DNA from: Norana najaformis
Taxonomy: Eukaryota > Annelida > Clitellata > Crassiclitellata > Hormogastridae
Assembly (NCBI GenBank): GCA_964023275.1
Contig: OZ029929.1
Coordinates: 10,180,856 to 10,244,855, forward strand
DNA: 64,000 nt
Direction of reading: 5' to 3'
Shown here: positions 1 to 64,000 of the stretch, piece after piece
How the letters are laid out: every line of letters starts with the position of its first letter
Position numbering within the stretch: position 1 is the first letter of the stretch
Made by a program: the position numbers and the translations under genes
Notes under the pieces: generated by a model
Told to the model about the DNA's origin: nothing
The model's input: the letters and a program-made list of their open reading frames with translations, nothing else
Databases searched by the model: none

Positions 1-415
1 TATGTTGTGATTGACACTGTCAGATGCAGCTGATTGAATGGAAGACACAAGGACTGAGAGACAGATGACAGTTGAGACGCTGTACAACAACCTATTTAAG
101 GACCTTAATTAGAGACAAACTTCGGAGTAGAAATCGAATTGTAACTGGATAAATGAATTTCTTGTTAACTTACAATTGGGTAGACCAAGGGGTCGATAGA
201 AGGAAAACAGCCTTCAAAATGGGAGAGGTTAGCAGTTGAAACAAGAGTCAAAAACTTCAAAGAGCGGTTTAAATTAAGTCCAGAGCACACTGATTTTTAG
301 ATAGCGAGAGAATGAGGATGTGAATTACAAATACAGTTGCTGTTGTGGGAACTAAAAGCACGTGGAGAGCAGCATTGTGAGAATACTTTTTGGAATAAGT
401 CCATCAGTTGCTACT
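1..415. repeat. Duplicated flank block, copy 1
   Basis: This stretch aligns, with scattered substitutions, to 22975-23650, including shared runs such as CAACAACCTATTTAAGGACC. The second copy contains an extra LINE 3' end at 23145-23412 that is missing here. Both copies lie on the 3' side of an ankyrin-cGLR gene (genes 1 and 2), so I read this as part of a large duplicated gene-plus-flank unit. Confidence 0.7.
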
Positions 416-1875
416 AAGGATTGCGTGTTGATTTCTCACTGGACCAAGTCCGTCAGACTTAAACCGTGGATAGTTTGGAGCGCAGTCCAGCCCGAGCATA
501 AGTATCTAAATGCCTACCTCGGTGAAGTAATTTCTCAAATTGGGCGCAACCCTACCCACGTGATTCTCTCTGATCCCATCGGCTACTTAGTATTCAATTA
601 TTCGACTAACCTCTCAGTGAGCTGATGTAATCTAGCCTCACCCAATCAAATAGAACTGTAATTCCTATCTCCATTGCTCCCGACGTCGACTGTACCTCAT
701 CCTCCCTTCTCTCACTCGTTCATCAGCTTCCATAGCGTCCATCTTGTAATATAAACCTTATTAGAAAAATACAGGACCTTAGGTCTACTTACTTTATACT
801 TGCTAACTCACTCTGATCTACATCGTGATATCAACAGTAGAACTCAAGGGTCTGATAGGTGTAAGAAATATTGGCTCTTAATCTGCGCTGCTACATGTGC
901 GTCATTTGTATTGTACTGCGCCTGTCAATAAATCTTAAACTGTGGAGTTTTTTACATTGGTTTTCTACTGAGGGACATTTTACATCTGACAGCTGCATGC
1001 AATGTTTACTTAGATTCGCTATACAAATTTTTCTTACGGCTACAATTATAACAATAATTAGGGTATGAACTGTAAGAATGTATGCATGCATGCATGTATG
1101 AATGGATGTATGCATGCATTTGTAGGCCTAAGGAATTAACGTTGACATGCACTTGTTTTGGCAATTATGATTTCTATTTACACAATAAATTACATTATAA
1201 AGATATTCTTATTTTCCCGGGATCCTCAAACTGGAAGCGCTTCTGAGTAGTTTTTTCTGTAAGAGGCGCTATACCAGTTTTCAAATGCGATACGATACAT
1301 ATGTAAGGGCAACCAAATTAAAACTAAAAAGTACGCTAAAATACTCGTTTTCGAAAAGAGTTCCAAAGGCCTTTGCTAAAATGCCAGCTATGTTTGGTTC
1401 TGTTTCATATGTAAGTTTATCCATCTAAGCTGCAGAATCAACCTCCATAATGCGAAATTTAAACAGTGTCGGACTCTGATGGATGCAATATTCCGTATTT
1501 CCTTTCGTGGCAAGGGTTTATAATGGTGAAACGGTAAACCATAAAAGTGGAATCCAAAAAGTGCCTCTTTCGAATCTATCGCATGATTCAAATTTCTGTA
1601 CTTCCCTATTTCAACTATAGCATCATTAGGCTGGAATAGAGATTTGTTTCTTTTGAAGCAGCGCTATAATACAAATTTCTGACAATAGTTAAAATCAGTT
1701 AGGTGAGCCCGGATTAGACCGAATGCTCCAAAAAATTTCACCAAAAAAAGTTGTTCGAAAAATCACAATAACCAAGATAAGCACGAACAGCGCTCCCAAT
1801 GTTGAAAAAGGTAAACATTATCCAACTTCGTCACTTTTCCACTAACATCACATTCTCATATAAGAATTAGATTCG
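416..1875. other. Intergenic, 3' flank of gene 1
   Basis: I see no gene here. There is a short ATGC-rich microsatellite near 1075-1120 and a degenerate hairpin-like segment near 1215-1275 resembling the LINE 3' ends found elsewhere. From about 1600 to 1875 the sequence aligns to the 3' flanks of gene 2 (26170-26430) and gene 3 (42110-42410), which suggests a shared ancestral 3' UTR. Confidence 0.6.
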
Positions 1876-4800
1876 TTACCTGGAAATACGAGAAGATAGC
1901 TTCCTAATAAATTCTTCCCTGTCAAACTGTTTCCACATTGGATCATGATTAGTATAAAGACTTCTTTCGATAAAGTCGTAATTTCTTTGTTCTATAGGTA
2001 TACCCATTTTAGGGAAAAAAAATCTTTCGAGAGATTCGCAATTACTTTGTTCTATAGGTATATCTATTGCAGCGCCATCTGGACATAGGTCCAGATAAAT
2101 GTCATAGGCCGCATCATAGTCGAAGTCAATAAAGTCTGAAGATACATTCTTCACTTCCTCTATGTCGAATTGACAAATCAGCTTTTCTTCTACAAGCTGT
2201 CTGAATGAGGGCATATTGTAACAGGGAAAAACGACATGTTGACAAAACTCAATGAAGCAAAATATGATCCTCTCGACCCAGAAGGCGAGTTCTGTTCGCA
2301 TTAATTTGTCTTCGTTTCGGTCATAAACTTTCTTTTTATTACGGGCATTGAGAGCTTCAATGCAAAAGAGAAGACAAGTCTTCAGTTGATAAGTTGTTTT
2401 CGGTTTACCATGAAGTATCTTTTTACAAACTATGTACGCTGCTTTTATTAAAGGCGAACTTTCCTTGATGATTCGACTTTCCACCAGTCCAAATGAAATT
2501 CTTGCAAATGTTTCGGAAAAGGGAAAGTGACGAACCATTGAGTTGGAGAAATCAAAGAGTGGCCGATCAAAGACCAGTGTAAAACCGTCTGTTTTCGCAG
2601 CAGTACTAATGCCAACTGGCAGAGAGTCTCTTAGAGAACAATCTTCCACCTTAATACAAGCAACGACGTCAATTGATATCTCGGCAAAGAGAGAGCCACC
2701 CTCTCCGTCGTCAATGGGATGAAGCATTCTCAGTCGTACTGTCTTACATTTATCAGCTGGCCGATCATATTTCTTTTCGCCTATATCTTTTGTTATAATC
2801 CATTCGTGTTGATCCGTTTCAATACATTCGAGGAGGTAGTCGTCTTTCCAGAAATTAGAGTCGTGTAACACTTCTTTGAGAATATTCTGGAATCTAAAAT
2901 TGACTTCGCGAGTCAGCAGACACTGATCTGAGTTGAAGAAGCAGTCAAAGGCCTCGTCATTTCGACTCTTGCTATCGTCTTTTGACTTCCGCTTCAGTTG
3001 AATGTAGCCTTCAGGACCCAACGGATGTGGAAACACTTCGCAAATTTGGCTAAATTTAGTCAGCTTAAAGTTATAGTCGAAGTCTCCTGAAACGTCAGCT
3101 TTTGTTTCTTCGTCGGCGCTTCCGACTAAAATCGGCTGACACTCAAATCGCCAATCCTTTTCCTTTATACTATGAGTCAAACGGTCCATGAAGTGTTGTA
3201 GTGGTGCTTTTAATTGGCTTACGCGTCTGTTAAGGCGAATAAAATCGTTTTGGATCCATATATTCCAAATTGCTTCTTCTGACGATTTTAGACTCGAATA
3301 TGCTTGGGGGCAAATTTGAATCGTGGCAGACACTTTCCGCTTTGTTAGTTCTGTGACATGATTAGGCCAAATCTTGAGCTCTTTGGGCATTGAATTCGTG
3401 CTCATTCTGAATGACAATTCTACTTCGTTGTCTTTGTCGATTCCAATCTGGTCTCGTAGATCCTTAAGTTCTCTAGCAGTATATCCGTATTTATCTTTTG
3501 TATTTTCATTAGCTCCATGGCTGAGGAGCGAATTGTATTTATCATCCCATTCTGCGTAATGTAAAGGGGTTTTGCCATAAATGTCAGCTGCATTTACGCT
3601 ACAGCCTAATTCTAGTAGCACCTTTACTACCTCGTCATGTCCCTCCGAGACGGTGTACGATGGCATAAAAATGTAGTGAAGAGGAGTTCGTCCCTTTTCA
3701 TTTGTTACAGTAGCTAAATCCCTGAAATTCTCTTTTTCTAACTCGAATCTTTCACGCTCCTGTTCTGTTTTGCAAACAGGAGAGATGAGTCGATGAAAGG
3801 GACTTCGAGCTCGTAGGTTTGGAACAGCGCCGTGGTTCTGAAGTTCGTTGAAAGTTGCTGAATTCATTCGGCTGGAAGACTTCACTTCCAGATCAAGTGG
3901 CGTGTTTCCTCTGAAGTCCATCGCTTTCACATTTGTTTCGCCAATGCCCAGCAACAACTTAACTATTTCTTCTTTAGTTCGAGGGGTTTTCCTTTCGTCT
4001 TTAATGAATTGCTCAACAAAATCATTCCTCCATTTGCTAATCTGAAGAAAATTGTTGATGGCATATTTTTGCTTTGGAAGCCAATTACAGAATAAATGCA
4101 AATCTAACCAGTTTCTCTTGGGCTCATAGATAGCTGCATGCAAGGCAGTAAATCCGTAATAGTCGTGCAGATTCACGGACGCTTTATTATTCAGCAGCAA
4201 CTGCACTACTTCGACATGATGCCCTTCAGCCGCTTTAATCAAGGCAGTTGCTCCACGTCGATCTCTTGCGTTCATTTCGAGTTTCGTTCTCGATTTCTGC
4301 TCCCAGTCTAGCAAGATTTGAACGGCGTGACGACAACCCCTTTGAGAGGCAATGATCAAAGCCGTTTCACCATCAGAATTTCTCATGTTGAAGTCTGCGC
4401 CATTGTCTAACAGCAATTTCATTATATCGTCTATAGTTTGAGTTTGCATATGTCGGATTCTAGATCTTTTAATTAGATGATCGTGAAACCATTCCCCGCA
4501 TCTTTCGAGCACTTCATGAAGTGGAGTGTTTAATTGCTTGTCCTGGTAGTTTACATTGAATATGTGCGACTTCACAAGAACTTCTGCTATTTCTTTAATA
4601 TTTCTGCATCCATTAGTGTAATCCTTTTTCCGATAAATTTTTCTTGTCAAGTGACGAAAGCTGTCTCCAATATGCTTCTCTGAATATACACATTGGCCTA
4701 TTTCGAGCAATATCTCAACCATTTTCTTTTGGATGGAATCCACTGCCAGTTCGAGTGCTGTGTATTTATGTAATTCTTTCATTAACTCCAAAGGCGTGAT

Positions 4801-5775
4801 TGTTTCTGCCCAAATTATTTGAGCAGATACGCATTGACCATCGCGCTTCTCAAGTTCCACTGGTCTGATGTCGGTAGTTTCAACCAACTTACTGACATTC
4901 TCTTGAGGTTTGTACCTACCTTGTGTAAATTTTTCAAAATTCCTGCGGCTGTGCTTTAAAATAACTTTAACAACCTCTGTATGACCCTTTTCGATGGCAA
5001 CGTGCAATGGAGTCTTGTCTTCATCGAACAATATAAAATCCGAAACGCCGCGAAGCAATAACACATCTACTACTTCTGCATGGCCATTCTTAGCTGCAAG
5101 GTAAAAAGGTGTTTTCTCAGATTTTTTCATGACGTCGACAGTAGCATGGTTGTCAAGTAAAATTACAACACAGGAAGTGTGACCATTCTTGGCAGCTAAA
5201 TGAAGTGGAGTCATATTGTCGTTGTTGCACTCATTAACAGCCGTACAGTGACATATCAAGGCCTTTACAGTTTCTGTATGGCCGTTTTCTGATGCCAGAT
5301 GAAGCGGAGTCTGACCGTCTTCGTTTTTAAAGTCAACCCTTGAGTTACTATTTAACAAAAGATCCACAACATCTTTATGACCGACTGTAGCCGCATAGTG
5401 TAAAGGAGTGTTTTTCTTTGCGTCCACTGCATGGACATCAGATCCGTTCGTTTGCATCAGAAAACTCCTTACAGCCTCGACCTTACCATATTTAACTGCA
5501 AGGTGAAGCCAACTAGCATCTTGTTCTTCTTCTTTCTCTTCGTCCTTATCCTCGTCCTCCTCCTCATCATCATCCGCAGAGTGTAAATGAGGGCACATAT
5601 GTCCGTCCAATGCAAAGTAAACAGATCCTGGGTTTTGGTTCAGCAAATTCCTAACAAACTGATCTGCCATTTGAAGCGGACAAAGAACTTCTTCTTCTGC
5701 TTCCTCACTGAAATCCTGTACGTGCTCGTCTTCCTTGTCCTCCTCCGCATCCTGTGTTGTTGATAAATTGCTCAT
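1876..5775 (-). CDS. Ankyrin-repeat/cGAS-like nucleotidyltransferase fusion (gene 1)
   Basis: The 1299-residue protein is intron-free and fully open. The start is the ATG at 5775; the open frame extends ten codons further up but has no ATG there. An acidic D/E-rich segment (about residues 65-85) is followed by ankyrin repeats (about 88-290 and 335-770, with TPLHLA and DIYGKTPLHY type motifs). A Mab-21/cGAS nucleotidyltransferase follows (about 835-1250): GS at 885-886, D898-F-D900, and a third acid D1036 in ISIDVVAC. This matches the GS...hD...D metal-binding pattern of cGAS-like receptors, so catalysis looks possible. I see no vertebrate-type zinc-thumb H/C cluster. By family knowledge such enzymes sense nucleic acid or other cytosolic ligands and make cyclic dinucleotides for STING; the ligand, the product and the role of the ankyrin part are unknown here. 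The alternative is a non-catalytic Mab-21-like protein, but the intact triad argues against that. Confidence 0.85.
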   Translation of the reverse strand: MSNLSTTQDAEEDKEDEHVQDFSEEAEEEVLCPLQMADQFVRNLLNQNPGSVYFALDGHMCPHLHSADDDEEEDEDKDEEKEEEQDASWLHLAVKYGKVEAVRSFLMQTNGSDVHAVDAKKNTPLHYAATVGHKDVVDLLLNSNSRVDFKNEDGQTPLHLASENGHTETVKALICHCTAVNECNNDNMTPLHLAAKNGHTSCVVILLDNHATVDVMKKSEKTPFYLAAKNGHAEVVDVLLLRGVSDFILFDEDKTPLHVAIEKGHTEVVKVILKHSRRNFEKFTQGRYKPQENVSKLVETTDIRPVELEKRDGQCVSAQIIWAETITPLELMKELHKYTALELAVDSIQKKMVEILLEIGQCVYSEKHIGDSFRHLTRKIYRKKDYTNGCRNIKEIAEVLVKSHIFNVNYQDKQLNTPLHEVLERCGEWFHDHLIKRSRIRHMQTQTIDDIMKLLLDNGADFNMRNSDGETALIIASQRGCRHAVQILLDWEQKSRTKLEMNARDRRGATALIKAAEGHHVEVVQLLLNNKASVNLHDYYGFTALHAAIYEPKRNWLDLHLFCNWLPKQKYAINNFLQISKWRNDFVEQFIKDERKTPRTKEEIVKLLLGIGETNVKAMDFRGNTPLDLEVKSSSRMNSATFNELQNHGAVPNLRARSPFHRLISPVCKTEQERERFELEKENFRDLATVTNEKGRTPLHYIFMPSYTVSEGHDEVVKVLLELGCSVNAADIYGKTPLHYAEWDDKYNSLLSHGANENTKDKYGYTARELKDLRDQIGIDKDNEVELSFRMSTNSMPKELKIWPNHVTELTKRKVSATIQICPQAYSSLKSSEEAIWNIWIQNDFIRLNRRVSQLKAPLQHFMDRLTHSIKEKDWRFECQPILVGSADEETKADVSGDFDYNFKLTKFSQICEVFPHPLGPEGYIQLKRKSKDDSKSRNDEAFDCFFNSDQCLLTREVNFRFQNILKEVLHDSNFWKDDYLLECIETDQHEWIITKDIGEKKYDRPADKCKTVRLRMLHPIDDGEGGSLFAEISIDVVACIKVEDCSLRDSLPVGISTAAKTDGFTLVFDRPLFDFSNSMVRHFPFSETFARISFGLVESRIIKESSPLIKAAYIVCKKILHGKPKTTYQLKTCLLFCIEALNARNKKKVYDRNEDKLMRTELAFWVERIIFCFIEFCQHVVFPCYNMPSFRQLVEEKLICQFDIEEVKNVSSDFIDFDYDAAYDIYLDLCPDGAAIDIPIEQSNCESLERFFFPKMGIPIEQRNYDFIERSLYTNHDPMWKQFDREEFIRKLSSRISR

Positions 5776-6215
5776 TATTGCGTGATTTAGTTTGCCATTC
5801 AGCAAATATAGCCGATGATCACAGCAAAGCGTTCTTCTTTTTCATTTGCTGCAAAATAGAGTTCACAGTTATGATTTCACAGATAAATATATAAAAAATT
5901 ATAAAGTAAATATCGTAGCGAAGTGAATAGGTGCACTGCAATCTTTACATTGGTTTTTAAATCGATTGGAAGTTTGATTTACAGATTGTAATTTCGAACA
6001 CAGTGGTAAACGTCAAGGTATTAAGAACGGACTACTCCGCCACACACTCAACAATCTGTTTTGGATTTCAACTTTCACTAATTCAATGTTTTATTACTAC
6101 AGAACGGATTCAGTTACGAAATAGTGATTCAGATTCTTTGGAATAGCATCGACACCCCACTATGAAGAGGCTAAAATCACACGTAGTGTAAAGTAACCTT
6201 TCATTTATTAGTGTT
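5776..6215 (-). promoter_or_regulatory. Conserved upstream region of gene 1
   Basis: About 430 bp before the gene 1 start align closely to the regions before gene 2 (30546-30965) and gene 3 (50207-50615), including the motif CAGCAAATA next to the start and TTTGGAATAGCATCGACA-like sequence at the far end. It should hold the 5' UTR and promoter. I cannot place a TATA box or start site with confidence, and the similarity may simply reflect recent duplication. Confidence 0.45.
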
Positions 6216-6224
6216 AGCCTGTTC

Positions 6225-6420
6225 CAAAGAGCTGAGGTAACTTTCGAATAACCGAAGCAAAAGGAGCAATCCAAAAACTGGACAACCTGCCCACATGGGT
6301 TACAAGGCGTGACGAGTTGAAACTGTTACATGCACCGGGATTTGAAACCTGGACCCACAGGTGAAAGGCAAACGCTATCATTCATACATGCTGGAGACAA
6401 CTAAGTATACACATTAATTA
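6225..6420 (-). repeat. tRNA-derived SINE, copy 1
   Basis: Read on the minus strand, 6395-6325 resembles a tRNA head: an A-box-like stretch, an anticodon-loop-like TTTCAC, and a B-box-like GGTTTCAAATCCC in a 5-bp T-arm stem. A second copy lies at 31225-31440 in the same position relative to gene 2. I read it as a SINE, not a functional tRNA, because the acceptor and anticodon stems do not pair well. Confidence 0.5.
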
Positions 6421-6449
6421 CACTGGCACGGATTAGCTCCATGCACGCT

Positions 6450-7085
6450 TTGGCGCCCCCACCTGGCATGCAAGAACGGCACTGGCTGGACTCCCACCCT
6501 ACACACAAGGCATGGGTGTAGTAGTCTAGCTCCTTCACGATAATGGCAATTTGGCCCCTAGAATACTCGGCAATGCAGCTTCTGCTGCATGTAACCCTTT
6601 GGCCCGATGTAACCCATGCACTTTGGTTTGTCCACTCTATATTGCTTTGCCGTCTATGGTGGTCTGTTAATTCCACGCAAGATACGCATATACCCCATAC
6701 ATCAGGTTGTTTTAATGAGGGTATTCGCGAGTCAATGGTAAATTAGGCTCTTGGCTCTATCGTTGTGCCATACTGTCCTGCAAAAATATTTTGTAAGCGA
6801 ATCTATAACGGGAGAGTGTTATGCGTCTCTGTCTCTCGTCGATGCGCAAATGACTCTGTCTTTTTGTCAGCGCACCGAAATCGGTCATCCCAAAATTAGT
6901 TTGTCCGCTGAAACGGAAGCTGATACTTTCGGCAAAGTTCTGCGACGCTTGGGGAGGGAAGCTGGAAGCGGCAATTGAGTTCAAGCCGCCGGCGTCTGAC
7001 CCGGGTGTGAGCCCCTCACGTGGGCGGTGTATGCACATAATTGTCACCAAACTGAGGCTGGAGACGCGATGGGGCTGCGGCAGTT
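6450..7085. repeat. Long inverted-repeat partner of 51060-51600
   Basis: The reverse complement of this block aligns over roughly 550 bp to 51060-51600, including the shared runs GGCCAAAGGGTTACATGC and AGAAGCTGCATTGCCGAGTA. The two arms lie upstream of gene 1 and gene 3 in opposite orientation. The overlapping ORFs here in several frames show no recognisable homology. Confidence 0.7.
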
Positions 7086-7345
7086 TCTATGGCCAAATTG
7101 TGGCGCGCGAGGTCGTAGTCCCAATCGTATTCCCGAGATTTCTACAGCGCTCAACGAAAGCCAACGTCATGGGGACCAACTTATTTACAGGCGCTCAGTC
7201 AAAACAAAATCGAAAGTCAAAAAGGGTTCGGTTTCAGGTCAAGATCCAAAGGTCAGGCAGAGAGACAGCGTGGCAAATGCGGTGGGTGGTGTTTAGTATT
7301 GGAGCGGAGAGTGAGAAAGAAAATAGGAATAAGGGGTGAAAGAGA
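7086..7345 (-). repeat. LINE family-1 3' end
   Basis: Minus-strand copy of the commonest interspersed repeat in the window, ending in CTGTAGAAATCTC followed by an (ATTACG)-type tail at the low-coordinate side. The family carries AGCGCC/GGCGCT hairpin arms near its 3' end. Copies at 9545 and 36110 are joined to LINE reverse-transcriptase C-terminal sequence, so it is a LINE 3' end or a SINE sharing that end. Confidence 0.65.
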
Positions 7346-7379
7346 TGTGTTGCTTCCATGACAGTGACCAGTTCTATCG

Positions 7380-7460
7380 CGATATCGTAATCGTAATCTC
7401 GAGATTTCTACAGCTCCCAACGAAAGCTAAGACGCGGGAACCAGCGCAGAAGTCAATGAC
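7380..7460 (-). repeat. LINE family-1 3' end, short
   Basis: An 80-bp minus-strand fragment with the (ATTACG)-type tail and the CTGTAGAAATCTCGAG segment, directly next to the longer copy at 7086-7345. Confidence 0.6.
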
Positions 7461-7895
7461 TCAGTGATAGAGGGCTTCTTGCTGAGGTTTTCGCTGGACG
7501 AATGTTGCTTTTGTCTTTCTCTTTGATAGGCCTACATTAGCACACTCTGGGTCACTGCATTTCTCACCTGTGTTTTACTGTTATTGCTAAACTCCAATTC
7601 TACATTGATAGATATAACTTCCACCTGTTTAATGACACAGTTTTCAACTTTTCAGACTCTCTCTCACTACCTTTCAGTTCCATTTTCTGTGTTGAAATTG
7701 TTGAACATTAATCTACCGTATTCAAATCAATAGAAGTTTAAATTTATTAGCATGGAAGCCATACCTACGCTACACTTTCAACTCACCAAGTAGATGACCA
7801 AAGGAAGGTAAAACAACATACTAAGTGAAACTTCCTAAGGCCTGTGGAACCTTTGAATTTAGATAAAATTGCACCTGTTTTATTATCTCATATTT
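7461..7895. other. Intergenic, nothing recognised
   Basis: AT-rich sequence with no supported gene. A TAGGCCTA palindrome is at 7527-7534. Confidence 0.5.
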
Positions 7896-8275
7896 TAGAA
7901 TTGCGTTCACACAGTTTTTGCCGACCCAGGATGCACATGATACTGCTTTTTATACCAGGACTTTTTCGTGCATTTACGTTTCATAATAAGGACACTGTGT
8001 TGATGGCGAGTCGATGTGGAGCAGCTCACAGTTAGGCGAGTTTCTCTGCTGTTAAAGACTGAATACAAGCACAATAACGAGGAAGGCACTGATGGGTATG
8101 ACGAGGATTTCCAAGGCTCATATTACGGGATGGAAACATTCTGGGCAATTCCCATCATAGGCTCATGGCCTGAATAACAACATTATAATAATTTCTTGTT
8201 AGGATAATAGATATTAACACAACACGACCCAAGGAATTCTGTAATATGCAGCTTGAGTGAGAAGAATTTGGGTGC

Positions 8276-8575
8276 CGATTCTTCCTCTTCCCCTTATCTC
8301 TCTTCTCGCTTCATATCAAGCACCAACCACCGTACCGTTCGACTGCCTGTCTGTCTGCCTGCCTGCAGCCTGTCTGTCTGTCTGTCTGCCTGCCTGCCTG
8401 CTTGCCTGCCTGCCTGCCTGCTTGCCTGCCTGCCTGCCTGCAGGATCTTGACGTGGAACCGAACCTCTTTGCCTATCGATTTTGTTTTGTATGAGTGCCT
8501 GTGGATAAGCTGGTTCCCGCGACTTAGCTTTCGTATGCGCTGTAGAAATCTCGAGATTACGATTACTATACGCAA
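8276..8575 (+). repeat. LINE family-1 3' end with CTGCC expansion
   Basis: A near full-length family-1 3' end whose internal CTGCCTG stretch (8340-8445) has expanded into a simple repeat. That expansion opens several long frames on both strands, which are not genes. Confidence 0.7.
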
Positions 8576-9229
8576 GAAATTTACCTGATGATAGCTCGTA
8601 ACTTTAGTAGTCGAACGTGCCTATTACCGTCTTCCTTACATGATCCGAATGTATAACTCATGAATGAATCATGGTGAACTTTTGTAGCGCAGTTACTCAG
8701 AAAATCAAATCTATATGATTTATATGTAAAACTCATCTGTAGCCGTATGTTGCTAACGTTCGAAAGAAATAATGGGTCTGCAACCAGCAACGTAACCCTG
8801 TAAGCTGAATCCTAACCTCAAGGCTTCAACTTTACACAGTTGAGTTAATCTTCACAAACGACGGCAGGTAGGTCTGTTGTGTTCTACATTCATTAGGGGC
8901 AATGGTATTGTATCTGACAAGACCATGAAACTTCCGATAAAGATATCCTGTAAAAAAGATGCAATTGATAAAACTGTGAAGATTAACTTGACTCTGTAGA
9001 GTTGAAGAAAATTGACAATTTTTTGTGTCTTTGATCATTTTAATTTTTACCTAACTTTTCCGAAGCTGTGATAACAAACTGACTTTTAAAAATTTACTAA
9101 CTCCAGTGGGCCCTACTAAAATACAGGATTAAGATTTTATTAAATATATTACGCTAGTTTTGATAGCTAAATTAAATTTTAAAGCAGGACTTTACTAGAA
9201 TTTTTCTGAAACAATTAATTGTGTTTAAC

Positions 9230-9345
9230 CAATAAACCGAACCCTTCTTACCTATCGATTTTGTTTTGACTGAGCGCCTGTGAATAAGCTGGTTCCCGCG
9301 ACTTGGCTTTCGTTGGGCGCTGTAGAAATCTCGAGTATACGATGA
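9230..9345 (+). repeat. LINE family-1 3' end, truncated
   Basis: Contains CCTATCGATTTTGTTTTGAC, the hairpin arms AGCGCC and GGCGCT, and CTGTAGAAATCTCGAG. The 5' half of the repeat is missing. Confidence 0.65.
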
Positions 9346-9504
9346 CGAGTACCAATTAAATTTAAAAGTAACACTTCTAAGTATTTGTATAATAGTTTTC
9401 AGTAAAGATAAATAGCACAATTATCTCGCTGAAAACTACCTCCCCATATAGGATTAGACAGTGCATTTTTCTTTCCCATGTGCATCGGTGACGCTTAAAC
9501 CCAC

Positions 9505-9545
9505 AAACAGTGAAAGTTCTTCTGGTTGATGCCGGTTAAAGCAGG
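9505..9545 (+). pseudogene. Ankyrin fragment of the gene 4 type
   Basis: About 40 bp aligning to gene 4 at 62525-62565. Its translation begins PQTVKVLL, against PQTVKILLDAG in gene 4, then runs into a stop. The same ankyrin piece occurs longer at 34788. It sits at the same junction with the dispersed block, so it is a remnant carried with the repeat. Confidence 0.5.
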
Positions 9546-9895
9546 TTAGCACTTTAGCAGAATTACGACAATTATCTGATTCATCATACGAACTCACAAG
9601 CACTTGACCCTTTGAATTTCTGCGCTGGTCTTTCACTCAAAGCTGAACACATTTCTTTTCCAAAAATCTTATCCTGATTCTTCCTCTTCCCCATTTGTCT
9701 CTTCTCGCTTCAATTTTAAGCACCATCCACCGTAACCGATCGACTGTCCGACTCCTAGATCTGGACCTGGAGCCGAACCCTTTTGCCTATCGATATTGTC
9801 TTGACTGAGGGCCTGTGAATATCCTGGTACCCGCGACTTGGCTTTCGTTGGGCGCTATAGAAATCTCGAGATTACGATTACAATTATGATTATCC
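9546..9895 (+). repeat. LINE C-terminus plus family-1 3' end
   Basis: The first 150 bp translate to a stretch similar to the LINE ORF2 end seen at 58840-59080 (an AGLSLK-like motif). It runs without a break into the family-1 3' sequence and its ATTACG tail. This continuity is the evidence that family 1 is a LINE 3' end. Confidence 0.6.
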
Positions 9896-10400
9896 GAAAC
9901 TCACCGTGCGAACCAGTGTTGCTAGAGCGCGGACTTTACAGAACGCAGAGGCCACAGCCATTGACCGCTAGAAGTTAGCAGTATTTCAGCAATCCTTAAG
10001 GACGACGCGAATATATAAGTTTAATGCGAAAACGGATGCAAGATGTGTTTGCGATATTTTATGATTAGATAAGCACGGAAACCCAATGCGCTGGAAATTT
10101 CCCGCAGTACTGGCTCCATTACTATATATTTATCTTCACCAGGAACCGAAGCCTTCCTGCCTATAGATTTTCTTTTGACTGATTGCCAGTGTATAAGCTG
10201 GTTCCCGCGACTTAGCTTTCGTTGGGGCTGTAGAAATCTCGAGTTTACGATTACTATAAATTTTCAAATCGATTTAATCACATAGAAATTTAAAAAGCAA
10301 CCTTTTACTCTAAATCTTGACAGCCTTTAGAGAGTCACTTCCTTCAGAATTCAGAATTCCGTGACTATCACGGTCTTCGTGTAATTCGTTGACCAACCAC
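9896..10400 (+). repeat. Dispersed repeat, copy of 36155-36650
   Basis: Aligns to 36155-36650 throughout, including the embedded family-1 3' end at 10140-10260. The tail part (10260-10400) is also similar to 31985-32110. Confidence 0.65.
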
Positions 10401-10427
10401 GGAATTCACTAGTTACCTACGACTGCC

Positions 10428-11095
10428 TTGACTACATGCTCGGGAAGATCGACTCGATCCGCCAATCTACTGATGGTTCTCCTCCTCCTTCCTTTCCTCC
10501 TACGTCATCTAGGCTTCCATGTTGGAAGCCTCTGCCTTTGGACGTCCTTCGTCGGCTCCTGCTGGAGTCATCTGCTAAGTCCTGTGAACTGGACTTATTA
10601 CCACCATTTTTAATCAAGGATTTTATAGATGACTTAATTCCGTTCTTACACTTGCTATGTAATACCTCCCTGGGTGAGGGTTCACTCCCGGCTTCTCACA
10701 AGCGTGCTGTAGTCTTTCCCTCTCTCAAGCGCCATTGCGTAATTGTCTCGTTGGCTCTGCTCCATCTTGTCTTAGGGACTTCTGCATTCGGGTCTCCTTG
10801 GTTCCAGGCCGTAACACTCTCCGGTAGTCCTCCCTTGGACTCCTGACTGTCCCTCGTATGCGCACTGCTACAGCGCAGTCTAGAAGCTTTGTCTATGTTG
10901 GACCTAATAGCTCGAATCGCCTTTCTCGGCTTGAATTCCTCAGTTTGTCCCTTCCGCAGTTTCGCAAGCGCCTGAAGTCTGTATTATTTGACAGTGGTCT
11001 CACTGGTTCGGGTGGGGAGCGCCTCTGATGAGTCTATTCTTGAAGTGGCGCTTTATAAATGTCAGATTACAATTACAATTGTAATTACAATAGGG
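10428..11095 (+). mobile_element. CR1/L2-like LINE (family 2), internally deleted
   Basis: The first part (10436-10730) reads as a reverse-transcriptase N-terminal region with motifs such as LLPPFLIKDFIDD and ASHKRAVVFPSLK. After a large internal deletion the ORF2 C-terminus follows (VGPN, FRKRLKSVLFDS, GSGGERL then stop, around 10905-11028). It ends in the AGCGCC...GGCGCT hairpin and an ATTACA tail. Only a fragment of a full element; not a host gene. Confidence 0.7.
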
Positions 11096-11122
11096 ATATC
11101 CTAGGCTGATATGACAGGATGG

Positions 11123-11653
11123 TAGGGCTGCCAACCGTCCCGGATTCGACTGAACAGCCCCGAAATCGGCCTTGTGTCCGGATTGATCCCAAATTGTCCC
11201 GGAATTTGTTGTGAATATCCACTTCACCAAATGTTGTTCTTCTTTTTGCACACTGAACTCGGACAGCCGGCCGTAAATGAGTTTTACAGAGTGACCAAAG
11301 GATAGAGGGTAGTTAGGTTAGTAGACCCAATCAATGACATCTGCAAATTGCGTGCATCATGCGTGTATATACGAACTTCGCTCGTGCTAGGCCCTGAAGC
11401 CTGGTAGGTTACTGGAATTTGATAAACGTTTTGCCCTTGAAGTTGATTCAAATTTTTTATATATGCCAATTGTTACTTGATGATTTGAGTCAAATCATTT
11501 GTCTAAGTTTTAACAACTATTTGCAATAGATCCTGCATTAGGCTGACGCAACATCCGTTACATACAGTGATGTGGAGAGGGTAAATTGGTACTGGCATAT
11601 CGAGTGACTATGCGGGTGTCCAGGATTGGCAGAATCAAGAATTGGCAGCCCTA
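11123..11653. mobile_element. Candidate MITE with TAGGGCTGCCAA ends
   Basis: The 12-bp ends are perfect inverted repeats: TAGGGCTGCCAA at 11123 and TTGGCAGCCCTA ending at 11653. The 531-bp interior has no coding capacity I recognise. A TA target duplication is possible if the element proper starts at GGG. The left part recurs at about 37712-37835. Confidence 0.5.
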
Positions 11654-13200
11654 AATGTATCACACCATTTCTTCGACTAACACCAAGTTTAGTCTTGACT
11701 TCCCAACGCCTGAATCTTTTGTGGAACTCTTTGACAGAGAAGAACTACTGGAAAAGCTAGCTACTCCTCTTTCAAACTCTTGACGGTGCCACGTGATGCA
11801 CATGCTGTCTAAATTCCCTCTACTCTCAGACGGAAAATGAGCCAACAGATAACAATAAGAAGGGAGAGAATTTGAATCAAGAGGAAGAAGAGAAGGAGGA
11901 AGAAGAGGTGGAAGAACAGGAGAAAGAAAAACAGGAAAAATAAGAATCGGGCGATTAAGAATTTGAGGTATCTGTCGAATAGACGATGATAGTGATAATA
12001 ATGAAGCAGTTGATTTAAACTTCGTTAGTTATCAGTGGCCTGCTCACACCTGTGAACTATGTGCGACTCGGTTCGATGTTCATTAGAATGTTCTTAATTT
12101 GTCTTCTATACGAATGAAGTTGTTCGTTACATTATCAAAAGAATCTTTCTTAGCAATTTTGCCAATGAATTAATTTTTCCATGAATATGAAACTGTTCAT
12201 TCCTGCTTAACGTGTATACGCCTTTGATTTGTATGTCAGGTTGCCTAGCTCTAAGTGCAACATGAATAAAACAAAGGAAAGCAGATTAGGACTTGTCTGT
12301 TGATGGATTTAGGGGTGGATTGGCTGTCAAAACCTTGTGATCTGCTTGGCCATACATGCCCCGTCGTTCTGAAAGCTAAGTAGAGCTGGAATAGGGAGTC
12401 AGCAAGGGATCATGTCATTGGGTGAACAATGGGTAAGGAAAATAGTTATGTTCTCGGCTGCACGGAGCGTGAATGCCAGTGTTATTTATCTGTTGCCCAA
12501 AACTGCCTGGGATCGAATGTTACAGTGCTAGCTGGACCTTATAAGATGTGGATGGGCTGAGAGATAGGATTAGACTTCACTTTAGTTCTGCAAGACTAGC
12601 ATTTCGAGTTCCGCTTTATACCTTTCTTGCTGAATCTTACTGCATTTGGTGTCTTTTATGGGTTTTGTTATGGATCCGAAAACACCCGGAAGAGTAACTG
12701 TGTGCAGATCCGGAGAATAATTTTGTAGGAAAAGGGGAAGATTGGATAAGATGCTGGCAAAATAGGTAACCTACATAGGAGAGGAAGAAGACTGAAAAAC
12801 AGAGGAACTGAGAGAATAGATTGATCTGTAGGAAAGTTAAAAGGTCAGTCGAGTAGACTGAGGAAATGGCAGAAAAGAAGAAGAAGAGCAGTCTCTTAAG
12901 CTACCCTCGCATACTCCATACCCTTGGATACCAAGAGGTAGCCATAGGCAACAAATGTTAGCGACTTTTCTTTCTTAACTTCGGCATACGAGAGCTTATG
13001 GCCAGTCCTAGCTCTTGCTTCCTGATCTTCCCACTGACAGTGTGAGTGTAGTTGCTGTTTAACGACGCTCAGTAATAGCGAAGATGATTAGAGTCGCCAT
13101 CCCTGGAGTTGTGCACACACGCGTCTTAATAGACGAATGCTATACAAATGTTATGCTACAATAATTAGATATGTTTTACAAATATGCCTTGTAGAGCACA
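11654..13200. other. Intergenic, no gene recognised
   Basis: Contains a GA-rich tract (11840-11950) and AT-rich sequence. Near 12650-12720 a YGSE-like translation could be a very worn RTE LINE trace, but I cannot support it. Confidence 0.4.
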
Positions 13201-13214
13201 CTGAAAGTCGTCCT

Positions 13215-14562
13215 TTGAAGAGGAGAGGCGCGTCTGTACATGGCATGAGGATGTTTGCTTATACACGTAATTTATGCCGGTCTTTGAATCGGGCGAGAAA
13301 AAGTTGAGATTAATTACTAGAGAGGGCACTGACCAATTTTTCGAACGGCACTAGCGGGGTAGGCTTCCGTAGCGTTACCTCTCGTTTTACACAGACCGGT
13401 CTTATATTTAATTATTTCTCACGAACTGGATTTACCCGAGTTCCGCACAGCCTCTTATCTTCCCACTATCAGGACTAGGACCGTCTCGCGATCCTACAAC
13501 AGCGAAAGCCTGTAATTACTGGTGCAAGAGATCCAAAACCACCACTCTACTGGCAACCTGTATAATCCACCATGTCCCCAACCTTGGCATTGCCCTCTAT
13601 CACGAACTTGAGCTCTGCTTAACTACATCCGGTAAAGAGACCTAGACAAGAAAACTACCCCGACTTTGCAAATACCAATCAACGCCAACAAATCATGTGC
13701 AACTCAAAAAAACTTAGAACAAACAAGCCTCACAAGTTTATGACCCCTTGGCCTCGTGACAGACAATTGCCAGTGTCATAAATTTGAATATATATATATA
13801 TATCTATGTGTATATGTATCTGTATACTGTATGTGTGCATGTGTATTTGTATATATGTATCTGTATATGAGTTAATGTGTATTTATAAGTATATGTGTAT
13901 ATACAACATATAAAGCGTAATTGCGTAATTATACAGGTACAATTTATAACTGAATATTTCCTTGTCATTCTACCAAGCTATATAAACGTCACAAGTTAAC
14001 GTTATACTTTTCCTATTTCAATGATGGCAAACACTCCTACTGTTTCAAGCCCGGCTTCGTGTTGATTTAACGGGTTTTATGTTGATTGATGGGACGTGTG
14101 CTGCAGGAAATAAACTGCGTGTGAATGTGTGCGTGACCGAAAGAGAGAGGGGAACAGACAGAGACAGACAGACAAAGACTGACAGACAGAGACAGAGACA
14201 GACAGACAGTAGGAGAGAGAGCGAGAGTCTGTGCGCTTTCATGCATACGATAGAGAGAGTGTGTGTGCGTGTGCGTGCGTGTGTGTGTGCTAGCGTATGA
14301 GGCTGTGTACTTGGACTTCTGCTTGCATGTGTGCGAGAGACATAAAGAGAGAGAGAGAGAGAGAGAGAGCGGGAGAGAGAGCCAGAGAGACAGAGATTAG
14401 GAGGGAGGGAGGGACCGATAGCATGTGTGTGATAGTGGGTGCGTGAGTGCGTAAGTTCTTTTGTGGCGGTAAGGGTCCTCATATAACTTCATGAGGACAA
14501 CAGCCCAGTTCTACAAACAGAGCCACTCACCCACATCACTGCCCCTACTACTCTCGACGTAA
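13215..14562 (+). repeat. Segmental duplication, copy 1
   Basis: Direct copy of 37836-40083, which contains about 1 kb of extra sequence. The pair shares a CACTAGCGGGGTAGGCTTCCGT segment, a TA/GT microsatellite (13785-13900 here), a GCCCGGCTTCGTGTTGAT segment and a GA-rich microsatellite (14140-14400 here). It stops exactly where an RTE fragment begins at 14562. Confidence 0.75.
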
Positions 14563-14705
14563 AAAAGATCACTGATGGCTACAATAAGAACGAGACAGAA
14601 GAAATGGATTGGACACATACTGAGAGGTGATTCCCTTTTTAAAGATATCATAGAGGAAAGAATGGAGGGGAAGAAAGAAGAGGAAGACTTAGACAAATGC
14701 TACTA
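14562..14705 (+). mobile_element. RTE-like LINE fragment
   Basis: Translates to a short reverse-transcriptase tail with [13 protein letters not shown] and KDIIEERMEGK, nearly the same as the minus-strand fragment at 51975-52650. The remainder is lost to frameshift and truncation. Confidence 0.7.
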
Positions 14706-14939
14706 GACTGTCTATCTCCGGGAGGACATCCAGTCAACCGAAGCACAGGCGGACACGTACTTACACACCAATCTGTCACATACGTAAGCACACTTTGTGT
14801 CTCTATTTCTACTGTCCCTGGTCGCCGACTCCTGCGATCGGCTGTTCAGAGAATCTATTGGTTCCTACGTTCGCACTACTACTGTACATCGCCTCAGCTT
14901 CGCCGTTATTGGTTCTGCCTCATGGCGACCTTAGGCGGG

Positions 14940-15085
14940 AATTTCTCTCTTTTTCTCCCTCTCTTTCCCGAAAGCGTTTGAAGACCGTATTATCGCCCAT
15001 TAGTTCTGGGACATTGGGCCGGGAGCGCCTCTTATGAGTTTATCTTGAAGTGGCGCTTCATAAGTTTTTGATTACAATTACAGTC
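14940..15085 (+). repeat. LINE family-2 3' end
   Basis: Ends the reading frame with SRKRLKTVL and GRERLL then stop, followed by the AGCGCC...GGCGCT hairpin and an ATTACA tail, as in the copies at 10905-11095 and 23145-23412. Confidence 0.65.
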
Positions 15086-17460
15086 ACACACATACAGCCG
15101 TCCGTCCATCAACCACCTCGTACAAACGCACCCTCAAGAGCCCTGTATATCATTTTTATTAGCATCGTAAATATTTCTGCGATCAGCTTATATTCACTGT
15201 TATTAAGATGGTATACGGTGCCGCCATGAGGGCCCGTTCGAGTGACTGAGTGTAAAAACGTCACGGGACTCGAGTGCCGCCCGTTCAGAACCCACAGGCT
15301 CGGTTTACTGGGGCTTCAGTCCCCTCCCCTCCCCCCTCGCCGCCGCCACCGCCGACGCCGAAACGCTAAGTCAGCTGCACCCAGTGCCTCTAACTACGGA
15401 CGAGAAAATGAATCGAAGAGCACCTCGCCCACAACAGGGTTCGCTGCGGTATGAAGTGACGGAAAATCGGATGGCAAAAAATGAGGGAAGAGGAGGAGGA
15501 GTTGGAAGAAGAAGAAGAAGAGGAGAGGCAGCAGGAGGAGAAGGAGAATGAGGAGGAAAATGGAAAAGATGAGGATGCGAAGGATGGGAAAAGGGAGGAG
15601 GAAGTGAAGGATGGAAGAGGATGTGGAAGATAAATAGGAGAAAGGAAGAGCAGAAAGAGGGGGAGAAAGAGGAAAAGAAGGATTAATTGGATAAATAATG
15701 AACCTTTGAAAAATGAGGTCTATAAGACCCATTTGAAACTCGTAATTTAATTAGAGTGAAGCAGTTGAAATAGAAAAGTGGAGGATGAGGAGGAGAACGA
15801 AGAAGAGAATTTATCATCCAATGGAATCCCTATCTTAAGACTTTTCTAGTTCTTCTTCTGTTGCCATGTGAGATCAGAGTGCAAATTCTACGACAAACCT
15901 TACAGTGACAACCATGTGAAGTCCAACCTATGTCCCCTTTTCTGCTCGGTGAAGTCTTTAAATGTCCACATGCCGTCAGATCCAAGCAAAAGTTTTGTCC
16001 GAAAACAGCAGATATTAATGCAGTCAAAACTTTCATCCAGACATCAAATTACTTGGCATGCTTACAGATATTCATTATAATCGGTAACCAGACATTATCG
16101 TGGTCTTTTGTGGCAATTAGGCAAAAGTTGTCTGAACTAGTGTACATTATACCCAGAATTTTTTATGTCTTGGAGTGTCCTAGTCACATTAATGTCCACT
16201 GTTTTCAAGTATTAGTTTTGATACACGTGTATGCAAAAGAGACAAGGAGCGGCTGATAAAAAGACTGGTCATTTAGATAAGCGGGTCACTTTGATCTTCA
16301 GTATATAGGCTCCGTAAATTTTATCTTCCCATAAATAGCTATTAGCCCACAGTTTGCGTTTTAGTCAGTTTTGTTTATACGTTACTTTCGTTACGGCCAG
16401 GTACATGACATCTCTGGCCGGTGAGATGATGGTTTGCCCTCCTGTGACCATAGAACCCGAAGGAACGTCAGTCTAGTTGTTGCACTGATGTTATCGTGTC
16501 TGTCTTTCACCAAGAAGCTCCAATACTTCTTATCTAATCTAGCGACTTCTGTAGCGCCGTAATCATACTGCACGAGGTATGAATTAGTGGTCGCTTCAAG
16601 TAGTCAATCCGTTGAAGAAACACCGTTAAAATCCAATTGGTCAGAGAAATCAGAAAGCAGGCTAAGGTTAGCAAGCAAGTAGCTTTGGCGTATCTTCGTT
16701 ATGATACGCCACATCTTAACCACTGAGAGGCGCAGAACCCTAAAGGTACTCATGTACAGCGTCCTTTTTGGCCTTGACCCTGTAATGGCGCTATATTTTA
16801 AATGTCTTATTATTATTCTTATTACCGTCCTTATGGTTATAAACTGCAACGAAAAAGTGCAGCACTGATCTATGAAGCCGATTTTAACTGTGTTATATCG
16901 CTTGCTGTGAGATTCTATCCCTCCCTCGTATCCATCTTTCACAGCCCCCAACCGGCGAATATATTAGGCCTTCTGTGTGGGTCGCGGTCCAATATAGACA
17001 GGTCAACCGACCGACGATCTAATCTCGACTGATAGCGATGGTCTAGAAAGAAGAGAATGACGGATGTTTTGCCGTCGACCGGGTGCCACATTTTATAGAA
17101 CGACGCCAGACATGGGTTCGTTAGGTTTCGTCGCATGTTGCTTTGCGCTGCTGACGTTTTGTACAGGTTGGTCTTTGTTCGGTTTTGCTGAGCTGAGCTG
17201 AGCAAATGTAGTGTAGGCCTACACGTTGTGAATGAGTTCATGGCAAGGAAGAAATGATGTAAGAAGGAAGAAAGGCAGGAAGAAAGGAAGGAAGAAAGAC
17301 AAACATATAAAGGAAGACAAAAGGAAAAATGGAAAATAAAAGAGTAGATGAAAAGAAAGAATTAAACGAACTATGGATGAATGTTACAGTTACAGTTACA
17401 GCTAATAGGCTAAGTAAGCTGTATTGGCGTTTAATAATTATATCTATTCATCCACCTGTC
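15086..17460. other. Intergenic, simple repeats and one dispersed repeat
   Basis: A GA-rich, low-complexity tract covers 15470-15700. A 230-bp segment at 15998-16225 is repeated in direct orientation at 41230-41465. The rest, including several ORFs of 60-115 codons between 15.8 and 17.2 kb, gives no recognisable protein. Confidence 0.45.
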
Positions 17461-17464
17461 ATGT

Positions 17465-17675
17465 TTGTTCATATGGCATCCTAGCAAGACTTTTGATAAG
17501 TTAAATAGCTCTTTTTGTACTTTTTCCAGGCATTCCATGTCTTTTTCTAATAAGGACTCCAAACCTGGATGCAATATTCTAGATGTGGTCGAATAAATGT
17601 ATTGTACAGTATTTTGAAACTATCATTATCTATGTGCTTGAAACTTCTTTTTATCATGCCAAGTGGATGGAATGG
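17465..17675 (-). mobile_element. CR1/L2-like LINE reverse-transcriptase fragment
   Basis: Minus-strand translation contains MIKRSF, SFKILYN and RPHLEYCIQVWSPY, the common palm-to-thumb segment of CR1/L2/Jockey-type LINEs, followed by a stop codon. A dead fragment. Confidence 0.7.
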
Positions 17676-19740
17676 AAGAAACAATCACGGCATCAATGAG
17701 AGAACAAACGAAACTGGTGACTGACTTCTCGAGTGTGCGTTTTGGATTTAGGAATCAATCCATCTTGGACGAATGTAACTCCTGGGCTTCGATCGTTGTC
17801 GATTTCACATGACTAACCCGAGATTCGAGATATAATCCAGATGTGTTAGATAATACTCCGTCACCGTGCCACATCAAAATCTTGACCGATGCCGGGAATT
17901 AGTTGTGTTTTGATCAGATCAGGAATTGAACCTGAGATCTTAAGACCTTCTTTCAGTTAAAGCTCTTCTAGCTGAGTTATTTGAGCGAGTATCAGACCAA
18001 TTAGACAAACAAACTGATAAGCAAAACTAAGAAAACATCTTAGCAATCATTTTAATAACCTGAGCAATACAAATTAATTTAGAAATTAAATTGTGACCAA
18101 TTTTGCAGCGGATCTTTAATAGGAAAGCCTACTATGCCGCCACGATATCGATGTCTGCATTTGACCTACAACTTATTTTGCAAATTGTCCGATATGTCGA
18201 TGTTCTTTGTTATAAACAACATGAATGGCGCACTGCGGTAGTTGTATGGATATCAGTTTCACAAGTCACCTCAAAAGTTTAATGCTATGGCTGCGTTTAT
18301 TTTTGCATCTGCGCTTACTTGGGTGAGTAGGTGCACCGGCGCAGATACAAAAGTGTAATTAAAGTTCTGATGCGAAAATAATCCACAGTAATCTTTTAGA
18401 AGCTCGTTAAGCAAGTAGCTAAACCGCTTTCTGCGGGTGAGAAGTTTAATGACTTATCCAACCTTAGTCATGAGCAACGGGAATAACAAAACGGCAGCTG
18501 ACAAAACAAACGTTGAAAAATGGACAAACAAAGACACCTCGATCATTTGGACTTCCTTGAAGCACCGATGGCAAGCTCAAGCAAGAAGCTTTCGATGATG
18601 ATTCTCTGCGTACGACGGAAGCAAAGCGTTGCAATCGCCCCTATACCGGCCGGCGATGACGATTTCACACGAGTCGAAGTCTTCTCTTCTCCGTCCAACC
18701 ATGAAGACTTCACAAGAGCGTCGGTGTTTATCGCTGCATCCGTCTTTATCTCCAAGTTTCCGATGGCTTGTTATAAACTTCTCCAATATGCTGAATCATT
18801 TACTTTATCATTTCACATAGGCTGTGTTTCCCATTGGAACTTATTGCGCGTGCTCACCTTATTGTCGTACCGGTGTTATTTCTTACTGTCATTACCCATA
18901 TGCGACAGGAACTGAGGCCTTTGATGTGCGGTAGGTCTAGATGTTGCCGAGGAATAACCTGCTACAGAAGCCTCAAAGAAAACGAGAACATCAGGCTATC
19001 ACTTGAAGCCATCCAGAACCGTTCAACTCCCGATGTCAGAGATGAATAATTACTATGAATAGAATCGTTTAATATCTGCAACAGCGAGGTTAAGAAGGCT
19101 TTGATTAAAATGTTTTTCCACGCATATTAAACGGTTAAAGACGGATAATAAATCTACTTTAAATATCTATAAATCTACTTCAATCGTTAGAAGATTGCAT
19201 TTTTAGAAACTTTTAAGAGAGGATAAGGTCATTAGTTGAAATGAGAAGCCCCACGCTAAACACTAACTCTTCGTATTGCTATAAACTTCTTATTAATTTG
19301 ACGTTTTAATTAACCGATTTCGTAATATTATAGAGACATTGCCATAATCGCCATTATATATATATTTATATATTTATGCGTATATATCGCTGCAACTACT
19401 ATGTAACTAAAAGGCACTTTGTGTGTTAGGAAGGCAGAGTTAGACATTGAAATATAAATAGAAGTCAAGCTTGTGAAAAGATTGAGTGGTGCGTTAAATT
19501 ATATTAAAGCATATTATTTTATGTTCTTCAAATGGTGTTTACTAGAGTAAGATCACCAGTGCTTTGTTGGCATAGTGGCCAATGGCCAATGCGTTTGCCT
19601 TTAAGCTCTGCGTCTGAAGGAGAACACACAAAGTGCCTTTCGGTTATATAGTAGCTGGATGCGTCATGTAAAATTTGCATTTCGTTTTTGAGTCATGTAA
19701 CAATGCAACCCAAAGTCAATGAAAGGTTTCCCAGCTGTTG
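17676..19740. other. Intergenic, no supported gene
   Basis: A 131-codon plus-strand frame at 18520-18915 starts with ATG but shows no domain, and overlapping frames on the other strand are equally long. I see only AT-rich sequence and a TA-rich stretch near 19355-19390. Confidence 0.4.
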
Positions 19741-19789
19741 CAGTGTTGTCAGTCAAAATATTCTCCAAGCATAGGACCCTGCCTGTAAG

Positions 19790-20570
19790 GACAGCTGAAA
19801 GGGGCATGTAATACATGACCGATTGTTTACCTTGCCAAAGTTGAGGTTATATTTACTCAGTTGGCTTGGGTGTCGGTGCCCAGCGAGAAGATGTACCTGT
19901 TTAAGAATGCAAGATATCAAAGTTATTTCCTGGTATTGCGATACGATGTTGGCAAATGCATTTAAGTGAAGCAGCATGGAGCCCGATAATTCCTCATACA
20001 GAACTAGAGATGACTTAATAGATCTAATTATTCCATATTTCTTATTACATCGTCACTTTGAAAATGTTGTGTATGAGTTGTGAGTGTTAATGAATAACTG
20101 TACAGGAGGCAGTATGGTTTTAAGAAAACATTAAACTTTTGTGGAAGTATTTGACTTTGTAGATGTTGTTGAAGCAAATGAATTGGAGAAGAAAGTTGTA
20201 TTGATGGAAACTGTTTCTACCTATCTAAAGATTTTGTTACAGTTAACCGCAATATCTAGGCCTATATCTTGTTTGGTGTCTTAAGAATTACGTGTCTATT
20301 CACAAGGACTTTTGATATAATTAATAGTTTTTGAACTCTAAAGAACCTAGTTACCTGAATATGTTGTTCTCCAGCTTAAAAAGAAATACTTCTTCTCATA
20401 ACTTAACGGTTTCCATGGATGAGCAGATACACTGAATGGTCGACCGTCGACTAAATTCCGCAGTGTTAAAATTATTACAAGTTGAAGATAGAAAAAGTTT
20501 TAGCGATTTTAATATCACTATGCCAGTCAAATTAAACCGATAAAATTACAGGTCTAATCTCATCTTCTCA
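19790..20570 (+). repeat. Divergent tandem duplication, unit 1
   Basis: Aligns to 20645-21365 at an offset of about 830-855 bp. Shared landmarks are GTTGGCTTGGGTG, AATAACTGTACAGGAGG and GTCGACTAAATTCCGCAGTG. No coding potential. Confidence 0.65.
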
Positions 20571-20644
20571 TTTATACTAAGAAAGGCATTGGACATGACA
20601 AGCGATTGAGTATGTATGTGCAGAAATAAAGAAGAGTAATAAAG

Positions 20645-21365
20645 ACGGCTCAAAGGAGCATGAATACCTGAATGAGTGTTTTCCTAGCCTTAGTTGAGGA
20701 ACCATCCACTCCGTTGGCTTGGGTGCTGTGTCTAGCCAGAAGATGTAGGCCTATCTATCTAGAATGGAAGAGGGTCGCCGCCTGGTGTTGCAATATAATG
20801 CTTGTAGTCTGGTGACGCATTTAAGTGAAACATCATGGAGCTGATCAGTTACTCCTCATCAAGATCTGGAGATCAACTTGATATATCTAATAATCGCATA
20901 TTTCTTATTACCTCATCATTTGGTAAATGTTGTGTACAAAAGGTAAGTGTTAATGAATAACTGTACAGGAGGGAGTATGGTCTTAGGAAAACATTTAACA
21001 TATGAAAATATTTGACTTTGTTGACGTTGTTGAAACAAATGAATTGATGAAGATATATCTACTGATGGAAACTGTATTTATCTACAGATTTTGTTACAGT
21101 TAAGCGCAATATAAAGGCCTATATCTTGCTTGGTGCATGAAGAATTATGTATCTTATCACAATGGTTTGTGGTTTAATTAATTGTTCTTGAATTTAAATA
21201 AACTAGAATAAGAAGATATGCTTCTTCTCATAACTTAACGAGTTTGCGAGGCTGTACAAATACGCTGGATGGTCGATCGTCGACTAAATTCCGCAGTGTT
21301 AAAATTGTTACGAGTTCAAGATAGAAATACGTTTAGCCATTTTAGTTTCAATATGCCAGTCAAAA
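20645..21365 (+). repeat. Divergent tandem duplication, unit 2
   Basis: Second unit of the direct pair, with many small indels relative to 19790-20570, so the duplication is not recent. Confidence 0.65.
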
Positions 21366-21367
21366 TA

Positions 21368-21480
21368 AATTTCATTTCATTTCATTTTATTTATTGCTCG
21401 CAAAAACAACAGCATAAAATATAGTCCATTGGCTTATTAAATCTTTTAGAGTACGTGGACTTGATTCAAGCCCTTGCAAT
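21368..21480 (-). repeat. LINE or SINE 3' tail with (TGAAA)n
   Basis: On the minus strand the sequence reads GCAATAAATAAAATGAAATG with further TGAAA units, a poly(A) signal followed by a simple tail, typical of a non-LTR insertion end. Confidence 0.4.
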
Positions 21481-21639
21481 TAAATAAAATGTCAAATGGA
21501 AATTATCCGATTGCGGCTTTTGGCTAGAAATAGACCTTGCGAACGATTGAAAACAGAGTGGCTAAATGAATATATAGAGACTGAATATCGTCACTGAACA
21601 CAAAGCAAACCATTTTGTCAAAGGAAGTTTTTACATATC

Positions 21640-21780
21640 ATGACAAATTCCGACGACGTTGTTTGCAACATATGCGCGAAAGCCAACGCTCATGGAGATT
21701 TCACCACTGGTAAACGATGGGACAAAATGCGGTACCTGACAACACACATGATGCTTGTCGATTCCGTTAAGAAAGGTTGA
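21640..21780 (+). other. Short ORF with Cys/His pairs
   Basis: A 46-codon ATG frame contains CNIC at its start and a TTH motif later, loosely zinc-finger-like. It could be a stray transposase or host exon fragment; nothing around it extends the homology. Confidence 0.2.
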
Positions 21781-22034
21781 AATGCAGATATACAGCCATT
21801 TTCAGAATGCCCAAGAAATTATCTATGCAGCTTGTTATAGGGTAATAGACGCGCATTGCAAGAAATCAGAGTGGATCATGTGTACGCTTGTTGGCAATCG
21901 CATAATTTGGATAAACGAGAGGCAATCTAAGTTTAACTTGTCCTTAGTCTGTTTACAGCCGTTAAGTTTAGGCCTAATAGATGTGAAACTGCATGGACCA
22001 CAGCGCATATGTTACATCCGACTACCCGCTAGGT

Positions 22035-22265
22035 AGTCAGCACCCTTCTTCGTCTTATCTGCCTCTGCTCTCCAACCCCAAAACCACCCTCTGTAGCTGC
22101 CACGCTGTCTCTCCGTCTGACTTTTCGATTTGATCTGGAACCGGACCCTTTTGCCTATCGATTTGCTTTGACTGAGCGCCTGTGAATAAGCTGGTCCCCG
22201 CGGCGCGACATTTTTTGGGCGTTGTAAAAATCTCGGAATTACGATTACGATTACGATAAGGTCAG
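22035..22265 (+). repeat. LINE family-1 3' end
   Basis: Full-length 3' repeat ending in GAATTACGATTACGATTACG. The hairpin arm AGCGCC is intact; the other arm has decayed to GGCGTT. Confidence 0.7.
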
Positions 22266-22974
22266 TACGCGTACGATAAAAAATTAGATGGAATATTTTC
22301 ATACACCAGTACGAAGTTCCGTTTTTACCACATTTCGACTTCACATGTCAGTAATTATATAAGCTTTCGGCTGTATAAGTAGGGCAGGAACGAAAACAGT
22401 ATTACGACCGTATGTGCGCGGCTGATGCACACATGATGCTGATTAAGTTAATCCTTATGAAAAATAAAAGGAACTAAGCGGAGTCTTAATCACGGACAGC
22501 TGTCTTAAAAATATTGATATATCGACATACCTAGGAGCCAAGGCAGCATCTCCTATGTGCAAAGAATAAATTTTTTATAAGATAAGACAGCGTAGGCCTA
22601 TTTGTTTCCAATGAACTTGCTATAAATTCATTCGTTAAACAAAACTGATCAGCAATTTATATGAAAAAACCTAAAAATGACGTTATTTGTGATTGAATTT
22701 ATGTGCTTAATTAAAAAATATAAAACAAATCGGTGATTTTTAGCACACTAAGGTATTGCTAGATTTCAAGTGCACATCCGAGGTATAAGCCTACACATCA
22801 TGGATTCCATTACTATGTGTAGTCCACGAGTATACACAACAATTTTCTTCCACAGGCGGTGCCGAGAGGACTACATTAATGTGAATTGACTGAGTGCAAG
22901 GGATAAGGTCACTCGTGACCCAGCTGAGAGAGAGGTCCGAAAGCAAAACCCATGTTCTAGATGGCGGAGAGGTA
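22266..22974. other. Intergenic, nothing recognised
   Basis: AT-rich, no gene. A TAGGCCTA palindrome is at 22593-22600. Confidence 0.5.
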
Positions 22975-23650
22975 TGTCGCTGTTATATCTGACGGCGTCA
23001 GATACAGCCGATTTGATAGAAGAAACAAAGATTGAGAAGACAGATGACATTTGAGCGCTGAACAACAACCTATTTAAGGACCATAATTAGAGACACACTT
23101 CAGAGTAGAAATTATATTGTAACTGAAGAACTGCATCTCTTCTTACTTTACGTAGCACTCTCCGGTCGGCCTCCCTTGGACTCCTGACTGTCCCTCGTAT
23201 GCGCACTGTTACAGCTCAGTCTAGAAGCTTTGCCTATGTTGGACCTAATACCTGGAATCGAGAGCTGCTGCTCGAGTTTCCCTTCCGCAGTTTCGCAAGC
23301 GCTTGAAGTCTGTATTATTTGACAGTGGTCTCACTGGTTCGGGTGGGGAGCGCCTATGATGAGTCTACTCTTGAAGTAGTGCTTTATAAATGTCAGATTA
23401 CAATTACAATTACGATGGGTAGATCAATTGGTTGCTAGAAAGAAAGCGCTCTTCATTAAGAGAGAGGTTAACAGATGAAAAATAATCGGGTCGAGAACTT
23501 CAAAGAGCTTATGGATTTAAGTCTAGAGAACACTGATTGTTAGAGGGCAAGAGAATGAGAATATAAATTACATATACAGTTGCTGTTGGAGTGAGCTTAA
23601 AGCAGGTGGACAGCAGCATTGTAAGAATAAGTCTTGTAATAAGTCCATAG
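22975..23650. repeat. Duplicated flank block, copy 2, with LINE insertion
   Basis: Aligns to 1-415. The alignment is interrupted by a 5'-truncated LINE family-2 3' end at about 23145-23412, which has FVYVGPN-type coding remnants, GSGGERL-like coding, the hairpin and an ATTACA tail. The first copy serves as the empty-site reference for that insertion. Confidence 0.7.
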
Positions 23651-24879
23651 ATAACGGGGAACCTATCAGAAAAGAACTTGAGAAATATGAAATCGCTGCC
23701 TGCTAGTAGCAGATACTAATTTTTTATTCCTTTATAAATACGCCGATTAAGCGATTACATGAACCGAACGATGGAGGTGGATCTACATCCGCTGAACTTT
23801 GGGCTACACACTGCATGGATACAAGCCCAAGACTGGGGCGATAGGCAAAGTTGTAGAAACGGCAATGCTACTGATGAGGATGCTGATGATTAACTGATTC
23901 CATCAGTTACTGCAGTGCTTTGGCAGTCGAGTCGAATCCAGCAGATGCTTCGCATCGATGTTTTACAAAACATGTGTTCGTAAACTCAGATTAAGAAGAA
24001 CGCTAAGACTGGTCTCGAACATGCATAGCCTACAAGTCGGCGTCTATCTGCGAAAATGCACCTTTATACGGGATTTAATGCTCACTTGGTTTCTGTTTTA
24101 ATTTTGTGCGCATCTTCATGTAGACCATACCTGTTTGAATGTCAGCCTCCATTTTGTCAGTTACGACTTCGAATTACTCGAACTGCTTAGAAATATAGCT
24201 AGGAATATTCATTGTTATGCATGTAATATTGTACAGTAATTATTATTATTACACAAGTTGTTTAGCTAATTTGCGGGACAATAATAGTCTTGTCGTTTAT
24301 CTGAATACTAAAATGTTTTACGTGCATAGAAGCATCGAAGTCGGAAATCATACAGTTGCCTTCTTATCAGACATCCATAATGGATGCTACAATTAAAACC
24401 AGCGTCTTACTTTACACCCACGCTCTTTCCCTGATAATCAGTTTCTGCAATTTGTCCAACATCATGGCGCTGATGATTCTAATACGACGTCGACTATGGC
24501 TTCAACTTGAAGAATACATTTACTGGTCGCAATTAATCAAAAGTAATGTCGTCTTTCTGACTTTTATGTTTGGGACGATTTGGCTCTCCTTACTTAATTT
24601 CAACTACCACATTAAGAATTCTTCAGACATTGATTACAAGGCTTGGACCTTCTTTGCAAGTCAGACGACAGATTGGATGATGGTTGGCTTTCTCATCAAA
24701 GCCAAGCCGCAATTAAAAACAGAAATACAGCGTCAGAGCAGTGTTGCCAACTGAGACAAGCTAGTAAATATGCAACGGAAAAACGTTTGCTAAAAAACCA
24801 TTAGAAATGAGTAGTTAACAACAAATTGAGTTTTTCTAGTTTAGTTAACTACTAGGAACAACAAATATTGAAAAAAGAA
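23651..24879. other. Intergenic with one membrane-like ORF
   Basis: The only feature of note is a 124-codon ATG frame at 24380-24754 (plus) with two hydrophobic stretches, at about residues 8-36 and 57-76. I do not recognise it; it could be an exon of a membrane protein or chance. Confidence 0.3.
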
Positions 24880-25390
24880 TTCAGAACTTCTTGGCTAGAG
24901 CCATAATTATTTTGTCAAAATATAAGCACATAACCCCTGAACTCATTTCTCTGCACTAGCTTCCTGTTCAGCAAAGGATTTATTTCACATAATCCCTAAA
25001 CTCATTTCTCTTCACTACCTTCCTGTTCAACAAAGGATTTATTTCAAACTGGGGCTGACAGTTTATAACACATTGAACTCTGGCCAACCACAATACTTGA
25101 AATCAGTCCTCATAACCCAGCATTATCATTATATAACTAGGTCATCTCATTGCCTTTCGCTGGTGATAAGATTACCTAAGCGTAGAACTGTTTTTGGAGC
25201 TCTCTTCCTATATCCGTTCTGCTCAGTCCCTTGTGTCATTTTTTTTCTCAACTTAGGACTTAACCTTTCAAATTGCTTATCCACAACAGGCTGCCTGTCT
25301 CTCTGCGTGATCTGATCTTCTGGCTATTGACCTGATTGCGGTTTGGCTTTGGTGCTCATCGGTTGGCGCTATAGAAGTTATTACTTAAAA
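24880..25390 (+). mobile_element. CR1/L2-like LINE C-terminal fragment
   Basis: Translates in pieces to LPVQQRIYFKLGLTVYNTL and related sequence, the standard LHWLPV...RI.FK.L motif of CR1/L2 LINEs, with frameshifts. A 59-bp direct duplication (24927-24985, 24986-25044) lies inside it. It ends with GGCGCTATAGAAGT, like the family-1 3' end. Confidence 0.65.
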
Positions 25391-26431
25391 ATAATTAATG
25401 ATAACATTTATTTGTCCTAGGCTTAATTAATATCGGATTAAAGCATATGCGAGCATAAATGTTATTTTTCCAGTTCATTCTAGGTTTGAGTAAACTACAA
25501 TACTTAGAACGAGAAATTAATTTCTAGAGATCCTTTATGACCATACAGTCTGATCTACCCAAACGAATAAAGCAGTTTTTACGCTAATCATATGCTCAGA
25601 TACAGGTTAAGGAATATTGACATTATACTCGACTGTTACTTGCCAAATGACTGTCTAAGCAACTAATTGAACTCCTAGTGTGCCCTTCGTAATCTCTCTC
25701 TCTCGCACTCTCCCTCTGTTTCTCTGTCTCTATCTCTATTTCTGCTTTTCTTTCTCTGGGTTCTGCGCCGCACGGTTGCCATTAGGAGTTGCGTGCTGAT
25801 TTCTGATTAGACCAAGTGAACATATATATGAACACGTATATACAACACGTTCACAAGCGCGTAGGAATAGGGTAACATGTATTACATAAAACATAGGCAC
25901 ATAGAATATGTCCGCATTTCAATGAGAACCATGCAGGAATATAACTATAAAGCATGTAAGCACTCTTTATTTGCATCTGCAATACATTGTGTAGAACAGT
26001 TTCACACATTTAAAATAGTTATAACACGAGCAAGTATAATAGATGGGCATGCACCCATAAACATCGATTCCTAAAACTACATTTAAGCAGTTTAGATAAA
26101 AGAAGAGACAGAATTAATGGTGATACGGCTTATCATAAAAAGGGAAATCTAAATATCGATACTTAAGCATCTGTCGAATGACTAAGATTTCTGTATATCC
26201 GTATTTCAACTTTAACGTTATTTAGGCTGAAGCATATAAAGAGCGCCTCTTGGTATTTTTTTTTGAAGCGGCGCCTTACAAATATCTGATTTAAAATCAC
26301 TATTCGGTGAGTCCTGATTCCACCAACTGCTCATAAAATTTCGCAAAGGAGTTGACAGAAACATCAAAAAGCCAAGTTAAACACGAACAGTACTCCAAAC
26401 GTTGAAAAAGAGAAACACTTATCCACATTCG
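25391..26431. other. 3' flank of gene 2
   Basis: No gene. A CT-rich tract (25690-25760) and the rest of the block to 26430 align with 41580-42414, the 3' flank of gene 3, and in part with 395-1875 at gene 1. Confidence 0.6.
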
Positions 26432-29400
26432 TCACTTTGCTAACGACATCAGATTGACATTCACTGCCTGCATGAAACAACGTGAAGATAGCTTTCTAAT
26501 TAATTCTTCCCTATCAAATTGTTCCCACAATGGGTCATGACTTCCACTGAAATATTCGGCAGGTTTTTGGCGTATTGGTATATCTATTGCAGTGTCATGT
26601 GGACATAGGTCCAGATAAATGTCATAGACCGGAGAGAACATCCAGGCTGAAAAGTTCTGCTTCTCCCATTCGAGAAACTCCACAGATCCATCGCTATTAA
26701 AGATATCTATCACTTCCTGTCTGAATGAGGGCATAAGGTAACAGGGATAAACGTCATGTCGAGAAAACTCCATGAAGCAAAACATGATCCTCTCGACCCA
26801 GAAGGCGAGTTCCGTTCGCGTAAATTTGTCTTCGTTTCGTGTTTGACTTTCTTTTCTGGCATTGAGAGCCTCCATACAAAAGAGAAGACAATTTTTCAAT
26901 TGATAAGAAGTTTGCGAATAAACGAAAAGTATCATTTTGCAAACTATGTACGCTGCTTTTATTAAAGGCGAACTTTCTTTGATGATTCGACTTTCCACTG
27001 GTGCAAATGAAATTCTAGCAAACGTCTCGGAAGAGAGAACTTGATCAATCTTTGGGTTGGAGCGATCAAAGCGTGGCCGATCAAAGACCAGTGTACAACC
27101 GTCTGGCTTCACAGCAGGACTAATACCAAATGGCAGTGTATCTCTTGGCCAACATTCTTCCAAGTTAACACAAGCAACGACGTCAATTGATATCTCGACA
27201 AAGAGAGAGCCACCCTCTCCGTCGTCAATGGGATGAATCATTCTTAGTTTCACCGTCTTACACAGACCAATGGAATGAAACACTGCATATGGGTCCATCT
27301 TTCTCATACCAGCTGCTGGCCGTTCATATTTCTTTTTGCCATGATCTGTTACAAACCTTTCGAACAGATCGTCTTCCTTCCAGTAATCAGGGTCGTGTAA
27401 GACTTCTTCGAGAATAAACTGGAATCTAAAATTGACTTCACGAGTCAGCAGGCACTGATCTGAGTTGAAGAAGCAGTCAAAGGCCTCGTCATTCCGACTC
27501 TTGGTATCGTCTTTTGACTTCCGTCTCAGTTGAAAGTAGCCTTCAGGACCCAACGGATGCGGAAACACTTCGCAAATTTGGCTAAATTTAATCAGTTTCA
27601 AGTTATAATCGAAGTCTCCTGAAACGGTAACTTTTGTTTCTTCGTCGGCGCTTCCGACTAAAATCGGCTGACACTCAAATCGCCAATCCTTTTCCTTTAC
27701 ACTATGAGCCAAACGGTCCATGAAGTGTTGTAGTGGTGCTTTAAGCTGGCTTACGCGTCTGTTAAGGCGAAGAAATCCGTTTCGGATCCATAACCTCCAA
27801 ATGAATTCTTCTGACGATTCTTGACCGGAAGACGATTGGGAGCAAATTTGAATCGTGGAAGCCACTTTTTCTTTCGTTAATTCTGTCACGTGATTAGTGT
27901 TAAACTTGTCGGGCATCTTATAAGTGCTCATTCCGAATGGCAATTCCATTTTGTTTTCTGCGTCGATTGTTGTCACCAAATCGTCTCGTATTTTCTTCCC
28001 ATCGCTGCGAGTATATCTGAGTCTCGAGTCGTCTCGTATTTTCTTCAGATCTCTAGGAGTATATCCGTATCTGTCTTTTGTATTTTCATTAGCACCACAG
28101 TTGAGGAGCAAATTGTACATCCGATCCTCTTCTGGGTAATGTAAAGGGGTTTTGCCGTAAATGTCAGTTTCGTTTACGCTACAGCCTAATTCTAGTAGCA
28201 ACCTTACCACTTCCCATTCGTTATCGACGCCGACGAGCGATTCAATAGCAAGGTGGTGAAGAGGAGTTCTTCCTTTGTTATCTTTTATAGTAGCTAAGTC
28301 CCTGAAATTCTCTTTTTTAAAGTCGAATCTTTCATGCTCCCGTTCTGTTTTGCAAACAGGAGAGATGACTTGTCGATGCAAGGGACTTTGAATAGCCCCG
28401 CGTTTCTCAAGTTCGTTGAAAGTTGCCGAATTCATTCGGTTGGAAGACTTCACAGCCAAATCAAGTGGCGTGTTTCCTCTGAAGTCTATGGCATTCAGGT
28501 TTTTTTTGTCAATGTCTAACAACCATTTAACTATTTTTTCTTTATATACAGTAGTTTTCCTTTCGTGTATAAACTCTTGTGATATATGGTCATCAGTCCA
28601 TTGCCTAGTCTGAAGTAAATTGTTGAGGAAGTATTTTCCCTTTTGAAGCCCCTTGCAGAAGAACTGCATATCTAACCAGTTACTATTTGGCTCATAGATA
28701 GCTGCATGCAAGGCAGCATATCCATAAAAGTCTTGTATATTAACGGATGCTTTATTGTTCAGCAGCAGCTTCACTACTTCGACATGATGTCTTTCAGCCG
28801 CTTTAATCAAAGCAGTTGCTCCATATTGATCTCTTGCGTCCAGATCGAGTTTCATTCTCGATTTCTGCTCCCAGTCGAGCAAGATTTGAACGACATGAGA
28901 ACAACCCCTTTCGTAGGCAATGATCAAAGCCGTTTCGCCACGTGAATTTTTCAAGTTGAAGTCAGCGCCTTTCTCTAACAGCAATTTTATTATATCGTCT
29001 CTAGGTTGACTCAGCAAAAGTTCCTTTTTTGACTTTTTAGTAAAGTAATCGTGATACCTTTTCCTGCATTTGTCCAGCACTTTGTGAAGTACAGTGTTTA
29101 ATTTTCTATTTTGATAGTTTACATTAAATCTTTCCGACTTCACAAGAACTTCTGCAATTTCTGCAATATTTTTCCATTTGGTGGTGTCAAATTGAACACG
29201 ATAGAATGACTTTGTCAACGAATGAAAGATCTTTCCAAGATGGTCCTGAGAGTATATACTTTGGTTTGTTTCGAGCAATATCTTGACCATTTCCGGATGG
29301 AAGTCACGCACTGCTAGTTCGAGTGCAGTGTATCCAAACAAACCTCGCATTAGCTCTAGAGGCGTGTTTGTTTCTGCCCAAACTATTCTAGCAGATACGC

Positions 29401-29986
29401 ATTGACCATCGCGCTTCTTAAGTTCGACTAGTTTGATGTCCGTGGTTTCAATAAAGTACCTGCCATTCTCTTGAAATTTGTACCGGTCTTCTGTGAATGT
29501 TAATTTTTCATAAGTCCTGCAGCTGTGCTTTAAAATGACTTTAACAACCTCTGTATGACCCTTTTTGACGGCAACGTGTAATGGAGTCACATCAAAATCG
29601 AACTTTATAAAATCCGAAACGCCGCGAATCAATAACTCATCTACGACTTCTGCATGGCCATTCTTAGCTGCAAGGTAAAAAGGTGTTATCTCAGATTGTT
29701 TCGTGACGTCGACGGTAGCATGATTGTCCAGTAAAATCACAACACAGGACGTGTGACCATTTTGGGCGGCTAAATGAAGTGGAGTCATATTGACCTTGTT
29801 ACACTTATTGACAGCGGCACCGTGACATATCAAGACCTCTACAATTTCTTTATGGCCGTGTTTAGACGCCAGATGAAGCGGAGTCATATTGAATCTGTTA
29901 CGCTTATTAACAGCCGCACCGCAACGTATCAAGGCCTCGACAATTTTTTTATGGCCGTTTTTAGATGCCAGATGAAGTGCAGTCAT
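26432..29986 (-). CDS. Ankyrin-repeat/cGAS-like fusion, open body (gene 2)
   Basis: The 1184 codons are open from an in-frame ATG at 29986 that lies inside the ankyrin array. Ankyrin repeats cover about residues 1-155 and 205-645. The nucleotidyltransferase has GS at 778-779, D791-F-D793 and D935 in ISIDVVAC, so all metal-binding residues are present. The protein is closely related to gene 1 throughout but carries about 15 extra residues near 893-907 and a different last 12 residues. The ancestral start and first ankyrin repeats upstream (30001-30545) are broken, so either translation now starts internally or the locus is a young pseudogene whose body has not yet decayed. Confidence 0.75.
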   Translation of the reverse strand: MTALHLASKNGHKKIVEALIRCGAAVNKRNRFNMTPLHLASKHGHKEIVEVLICHGAAVNKCNKVNMTPLHLAAQNGHTSCVVILLDNHATVDVTKQSEITPFYLAAKNGHAEVVDELLIRGVSDFIKFDFDVTPLHVAVKKGHTEVVKVILKHSCRTYEKLTFTEDRYKFQENGRYFIETTDIKLVELKKRDGQCVSARIVWAETNTPLELMRGLFGYTALELAVRDFHPEMVKILLETNQSIYSQDHLGKIFHSLTKSFYRVQFDTTKWKNIAEIAEVLVKSERFNVNYQNRKLNTVLHKVLDKCRKRYHDYFTKKSKKELLLSQPRDDIIKLLLEKGADFNLKNSRGETALIIAYERGCSHVVQILLDWEQKSRMKLDLDARDQYGATALIKAAERHHVEVVKLLLNNKASVNIQDFYGYAALHAAIYEPNSNWLDMQFFCKGLQKGKYFLNNLLQTRQWTDDHISQEFIHERKTTVYKEKIVKWLLDIDKKNLNAIDFRGNTPLDLAVKSSNRMNSATFNELEKRGAIQSPLHRQVISPVCKTEREHERFDFKKENFRDLATIKDNKGRTPLHHLAIESLVGVDNEWEVVRLLLELGCSVNETDIYGKTPLHYPEEDRMYNLLLNCGANENTKDRYGYTPRDLKKIRDDSRLRYTRSDGKKIRDDLVTTIDAENKMELPFGMSTYKMPDKFNTNHVTELTKEKVASTIQICSQSSSGQESSEEFIWRLWIRNGFLRLNRRVSQLKAPLQHFMDRLAHSVKEKDWRFECQPILVGSADEETKVTVSGDFDYNLKLIKFSQICEVFPHPLGPEGYFQLRRKSKDDTKSRNDEAFDCFFNSDQCLLTREVNFRFQFILEEVLHDPDYWKEDDLFERFVTDHGKKKYERPAAGMRKMDPYAVFHSIGLCKTVKLRMIHPIDDGEGGSLFVEISIDVVACVNLEECWPRDTLPFGISPAVKPDGCTLVFDRPRFDRSNPKIDQVLSSETFARISFAPVESRIIKESSPLIKAAYIVCKMILFVYSQTSYQLKNCLLFCMEALNARKESQTRNEDKFTRTELAFWVERIMFCFMEFSRHDVYPCYLMPSFRQEVIDIFNSDGSVEFLEWEKQNFSAWMFSPVYDIYLDLCPHDTAIDIPIRQKPAEYFSGSHDPLWEQFDREELIRKLSSRCFMQAVNVNLMSLAK

Positions 29987-30000
29987 AGTGTCGTTGTTAC

Positions 30001-30545
30001 ACTCATTAACAGCCGCACCGTAACGTATCGAGGCCTCTGGCCGTCTGCGTTTTTAGAGTCCACCTTTGAGTTATTACTTAGTTAAAGATGACAACATCTT
30101 TGTGACCCACTGTAAGGGAATGTTTTTCTTTCCGTCCACTGCATTGACATCAGATCAGTTTGATTGCATCAGCAAACTCCTAACAACCTCGACATGACCA
30201 TCTTTAGCTGCAAAGTGAAGCCGACCAATCTTGTTCCCCTTCCTCACTGTCATCCTGTACTTCCTCCTCGTCGCCTTCACCGTCCTCCTCCTCCAACTCA
30301 GCATTGGTAATTACGCCGCGAATGTCATACATATGAATTAGTTCTTCAGTTTCAACTGTAGTGTATGATTGTCCGTTAGTTTCGCATGCATTTGATTCAA
30401 CACGCATAGTTTCAGCATCAGACTTAGTATACATCGTATCAGATTCGCAATGTACTTGCACGGATGACCAAGCTTTCTCGATATCAGCTGCCTTTTGGGT
30501 TTCTCCAGATGCAGGCACGTCCTGTATTGTTGAGAGTTTACTCAT
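30001..30545 (-). pseudogene. Broken 5' part of gene 2
   Basis: The start corresponding to gene 1 is the ATG at 30545 (MSKLST). The frame runs through an acidic segment to a stop at 30204. Shifting frame, the ankyrin homology continues (RLHFAAKDGHVEVVRSLL) but meets a TGA where gene 1 has Gly in SNGSDV, and then small deletions remove part of two ankyrin repeats before the open body begins. Confidence 0.75.
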
Positions 30546-30965
30546 TAATGAGGGATTTAGTGTGCCATTCAGCAAATACAGCCGTTGATCACAGCCAAAT
30601 GTTCTAGATTTTCATTTGCTGCAAAACAGAGTACACGGTTATGATTTAACAGAGAACTGTATTAAAACTTATGAACTAAATGTCGTAATGAACTGAATAG
30701 GGACGCTGATATAGCAGTCTTTACATTGGTTTTTATGGCTCTATCACTAATTGTCCGCAAGTTTGGTTTTCAGATTGCAACTTCGAATACAATTATGATT
30801 GTAAACGTATTAAGAACAGACCACTGCACCAGTATGGTTTGGATGCTAACTTTCATTAATTCAAAGTTTCACTGCTTCACCACAGATTTAGTTACGCAAC
30901 AGTGATTCAGATTCTTTGGAATGTCATCGACACCCCACTACGAGGAAGTTACAATAAAATATAGT
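30546..30965 (-). promoter_or_regulatory. Conserved upstream region of gene 2
   Basis: Aligns to 5776-6215 and 50207-50615 and ends at the same TTTGGAATG...CATCGACACCCCACTA landmark. It probably contains the promoter and 5' UTR; no core element can be assigned from sequence alone. Confidence 0.45.
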
Positions 30966-30974
30966 GCAAAGTAA

Positions 30975-31195
30975 CTTCTTCGTCTTCCCCTTATCTCTCT
31001 TCTCGCACCAATTTCAAACATCATCCACCGTAGCCGTCCGACTGTCTGCCTGCCTAACTCCTGGATCTTCACTTTGAACCGATCTTTCTGCAGCTCGATT
31101 TTGTTTTGACTGAGCACCTGTAAATAATCTGGTTCTAGAGACTTAGCACTGGGCGCTGTGGAAATCTCGACTTTACGATTACGATAACAGTTCAT
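30975..31195 (+). repeat. LINE family-1 3' end
   Basis: Near full-length copy with degraded hairpin (AGCACC/GGCGCT) and an ATTACG tail. Confidence 0.65.
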
Positions 31196-31224
31196 TTTTT
31201 ACAACTTTCATCAATATTATTCAT

Positions 31225-31440
31225 TAGAGGCGTAGTCCAAGTAGCTGAGGCAACTTTCTGAAGTAACTTCGCAAAAAAGAGCAATCCAATAACCCGACAA
31301 CCTTTACACCTGGGTTACACTGCGTGACCAACTGTCACTGTTACATGCACCGGGATTTGAAACGGAGATCCACAGGTGAATGGCAGACGCTATCATTCAT
31401 GCATGCTGAAGACAGTAACTAAATATGCATACTAATAGAC
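31225..31440 (-). repeat. tRNA-derived SINE, copy 2
   Basis: Partner of 6225-6420. The minus-strand head (31411-31340) carries an anticodon-loop-like ATTCAC and the B-box-like GTTTCAAATCCC. It holds the same position upstream of gene 2 as the first copy does upstream of gene 1. Confidence 0.5.
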
Positions 31441-31464
31441 TATAATTTATAAATTTCAGCAACT

Positions 31465-31560
31465 TCTAATGCACCGGTGTCTAATTCACAATTGTAATGG
31501 TAATAAGAAATGTGTATAGCGTCTCTTCAAGATAACTAATCAGATGAGCTCTCTGCTCTA
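31465..31560 (-). repeat. LINE family-2 3' end, degraded
   Basis: Minus-strand copy of the hairpin plus ATTACA-tail segment, with several substitutions. Confidence 0.4.
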
Positions 31561-31904
31561 GCCTTAACGATGCTGAATGTTATTAAGAACATATCATTCA
31601 TCCAGTAGTAAAACTAGAACAGTCACCGGTGGCAAACTCGCACACACACGCACAGCCTTACTAACCGCTCGTTCACCAAGAAGAGTACTAGTTCTTGGTG
31701 CAACAAAAGAGATAGGCGTTGAGAAGACTTTGTTGAATAGTTATGTCTGGGGAACAAGGATTAATTCTAATTACTGCGATTGGCTACAATTTAATGTTTT
31801 GTATACTGTTAGACTCAATTAAAAAATATCAAACTAACTTTTCCCTAAATGGCAAGCCAGTGCAATGATTTAAATATGAGGGTTATCCTCTCGTATCTAG
31901 GTCA

Positions 31905-32285
31905 GCGTCAATGAATAAGCTAGTTCCCGCGACTTAGCTTTCGTTGAACGCTGTAAATATCTCGACTTTACGATTACGATAAAAATCAAGTCGATTTATT
32001 CATGAATAGGTTTGAAAACAAACTTTTACTGTAAATCTTGACAGCTTATAGCAACTTCCGTCAGAATTCAGAATTGCATGACCATTACACGAGGTCTTGC
32101 AGTGAATATCAAAAAGGCGTTGCTCGCAAATTTACGATACCATCCACGGGGACCTTAAACGGCGTGGCGCCCATTCAAACGGGCAGCGCTGGTGAAGGAT
32201 CTCATCCGAACAATTCACTGAAAAATGATCAGAGTCGATGCCATACGGTCGCTATATAAAACCGTTTACATTTACATTTAAGACA
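31905..32285 (+). repeat. LINE family-1 tail and dispersed repeat
   Basis: 31905-31985 is a family-1 3' end. 31985-32110 matches 10260-10400 and 36545-36660. 32150-32285 matches 59175-59325, including the GGCGTGGCGCC and CCATATAAAACC-like segments. Confidence 0.55.
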
Positions 32286-32379
32286 GTTTTCCATTCTTTT
32301 TGTAAAAGGCCTCCATCGACTTCGTTGAAAATGGAGCTCACCAGTTGCCTATTTTAAGTAAAGGTAAATTATATTTCAC

Positions 32380-34630
32380 ACCGTTTTTGCGCGAGTCAGT
32401 AGGCACATGATACTTCCTTTTATATCCGGACTTTTTCTTGTATTTCTATTTCATAATGCGAACATTGATTTCGTAGACTTGTGTTGATGCCGAGTCCAAG
32501 TGGAGCAGCTCACAGTTAGGCGAGTTTCTGTGCTGTGAAAGGTTGAATCCAAACACAATACTGTAAATACACAAATGTTGGCGGACATTTAAGTTTGCGA
32601 ATTTTAATAAAACATTATTTTTCACCATGAAAGTTTGCGTTTTGCAGAAGTTGAGAACTTGTAATAAATTAAAGCCTACGCAAGTGTTTTGTGCAGTATG
32701 TACGCCTGCACTTGACCATCCAGATCGCCCAGCTTAGAAGGTCGCCTCCGACTGCCATCATATATTTCAGTGGAGTCATCGTCAGTTTTCAATTGTTGGC
32801 ACAACTGTTTCATTTTTATAGCACTGCTTTCTGGCAGATTGTACTGCTGTGACGCCTTCGTATTTCCGTGCTCTGCTGCGCTCTTTCCAATAGCAAACGA
32901 TCAGCAGGCTTGTACATAGTGTAAGGACCTCTTTTACCGCGTTTCGATTTACCAGCCGCCGCCGAAGCCGAAACGTTATTGCTAGCAGTAACGATTTTGT
33001 TTCCAACTTCGATTAGTTCGCGCATTTCTTTCGGTACATCATCTGCATTATTTTGGTAATCCCGGCTTAGCAGAACTTTTTGTAAGAATTTGGTCATTAA
33101 AGACTGCTGCTTATTTGAACTCATTTTATCGCTCACGCATTTACTAGAAACAAAGATATTGTATTAATTTGTAATTATGGTGTCGCTAAATGACGGACGC
33201 CGTACCGGAAAATGTTGGCGGCCAGAAATGTTTGCGACTTTTAGCCACTCGCGAAATTCGCTTAATAAATGGCGCTTTAACGTTTGTGGATTTACAGTAA
33301 CTAGGATGGCATGGCAATAATGGGCATGATGAAATAACAATGTGCTGCACTCATGGGGATTTCCAAGACTTACGACTGGACGGAAACATTCTGGGGAATT
33401 ACCATCATAGGCTTATGGCCGAATAAGATTATTTCTTATTAGGATCATACATATTAACGATGCATGGAATTCTGTAATATACATCTTGAATGAGAGTAAC
33501 TTGGGTACTAGTCCGGATTTATTCACCTCTACCGATTCTTCCTCTTCCCCTCATCTCTCTTCTCGCTTCAGTTTCAAACACCATCCACCGTAACCGTCCG
33601 CCTGTCTGCCTGCCTGACTTCTAGATCTTGACCTGGAACCGAACCCTTTAACCTATCGATTTTGTTTTGTCTGAGCGCTTGTGAATTAGCTAGTTTAGCT
33701 CTCTTTGGACGCTGTAGAAATCTCGAGATTACGATTACGATTCGCATGAAATTTACCTGATGATGGTTCCTAACTTTAATAATCGAACGCTCCTGATTAA
33801 AGCTTCCACAAATCATCCGGAAGTGTAACTCACGAATTAATGATGGTGGACTTTTGTAGCGCAATTACTCCGAAAATTGAATGTGTATGAGTTATATAAA
33901 ACTCATCTGTGGCGGGATATTCAAAAGTTCGAAAGAACTTCATTGGTCTGTTACCAGCAGCGTAACCCAATAATCTGAATTGTAGGCTCAAAGCTTCGAC
34001 TTTACACATTACACAGTCGAGTTAGCCTAATCTTCACAGACGACGTTACGCAGGTCTATTGTGTTCTGCATTCATTTGGGGCAATGATATTGTATCTGAC
34101 AAGACCATAAAACTTCCGATTCAGATATCCTGGAACAAAGATGCATTTGATAAAACTGTAAAGAAGTAACTTGACTGTGTAAAATCGAACAAATTCGACA
34201 ATTTTTTTCTTTGGCAATTTTAATTTTTAACTATCTTTTCCATAGCTGTGATAACAAAATGACTTTCAAAAATTAATTCGCTCAAGATTTTATTACATAT
34301 ATTACGCTATAGTTAAAAGGAAATTTTAAAGCAGAACTTTACTCTAATTTTTCTGTAACAATTAATTGTAGGCCCTTTTCATTTACTAAATTAAAACAAA
34401 CCCTTCTTGTCTTTCGATTTTGTTTTGACTGAGCTCCTGTGAATAATCTGGTTCCCGCAACTTAGCTTTCGTTGGGCGCTGTAGAAATCTCGAGTTTAGG
34501 ATGACGCTAACGAATTAAATTTTAAAATAACCCTTGTAAGTGTTTGTATAATAGTTTTCAGTAACGGAAATAGCATAACCATTTGGCTGAAAACTACCTC
34601 CCCATATTGCATTAGACTATGCGTTCTTTC
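32380..34630 (+). repeat. Dispersed 1.5-kb block, copy B
   Basis: Counterpart of 7896-9470 and 59650-60545, split by the DNA element at 32561-33297. LINE family-1 3' ends are embedded at 33535-33750 and 34395-34500, at the same internal positions as in copy A, so they were present before the block duplicated. Confidence 0.6.
32561..33297 (-). mobile_element. Pogo-like element, internally deleted, TA target duplication
   Basis: Ends are imperfect inverted repeats (CTGTAAATACACAAATGTT against CTGTAAATCCACAAACGTT) flanked by TA on both sides. The related copies at 8070 and 59745 lack the insert and show the empty site. Minus-strand coding (33136-32720, one frameshift near 32875) reads KRGPYTMYKPADR, then HGNTKASQQYNLPESSAIK and RRRPSKLGDLD, resembling the N-terminal helix-turn-helix of pogo/Tigger-type transposases. 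The catalytic domain is absent. Confidence 0.65.
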
Positions 34631-34780
34631 TTTGCCTGGCGATTGTACTCTAAATCTGGGGCATCTCTCCTCACAGTCGAGCAGTAGTCTGCTAACATAG
34701 CAGAACTCGATTTTCTTGATACTTGCTTTCCATCGCCGAGATGTTCTGGTGGAAACGTTCACCATATGTATCGGTAACTC
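34575..34780 (-). pseudogene. Transposase-like relic with GERFHQ motif
   Basis: Minus-strand translation gives GERFHQNISAMESKYQE then, after a frameshift, SSAMLADYCS. This aligns with GERFHQDIKTMENRYQG...MMADYCW in the gene at 57336-58493, but is a divergent second family. A sister relic is at 60545-60715. Confidence 0.6.
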
Positions 34781-34787
34781 TTAAACC

Positions 34788-35935
34788 CACAAACAGTGAA
34801 AGAACTTCTGGATGATGGCGCTTCAGCGACTTTAGGAGATTATCGTGGGTACATGCCGTCTGCATCAATCGCATCAACTTATGTTACACATTGAGAGAAT
34901 TCTGCGAGTGAAACCTGAAAATAAACCCTCGAGAAGCTACACTAATTGAAAAGTTCCACCAATCTTCATATGAAATATTGAATCCAGACGTATCTCTACT
35001 TACGCTACCTGCGGAGAGAACTGCACGATTGTACTGAAAGATGAGTTTGCTTGTGAGTCCTGCGCATCAAGGGTCGCTGGCGAACACAAGTCTCCTTTCA
35101 GGATATGGTAGCGAGCGGTGCTATTGATCAGAGGCTTTATCTTCGGGGGACTTTAGGCCTTTAACAGCACGCGGGTTCGTGAATGGATCAGTCCGACCGT
35201 ACACAGACGTAACACCGATTCTTTTTTTCACACGTATATTACAACTATGTACACCGTTATGTACAGCAAATTCAGCAAAATCAGAGTCTATGAATTGCAT
35301 CGGCCTATTAGTCTAGCGAGGTCCGTTTAAGAGATAAAGGTTTATTATTTTTCTTCTGTTCTCCGGAACCTAACGCCTCTTTCGACCGTTGTTTAGCGAA
35401 TGCCTTCTTCGCTTCGCACCCTTCCTTAACTTTCCCCTTCATCTGTCAATCACCCAACGTCTCCCTTTCGCCATCCGATCAGCATCCCTCTGTTCCGCCT
35501 CTGTCTCTCTCTCTCTCTCTGTCTCTCTCTCTGTCATTTTCTCACTCTCCCTCTCTCTCGATTACTTCTACCAACTACGGGCGTCCTATCCGCCTCTCGT
35601 TAATTACCTCCAACTGTTCCCCAGTGTTCCGTAGGAATTAATTACACAAATACATAAGCTAAATTATCCGACATAATACAGTCCACAATATGCAAAATGT
35701 TAAACCCTCATTGTTTTTACAACTTTTCACTACAACGATGAAAACCTAACAGTTAGCAATCTAACAGCAAAAATAGAGAAAAGTCGCATATCGAATGTTA
35801 AAAAAATAGTTGCACACTGTTCTACAGAAAGCCAAAAGGTATTAAGTGAACACAAAACTGTAAACTCCTTAAAAACGGAGATTATTAACATAAATGTTGC
35901 TGACTTCAGAACTGCATCCAGCATTGCCACATCCA
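34788..35935 (+). pseudogene. Decayed ankyrin-cGLR fragment of the gene 4 type
   Basis: 34788-34980 aligns to gene 4 at 62520-62735; it translates to PQTVKELLDDGASATLGDY against PQTVKILLDAGASVTLADY, then loses frame. 35775-35935 aligns to 62840-62965 (a CSTES...HKTV stretch and an ADFR motif). The gap between is filled by about 0.8 kb of unrelated sequence with a CT-rich tract (35500-35560). No nucleotidyltransferase part remains. Confidence 0.65.
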
Positions 35936-36150
35936 TCGTCCTTCAAAACTGGACTATTGCAATTCGCTTTTCCTCAGGATAAATGACACTCAAATAAATC
36001 GAATTCAAGCCATCCAGAATGCTCCCAAACACCATTACATTACTCCTATTCTCCGATCACTTCACTAGCTTAAAATACCTGAACGAATAGAGTACAAAGT
36101 CTTAACCCTCACTTGGCTTTCGTTGGACGCTGTAGAAATCTCGAGATTAC
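35936..36150 (+). mobile_element. LINE C-terminal fragment joined to family-1 3' end
   Basis: Translates to RINDTQINRIQAIQNAPKH and TPILRSLHWLKIPERIEYK, the CR1/L2 C-terminal motif, then joins CTTTCGTTGGACGCTGTAG and the ATTACG tail. It supports assigning family 1 to a LINE. Confidence 0.7.
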
Positions 36151-36154
36151 GATT

Positions 36155-36660
36155 ACAATTATGATTATCCGAAACTCACCGTGCGAACCAGTGTTGCTAG
36201 AGGTGCGAATTTTACAAGAGTACAGTGGCCACAACCATTGACCGCTAGGAGTTAGTAGAATTTCAAAAATCTGTCATACGGCTAAGGACGACGCAATTAT
36301 AAAAGATTAATGCGAAAACGGATATAAGAAGTGTTTGCGATATTCTATGATTAGATAACCACGGAAAACCAATGGGCTGGGGAATTTCCCGCAGCACTGG
36401 CTCCATTATATATTTATCTTGACTGGGAACCTAACCCTTTCTGCCTATCGCTTTTGTTTTGACTGTGTGCACGTGTATAAGCTGGTTCCCGCGACATAGC
36501 TTTCGTTGAGAGCTGTAGAAATCTCGAATTTACGATTACTATAAACATCAAATCGTTTTATTCACATCTAGATTTCGAAAACAACCTTTTACCGTAAATC
36601 TTGACAGCCTTTAGCCACTTCCTTCAGAATTCCGTGACCATCAAATGAGATTCTGCAGTG
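36155..36660 (+). repeat. Dispersed repeat, copy of 9896-10400
   Basis: Aligns over its length to 9896-10400, with the family-1 3' end at 36415-36545. Confidence 0.65.
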
Positions 36661-37700
36661 AATACCGAAAAGGCGATGCTCGCAAATGTCAGACAATTTT
36701 CCATTCTGGGTGTGGACTGTCTCTAAGGAATTCGTTGACCACGCAACTCACAAGTTGCCTACTTTATGTAAAAATAAAATTAGATTTACATGGTTTTTGC
36801 GCGAGCCAACAGGCACATGATTCTGCTTTTTACAGCGGACTCTTCAGTTCATCTCTGTTTCATAATACGATTGATGCCGAGTCAAAGTGGACCATCTCAA
36901 AGTTAGGCGAGTTTCTGTTCTCTGAGAGATTGAATCTAAGCACATCAACTATGAGGAGGGGTAGCAATGATGGTTATGCAGAAATAAGAAAGTAATTGTA
37001 ATTGTAATTTGAAATTTGTATAGCGCATCTTCAAGATAAACTCATCAGAGGCTCTCTCTGTGCTAACGATGTTTAAAACGGAACATTCGTCCATTAGTAA
37101 TCATTGCTCAGATGACTCAAAGAGTCACCTGTGGCAAGCTCGCGCACACACGCAAACCCCAACCAACAGGTTCCCAACTAGACTTGAATGATGACAGCAA
37201 GTTCGGAGTTTCTGAAGAACGTAGCAAAGAGGATGAGGAGCGACAATTGGCGATGTGACCCGCCACCAATGGCTCACGGTAGTCCCATTTTCCAGCAGTT
37301 TCTCTTAGATGGAAGAGGATGCGGCGAGCGAAAATTAATCGAACCATCGGATATGCGCAGGACAGATTTTCGTCGCCCGCCTTTCGGTAGGTAGCTGAAC
37401 CATCGCGTTAGCTGACAGTCGGTGCCGCTCCAAAGACTCTCTTCGCCCTTCTTCACCGAATCCGAGATTTCCCGGCGTTGACGGCGGGAATGGGTCAGTA
37501 GGTCTGAGGCTAGACTGTAAAGGTGGAATCCTGTCCCCCGTGGGTGGACCAGTCCATTCACGGAAGGTCATGATGATATACAACAAAAACGTCCGAAACG
37601 CAATTATTCCGTTTTGGAAATGAAAATTAATTCCACCGCGCCGACTCGGCAACATAAAAAAATTGAAATTCCTAAATTATCGAGGATATGTTACGTGCTG
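36661..37700. other. Intergenic with one LINE tail
   Basis: 36990-37085 is a minus-strand LINE family-2 3' end (ATTACA tail plus hairpin). Frames of 95-116 codons around 37.1-37.6 kb overlap on both strands without recognisable homology. Confidence 0.45.
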
Positions 37701-37709
37701 CACTTATGG

Positions 37710-37835
37710 GGATATCCAAGGCTGATATGACAGGATTGTATGGATGCCAATTGTCCCGGATTCGCCTGGACAGTCCCGAAATCGACCTTGTGCGTCCCGT
37801 GTCCGGATTGATCCAAAATTGTCCCGGAACTTGGA
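37710..37835 (+). repeat. Partial copy of the 11123 MITE left end
   Basis: Aligns to 11098-11215 (CCAAGGCTGATATGACAGGAT-like segment, GTCCCGGATTCG, CTTGTG...GTCCGGATTGATCC). The right half is missing. Confidence 0.5.
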
Positions 37836-40083
37836 AAGGCGCGTCTGTACATGGCATAAGCATGTTTTGCTTATAATTTATAAACATGGAGACATACACA
37901 TGCATACATACAGATACATATATATGTACACACATATAAACACACATATATATGTTTAATGCTGTATGTTGTGTGGTGAGCTGAGAGCAATACATCAGTC
38001 CTAATACTTGAAATATTGGCGCCATCAAACTTCTGATCGGAAGGCGATTCAGGGGCTCATCTCCGACTTACACTCCTTCTCTTCTTTCGATTCTATACTT
38101 CACCGGAAGTGAATCGAGTAGGTCCAGGATTAAAAAGTAGATCAACTTTCGGTCACGATCGAAGAAGCTCTAGAGTCCAATGGGAGAGAAAGATAGGAAG
38201 GAACTTTAAGTGGCATTAGACAGACAAACGAATAGACAGGCAGACAGACGAATAGGCATGCAGACAGACAGACAGATAGGCAGACAGACGAATAGGCTGG
38301 CAGACAGACAGACAGATAGGCAGACAGACGAATAGGCATGCAGACAGACAGACAGATAGGCAGACAGACGAATAAACATGCAGACAGACAGACAGATAGG
38401 CAGACAGACGAATAGGCATGCAGACAGACAGACAGACAGATAGGCAGACAGACGAATAGGCATGCAGACAGACAAGCAGAAAGACAACCTGACAAGACAG
38501 ATAACGTTTGTTTGCGTAACGATGTAAGCCGTTTGCATACGTCCGTTCGGTTCCATTTTGGACAACGACAGACCGTAGCATCCCGGGATGCAGATGTTCG
38601 CTGGCAGACTGGCAATAGAAATGGCAAAGATTCTGGACTGCGGTGAGGAGGGCGAAGGCGGGGGGTGTGAGCTGAAGGGGTCGATGCTATTACGGCCCCG
38701 TAGTATTTCATGTGGTCATTGAATATCGGACGCTCGCTTGCTCGCTCGGCCGCTATAACAATGCGCAGCTTGCCGTCTGATGCTCGACAAGGAGTAATGT
38801 GGGCGTGTCCTTCCCCGAGTTTGGCAACATCTAGTTATCCTCTTGTTACACGGATTCAGATCGGATCAATGCCGATCTTTGAATCGGGAGAGAAAAAATT
38901 GAGATGAATTACCCGAGAGGGCACGGACCAATTTATCGAACGGCACTAGCGGGGTAGGCTTCCGTGGCGTTAACTCTCGTTTTACACAGACCTGCTACAG
39001 TATATATTTATTTATTTATTTCTCATGAACTGGATTTCCCGAGTTCCGCACAGCCTCTTATCTTCCCACTGTCGTGACTTTGACCGTCTCGCGATCCTAC
39101 AACAGCGAAGGCCTAATTATTGATGCAAGAGATCCAGAACCATCACCCTAATGGCAACCTGTCTAATCCACCATGTCGCCAACCTTAACATTGCCCTCTA
39201 TCATGAAGCTGAGCTGTACCTGACTACATCCGGTAAGGAGACATGGGCGAGAAAACCATCCCCCGACTTTGTAAATACCAATCAACACCATCGAATCATG
39301 TGCAACTCAAAAACAACTAAAAACAAAGAAGCCGCACAAGTTTATGACCTTTTGGTCGCGTGACAGACATTTTGCCAGTGTTATAAATATAAATATATAT
39401 TTGTGTGAATGTATATGTATAAATGTATATGTGTGCATATGTATATATATATATGTATCTGTATGAGTAAATATGTATGTATAAGTATATGTATATAAAC
39501 AACATACAAAGTGTAACTGCATAATTATACCTCGTATAAAGGTATATAAACATCGCAAGCTAATGTTACATGGTTCATATTTTAAAGATAACAACGCTCC
39601 TACTGTTTGAAGCCCGGCTTCGTGTTGATTTAACGGGTTTTATGTTGATTGATGGGACATGTGCTGCAGGAAATAAATTGCATGTGAATGTGTGCGTGAA
39701 CAAAGAGAGAGACAGACAGACAGACAGACAGAGACAGAGACCGACAGACAGAAGGAGAGAGAGAGTGAGTCTGTGCGCTTCCATGTGTACGAGAGAGAGC
39801 GTGTTTGCGTGTATATGTGTGTGCTAGCATGTGAGTCTGTGCACTTGCACGTATGCTTGCATGTGTGTGAGAGAGAAAGAGAAAGATAAGGAAAAGAGAT
39901 CTAGAGAGATAGAGATAGGGATGGAAGGAAGAACAATAGCATGTGTGTGAGAGTGTATGCGTGAGTGCGTATGTTCGTTTGTGGCGGTCGAGGTCCTCAT
40001 ATAACTTCATGGGGACAACAGCCCAGTTCCACACAAAGAGCCACCCACCCACATCACTGCCCCTGCTACTCTCGACGTAAAAA
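37836..40083 (+). repeat. Segmental duplication, copy 2
   Basis: Counterpart of 13215-14562, with an extra segment of about 1 kb (37870-38865) that includes the minisatellite at 38216-38490. Long frames here come from CA/GA/TA microsatellites. Confidence 0.7.
38216..38490. repeat. 40-bp minisatellite
   Basis: About six head-to-tail copies of a 40-bp unit built from CAGACAGA, ending in GACGAATAGGCATG; one copy has an extra GACA. Because the unit lacks stops in all minus-strand frames, three long overlapping Cys/Leu/Ser-rich frames appear; none is a gene. Confidence 0.85.
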
Positions 40084-41229
40084 TGGTCGATGCGCACCTG
40101 CTCTGCCCTTAGTGTCCGTCCTGTCCAAGGAAAGTTTAGTATTGGTCGCTTTCTCTTCCGCGATCGGCGGAAGAGCAACTTCCTGCATGGGATGGCCTTT
40201 TCTCAGAATAGGTTTAGTTCCTTTACTGGAAGTAATAGTTCCTTGCATGTGCCTTCTGAACTTTGGGCTTCCTCTTCACCATCATTCTGCACCCTGTAAC
40301 CCTGGAACTACTGCCATTAATAATCTGAGACACCAGTATCAACCAATGCAGTTAAATTCTGTCTCGGAAGATCGGATATCCCTGTGAAATGCTGACGGTG
40401 AAGTTCCTGTCTAGCTCTGTCTCTGTCTCTGTCTCTGTCTGTCTCTGTCTGTCTCTGTCTGACTCTCTCAAACTTCGCTATAGACCTTTGATAGAACGGC
40501 ATCATGGGGCAGTTAGTTATTGGATGGGGGAACTTAAGGGCTTATTTATTAAATTGAATTAATAAAATAAATCGTTAAATGTAAGAAACTTAAGTAAACC
40601 GAACAACTTAAATATCAAAGTATTGTACACTTAAGGCATTACTTAAATACAATTCCGATTAATAACTCCTATCTATAGAAAAAGTCTATAGTTGCCGAAA
40701 CGCCACACGTTTATCTGTACTATTGTATCAGTTGTTCGTGAGGAAATGGCTGGGCCTTTTATGAAGCGCCAATATTTCACAAAGTGTTGCGATTAAAATG
40801 TTCAGGCCATGTAACATTGGAGATTAAGTTTCAGTTTTTTGCTCATCTTTTTTATAGTAGTAAAATAGCTCACGTACATTCACTAACTGACAAACGCCAG
40901 TTCGCTTTCAATCTAATCCAAAAGAATCCAATCCAATCTCGAACGATAAAGAATTTCTTGAACTGAATTAGACCATAACACCCCTCTTTCTGGCGACCTG
41001 GCCAAGCCACCATGTTTAATTTAGTTCTGAGTTTCTAACGGACTCACTTATAAACCGAGTAAATGTTTTATAGCGCTACTATTGATATTTATTCTCCGTC
41101 GCACGGCCGAAACTAAAATGCAATTAAGGACATCATAAACACCTAAAGTACGGGTGCAAACTATTTAGTCAATGATGGTCGATGAATTTAAATGAGGATT
41201 TTATTAGGACGACAATCATAAGGAAGTAA
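40084..41229. other. Intergenic, nothing recognised
   Basis: No supported gene. A (GTCTCT)n microsatellite lies at 40410-40465 and AT-rich sequence follows. Confidence 0.45.
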
Positions 41230-41465
41230 TGTCTGAAAACAGCAGATATTAATGCAGTCAAAACTCTCTTTCAGCCATCAACTTACTTGGCATACTTACA
41301 GATATTCATTCTAATCGATAACAGACATTATCGTGGTCTTTTGTGGCAATTAGGCACAGTTGTCTGAATTAATGTGCATTAATCTCAGACAGTTTATGTC
41401 TTGGACTGTCCTAGCCACATTAATGTCCGCTGTTTTCAGATATTAGTTTTGATACACGTGTGTGC
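41230..41465 (+). repeat. Dispersed repeat, copy of 15998-16225
   Basis: Direct-orientation partner of 15998-16225, sharing AACAGCAGATATTAATGCAG and CATTATCGTGGTCTTTTGTG. Confidence 0.65.
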
Positions 41466-41471
41466 AAACGA

Positions 41472-41556
41472 TGGCATAACACGGTAATGAAGAGGAGTTC
41501 TTCCTTTGTCATCTTTTATATTGGCTAACTGCCTAAAATTCTCTTTTTCAGATCCT
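41472..41556 (-). pseudogene. Copied scrap of gene 3 ankyrin coding
   Basis: About 80 bp almost identical to 44120-44200 inside gene 3 (the KDDKGRTPLHYRV-encoding stretch), lying about 0.9 kb beyond the gene 3 stop. No ankyrin sequence adjoins it on either side. Confidence 0.65.
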
Positions 41557-42414
41557 GCTCTTTGTATTCTCTCTGTCTTTTTCTTTCTCCCTTTCTTTCA
41601 TTCTCGCTGCTTCTCTTTCTCCAGATTCTGCGCAGCTCGGTTGCCACTAAGGGTTGCGTGGTGATGTCTGATTAGACCAAGTGAACCCATATATGAACAC
41701 ATATATACAACACACATATGAACACATATGTACAACATACATATGACACATATGTGCAGCACATACACAACACGTTTACAGATGCATAGGAATAGTTTAA
41801 CATGTAAAATATGGGACATAGGAATATACAATATGGGGAACTTCAATAAGAGCCATACAAGAATACAGCTATAAGCAAGGAAGTAGTCTTTATTTGCATC
41901 TGTCATGCGTACATGTATAGAACAATTACATACATTTAAAATAGCTATCAAACGAGCAAATATAATAGATGGGAATGCACAACTAAATATAACTAAACAT
42001 TCATTCACAAAACTACTTCTAAGGAGTTTAGATTTAAGAGGAGACAACGTTAATAGTGTGAAACGGCTTGCAATAAAAATGGAAATCCAAACTGCGCCTC
42101 TTTAGAATTTATCGAATGACTAAGATTTCTGCATTTACGTATTTCAAATTTACCATCACTTAGGCTGGGACATATAGGGAGCCCCTCTAATTTGTTTCAT
42201 TTGAAGTTTCGCTACACATATTTATGATTACATTTAAAATAACAATTCGGTAGGCCATGATTAGACCCGACTGTTCATAAAATTTTGCCAAAAGTTGCAA
42301 AAACTTCACAAAAGCCAAGATAACCGCGAACAGCACTCCAACAGTTAAAAAGAAAAACACATATCCAAATTCGTTACTTTGCTACTGACATACATTATCA
42401 TATTAGAATTACAT
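41557..42414. other. 3' flank of gene 3
   Basis: Aligns to the gene 2 flank (25680-26430). Contains a TATATGAACACA-type short repeat near 41690-41770. No gene. Confidence 0.6.
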
Positions 42415-43267
42415 TCAATACCTGGAACCACGTGAAGATAGCTTCCTAATAAATTCTTCTCTATCAAATTGTTCCCACATTGGGTCATGATTCGAAGTAA
42501 GATCTCCTTCGACATAATTGTCCTTCATTTGGAATATAGGTATATCTACTGCAGCGTCATCTGGACATACGTCCAGATAAATGTCGTCGGCTGCAGAGTA
42601 GTCGAAGGGAATCTTGAAATCTGAAGAAACATTCACCTCATCCGATTCGATGAACTGCAACGATCCATGTTTATCATGCACTTGCATCGCTCGCTGTCTG
42701 AATGAGGGCATAAGATAACAGGGATAAACGTCATGTCGACAAAACTCAACGAAGCAAAACATGATCCTCTCGACCCAGAAGGCGAGTTCTGTTCGCGTAA
42801 TTTTGTCTTCGTTTCGTGATTCACTTCCATTTCTGGCATTGAGAGCCTCCATGCAAAAGAGAAGACAATTTTTCAATTGATAAGTAGTTTTCGGTTGATC
42901 ATAAAGTATCATTTTGGAAACTATGTATGCTGATTTTATTAAAGACGAACTTTCTTTGATGATTCGACTTTCCACTGATGCAAAAGAAATTCTAGCAAAT
43001 GTTTCGGAAAACAGAAAGAGATCAACCCTTGGGTTCGACCGATCAAAACGTGGCCGATCAAAGACCAGAGTACAACCGTCTGCTTTCAAATCAGGACTAA
43101 TGCCAACTGGCAGAGGGTCTCTTGGCCAGCAATATTCCACGTGAACACAAGCAACGACGTCAATTGATATGTTGACAAAGAGAAATCCTCCCTCTTTGTC
43201 AGCAATGGGATGAAGCATTCTTAGTCGCATTGTCTTACACAGACGAGCTGGATGTTCATATTTTTTT
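42415..43267 (-). CDS. C-terminal nucleotidyltransferase part of gene 3
   Basis: Continues the homology of the body ORF after a one-base frameshift at the T7 run 43261-43267. It carries the third catalytic Asp (NISIDVVAC), the Mab-21 C-lobe and the conserved EEFIRKLSSR end. The open frame extends up to 43290, but the part before the run is out of register with the paralogues. If the frameshift is a sequencing error, this is simply the end of the 43221-46799 protein. Confidence 0.7.
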
Positions 43268-46200
43268 CGTCTTGAACTGTTGCAATCCATTCGAACAGAT
43301 CGTCGTCTTTCCAGAAATTGGGGTCGTTTAAGACTTCTTCGAGAATATCCTGGAATCTAGAATTGATTTCATGAGTCAGCAGACACTGATCTGAGTTGAA
43401 GAAACAGTCAAAGGCCTCGTCATTCCGACCCTTGGCATCGTCTTTTGACTTCCTTCTCAGTTGAAAGTAGCCTTCATGACCCGACGGATGTGGAAGCACT
43501 TCGCACAGCTGGCTAAATTTAGTCAGTTTAAGGTTATAGTCGAAGTCTGCTGAAACGATAATTTTAGTTTCTTCGTCGGCGCTTCCGACTAAAATTGGCT
43601 GACACTCAAATCGCCAATCCTTTCCCTTTATTCTATGAGCCAAACGGTCCATGAAGTGTTTTAGTGGTGTTTTAAGCTGGCTTACGCTTCTGTTAAGGCG
43701 AATAAATTCGTTTTGGATCCATATTTTCCAAATTGCTTCTTCTGACGACTCTTGACCGGAAGATGATTGGGAGCAAACTGTAATCGTGGAAGCAACTTTT
43801 TGCTTCGTTAATTCTCTCACATGAATGTAGCGAAGCTTCTTGAGCGTGCTACATGTGCTCATTGTGATTGGAAATTTTACAGCGTTGTTTTCGTCGATTC
43901 TCATCTGGTCTCGTAGTTGCTTAAGATCTCTAGGAGTATTTCCATATATGTCTTTTATATTTTCATTAGCTCCATAGTTGAGGAGCATATTATAATGATC
44001 ATTCTCTTCTGCGTAATGTAAAGGGGTTTTGCCGTAAATGTCAGTTGCAATTACGTTACAGCCCAGTTCCAAAAACACACTTACTACGTCGTCATATCCA
44101 CTGTAGATGGCGGACGATGGCTTAACACGGTAATGAAGAGGAGTTCTTCCTTTGTCATCTTTTACATTGGCTAACTGCCTAAAATTCACTTTTTCAGAGA
44201 TAATTCTATATAATATTAAGTCGGCTCTTTTTTGTTCCAATTCTTTTTTGTCTGTCTTCACATCTTCAATGGCATAATATGAAGCCGAACAGATGATGAT
44301 TCGATGCAAGGGACTTCGACTTCTCCGGTCAATTCTAACCGTATGGACTGGCCCTTCGTGTTTTGATTCGCGTAGACCTTGAATAGCGCCGCGATTCTCA
44401 AATTCGTTGAAAGTTGCCGTATTATTCCGCTTGGAGGACTTCACTGCCAAATCAATTATCGTGTTTCCTCTGAAGTCCAGGGCATTCACATTTGTTTTGT
44501 CAATACCTAACAACAATTTAAGCATTTCTTCTTCAAATCGAATTGTTTTCTTATCGTGTACAAGGTTCGTCACCAATCTATCAATTGATTTGTATGGATT
44601 CACAGACTGCAATTTCCAGGTAGCCTTACCCCATTTGCGAATCTCAAAGGGTGCTACTAGAAATTCGTTGATATTCAATTTTCGCCTATGAAGCCGAATG
44701 CGGCAGAAATGCAAATCATACCAGTTCCTATTTAGGTGATAGTTAGCTTCATGCGAGGCAGTTGATCCGTAGTAGTCATGAAAATTCACCGACGCTTTAT
44801 TGTTCAGCAGCAGCTTCACTACTTCGAGATGCTGCCCTTCAGCCGCTTTAATCAAAGCAGTTCCTTCACGTAGAGCTCTTGCGTCCAAATCGAGTTTCAT
44901 TCTCGATTTGTGCTGCCAGTCGAGCAAGAATTGAACAGCGTGACGACAACCCCTTTGGGGTGCAATGATCGAAGCTGTTTCGCCATCAGAAGTTTTTGTG
45001 TTTATGTCTGCACGTTTCTCTAACAACAATTTTGTTATATCATCTATAGGTTCAATGTGAAAAAGTCTCTTTCTCGACTTTTTAATGCAGTGATCGTGAA
45101 ACCTTTTTCCGCATATTTCCAGCACTTCGTGAAGTGGACTGTTTAGTACCTCACCTAGATAATTTACGTTGAAACTGTCAGACTTCACAAGAACTTCTAC
45201 AATTTTTTTAATATTTTTCCATTTATTACCGTAAGTTTTACCAAAAGTAACAGGCTGTACGATTGCCTCTTTTAAGCAACGAAAGCTGTCTCCAACAAGC
45301 TTATCTGAATATACATATTGTCCTCTATTGAGCAACATCTCAACCATTTTTGGTTGAATGGAACGCGCTGAAAGTTCGAGAGCAGTACATCCATCTGATT
45401 GTTTCATTATCTCCAGAGGCGTGTTTGCCTTTGCCCAAACTCTTCCAGCAGATACGCATCGACCATCGCACTTCCTAAGTTTGAATGGCTCGATGTCCTT
45501 CGTTTCAACCAAGTACCTGACATTCTCTTGAGGTTTGTACCTGTTTTCTGTGAATTTTTCAGAGGTCATGCAGCGGTGCTTTAAAATAGCGTTAACAACC
45601 TCTGTATGACCTTTTTCGACGGCAACGTGTAATAAGGTCTCTCCATAATTGATCGTTCCGAAATCCGAAATACGGCGATGCAATAACTCATTTACAACTT
45701 GTGCGTAGCCATGCTCAGCAGCAAGGTAAGAACGTGTCATCCAATCTTGTTTCATGACGGTAGCATGGTTGTCCAGTAAAATAACAACACTGGAAGTGTG
45801 ACCATTTAAGACGGCGAAATCAAGTGGAGTGGCTTTTAATTTGTTGCACTCATTAACAGCCGCACCGTGACGTATCAAGGCCTCTGGAACATTTTTATGA
45901 CCCTTATTAGACGCAAGATGAGGTGGAATCAATTTGACGTTGTTGCAGTCATTAATAGCCGCACTCCAACATATCAAGTCGTCTACAGTTTCTTTATGGC
46001 CGTGTTTAGACGTCACATGAAGCGGCGTCTGATCGAATCCGTTTCTAAAGCCAACCCTCGAATTTTTACTTAGTAAAAGATCGACAACATCTTGGTGGCC
46101 GACTGAAGCCGCATATGTTAAAGGAATGATTTCCTGTGCGTCCACTGCATTGACATCAGATCCGTTAGATTGCATCAGCAAACGCCTGTCAACCTCAACA

Positions 46201-46799
46201 AGAGCATCTTTAGCTGCAAGGCGAAGCGGACTAGGACCACGTTCTTCTTCCTCATTGACATCCTGTACATCTTCCTCCTTCTCGTTCTCCTCCTCGTCCT
46301 CCTCCTCGTTCTCATCCTCTTCCTCTTCCTCCTCTTCTCCCTGCTCCTCCTCTTCTTCTTCGTCCTCAGTCTGCTTGTCCCCATCGACCTTATCTTCGTT
46401 CTCCTCGTCGTCGTCGTCGTCGTCGTTCTCTTCATACTGTAGATGAGTGTACTTCTTTACGTCGACTGCATTGATATCAGATTCGACAGATTCAATCAGC
46501 AAACTCCTTTCAACCTCGACAAGACCATCTTTAGCTCCAAGGCGAAGCGGACAAGGATCTCGTTCTTCTTCCTCATTGACATCCTGTACGTCCTCCTCCT
46601 TCTTGTTCTCCTCATCGATCTCTTCCGCTTCCGCTCCACGCTCCTCCTCCTCCTCCTCCTCTTCGTCCTCATCTTCCTCGTCCCCATCGACCTCATCTTC
46701 GTTCTCCTCCTCATCCTCCTCATCCTCCGCATACTGTAAATGAATGTATTTCTTTACGTCGACTGCATTGATATCAGATTCGACTGATTCCATCACCAA
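43221..46799 (-). CDS. Ankyrin-repeat/cGAS-like fusion, main body (gene 3)
   Basis: The 1192 codons start at an ATG within the last unit of the acidic array. An acidic D/E-rich region (about residues 25-185, two units) precedes ankyrin repeats (about 205-400 and 435-960). The nucleotidyltransferase has GS at 1072-1073 and D1085-F-D1087. The third Asp is lost from this frame because of the single-base shift at 43261-43267, after which the last 13 residues are unrelated. Compared with genes 1 and 2 there are more lineage-specific residues near 790-830. Alone this frame would lack a complete active site; with one base restored at the run it would match the paralogues to the end. Confidence 0.75.
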   Translation of the reverse strand: MVMESVESDINAVDVKKYIHLQYAEDEEDEEENEDEVDGDEEDEDEEEEEEEERGAEAEEIDEENKKEEDVQDVNEEEERDPCPLRLGAKDGLVEVERSLLIESVESDINAVDVKKYTHLQYEENDDDDDDEENEDKVDGDKQTEDEEEEEEQGEEEEEEEDENEEEDEEENEKEEDVQDVNEEEERGPSPLRLAAKDALVEVDRRLLMQSNGSDVNAVDAQEIIPLTYAASVGHQDVVDLLLSKNSRVGFRNGFDQTPLHVTSKHGHKETVDDLICWSAAINDCNNVKLIPPHLASNKGHKNVPEALIRHGAAVNECNKLKATPLDFAVLNGHTSSVVILLDNHATVMKQDWMTRSYLAAEHGYAQVVNELLHRRISDFGTINYGETLLHVAVEKGHTEVVNAILKHRCMTSEKFTENRYKPQENVRYLVETKDIEPFKLRKCDGRCVSAGRVWAKANTPLEIMKQSDGCTALELSARSIQPKMVEMLLNRGQYVYSDKLVGDSFRCLKEAIVQPVTFGKTYGNKWKNIKKIVEVLVKSDSFNVNYLGEVLNSPLHEVLEICGKRFHDHCIKKSRKRLFHIEPIDDITKLLLEKRADINTKTSDGETASIIAPQRGCRHAVQFLLDWQHKSRMKLDLDARALREGTALIKAAEGQHLEVVKLLLNNKASVNFHDYYGSTASHEANYHLNRNWYDLHFCRIRLHRRKLNINEFLVAPFEIRKWGKATWKLQSVNPYKSIDRLVTNLVHDKKTIRFEEEMLKLLLGIDKTNVNALDFRGNTIIDLAVKSSKRNNTATFNEFENRGAIQGLRESKHEGPVHTVRIDRRSRSPLHRIIICSASYYAIEDVKTDKKELEQKRADLILYRIISEKVNFRQLANVKDDKGRTPLHYRVKPSSAIYSGYDDVVSVFLELGCNVIATDIYGKTPLHYAEENDHYNMLLNYGANENIKDIYGNTPRDLKQLRDQMRIDENNAVKFPITMSTCSTLKKLRYIHVRELTKQKVASTITVCSQSSSGQESSEEAIWKIWIQNEFIRLNRSVSQLKTPLKHFMDRLAHRIKGKDWRFECQPILVGSADEETKIIVSADFDYNLKLTKFSQLCEVLPHPSGHEGYFQLRRKSKDDAKGRNDEAFDCFFNSDQCLLTHEINSRFQDILEEVLNDPNFWKDDDLFEWIATVQDEKNMNIQLVCVRQCD

Positions 46800-49790
46800 A
46801 CTCCTTTCAACCTCGACAAGACCATCTTTAGCTCCAAGGCGAAGCGGACAAGGATCTCGTTCTTCTTCCTCATTGACATCCTGTACGTCCTCCTCCTTCT
46901 TGTTCTCTTCTCATCGATCTCTTCCGCTTCCGCTCCACGCTCCTCCTCCTCTTCGTCCTCATCTTCCTCGTCCCCATCGACCTCATCTTCGTTCTCCTCC
47001 TCATCCTCCTCATCCTCCGCATACTGTAAATGAATGTATTTCTTTACGTCGACTGCATTGATATCAGATTCGACTGATTCCATCACCAAACTCCTTTCAA
47101 CCTCGACAAGACCATCTTTAGCTCCAAGGCGAAGCGGACAAGGATCTCGTTCTTCTTCCTCATTGACATCCTGTACGTCCTCCTCCTTCTCGTTCTCCTC
47201 ATCGACCTCTTCCGCTTCCGCTCCACGCTCCTCCTCCTCCTCCTCCTCTTCGTCCTCATCTTCCTCGTCCCCATCGACCTCATCTTCGTTCTCCTCCTCA
47301 TCCTCCTCATCCTCCGCATACTGTAAATGAATGTATTTCTTTACGTCGACTGCATTGATATCAGATTCGACTGATTCCATCACCAAACTCCTTTCAACCT
47401 CGACAAGACCATCTTTAGCTCCAAGGCGAATCGGACAAGGATCTCGTTCTTCTTCCTCATTGACATCCTGTACGTCCTCCTCCTTCTTGTTCTCTTCTCA
47501 TCGATCTCTTCCGCTTCCGCTCCACGCTCCTCCTCCTCCTCTTCGTCCTCATCTTCCTCGTCCCCATCGACCTCATCTTCGTTCTCCTCCTCATCCTCCT
47601 CATCCTCCGCATACTGTAAATGAATGTATTTCTTTACGTCGACTGCATTGATATCAGATTCGACTGATTCCATCACCAAACTCCTTTCAACCTCGACAAG
47701 ACCATCTTTAGCTCCAAGGCGAATCGGACAAGGATCTCGTTCTTCTTCCTCATTGACATCCTGTACGTCCTCCTCCTTCTCGTTCTCCTCATCGACCTCT
47801 TCCGCTTCCGCTCCACGCTCCTCCTCCTCCTCCTCCTCTTCGTCCTCATCTTCCTCGTCCCCATCGACCTCATCTTCGTTCTCCTCCTCATCCTCCTCAT
47901 CCTCCGCATACTGTAAATGAATGTATTTCTTTACGTCGACTGCATTGATATCAGATTCGACTGATTCCATCACCAAACTCCTTTCAACCTCGACAAGACC
48001 ATCTTTAGCTCCAAGGCGAATCGGACAAGGATCTCGTTCTTCTTCCTCATTGACATCCTGTACGTCCTCCTCCTTCTTGTTCTCTTCTCATCGATCTCTT
48101 CCGCTTCCGCTCCACGCTCCTCCTCCTCCTCTTCGTCCTCATCTTCCTCGTCCCCATCGACCTCATCTTCGTTCTCCTCCTCATCCTCCTCATCCTCCGC
48201 ATACTGTAAATGAATGTATTTCTTTACGTCGACTGCATTGATATCAGATTCGACTGATTCCATCACCAAACTCCTTTCAACCTCGACAAGACCATCTTTA
48301 GCTCCAAGGCGAAGCGGACAAGGATCTCGTTCTTCTTCCTCATTGACATCCTGTACGTCCTCCTCCTTCTCGTTCTCCTCATCGACCTCTTCCGCTTCCG
48401 CTCCACGCTCCTCCTCCTCCTCCTCCTCTTCGTCCTCATCTTCCTCGTCCCCATCGACCTCATCTTCGTTCTCCTCCTCATCCTCCTCATCCTCCGCATA
48501 CTGTAAATGAATGTATTTCTTTACGTCGACTGCATTGATATCAGATTCGACTGATTCCATCACCAAACTCCTTTCAACCTCGACAAGACCATCTTTAGCT
48601 CCAAGGCGAATCGGACAAGGATCTCGTTCTTCTTCCTCATTGACATCCTGTACGTCCTCCTCCTTCTTGTTCTCTTCTCATCGATCTCTTCCGCTTCCGC
48701 TCCACGCTCCTCCTCCTCCTCTTCGTCCTCATCTTCCTCGTCCCCATCGACCTCATCTTCGTTCTCCTCCTCATCCTCCTCATCCTCCGCATACTGTAAA
48801 TGAATGTATTTCTTTACGTCGACTGCATTGATATCAGATTCGACTGATTCCATCACCAAACTCCTTTCAACCTCGACAAGACCATCTTTAGCTCCAAGGC
48901 GAATCGGACAAGGATCTCGTTCTTCTTCCTCATTGACATCCTGTACGTCCTCCTCCTTCTCGTTCTCCTCATCGACCTCTTCCGCTTCCGCTCCACGCTC
49001 CTCCTCCTCCTCCTCCTCTTCGTCCTCATCTTCCTCGTCCCCATCGACCTCATCTTCGTTCTCCTCCTCATCCTCCTCATCCTCCGCATACTGTAAATGA
49101 ATGTATTTCTTTACGTCGACTGCATTGATATCAGATTCGACTGATTCCATCACCAAACTCCTTTCAACCTCGACAAGACCATCTTTAGCTCCAAGGCGAA
49201 TCGGACAAGGATCTCGTTCTTCTTCCTCATTGACATCCTGTACGTCCTCCTCCTTCTTGTTCTCTTCTCATCGATCTCTTCCGCTTCCGCTCCACGCTCC
49301 TCCTCCTCCTCTTCGTCCTCATCTTCCTCGTCCCCATCGACCTCATCTTCGTTCTCCTCCTCATCCTCCTCATCCTCCGCATACTGTAAATGAATGTATT
49401 TCTTTACGTCGACTGCATTGATATCAGATTCGACTGATTCCATCACCAAACTCCTTTCAACCTCGACAAGACCATCTTTAGCTCCAAGGCGAAGCGGACA
49501 AGGATCTCGTTCTTCTTCCTCATTGACATCCTGTACGTCCTCCTCCTTCTCGTTCTCCTCATCGACCTCTTCCGCTTCCGCTCCACGCTCCTCCTCCTCC
49601 TCCTCCTCTTCGTCCTCATCTTCCTCGTCCCCATCGACCTCATCTTCGTTCTCCTCCTCATCCTCCTCATCCTCCGCATACTGTAAATGAATGTATTTCT
49701 TTACGTCGACTGCATTGATATCAGATTCGACTGATTCCATCAGCAAACTCCTTTCAACCTCGACAAGACCACGTTCAGCTGCAATGTAAA
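46461..49790 (-). repeat. 590-bp higher-order tandem array inside gene 3
   Basis: Eleven intervals between GTCGACTGCATTGATATCAG landmarks alternate 297 bp (type A) and 293 bp (type B, 290 in the first). They begin at 46461, 46758, 47048, 47345, 47638, 47935, 48228, 48525, 48818, 49115, 49408 and 49705. Each unit encodes an acidic stretch plus an ankyrin-like LGAKDGLVEVERSL segment. Type B units differ by a two-base insertion (GTTCTCTTCTCATCG for GTTCTCCTCATCG) and fewer CTC triplets, so 590 is not a multiple of three. Every A+B pair breaks the frame, and the array cannot be translated through. Confidence 0.9.
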
Positions 49791-50206
49791 GATGACTAGG
49801 AACTTGTTTTACTTGTTCCTCATTGACATCCTGATCGTCGTCCTCCTCGTTCTCCTCCTTGTCCTCGTCCTCGTCCTCGTCATCCTTGTTGTCGTCTTCC
49901 TCGTCGTCCTCCTCCTCGTCGTCGTCCTCATCCTGCTCGTCCTCGTCCTCCTCCTCCACCTCTTCATTGATGATTACCTCGCGATTATCATACATTTCAG
50001 TTGGTTCTTCGCCGTTAGATGTAGTGCATGTCTGTTCGCTAGTTTCGGATCCATCTGATTCAACACACAGTTTCGGCATCAGATTTACTGTACTTTGCAT
50101 CAGATTAGCGATGCATTTCAACAATTGAGTATGCTTTGTCGACATCAGCTCCGTTTTATGTTTCTCCAGAATCAGCCGCAGTTTGTGTCGTTGATAATTT
50201 GCTCAT
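49150..50206 (-). pseudogene. Broken 5' part of gene 3
   Basis: The ATG equivalent to genes 1 and 2 is at 50206 (MSKLSTTQ), but a TAA follows at 50156-50158 where gene 2 has Gln, and further stops occur in the same register. A frame from ATG 50145 regains homology (VESDGSETSE, EMYDNREV), runs through a D/E-rich segment and two array units, then ends at 49150 after the first type B frameshift. Confidence 0.75.
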
Positions 50207-50615
50207 TATTGTGCCATTCAGCAAATACAGCGGATGATCACAGCCATGTGTTCTTGGTTTTCCTATGCTGCAAAATAGACAACACAATTATGATTTAACA
50301 GATGAATGTATAAAAAATTAAAAAGTAAATGTCGTAGTGACTGTTGAATTGAATAGGATGGAACAAACTTTTCATTGGGTTTTATGGCTCCATCAATACT
50401 TAATCAACCGCAAGTTTGCTTTACTGATTATTACTTCGAACACATTGGTGAACGCCAACGTAATAGGAATGGACCACTGTGCCATACAATCTGTTTTGGA
50501 TTTCAACTTTCACTAATTCAATGTTTCCTAACCTGAACACAGATTAGTTACGCAACAGTGATTCGCATTCTTTGGAATGGCATCGACCCCACTAGGAAGA
50601 GGTTAAAATGAAATT
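50207..50615 (-). promoter_or_regulatory. Conserved upstream region of gene 3
   Basis: Aligns to 5776-6215 and 30546-30965. No SINE follows here, unlike at genes 1 and 2; instead LINE 3' ends and the inverted-repeat arm follow. Confidence 0.45.
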
Positions 50616-50619
50616 TAGT

Positions 50620-51010
50620 GTAAAGCAAACTCCTTCCTCTTTACCTTATCTCTCTTCCAATTTCAAACACCATCCATCGCGGCCGTCCGGCTGTCTGCCT
50701 GCCCGACTCCGGCATCTTCAACTGGAACCGAACATTTTCGAGATTACGATAGAACTGGTCACTCTCATGGAAGCAACACATCTATTTCTCCCCTTCTTCT
50801 TCATAACTCTCTCTCCGCTCCAGTACTAAGCAGCATCCACCATAGCTGCGACGCTGCCTCTCCGCCTGACCTTTGGATCTTGATCTGGAACGGAACCCTT
50901 TGACTTTCGATTTTGTTTTGACTGAGCTCCTATGAATAAGCTGGTTCCTGCGCCTTAGCTTTCGTTGGGTGCTGTAGAAATCTTGAGATTACGATTACTA
51001 GATTATGATA
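50620..51010 (+). repeat. Two LINE family-1 3' ends in a row
   Basis: 50620-50755 lacks the hairpin section; 50790-51010 is near full length. Both end in ATTACG-type tails followed by the same AGAAC...GTCACTCTCAT segment, which suggests one duplicated from the other. Confidence 0.6.
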
Positions 51011-51059
51011 GAACAAAAGTCACTCTCATAGAAGCAACGTATCGGTTTCTCTAGCGGCA

Positions 51060-51600
51060 CATCTTGGTTATAGATACTGCCGCCGCCCCACCGCGTCCCC
51101 AGCCTCAGTTTGGTGCCCTGTCAGTGCATACACAGCCCACATGAGGGGCTCGCAGCCCAAGCCAGCCGCTGGCGGCTTGAATTCACCTGGGTTTACCCAT
51201 GTCCACAGAAGCCACCCTACAGCCCCCTACAGCTTCCCTCCCCGAGCGTCGCAGTACTTTGTCGAAACGAAAGTGTCAGCTTCCGTTACAGCGAACAAAG
51301 TAATTTTGTGACGACCGAGACGCATAACCCTCTCCCGTTATTAATACGCTTACATATATAGCAGGGCAGTATGGCATGCCGATGGAGCCAATAGTGGAAT
51401 TAACCCTTGACTATCGAATACCCTCAATAAGAACCTCTTGTATGAGGTATATGAATATCTTGTGTTATATAAACAGACCACCATAGGCGGCAAAGCAATA
51501 TGGGCGAGGAACACATCAACGTGTATGGCTAACACCAGGCCAAAGGGTTACATGCTGCAGAAGCTGCATTGCCGAGTATTGTTGGTGCCATCGTGTCACT
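51060..51600. repeat. Long inverted-repeat partner of 6450-7085
   Basis: Reverse-complement match to 6450-7085, described there. Confidence 0.7.
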
Positions 51601-51970
51601 ATCTAATAAGTTATCTTTTGTTATCGCGAGACAAGCGCCCCCACTTTACAGCCACAAAGAATACACAGAAATATAATACAAGGTCATGCAACAATGAAAA
51701 AATCAGTCCGAAAGTCCAAAAAATTGTTATAGTTAAAAAGTTCGTAATACACCGGGGAGGGCTAGGCTCCCACACCCTGCCACGCGTGTGGGGTGCGAGT
51801 CCTGGCAGAGTGTCGTTTTGCATGTTATGTGGAGTGCAAATGCGTACATGAAACTAATCCGTGCCGAAAAACCGGGATGAAGTGTTTATAAAAGCACTAG
51901 GGGCGCTGTTGCAGTTTCTCAAGATTTGCATTAGGGAAAGGCGTGGCATATGGTTAGGCCTCAACGCTTC
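51601..51970. other. Intergenic, nothing recognised
   Basis: No gene or repeat partner found in the window. Confidence 0.45.
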
Positions 51971-51974
51971 TTCT

Positions 51975-52650
51975 TTATGTTCTCTGCCCCCCGGCAGGTT
52001 CGTATGTCCAATGCCGCCATTTTTCTCTGTTCTGTGCCTCTCTCTTCAGTCCACTGTATCCCTCCTCTGTCATCATCCAGTCCAGCATCATTGCTCTTGG
52101 TCTGCCTCGTGTTCTCTTTCCTTCCATTCTTCCCTCGATGATGTCTTTTAGTAGGGTGTCACTTCTCAGGATGTGGCCTATCCATTTTCTCTGTCTTCCG
52201 CGTATGGTGCCTATCAAGGATCTTTTTTCCTCTACCAGTTGTAATATCTCTTCATTGGTTCTTCTCTCCTTCCAGCTGACTCTCTCCATTTTACGCCAAA
52301 TCCACATCTCGAAGGCCTCCAGTCTTTTAATGTCGTCCATCCGCATTGTTCACGTCTCTGAGCCATACTGGACGACACTCCATACCAGTGTTTTAACCAT
52401 TCTCTTTTTGAGTTTCCTGCTTAGACTGCCTCTGAGCAGCTCCCCTCTTTTATAAAATGCATCCTTTCCCATTGCTATTCTTCTTTTTATTTCCACTTGG
52501 CACCTTGCATCGTCCGTAACCATACTTCCCAGATAGCAGAACTTCTCCACTCGTTCCAATTCTTCTCCGTTTAATGTAATCTTTACTTCCTTTTCATTTC
52601 CTTTGCTTACCCTCATGACCTTTGTTTTCTTTACGTTTATTTTTTTTTAA
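51975..52650 (-). mobile_element. RTE-like LINE reverse-transcriptase C-terminus, dead
   Basis: One continuous minus-strand frame reads KVMRVSKGN, VEKFCYLGSMVT, EIKRRIAMGK, LVWSVVQYGSE, then a TGA where the family has Trp (SETW), then [29 protein letters not shown]. This is the region after the reverse-transcriptase palm of RTE-clade LINEs. The nonsense codon lies at 52350-52352. No 5' part is present. Confidence 0.85.
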
Positions 52651-52674
52651 CGCTACGGTTATGAATTCCAAACA

Positions 52675-52845
52675 CCCCTTATCGTAGCTGCCTGCCTGCC
52701 TCTCTGCCTCCCTGCCTCCCTGCCTCCTTGCCTCCCTGCCTGCCTGCCTGCCTGCCTGATTGACTGACTCTTGGGTTTTGGCCTGGAACCGAACCCTTTT
52801 GTTGGGCGCTGTAGAAATCTCGAGTTTACGAATACGTTTATTGCC
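52675..52845 (+). repeat. LINE family-1 3' end with TGCC expansion
   Basis: The CTGCC tract has expanded (52685-52765). Part of the hairpin region is deleted: CGAACCCTTTT joins directly to GTTGGGCGCTGTAG. Confidence 0.65.
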
Positions 52846-53695
52846 ATGCACTACATACCCACAATAAAGAAAGGCGTGGCATAGGCCATAGGCAGCTGCT
52901 TGCTGAGATTAGCGAGCTGGTGGCGGTTCCACCAGCCAGGCTTGTAGAATCCTCCCACACACATACATACTTATCACCACTAAACAAACACAACACCTCC
53001 AAAATTCATCTTTTCTTTTTCACTTATTTGATTCGCTCTATGATACAAATGTCTTTTTATCTGACAAGTCCTTGGATGAGCTTAACCCACTTTTTTAGTA
53101 ACGCCTTGCATATGCATCCTTATTTCCAACCGATTTAAAACTTCCGGTTCTACAAACTTGTTGTGTCTTCGTTAATTCGTATTTTCTTCTTCATAAAGAT
53201 ATTTTCCGTGTTCTGTTTATTCATGCTTACTTTGATTGCTGAGCTTGTAACTATTTTAAATTAATATATCATATGACTAATTTACGGGAATATCGTCCTC
53301 TCAGTTAAGTGAATCCATATTTTTTTATTTACTGTCCATCCTTGCACCAGTTCACCACATAGAAATTCTTTTATCATCATCCTTAGTTCAAATGGCTGAA
53401 AGACTAGCACAAACATATTATGTCTATTTTCAAACTGCGATCGATAAAAAAACAAATGGTAGGCCTATAACTAATTTAATCTAATCTAATGACATCTAAA
53501 TGTCTTAGCTGGCATGATTATACATTAGACTGAGTAATAGTATATGGTTAAACATTTCAGTGTGAACCGAAAGGATAAGTTGGATATAATAATCGTTGTT
53601 CCTAGACTATACGATGTATATTACCTATTAGTTTATTATAGTTAATTATTACAGGTAATCATTCAGGGCTTTTCTGTGTTATTAACGGTGTTATG
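52846..53695. other. Intergenic, nothing recognised
   Basis: AT-rich sequence without gene or repeat partner; a TAGGCCTA palindrome at 53460-53467. Confidence 0.5.
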
Positions 53696-53703
53696 GTGTA
53701 GAC

Positions 53704-55997
53704 CAGGGACGGGCAACATACGGCCCGCGGGCCAGACCCGGCCCGCGACGGGATTTTGACTGGCCCGCAGACTGTTTCCGGTCGTACATGATAATGTGGC
53801 CCGCGGCCACATTCTGCCGCAATCTCCCACTACTTGCTTACTACGTCGCAGTAATAGTGACTGTTAGTTATTCTTTGGTTCTTTGTTTTCTTTCTGTTCT
53901 TGGTTCTTCGATTCTTTGTTTTCGGTTAGAATTAGATTTAGAATTTACAATAAAATTTTTACCATGGATTTTGCCAAGAAACGTAAAGTTGACAGCGAGT
54001 GTCGCGCATTTAACAAAGATTGGATGCCTAAGTACTTTTTCACAGAAGTCGGCAAGAAAGCAGTATGTTTGCTGTGCAGTGAAAGTGTTGCCGTGTTGAA
54101 AGAGTACAACATTAGCCGACATTATGCGACGAAACATGCAGGCTATGGCAGTACTTTATCAGCAGCGGAACGGCAAGCAAGAGCAACAGAACTGGACAGA
54201 AAACTTGTAAAGCAGCAGAATGTATTCGGAAAAGCCAAAGTAGCCCAGAAAGCTGCTACTCATGCCAGCTTTGTGGTCGCATACAACATTGCTAAGCACA
54301 GCAAATCGTTCTGTGATGGTGAATTTGTCAAAAAATGCATGCTCGATGTAGCTGATCAAGTCTGTCCAGAACAAAGAAAGAAGTTTGAAGAAGTCAGTTT
54401 GTCGAGAAGAACTGTGGCTCGCCGCATTGAAGCAATTGGTGAAGACCTGACATCACAACTGAAAGGGCGTGTACCTTCATTTCAGCTGTTTTCCTTGGCA
54501 TTGGATGAAAGCACTGACATCGCTGACACTGCACAGTTGCTCATCTTTGTACGAGGCATTTCAGAAAACTTTGAAATCACAGAAGAATTGCTGTCAATGG
54601 AATCAATGAAAGACACTACTACCGGGGAAGATATTTTTGAATGTGTGGAAAATGCCATGCATACAATGCAATTACCATGGCAGAAAATGGCCAGTGTTAC
54701 TACGGATGGTTGTCCATCTTTGACAGGAAAGAAAGTTGGTCTACTGAAGAGACTGGGTGACCGTGTTGCAGAGGTCGATAGAACCAGGGAGCTGATATTT
54801 CTACATTGCATAATACACCAGGAAGTGCTATGTAAAAGTGTGCTTGACATGAAACATGTTGTGGATCCAGTTGTGAAAATTGTTAATTTCATCAGGGCGA
54901 GAGGTCTAAATCACAGACAGTTTATCACACTTCTGGAAGATTGCGGCTCGGATCATAGTGATGTTTTGTATCATACCGCTGTACGCTGGTTGAGTTTGGG
55001 GAAAGTTCTGAGACGTGTCTGGGGCCTGAAAACGGAAATCTTACTGTTTTTGGAGATGAAAGGGAAAGATACAGAATATCCTCAACTCAGAAAATCCGAA
55101 TGGCTGTCAGATCCGGCGTTTGCAGTTGATCTCTTTGAACATATGAATGAATTGAACACCAGACTTCAAGGGAAGGGCACTTTTGCTCACGAAATGTACT
55201 CAACAGTGAAGGCATTCAGGGTGAAGCTAAAACTGTTTTCTCGCCAGCTCAGTCAGAATATCACAACACACTTTCCAACACTCGAAACTATGGCACCCCA
55301 GATGATGTCAACTGAGAAGTACACCAATATGATATCTGCACTAGACAATGAATTTGCTCGTCGTTTTGCGGACTTCCAGAAACTTGCTGCTGAGTTTGAT
55401 ATCTTGTCATCACCGTTTACAACTGACTTTGAAAAGGTGCCGGATGCTCTACAGCTGGAATTGATTGATCTGCAGTGTGACTCTACCCTGAAAGAGAAAT
55501 TCCAATCTGAAAGCATTGACAAATTTTATGCGTCACTGAATGAGTCCAAGTTTGCCAACCTGAGAAAGATGGCCATGAAACTACTTGTTCTGTTCGGGTC
55601 TACATACATTTGCGAGCAAACATTTTCGACCATGAACATTAACAAGACAAAGCTGCGTTCCAATCTAACTGATGTTCACGTGCAGTCTTTACTGAGGATT
55701 TCTACGTCCGACATGCAGCCAGAGTTCAAACAACTTGTTGACAACTTTGATCGACCACAGATGTCTCATTGACTTCAGCAGCTATTGAAGTATATTACGT
55801 TAAATTCATTAAATACTGTTTTTGGTCTCTATGCTTTAAACTTAAAGTTTACAAGTTTAAAGTTTACATTAAATACTATTTATTCCTTGCATAGGTGGAT
55901 AAATACGCGATTAAGGTATCGATTCAGTAATCCGGCCCGCCAAGGACTTCATTTTCCCATATCCGGCCCCGCCGACTGGAGAAGTTGCCCACCCCTG
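53704..55997 (+). mobile_element. Complete hAT transposon with 8-bp target duplication
   Basis: The 2294-bp element ends in 14-bp inverted repeats, CAGGGACGGGCAAC on the left and CAGGGGTGGGCAAC read inward from the right. It is flanked by a perfect 8-bp direct repeat, GTGTAGAC, at 53696-53703 and 55998-56005. GC-rich GGCCCGC motifs lie just inside both ends. With an intact transposase inside, the copy looks young. Confidence 0.93.
53964..55772 (+). CDS. hAT transposase (GTF2IRD2/ZBED5-like group)
   Basis: The 602-residue intact transposase starts at the ATG at 53964 in a strong context (ACCATGG); the open frame extends 27 codons upstream without supporting homology. An N-terminal BED-type zinc finger (CLLC...H-x4-H, about residues 35-60) is followed by the RNase H-like core: LALDESTDIADT (first Asp), TTDGCPSLTGKK (second Asp) and the LHCIIHQEVLC region. 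The C-terminal hAT dimerisation segment has LFGSTYICEQTFS and KTKLRSNLTD, about residues 525-575. It acts in the nucleus, cutting and joining the element's ends. Its layout matches hAT transposases that vertebrates have partly domesticated, but terminal repeats and target duplication show this is an ordinary mobile copy. Confidence 0.92.
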   Translation: MDFAKKRKVDSECRAFNKDWMPKYFFTEVGKKAVCLLCSESVAVLKEYNISRHYATKHAGYGSTLSAAERQARATELDRKLVKQQNVFGKAKVAQKAATHASFVVAYNIAKHSKSFCDGEFVKKCMLDVADQVCPEQRKKFEEVSLSRRTVARRIEAIGEDLTSQLKGRVPSFQLFSLALDESTDIADTAQLLIFVRGISENFEITEELLSMESMKDTTTGEDIFECVENAMHTMQLPWQKMASVTTDGCPSLTGKKVGLLKRLGDRVAEVDRTRELIFLHCIIHQEVLCKSVLDMKHVVDPVVKIVNFIRARGLNHRQFITLLEDCGSDHSDVLYHTAVRWLSLGKVLRRVWGLKTEILLFLEMKGKDTEYPQLRKSEWLSDPAFAVDLFEHMNELNTRLQGKGTFAHEMYSTVKAFRVKLKLFSRQLSQNITTHFPTLETMAPQMMSTEKYTNMISALDNEFARRFADFQKLAAEFDILSSPFTTDFEKVPDALQLELIDLQCDSTLKEKFQSESIDKFYASLNESKFANLRKMAMKLLVLFGSTYICEQTFSTMNINKTKLRSNLTDVHVQSLLRISTSDMQPEFKQLVDNFDRPQMSH

Positions 55998-56790
55998 GTG
56001 TAGACTAATAAGTTATTTGTATTTGCAGGTATCACATATTTTTTTAGACATCACCTACTTACTTAAGTGCGTTAGATCAGTTCACATTAAACAAAACCCA
56101 TCCACAAGCGAGTTTTACTTTCTTAGTCATATGTGTTAAGCACGTTAGGCATCCATTATATGCCTTCTCTATTCCGTATGTATTACACTGGCCAACAGAA
56201 AATTTTTTTTTTCTTGTTGCCTTCGGTTTTAGACCTGTTCTTGGGGTAATTTTGGGCGCTGATTCAGAAAATGTCATTGGATTGAGTGCATCAGGTCTAG
56301 TTTCTCAGATATCGTCGATTTTGTAAAGAAAACCCAGTCCACTCTTTAAACGATGTCTTTGACAAAACTAAAATGTCATAATAAGCTTTATTTATGGCTA
56401 ATTTTAATTCTTGCTGATTCATATAATGCCTACATCCTTATAATGTAAAATCAGCATATCTTGCCGCGTGCTGAGATATTGCTGATTCAACGAAATAACT
56501 ATTCCGTAGCCTACAGCTTACTCAGCACTAAATTCATGGCCTCATTTAGAATTTATTTGTGCTTATACAGCGTTACATGGTTTCGAACTATGTAAATAGA
56601 TTATGCTGAAGTCAGCATTTATAGCCTATATAAACCGCCTCCTGAAAGCTAGAGCAGCCGCAGTCGTCTTAGGGCATATTAAGAGTTGGTCGCAAGAACA
56701 ATCTGTGAATGTGAGCATTAAATAACTACATGTTCTTACTATTTTTTAGGTTAGTCATTTAATTCCTCAGATGCGAAGATCCTTAAGGTT

Positions 56791-57280
56791 ATGGCTACTT
56801 CCAGACGGAGCTGCATTAACCATCCAGACATATTCTGCTACATTTTTGGGGAATACACACTAAAAGCAAACAGGAAACCGATTTCTGAGTTTGTAAAAAG
56901 AGCATATGTAGGTTATTTTGGTGTCAAACTTGGAGATCAAGATAAGCAATGGGCTCCTCATACAGTATGCAAAACTTGTATTGAACAATTGCGCCACTGG
57001 ACAATTGGAAAGAGAAGCTGCCTGAAATTTGGTGTACCGATGGTTTGGAGGGAACAGATAAACCACTTCGACGACTGTTACTTTTGTATGGTTAATATCA
57101 TAGGCATCAATCGAAATAATCGTCACAAGTTGTCTTACCCTGATAAACCTTCAGCCAGGAGACCTGTTCCGCATTCGGATATTGTACCAGTTCCACCTTT
57201 TCGCGAACTACCTCAGCTCTCAGACGATGACACTTGCATGTCCAATATCGGACAAGATGACGAAAGTGAAGAAAGTGGGG
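56791..57280 (+). CDS. N-terminal part of a transposon-borne protein
   Basis: Starts at ATG 56791. It reads CINHPDIFCYIFGEY, VCKTCIEQLRHW, CLKFGVPMVWRE, DDCYFCMVNI and RRPVPHSD. I recall this Cys-rich N-terminus from many unnamed arthropod, hydrozoan and other animal proteins; it looks zinc-binding. The usual CxxC in the first pair appears changed to C-Y-I-F. The natural frame ends at 57339, but from the GGGG run at 57277-57280 onward the homology continues in the next frame (SDSDFQ, FDQKELSDL), so one base seems to be missing there. Confidence 0.7.
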
Positions 57281-58493
57281 CAGTGACAGTGATTTCCAAT
57301 CAACTTCACACAGTGAACGTTTTGACCAAAAAGAGTTGAGTGATCTGATCAGGGACTTAAATCTTTCCAAAGAGTCCTCTGAATTGCTTGCGTGCAGACT
57401 AAAGGAAAAGAATGCACTTCAGCCTGGAACGAAAATTACAATTTATAGAAACAGAGAAAAGGATTTGCTGCCATTCTTTACCGAAGACAACAACCTAGTA
57501 TTCTGTAATGACATCAGCAACTTATTGAAGAAAATTGGTCTGTCGGATTACAGCCCAGATGAGTGGCGTCTTTTTATCGACAGTTCAAAACGTAGTCTGA
57601 AATGTGTGCTTTTAAATAACGGCAACAAATTTGGTTCTATTCCAATCGGTCACTCCACCAGGATGAAAGAAGAGTACAATGCCATCTCTTTAGTACTGGA
57701 AAAGATAAAATACAAAGAACATCAATGGGTAATTTGTGTAGACTTGAAGATGGTAAATTTCCTCCTTGGTCAACAAAGTGGCTACACAAAGTATCCCTGC
57801 TTTTTGTGTCTTTGGGACAGTAGATCCAAGCATGAACATTGGACAAGAAAAGATTGGCCTTCGAGGAAAGACATGGTGGTTGGAGCTCAAAATGTAATCA
57901 AGGAATCTTTGGTGGCACGAGATAGGATCATACTGCCACCACTACATATAAAGCTAGGCCTGATGAAACAATTTGTCAGGACTTTGAATAAAGAAGGTTC
58001 ATGCTTCGAATACATAGTACACAAGTTACCAGGAATTACAATGGAAAAATTGAAGGCTGGAATCTTCGATGGTCCACAGATCAGGCAACTTATGAATGAC
58101 CCACTTTTCATACCATCAATGAATGAAATCGAATCTTGTGCCTGGTCTTCCTTTGTTCTTGTAACTAAAAATTTTCTTGGCAACAAGAAGGCAGACAATT
58201 ATGCACAACTAGTAGAGGATATGCTTCTTCATTTCAACAAGCTTGGCTGCAACATGAGCATTAAAGTCCATTATCTCCACAGTCACTTAGATCGCTTTCC
58301 AGAGAATCTTGGTGACTTCAGCGAAGAGCAAGGTGAAAGATTTCACCAAGACATCAAAACAATGGAAAATCGATATCAAGGAAGATGGGATGCACACATG
58401 ATGGCAGACTATTGCTGGAATATTATGCGCGATTGTTCCGGCAGATGCCACACTCGGAAATCGTACAAAAGTAGCTTCTTCGGTGTCGAATGA
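57281..58493 (+). CDS. C-terminal part of the transposon-borne protein
   Basis: Continues the protein after the one-base shift; the frame is open from about 57281, with the first in-frame ATG-like start only at 57336. Key motifs are CVDLKMVNFLLG, KYPCFLCLWDSR, LPPLHIKLGLMKQF, HYLHSHLDRFPENLG, EQGERFHQDIKTMENRYQG and MMADYCW. Conserved Asp, His and Glu residues hint at a nuclease or RNase H-like fold, but I recognise no named domain. Two worn relatives in the window (34575-34780, 60545-60715) confirm a repeated mobile family. The gene lies inside long terminal inverted repeats, so I infer it is the transposase. Confidence 0.7.
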
Positions 58494-58605
58494 CTTGAAA
58501 TTTTTATAACAAACTTGTTCTGTTTGGTATCATATAAGTACAGTTTCAGGTACTACCATTTTCTTTTAAGTATTTGTATTATTATGTTTATTTAGTGTAT
58601 CACAT

Positions 58606-58611
58606 AATAAA
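58606..58611 (+). promoter_or_regulatory. Poly(A) signal AATAAA
   Basis: AATAAA 113 bp after the stop of the transposon protein and before the right inverted repeat. Confidence 0.5.
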
Positions 58612-58839
58612 TTGAGCACTACATAATTATAGCTATAGCCTTATGTTTTATGGGCGAGCAGAGGCAAGGACTGGTATATGGCATAATGTTCTATATCTCG
58701 AAAACTAGACCTGCTGTGAGAAAACTGGTGCCTTTTCTGGAATCAGCAGGTCAAATATACCCAGAAACAGTTCTAACATTTGAGGCAACAAATTATGTGT
58801 TGGCCAGTGTAATGAACTCATACTTGCAGGCTTGTTCAG

Positions 58840-59080
58840 CTATTTACATACCAATCACTCCGCTCAACCCACTCCTCTTAGGCTCTTAGCCATAGCTGCC
58901 TCATCCCTCTGGAATAAGCTCCTGACAATTTTGACCCATCAGACCAGCTGACCAACATTTTTTCTTCCCTTGCAATATCTGCGCAGGTCTTTCACTCAAA
59001 AGTGAAAACTCTCTTCTTTCACAATTCTATTCTGATTCCTCTTCTTCCCCTTTTTTGTTCTGCAGATTCATTTCAGCAAT
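58840..59080 (+). mobile_element. LINE ORF2 C-terminal fragment
   Basis: Translates to RLLAIAASSLWNKL and SSLAISAQVFHSKVKTL, a CR1/L2-type ORF2 end (the usual PSLWN.LP motif), running into the start of the family-1 3' sequence. Confidence 0.6.
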
Positions 59081-59750
59081 CGGTAAATGCGAAAGCCAAG
59101 AATCCTCTCTGCGTGAGGGTAACCGGTTCGCGTCTCGGTCGTGGCTTACTTAGGAGATTTAAATCCCGGGCTGATACGGACCGTGCAAGGGGATCTTAAA
59201 TGGCGTGGCGCCATTTCGGGCAGCAGTGGTGAATGATCTCACCCGATAAATTCATTGCCAAATGACCAGGGTCGAGGCCATACAGTCGCCATATAAAACC
59301 TATGCATTTACATTTTACATTTAACCGTTTGACTGCCTTCTTGCCTGGCTGTTCTATCTTGACCCGGAACCGATTTTTTCCTGCCAGGTCAAGATTCAGA
59401 AGTCAGACAGGCAGACAGTCGGAAAGAGGATGGTGCTTGAAATTGGAGTGAGAAGAGAGAAATGGGTAAGCAGAAAAATCTGGATAAGATTTTGGGAAAA
59501 TTAATGTTTTCAGTTTTGAGTGAAAGACCAGCGCAAAAATTGCAAGAGTTGAGAGTGTTGGTGAGTTCGTATGATTGGTCAGATAATTGTCGGAGTTCGT
59601 GCAGGAGTCTCTTCCAGAGGGGTTTCATAATAGGCCTACAGCGATTGATTTCGTAGACGTGTGTTCTTAACGAGTTTAAGTGGAGCAGCCCACATTTGCA
59701 CGATTTTCGGTTCTCTACAGACTGAATCCGAACACAGTAACAACTAGGAG
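59081..59750. repeat. Mixed repeats before copy C
   Basis: 59175-59325 matches 32150-32285. 59385-59570 is a minus-strand LINE C-terminus and family-1 piece. 59640-59750 begins the dispersed block shared with copies A and B. No gene. Confidence 0.5.
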
Positions 59751-60545
59751 GGCGTGGCAATGATGGTTATGATAATATAATGTGCTGTACTGAAGGGGAT
59801 TTCCAAGGCTGATATGACAGGCAGGAAACATTCTTGGGATTTCCAATCATGGGCTGATGGCATCAGTAACAACATTATAATAATTTCTTATTAGGATAAT
59901 AGATATTAACATGACACTATGCATGGAATTTTGTGGTACCCAGCTTGAATGAGCGAAAATCAAATGTATTTATACATATGAGTTATGAAACAAAAATTTG
60001 TGACCGGATGTTACTAACGTTCGAAAAAATAGTCTGCTACCAACAACGTAGCCTAGTAAGTTGAATTCTACTCTCAAAGCATCCACTCTACATAACCAAG
60101 TTTATCTTCACAGACGACGGTAGAAGGATCCATTCTGTTCCGTATTCACTTAGGTCACAGTTACTGTATTGTATCTGACAAACCATAAAACTTTCAATCC
60201 AAATATCCTGAAGCAAAGATGCAATTGATAATGATAACATTGGTCGGTCTACAAATTTGGCATTTTTTGTTTCTTTGATAATTTTATTTTTAAAATATCT
60301 TCCCTAAAGCTGTGAAAACAAAATGATTTTAAAAAATTAATTAGCTCCAGTACTAAAGCTACGGGCTTAAGATTTTATTACGTATATGACGCTAAGCTAG
60401 ATAGTCAGAAGGAAATTTTAAAGTAGAACTTTACTAGAAATTTTATGAAACAATTAATTAAATTTAAAAACAGCACTTTCAAGTATTTGTATAATAGTTT
60501 TGAAAAATAATAAATAAATACCATTATTATTTGGCTGAAAATACC
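59751..60545 (+). repeat. Dispersed 1.5-kb block, copy C
   Basis: Third copy of the block at 7896-9470 and 32380-34630. It lacks the LINE 3' ends found in the other two and so may show the original arrangement. Confidence 0.6.
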
Positions 60546-60715
60546 TCCCCTTGTTGCATTAGACAGTGCGTTTTTTCTTTGCCTGGCGCTTGTAAACTAA
60601 TTCTGGAGCATCTGTCACCACAGTCAAGGTGTAGTCTGCTAACATAGCAGAACTCCAATTTCCTTGTTACCTGCTTTCCATTTCCGAGGTGTTCTGGTGG
60701 AAATGTTCGCTATGT
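60545..60715 (-). pseudogene. Transposase-like relic with FHQ and ADY motifs
   Basis: Minus-strand translation gives EHFHQNTSEMESR, a stop, then QGNWSSAMLADY and VYKRQAKKKRTV. It is a sister of the relic at 34575-34780 and a distant relative of the protein at 57281-58493. Confidence 0.6.
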
Positions 60716-61354
60716 TCACCCTTAACCCTTCATAAAATTTGTTGAATTTGTAATGATAATTTACATTGCCACACCTCATTTTGCTTTCTTACTTTATGCG
60801 TATAGAACAGTAGCAAGAATACAACTAGTAAACAAAAGAACAAAATACATGAATTTTTTTCATAACCATGATATCTGTAGGCCTAAATATAATAACAAAT
60901 TTGCATAGCGCTGCTCTTCAAGAAAAACTCCTCAGAGGTGGTCCTAAATTGACAAAGCCACAGTCAAACAGAAAGGGTTTTAAACACTTACGGAAACGAG
61001 GCAAAGGAGTCCATGTCGGAGGTTGCTAGGCAACCTAATATTACAAAAAGATGGACAAACCACAGCGGAGCTTATACGCGGCACTGAAGCATGGACAACC
61101 AGGTCATTTATCACAGCAGAGCGAAAGATTCTGCGGCAGGAATGGATGAGACTGAGATACATACAAATGTAGCTCACTGAGATAAGCTGTAGCACTGCTT
61201 GAAAGATAACATCTATATGTCATTTATATAAGAATTTCAGAGAGTGTTATAATGCTTAATGTGTTTTGTGTTTTTGAAGTTGTAGCGAAGACAGAATAAC
61301 GAGCATTAGAGCTTGGTGAAGTAACTTGGGTTAAAACCCAGAATCGGAGCTCAA
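60716..61354 (+). other. Upstream region of gene 4
   Basis: No gene. Unlike genes 1-3 it shares no upstream block with the paralogues. A degraded LINE 3' hairpin lies near 60900-60950. A TATA-box-like TTTATATAAG is at 61223-61232, about 125 bp before the ATG, and is the best core-promoter candidate in the window. Confidence 0.4.
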
Positions 61355-63451
61355 ATGATGGATTCACATACAAATATTCGAATTACCCGTCCGCATAATA
61401 GTCTAAATACCCTTCTGCACCATACATATAGAGTTACACATACAGATTCAGATACTCTAAGTACTCCTCTGCACGTTGCGGCTCGAGATGGTTGCCTAGA
61501 CGAAGTGACGACGTTGCTACAGACCAAAACGGACGACGTTAATGCACAGGACAGAGATGGCAGGACTCCACTACATCTCGCCGTTGAAAATCGTCACACA
61601 CGTATTGCTGAGATGTTGCTGAAACATGGGGTGAATACTCTCGCCAAAGACCTATATGAACATACACCGTTTTATTTGGCAGCAACAAAGGGGTTTGCAG
61701 AAATTCTTCAGATGATGTTACATTTCGCTGAAAATGCTGATAATGATCAAGACCTTGGCAGTTACCAGCCTACAGAGCCTTCTATGACAATTCGAACTCC
61801 TAAACGACATGACCTTAATCTGAATGTCGAGTCTGAAATCCCAGTTATGCAGCAAGATTCAAGAGCGTCAGAACGTGCATTCCGGTGTGCAACGCCAGGA
61901 ACTCAGAACTGCCAGATGAGACCTGTAGATGTACAGTATGATGTAGTTTCATACGAAGATGATGGCATTCTGTCGATCAGGGTGACTGTTTGCAAGAAAG
62001 ATCAACTGTCCGACATGCTAAACCGTGAGTGTTATAATGCTCTTCTAGGTGCCGTAAGCGATAGTAACATCGAATCAGTTAAGACACTGGTAGAAAGCGA
62101 TCTAATCAATGTGATGAACGGTGATGGGTTCACTGCACTACATGATGCAGTGCGGACTATCGATATCATGGAAATATTCTTAAACTCTGGTAAGTTCAAC
62201 GTGAATGCCCTCTCTTATAATTCTGAAACATTTCTGTTTCGTGCTATCAACCACAAATATAATCAAGATTTTTCAGGAAAAGTCCTTACCGAAATTGAGA
62301 AAAAGGATCGAAATGTACTGTTGTTACTTTTGAAACACAAAGCAGACATAAACGTGAGGAACTCAAAAGATGAAACTGCTTTGATAAAGGCAGCAGAGTG
62401 TGACTGCGATCACATCGTTCGGCTTTTTATAGACTGGTCAAAAGAAACTGGCATAAATGTAGATCTCAATGCCAGAGATTTTCTTGGTGAGACTGCATTA
62501 ATAAAAGCAGCCAAACAGCGAACCCCACAAACAGTGAAAATACTTTTGGATGCTGGCGCTTCAGTCACTTTAGCAGATTATCGTGGATACACAGCGTTGC
62601 ATGCCGTCTGCTATGAAGAACTTAATCACCGCAGTTGGATCAATTTACGTCACATATGGAAAGAACTATGCGAAGAACACCTGGGATATTACTTTCAAAT
62701 AGCTAAACTAACAGAGAAGCTGTACCAATCTTTTTATAAAAAATCGAATCCCTGTTTAAGCTCTCTATTGAAAGAACTTCACGTTGAAAACCTTCCAGAT
62801 CGCGATCTAGCAGATGTGATAGGAAAACTTCCTATCACGAATGTTCCACAAATAATTGCATACTGTTCAACAGAAAGCGAAGAGGAATTAAATAAACACA
62901 GAACTGTAGAACTCCTTCTTAAAAACGAAGATATTGACGTAATTGCTGCTGACTTCAGAGGTAATACGCCGCTTGACCTGGCCCTTAAGTCAGGAGTGAA
63001 AACAAAACCTTGTACGATAGAAGCACTCAAACAACAAGGAGCCACTTGTAGCACATTTTCACACACACAACAGAATGCAAACTTCAAAATACGAGAAGGT
63101 GTAATAGACAAAAAAGGAGGATCAACTTTCCATCTTCTAGCCATTGGTAACAGATATAGGCGATATGAGAAATACGAAAACAGAGAATTAAAACAAATTT
63201 TTGTTGAGGTACATATACGCCCACACTGGTCAGATAAGTCAATAATATACGGAGAAGATATACGATTGTACGAAGTGCTTGACAGCATTCACTGTTTCTC
63301 CCAACTCCAAAGAAATGCGTGTCATCAAATCCTCCAGATCAAAGACAACCACGGTAGAACCGCCTTGCATGTAGCTGTAATGTCAATGTCTAACTCCTTG
63401 AACAGGTACCTGACAAAGACATTTGGTTCATGGTATATATTGCGGCTCTAG
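61355..63451 (+). CDS. Ankyrin-repeat part of a divergent ankyrin-cGLR gene (gene 4)
   Basis: The 698 codons run from ATG 61355. Ankyrin repeats cover about residues 36-130 (STPLHVAARDG, GRTPLHLAVENR) and 245-580 (DETALIKAAE, DYRGYTALHAVC, DFRGNTPLDLAL), with an intervening region at 130-245 in the same place as in genes 1-3. It lacks the acidic N-terminal segment of the others. The frame ends at 63451 after a shift near 63425-63435; homology to the paralogues continues in the next frame. It is the most diverged copy and on the opposite strand. Confidence 0.8.
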   Translation: MMDSHTNIRITRPHNSLNTLLHHTYRVTHTDSDTLSTPLHVAARDGCLDEVTTLLQTKTDDVNAQDRDGRTPLHLAVENRHTRIAEMLLKHGVNTLAKDLYEHTPFYLAATKGFAEILQMMLHFAENADNDQDLGSYQPTEPSMTIRTPKRHDLNLNVESEIPVMQQDSRASERAFRCATPGTQNCQMRPVDVQYDVVSYEDDGILSIRVTVCKKDQLSDMLNRECYNALLGAVSDSNIESVKTLVESDLINVMNGDGFTALHDAVRTIDIMEIFLNSGKFNVNALSYNSETFLFRAINHKYNQDFSGKVLTEIEKKDRNVLLLLLKHKADINVRNSKDETALIKAAECDCDHIVRLFIDWSKETGINVDLNARDFLGETALIKAAKQRTPQTVKILLDAGASVTLADYRGYTALHAVCYEELNHRSWINLRHIWKELCEEHLGYYFQIAKLTEKLYQSFYKKSNPCLSSLLKELHVENLPDRDLADVIGKLPITNVPQIIAYCSTESEEELNKHRTVELLLKNEDIDVIAADFRGNTPLDLALKSGVKTKPCTIEALKQQGATCSTFSHTQQNANFKIREGVIDKKGGSTFHLLAIGNRYRRYEKYENRELKQIFVEVHIRPHWSDKSIIYGEDIRLYEVLDSIHCFSQLQRNACHQILQIKDNHGRTALHVAVMSMSNSLNRYLTKTFGSWYILRL

Positions 63452-64000
63452 TACTAAGCATGAGCAGTGACGTCAACGCCACTGATAAATACGGAAGAAC
63501 GCCGCTACACTACTCTTCGCATCAATTAGTCACAAAACTTTTAATTGAAAATGGCGGAAACAAAGACATTAGAGATATAGATGGAAAAATTGCAAATGAA
63601 ATGGTACAAATGAGAATGGAGGAAGGTATGACTTTTGAAAATGCTCAGCGTGGAATCACTGATGCTGTACGAGAGATTGAGTATTCAAATACAATATTTT
63701 TCATAGATCGGATCTTGCTGAATTGTTACATACTGATTCATCTTTGCTAGAATCGATGAATTTTCAATACAAAATTTTTCCACAATCTTCAGACAAAAAA
63801 TCAGAATACGCAAAAGAAATCGTTAGCACCATATGGAATGAAGAAAAATATGCAGATCGCAATCCAATGTCAAATCTTCTTCAAACAGAAGTCAATAACT
63901 TTGTCAACCGAATGATGGATGGAATTTAAAAATATGATCCAAGGTTCGAATGTCGACCAATATTTGTTGGAAGCGCCTTCGAAGGAACGAAAATTGATTT
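63430..64000 (+). pseudogene. Continuation of gene 4 with breaks, into the nucleotidyltransferase
   Basis: The second frame (63430-63700) carries SSDVNATDKYGRTPLHY. After another one-base shift at the T run 63697-63701, the third frame carries IVSTIWNEEKYADRNP. A TAA at 63927-63929 stands where genes 1-3 have Lys, and the frame then continues with RFECRPIFVGSAFEGTKID, the cGLR GS motif, to the window end. The DFD pair and third Asp lie outside. Either a pseudogene or an assembly with several errors. Confidence 0.7.

Follow-up and report, generated by a model that had tools for sequence, protein, structure and literature searches.

A tandem array of ankyrin-fused cGAS-like receptor genes in the annelid Norana najaformis

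The window analysed here, 64,000 nucleotides of contig C17 (C17:10180856-10244855), holds four large genes, A to D, in which an ankyrin part precedes a nucleotidyltransferase of the Mab-21/cGAS type (Table 1). The first-pass annotation had reported four large paralogues with several fragments and had read copy-number turnover as fitting an arms-race gene family. All four genes were found, along with two further relics, but gene A is the only copy in the window that is open from its N- to its C-terminus. Genes B, C and D are broken, and the number of copies in the genome had been understated. The likely start of gene A is Met23, and the stretch that holds this residue can be made out upstream of gene B as well. 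The ankyrin array, put at 500-800 residues in that annotation, does extend over several hundred residues. Its 12 recognised repeats in gene A, however, lie in three blocks (residues ~112-300, 487-591 and 713-784), and the stretches between them were unrecognised. Multiple ankyrin repeats exceeded the Pfam cut-off in gene A (PF12796, E = 8.8e-95), as did the Mab-21 profile PF03281 on residues 914-1126, with 25.4 bits just above the cut-off of 24.1.

Table 1. Features of the family in the 64,000-nucleotide window (window coordinates).
Feature	Position	Strand	Remarks
Gene A	1876..5841	-	single open frame, 1321 codons
Gene A ankyrin part, residues ~112-805	3427..5508	-	12 repeats >3 bits, three blocks
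Gene A predicted cGAS-fold domain, residues ~855-1254	2080..3279	-	model range aligned to cGAS chains
Gene A first catalytic pair, D920-F-D922	3076..3084	-	11 residues past GS 907/908
Gene A third acid, D1058 (ISIDVV)	2668..2670	-	motif reading and profile alignment
Relic, nucleotidyltransferase C-terminal end	11634..11979	+	C17:10192489-10192834, from genome search with the L031 domain
Gene B	26432..30052	-	open frame, 1206 codons; ankyrin part and nucleotidyltransferase with three acids; N-terminus lost
99-bp tandem repeat, gene B	29774..30037	-	2.7 copies, 84% match; one ankyrin repeat per unit
Decayed gene B N-terminal part	30053..30611	-	frameshift and in-frame stops; recognisable against gene A
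Ankyrin-part relic	41466..41564	-	sequence match
Gene C, remaining nucleotidyltransferase (third Asp)	42415..43263	-	other frame; frameshifted copy
Gene C, ankyrin part and first nucleotidyltransferase part (GS, DFD)	43266..46910	-	open frame
Gene C acidic N-terminal repeat array	46340..49847	-	period 297, 11.9 copies
Gene D	61325..64000	+	decayed and in inverted orientation; second subgroup, closest to L031; continues past the window end

Genes B and C share the layout of gene A, with identities to it in the main matches of about 60% for gene B and 54-64% for gene C. The regions around the three genes are duplicated too, with longer stretches ~69-85% identical. Gene B has the same domain order and motifs as gene A, but with 20.6 bits for PF03281 it stays under the cut-off. 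The frameshift of gene C lies near 43263-43266, within the nucleotidyltransferase, and in its repeat array the open frames switch to another frame every 590 bp. The two pieces of gene C gave no PF03281 row in Pfam at E up to 0.001; the GS, the DFD and the third Asp are nonetheless readable in them. Gene D survives as a relic, interrupted by several frameshifts and by stops, one of them immediately before the GS motif. Its ankyrin part is 86% identical to that of its open relative L031.

Genome-wide (608 Mb on 17 contigs), the family comprises at least about 50 loci, many of them broken copies, and copy-number turnover is supported. All 61 candidates found with the gene A domain were scored, and 84 of the 257 found with the L031 domain; neighbouring pieces were merged by hand, and the counts of loci and of open frames, taken from tables, are lower bounds. 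At least 28 loci on C17 belong to the gene A subgroup, 25 of them substantial and all within 9.67-10.28 Mb, the other three being fragments. The remainder comprises at least 11 loci on C11, eight others on C17, gene D included, one on C5 and two relics. In the search with the gene A domain, at least 32 loci had an open frame of 900 or more amino acids and a stop-free domain match: 19 in the gene A subgroup, seven on C11 and six elsewhere on C17. Gene B is counted among the 19, and gene C is left out because of its frameshift. Haplotig duplication can be ruled out as the main source of the copies, since the longer matches on C17 are only ~63-70% identical to gene A.

We read 23 open frames as sequence, namely 22 of the 32, genes A and B included, and the 703-codon L039. 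The ankyrin-nucleotidyltransferase order was found in these 23 frames from one genome and in proteins from other sources, and a recurrence of this kind is not due to chance. Ankyrin repeats exceeded the Pfam cut-off in seven of the eight proteins scanned from the same genome; the eighth, P0017, belongs to another family. Among relatives, PF03281 was over the cut-off in L026, L028, L030, L031, L035 and P0011 and under it in L002 and L045. Outside proteins with ankyrin repeats ahead of such a domain are P0010 (54% identity), in which Pfam gave no PF03281 match, P0011 (32% identity), P0018, P0019, P0021 and P0022. P0013 has the same order, but its terminal sequence is unrelated and it looks like a chimeric contig. 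Scans of viral and prokaryote contigs with short conserved patterns confirmed no relative, and the idea that the family belongs to viruses or prokaryotes is unsupported.

The GS and all three acids were present in 23/23 open frames and, by pattern, in 10/10 outside homologs examined. Their layout is a GS, about 11 residues, D/E-x-D and then a third D; the last spacing, computed for 18 of the 23 frames, is 122-151 residues. Immediately ahead of the GS, 22 frames have V, I or M, and L034 has T. The cGLR motif published by Li et al. 2023 (PMC9980059), h[QT]GS [X8-20] [DE]h[DE]h [X50-90] h[DE]h in the available text, is therefore not matched literally, as both the pre-GS residue and the last spacing deviate from it; the catalytic residues themselves, the GS and the three acids, are all there. 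They also align in a profile alignment with cGAS, where the third D falls within a weak second stretch and the C-terminal half of the domain is weakly matched by sequence. A single-sequence search of the PDB with the gene A domain gave no match at E up to 1, whereas a profile search did match. In VIA-align, residues 29-427 of the gene A domain model cover cGAS 162-521, and the predicted structure resembles known cGLR enzymes, at a mean pLDDT of 57.3 and a pTM of 0.61, weak in places and with low pLDDT in the last part. The Mab-21/cGAS fold and the three acids that the first-pass annotation had proposed are thus supported; of the profile matches it had suggested as a check, those for ankyrin and Mab-21 were obtained in gene A, and the Mab-21 match fell short in B and C.

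The nucleotidyltransferase domains are acidic: 22 of 23 have a pI of 4.9-6.2 and a negative net charge, the exception being the shortened L039 (pI 7.2, net charge 0). Ten outside homologs have domain pI values of 5.2-7.2. The genome also holds, on C10, a separate cGLR-like pair with pI values of 8.5 and 8.6. Li et al. (PMC9980059), in the text available, give a pI >8.5 for cGLRs that sense dsDNA or dsRNA and suggest that the acidic ones have ligands other than nucleic acids; the array falls below that value throughout, a comparison across different pI programs.

A cGLR-STING pathway would have its STING in the same genome, and STING is present: 12 matches of STING_LBD over the cut-off, paired by position, correspond to about six genes, of which C3 carries five and C17 one. 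Two of the exons were checked against the PDB, and both hit STING chains. A hAT transposase is present as well, and together with STING, Mab-21 and the genome size it points to an animal. At least 150 Mab-21 matches over the cut-off occur genome-wide (150 of 247 candidates scored), most of them outside the array. Four copies were read from other large Mab-21 sets, two of them on C1 and the others on C2 and C3, one apiece. All four have the GS, the D-x-D and a further Asp, which in L015 aligns with the VD of the cGLR structure 8gjy. P0017, from one such set, showed no ankyrin match in Pfam. These sets are a family separate from the ankyrin array but may be enzymes too.

Selection was assessed among ten copies on C17 by a mixture test with a tree for each segment, near-gap columns dropped and 100 null simulations. 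With segments picked by hand and counts uncorrected for multiple testing, the simulations reaching the observed value, out of 100, numbered 0 for segments 100-330, 330-450, 560-700 and 880-1000, 1 for 450-560 and 700-830, and 10 for 1000-1130 and 1130-1322. Without gene B they numbered 31 for 180-330, 0 for 330-450, 560-700 and 880-1000, 1 for 450-560, 5 for 700-830 and 1130-1322, and 2 for 1000-1130. Seven copies on C11 gave 5 (15-150), 8 (150-300), 0 (300-460), 40 (460-600), 4 (600-740) and 57 (740-920). By these counts the signal peaks, in both clusters, ahead of the enzyme domain. It is not limited to the N-terminal part, as the observed value of the C17 enzyme segment 880-1000 was also reached by none. 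Tests of this kind can give inflated values where tandem copies undergo gene conversion, against which separate trees per segment were the only screen applied. On C17 the signal is strongest in 330-450 and 560-700, two segments that fall for the most part in the gaps separating the recognised ankyrin blocks of gene A; the C11 segment 300-460 takes in recognised repeats (~391-439 in L033) and an unrecognised stretch. The unrecognised stretches may be divergent ankyrin repeats or loops. Repeat number varies as well: 99-bp tandem units of one ankyrin repeat each occur in L026 (9.4 copies), L006 (3.1), L008 (2.1), L027 (2.1) and L045 (1.8) and were absent from nine of the 14 loci scanned.

Taken together, we favour, with slightly better than even confidence, a family of ankyrin-fused cGAS-like receptors, amplified in tandem, in which the ankyrin part would act as the sensor and the enzyme would supply STING with a cyclic dinucleotide. 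The N-terminal part would bind a ligand from a pathogen or from the host, probably something other than a nucleic acid. Binding would relieve or organise the C-terminal nucleotidyltransferase, which would then make a cyclic dinucleotide for one of the about six STINGs, and duplication, loss, changes in the 99-bp repeats and diversifying selection would tune the sensor of what may be an immune receptor. We regard the N-terminal part as the likely sensor because of the acidic enzyme domains, the selection signals and the variable 99-bp ankyrin units. The suggestion that the ankyrin array could be the sensing part gains from the first two of these, but the strongest selection falls mostly between the recognised blocks.

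A bolder version, possible if rather doubtful, is a repertoire comparable to plant NLRs: tandem receptors whose variable ankyrin parts would detect proteins, either of pathogens or guarded ones of the host, and pass the signal directly, as a cyclic dinucleotide, to STING. If true, cGAS-type signalling would here be driven by recognition of proteins and not of DNA or RNA.

It is unlikely, in our judgement, that the nucleotidyltransferase-fold domain signals through protein contacts without any cyclic dinucleotide, the ankyrin array being a scaffold. Ankyrin arrays commonly are scaffolds, and both the published pre-GS residue and the published spacing are mostly lost here. The shrimp Mab21 proteins LvMab21-1/2/3 offer a precedent in the available text (PMC12928593): they have a Mab-21 domain and a role in immunity, they acted on IKK-epsilon without DNA or RNA binding, and cGAMP was undetected; the word "ankyrin" is absent from that text. 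Against this, the retention of the GS and the three acids in every open frame and outside homolog examined is what would be expected of a constrained enzyme.

Direct sensing of DNA or RNA by the nucleotidyltransferase, as in cGAS, with an ankyrin array that only localises the protein or recruits partners, would fit the cGAS-like fold and catalytic core and the best known mode of cGLR activation (PMC9980059, available text), yet it appears quite improbable, as acidic, net-negative domains in 22 of 23 frames are the opposite of the published nucleic-acid sensors. A non-immune family duplicated in tandem under relaxed constraint, instead of in an arms race, is about equally improbable: many copies are broken, Ka/Ks values (0.48-0.79 pairwise among genes A, B and C, segment means of 0.56-0.98 among the ten copies) are compatible with relaxation and Mab-21 relatives include developmental genes (PMC10732462, available text), but the catalytic residues are invariant and other segments in two clusters have a class whose nonsynonymous rate exceeds the synonymous one.

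The novelty of the fusion itself, which the earlier annotation had implied, is not supported: ankyrin-repeat cGLRs, from Stylophora pistillata among others, are in Li et al. 2023, as are cGLR-rich genomes, with 42 in S. pistillata and >20 in C. virginica (PMC9980059, available text). Those proteins likewise carry a cGLR core and ankyrin repeats in one chain, in genomes that hold many cGLRs along with several STINGs. The present family differs in being arrayed in tandem, with tens of genes whose ankyrin parts run to hundreds of residues, an arrangement that the text available does not describe. Oyster Cv-cGLR1 (8gjw) and mammalian cGAS share the fold, the GS and the three acids, whereas the present domain is acidic, has a longer insert ahead of the third acid and follows a long array of ankyrin repeats. 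Pd-cGLR and other acidic, auto-active cGLRs resemble it in their low pI and proposed non-nucleic-acid ligand, but an ankyrin fusion is not described for them in the same available text. In the literature searched, which lay outside subscription papers, most preprints and supplements, we did not find a large tandem array of tens of ankyrin-cGLRs with this signature elsewhere.

The ligands of acidic cGLRs, probably not nucleic acids, are an open question in the available text of Li et al. (PMC9980059). The array described here provides, in a genome that has several STINGs, tens of natural variants that share an enzyme and differ ahead of it, at the N-terminal end. Domain swaps should therefore make it possible to test which part is the sensor and what it binds.

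In the acidic repeat that forms the N-terminal array of gene C, the open frames switched reading frame at 590-bp intervals, a pattern that would fit amplification of a frameshift along with the repeat unit. L027, a relative from the gene array, carried a 285-bp repeat in 2.0 copies, a length that is a multiple of three. Elsewhere in the window, the overlapping open frames P0009 and P0005, for which a Pfam search returned no match, are perhaps parts of a single mobile element.

Repeat and mobile-element candidates in the window
Feature	Window position	Strand	Basis
Acidic coding repeat, gene C N-terminal array	46340-49847	-	Tandem repeat and open frames
hAT-type transposase open frame with Spin-doc zinc finger	53868-55772	+	Pfam
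P0009 and P0005, overlapping open frames	56755-58493	+	Sequence

The public protein P0013 has the beginning of an ankyrin-cGLR, whereas its end is repetitive and unrelated; it is likely to derive from a chimeric contig.

Two adjoining cGLR-like open frames were observed on contig C10 (L044, C10:447000-456999). Both contained the GS and acid motifs and were basic (computed pI 8.5 and 8.6), and they are closer to nucleic-acid-sensing cGLRs of the usual kind.

Apart from the ankyrin family, the genome holds a very large Mab-21 set, chiefly on contigs C1, C2 and C8. Genome-wide, at least 150 Mab-21 matches exceeded the cut-off (all 150 scored, among 247 candidates). Four copies of the separate set were read (L013-L016; a pair from C1 and single copies from C2 and C3), and all four shared GS, D-x-D and one more Asp, which in L015 paired with the third-acid strand of the cGLR structure 8gjy (alignment, E 6.1e-23). 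On these sequence features, the set possibly represents a cGLR radiation far larger than the ankyrin family.
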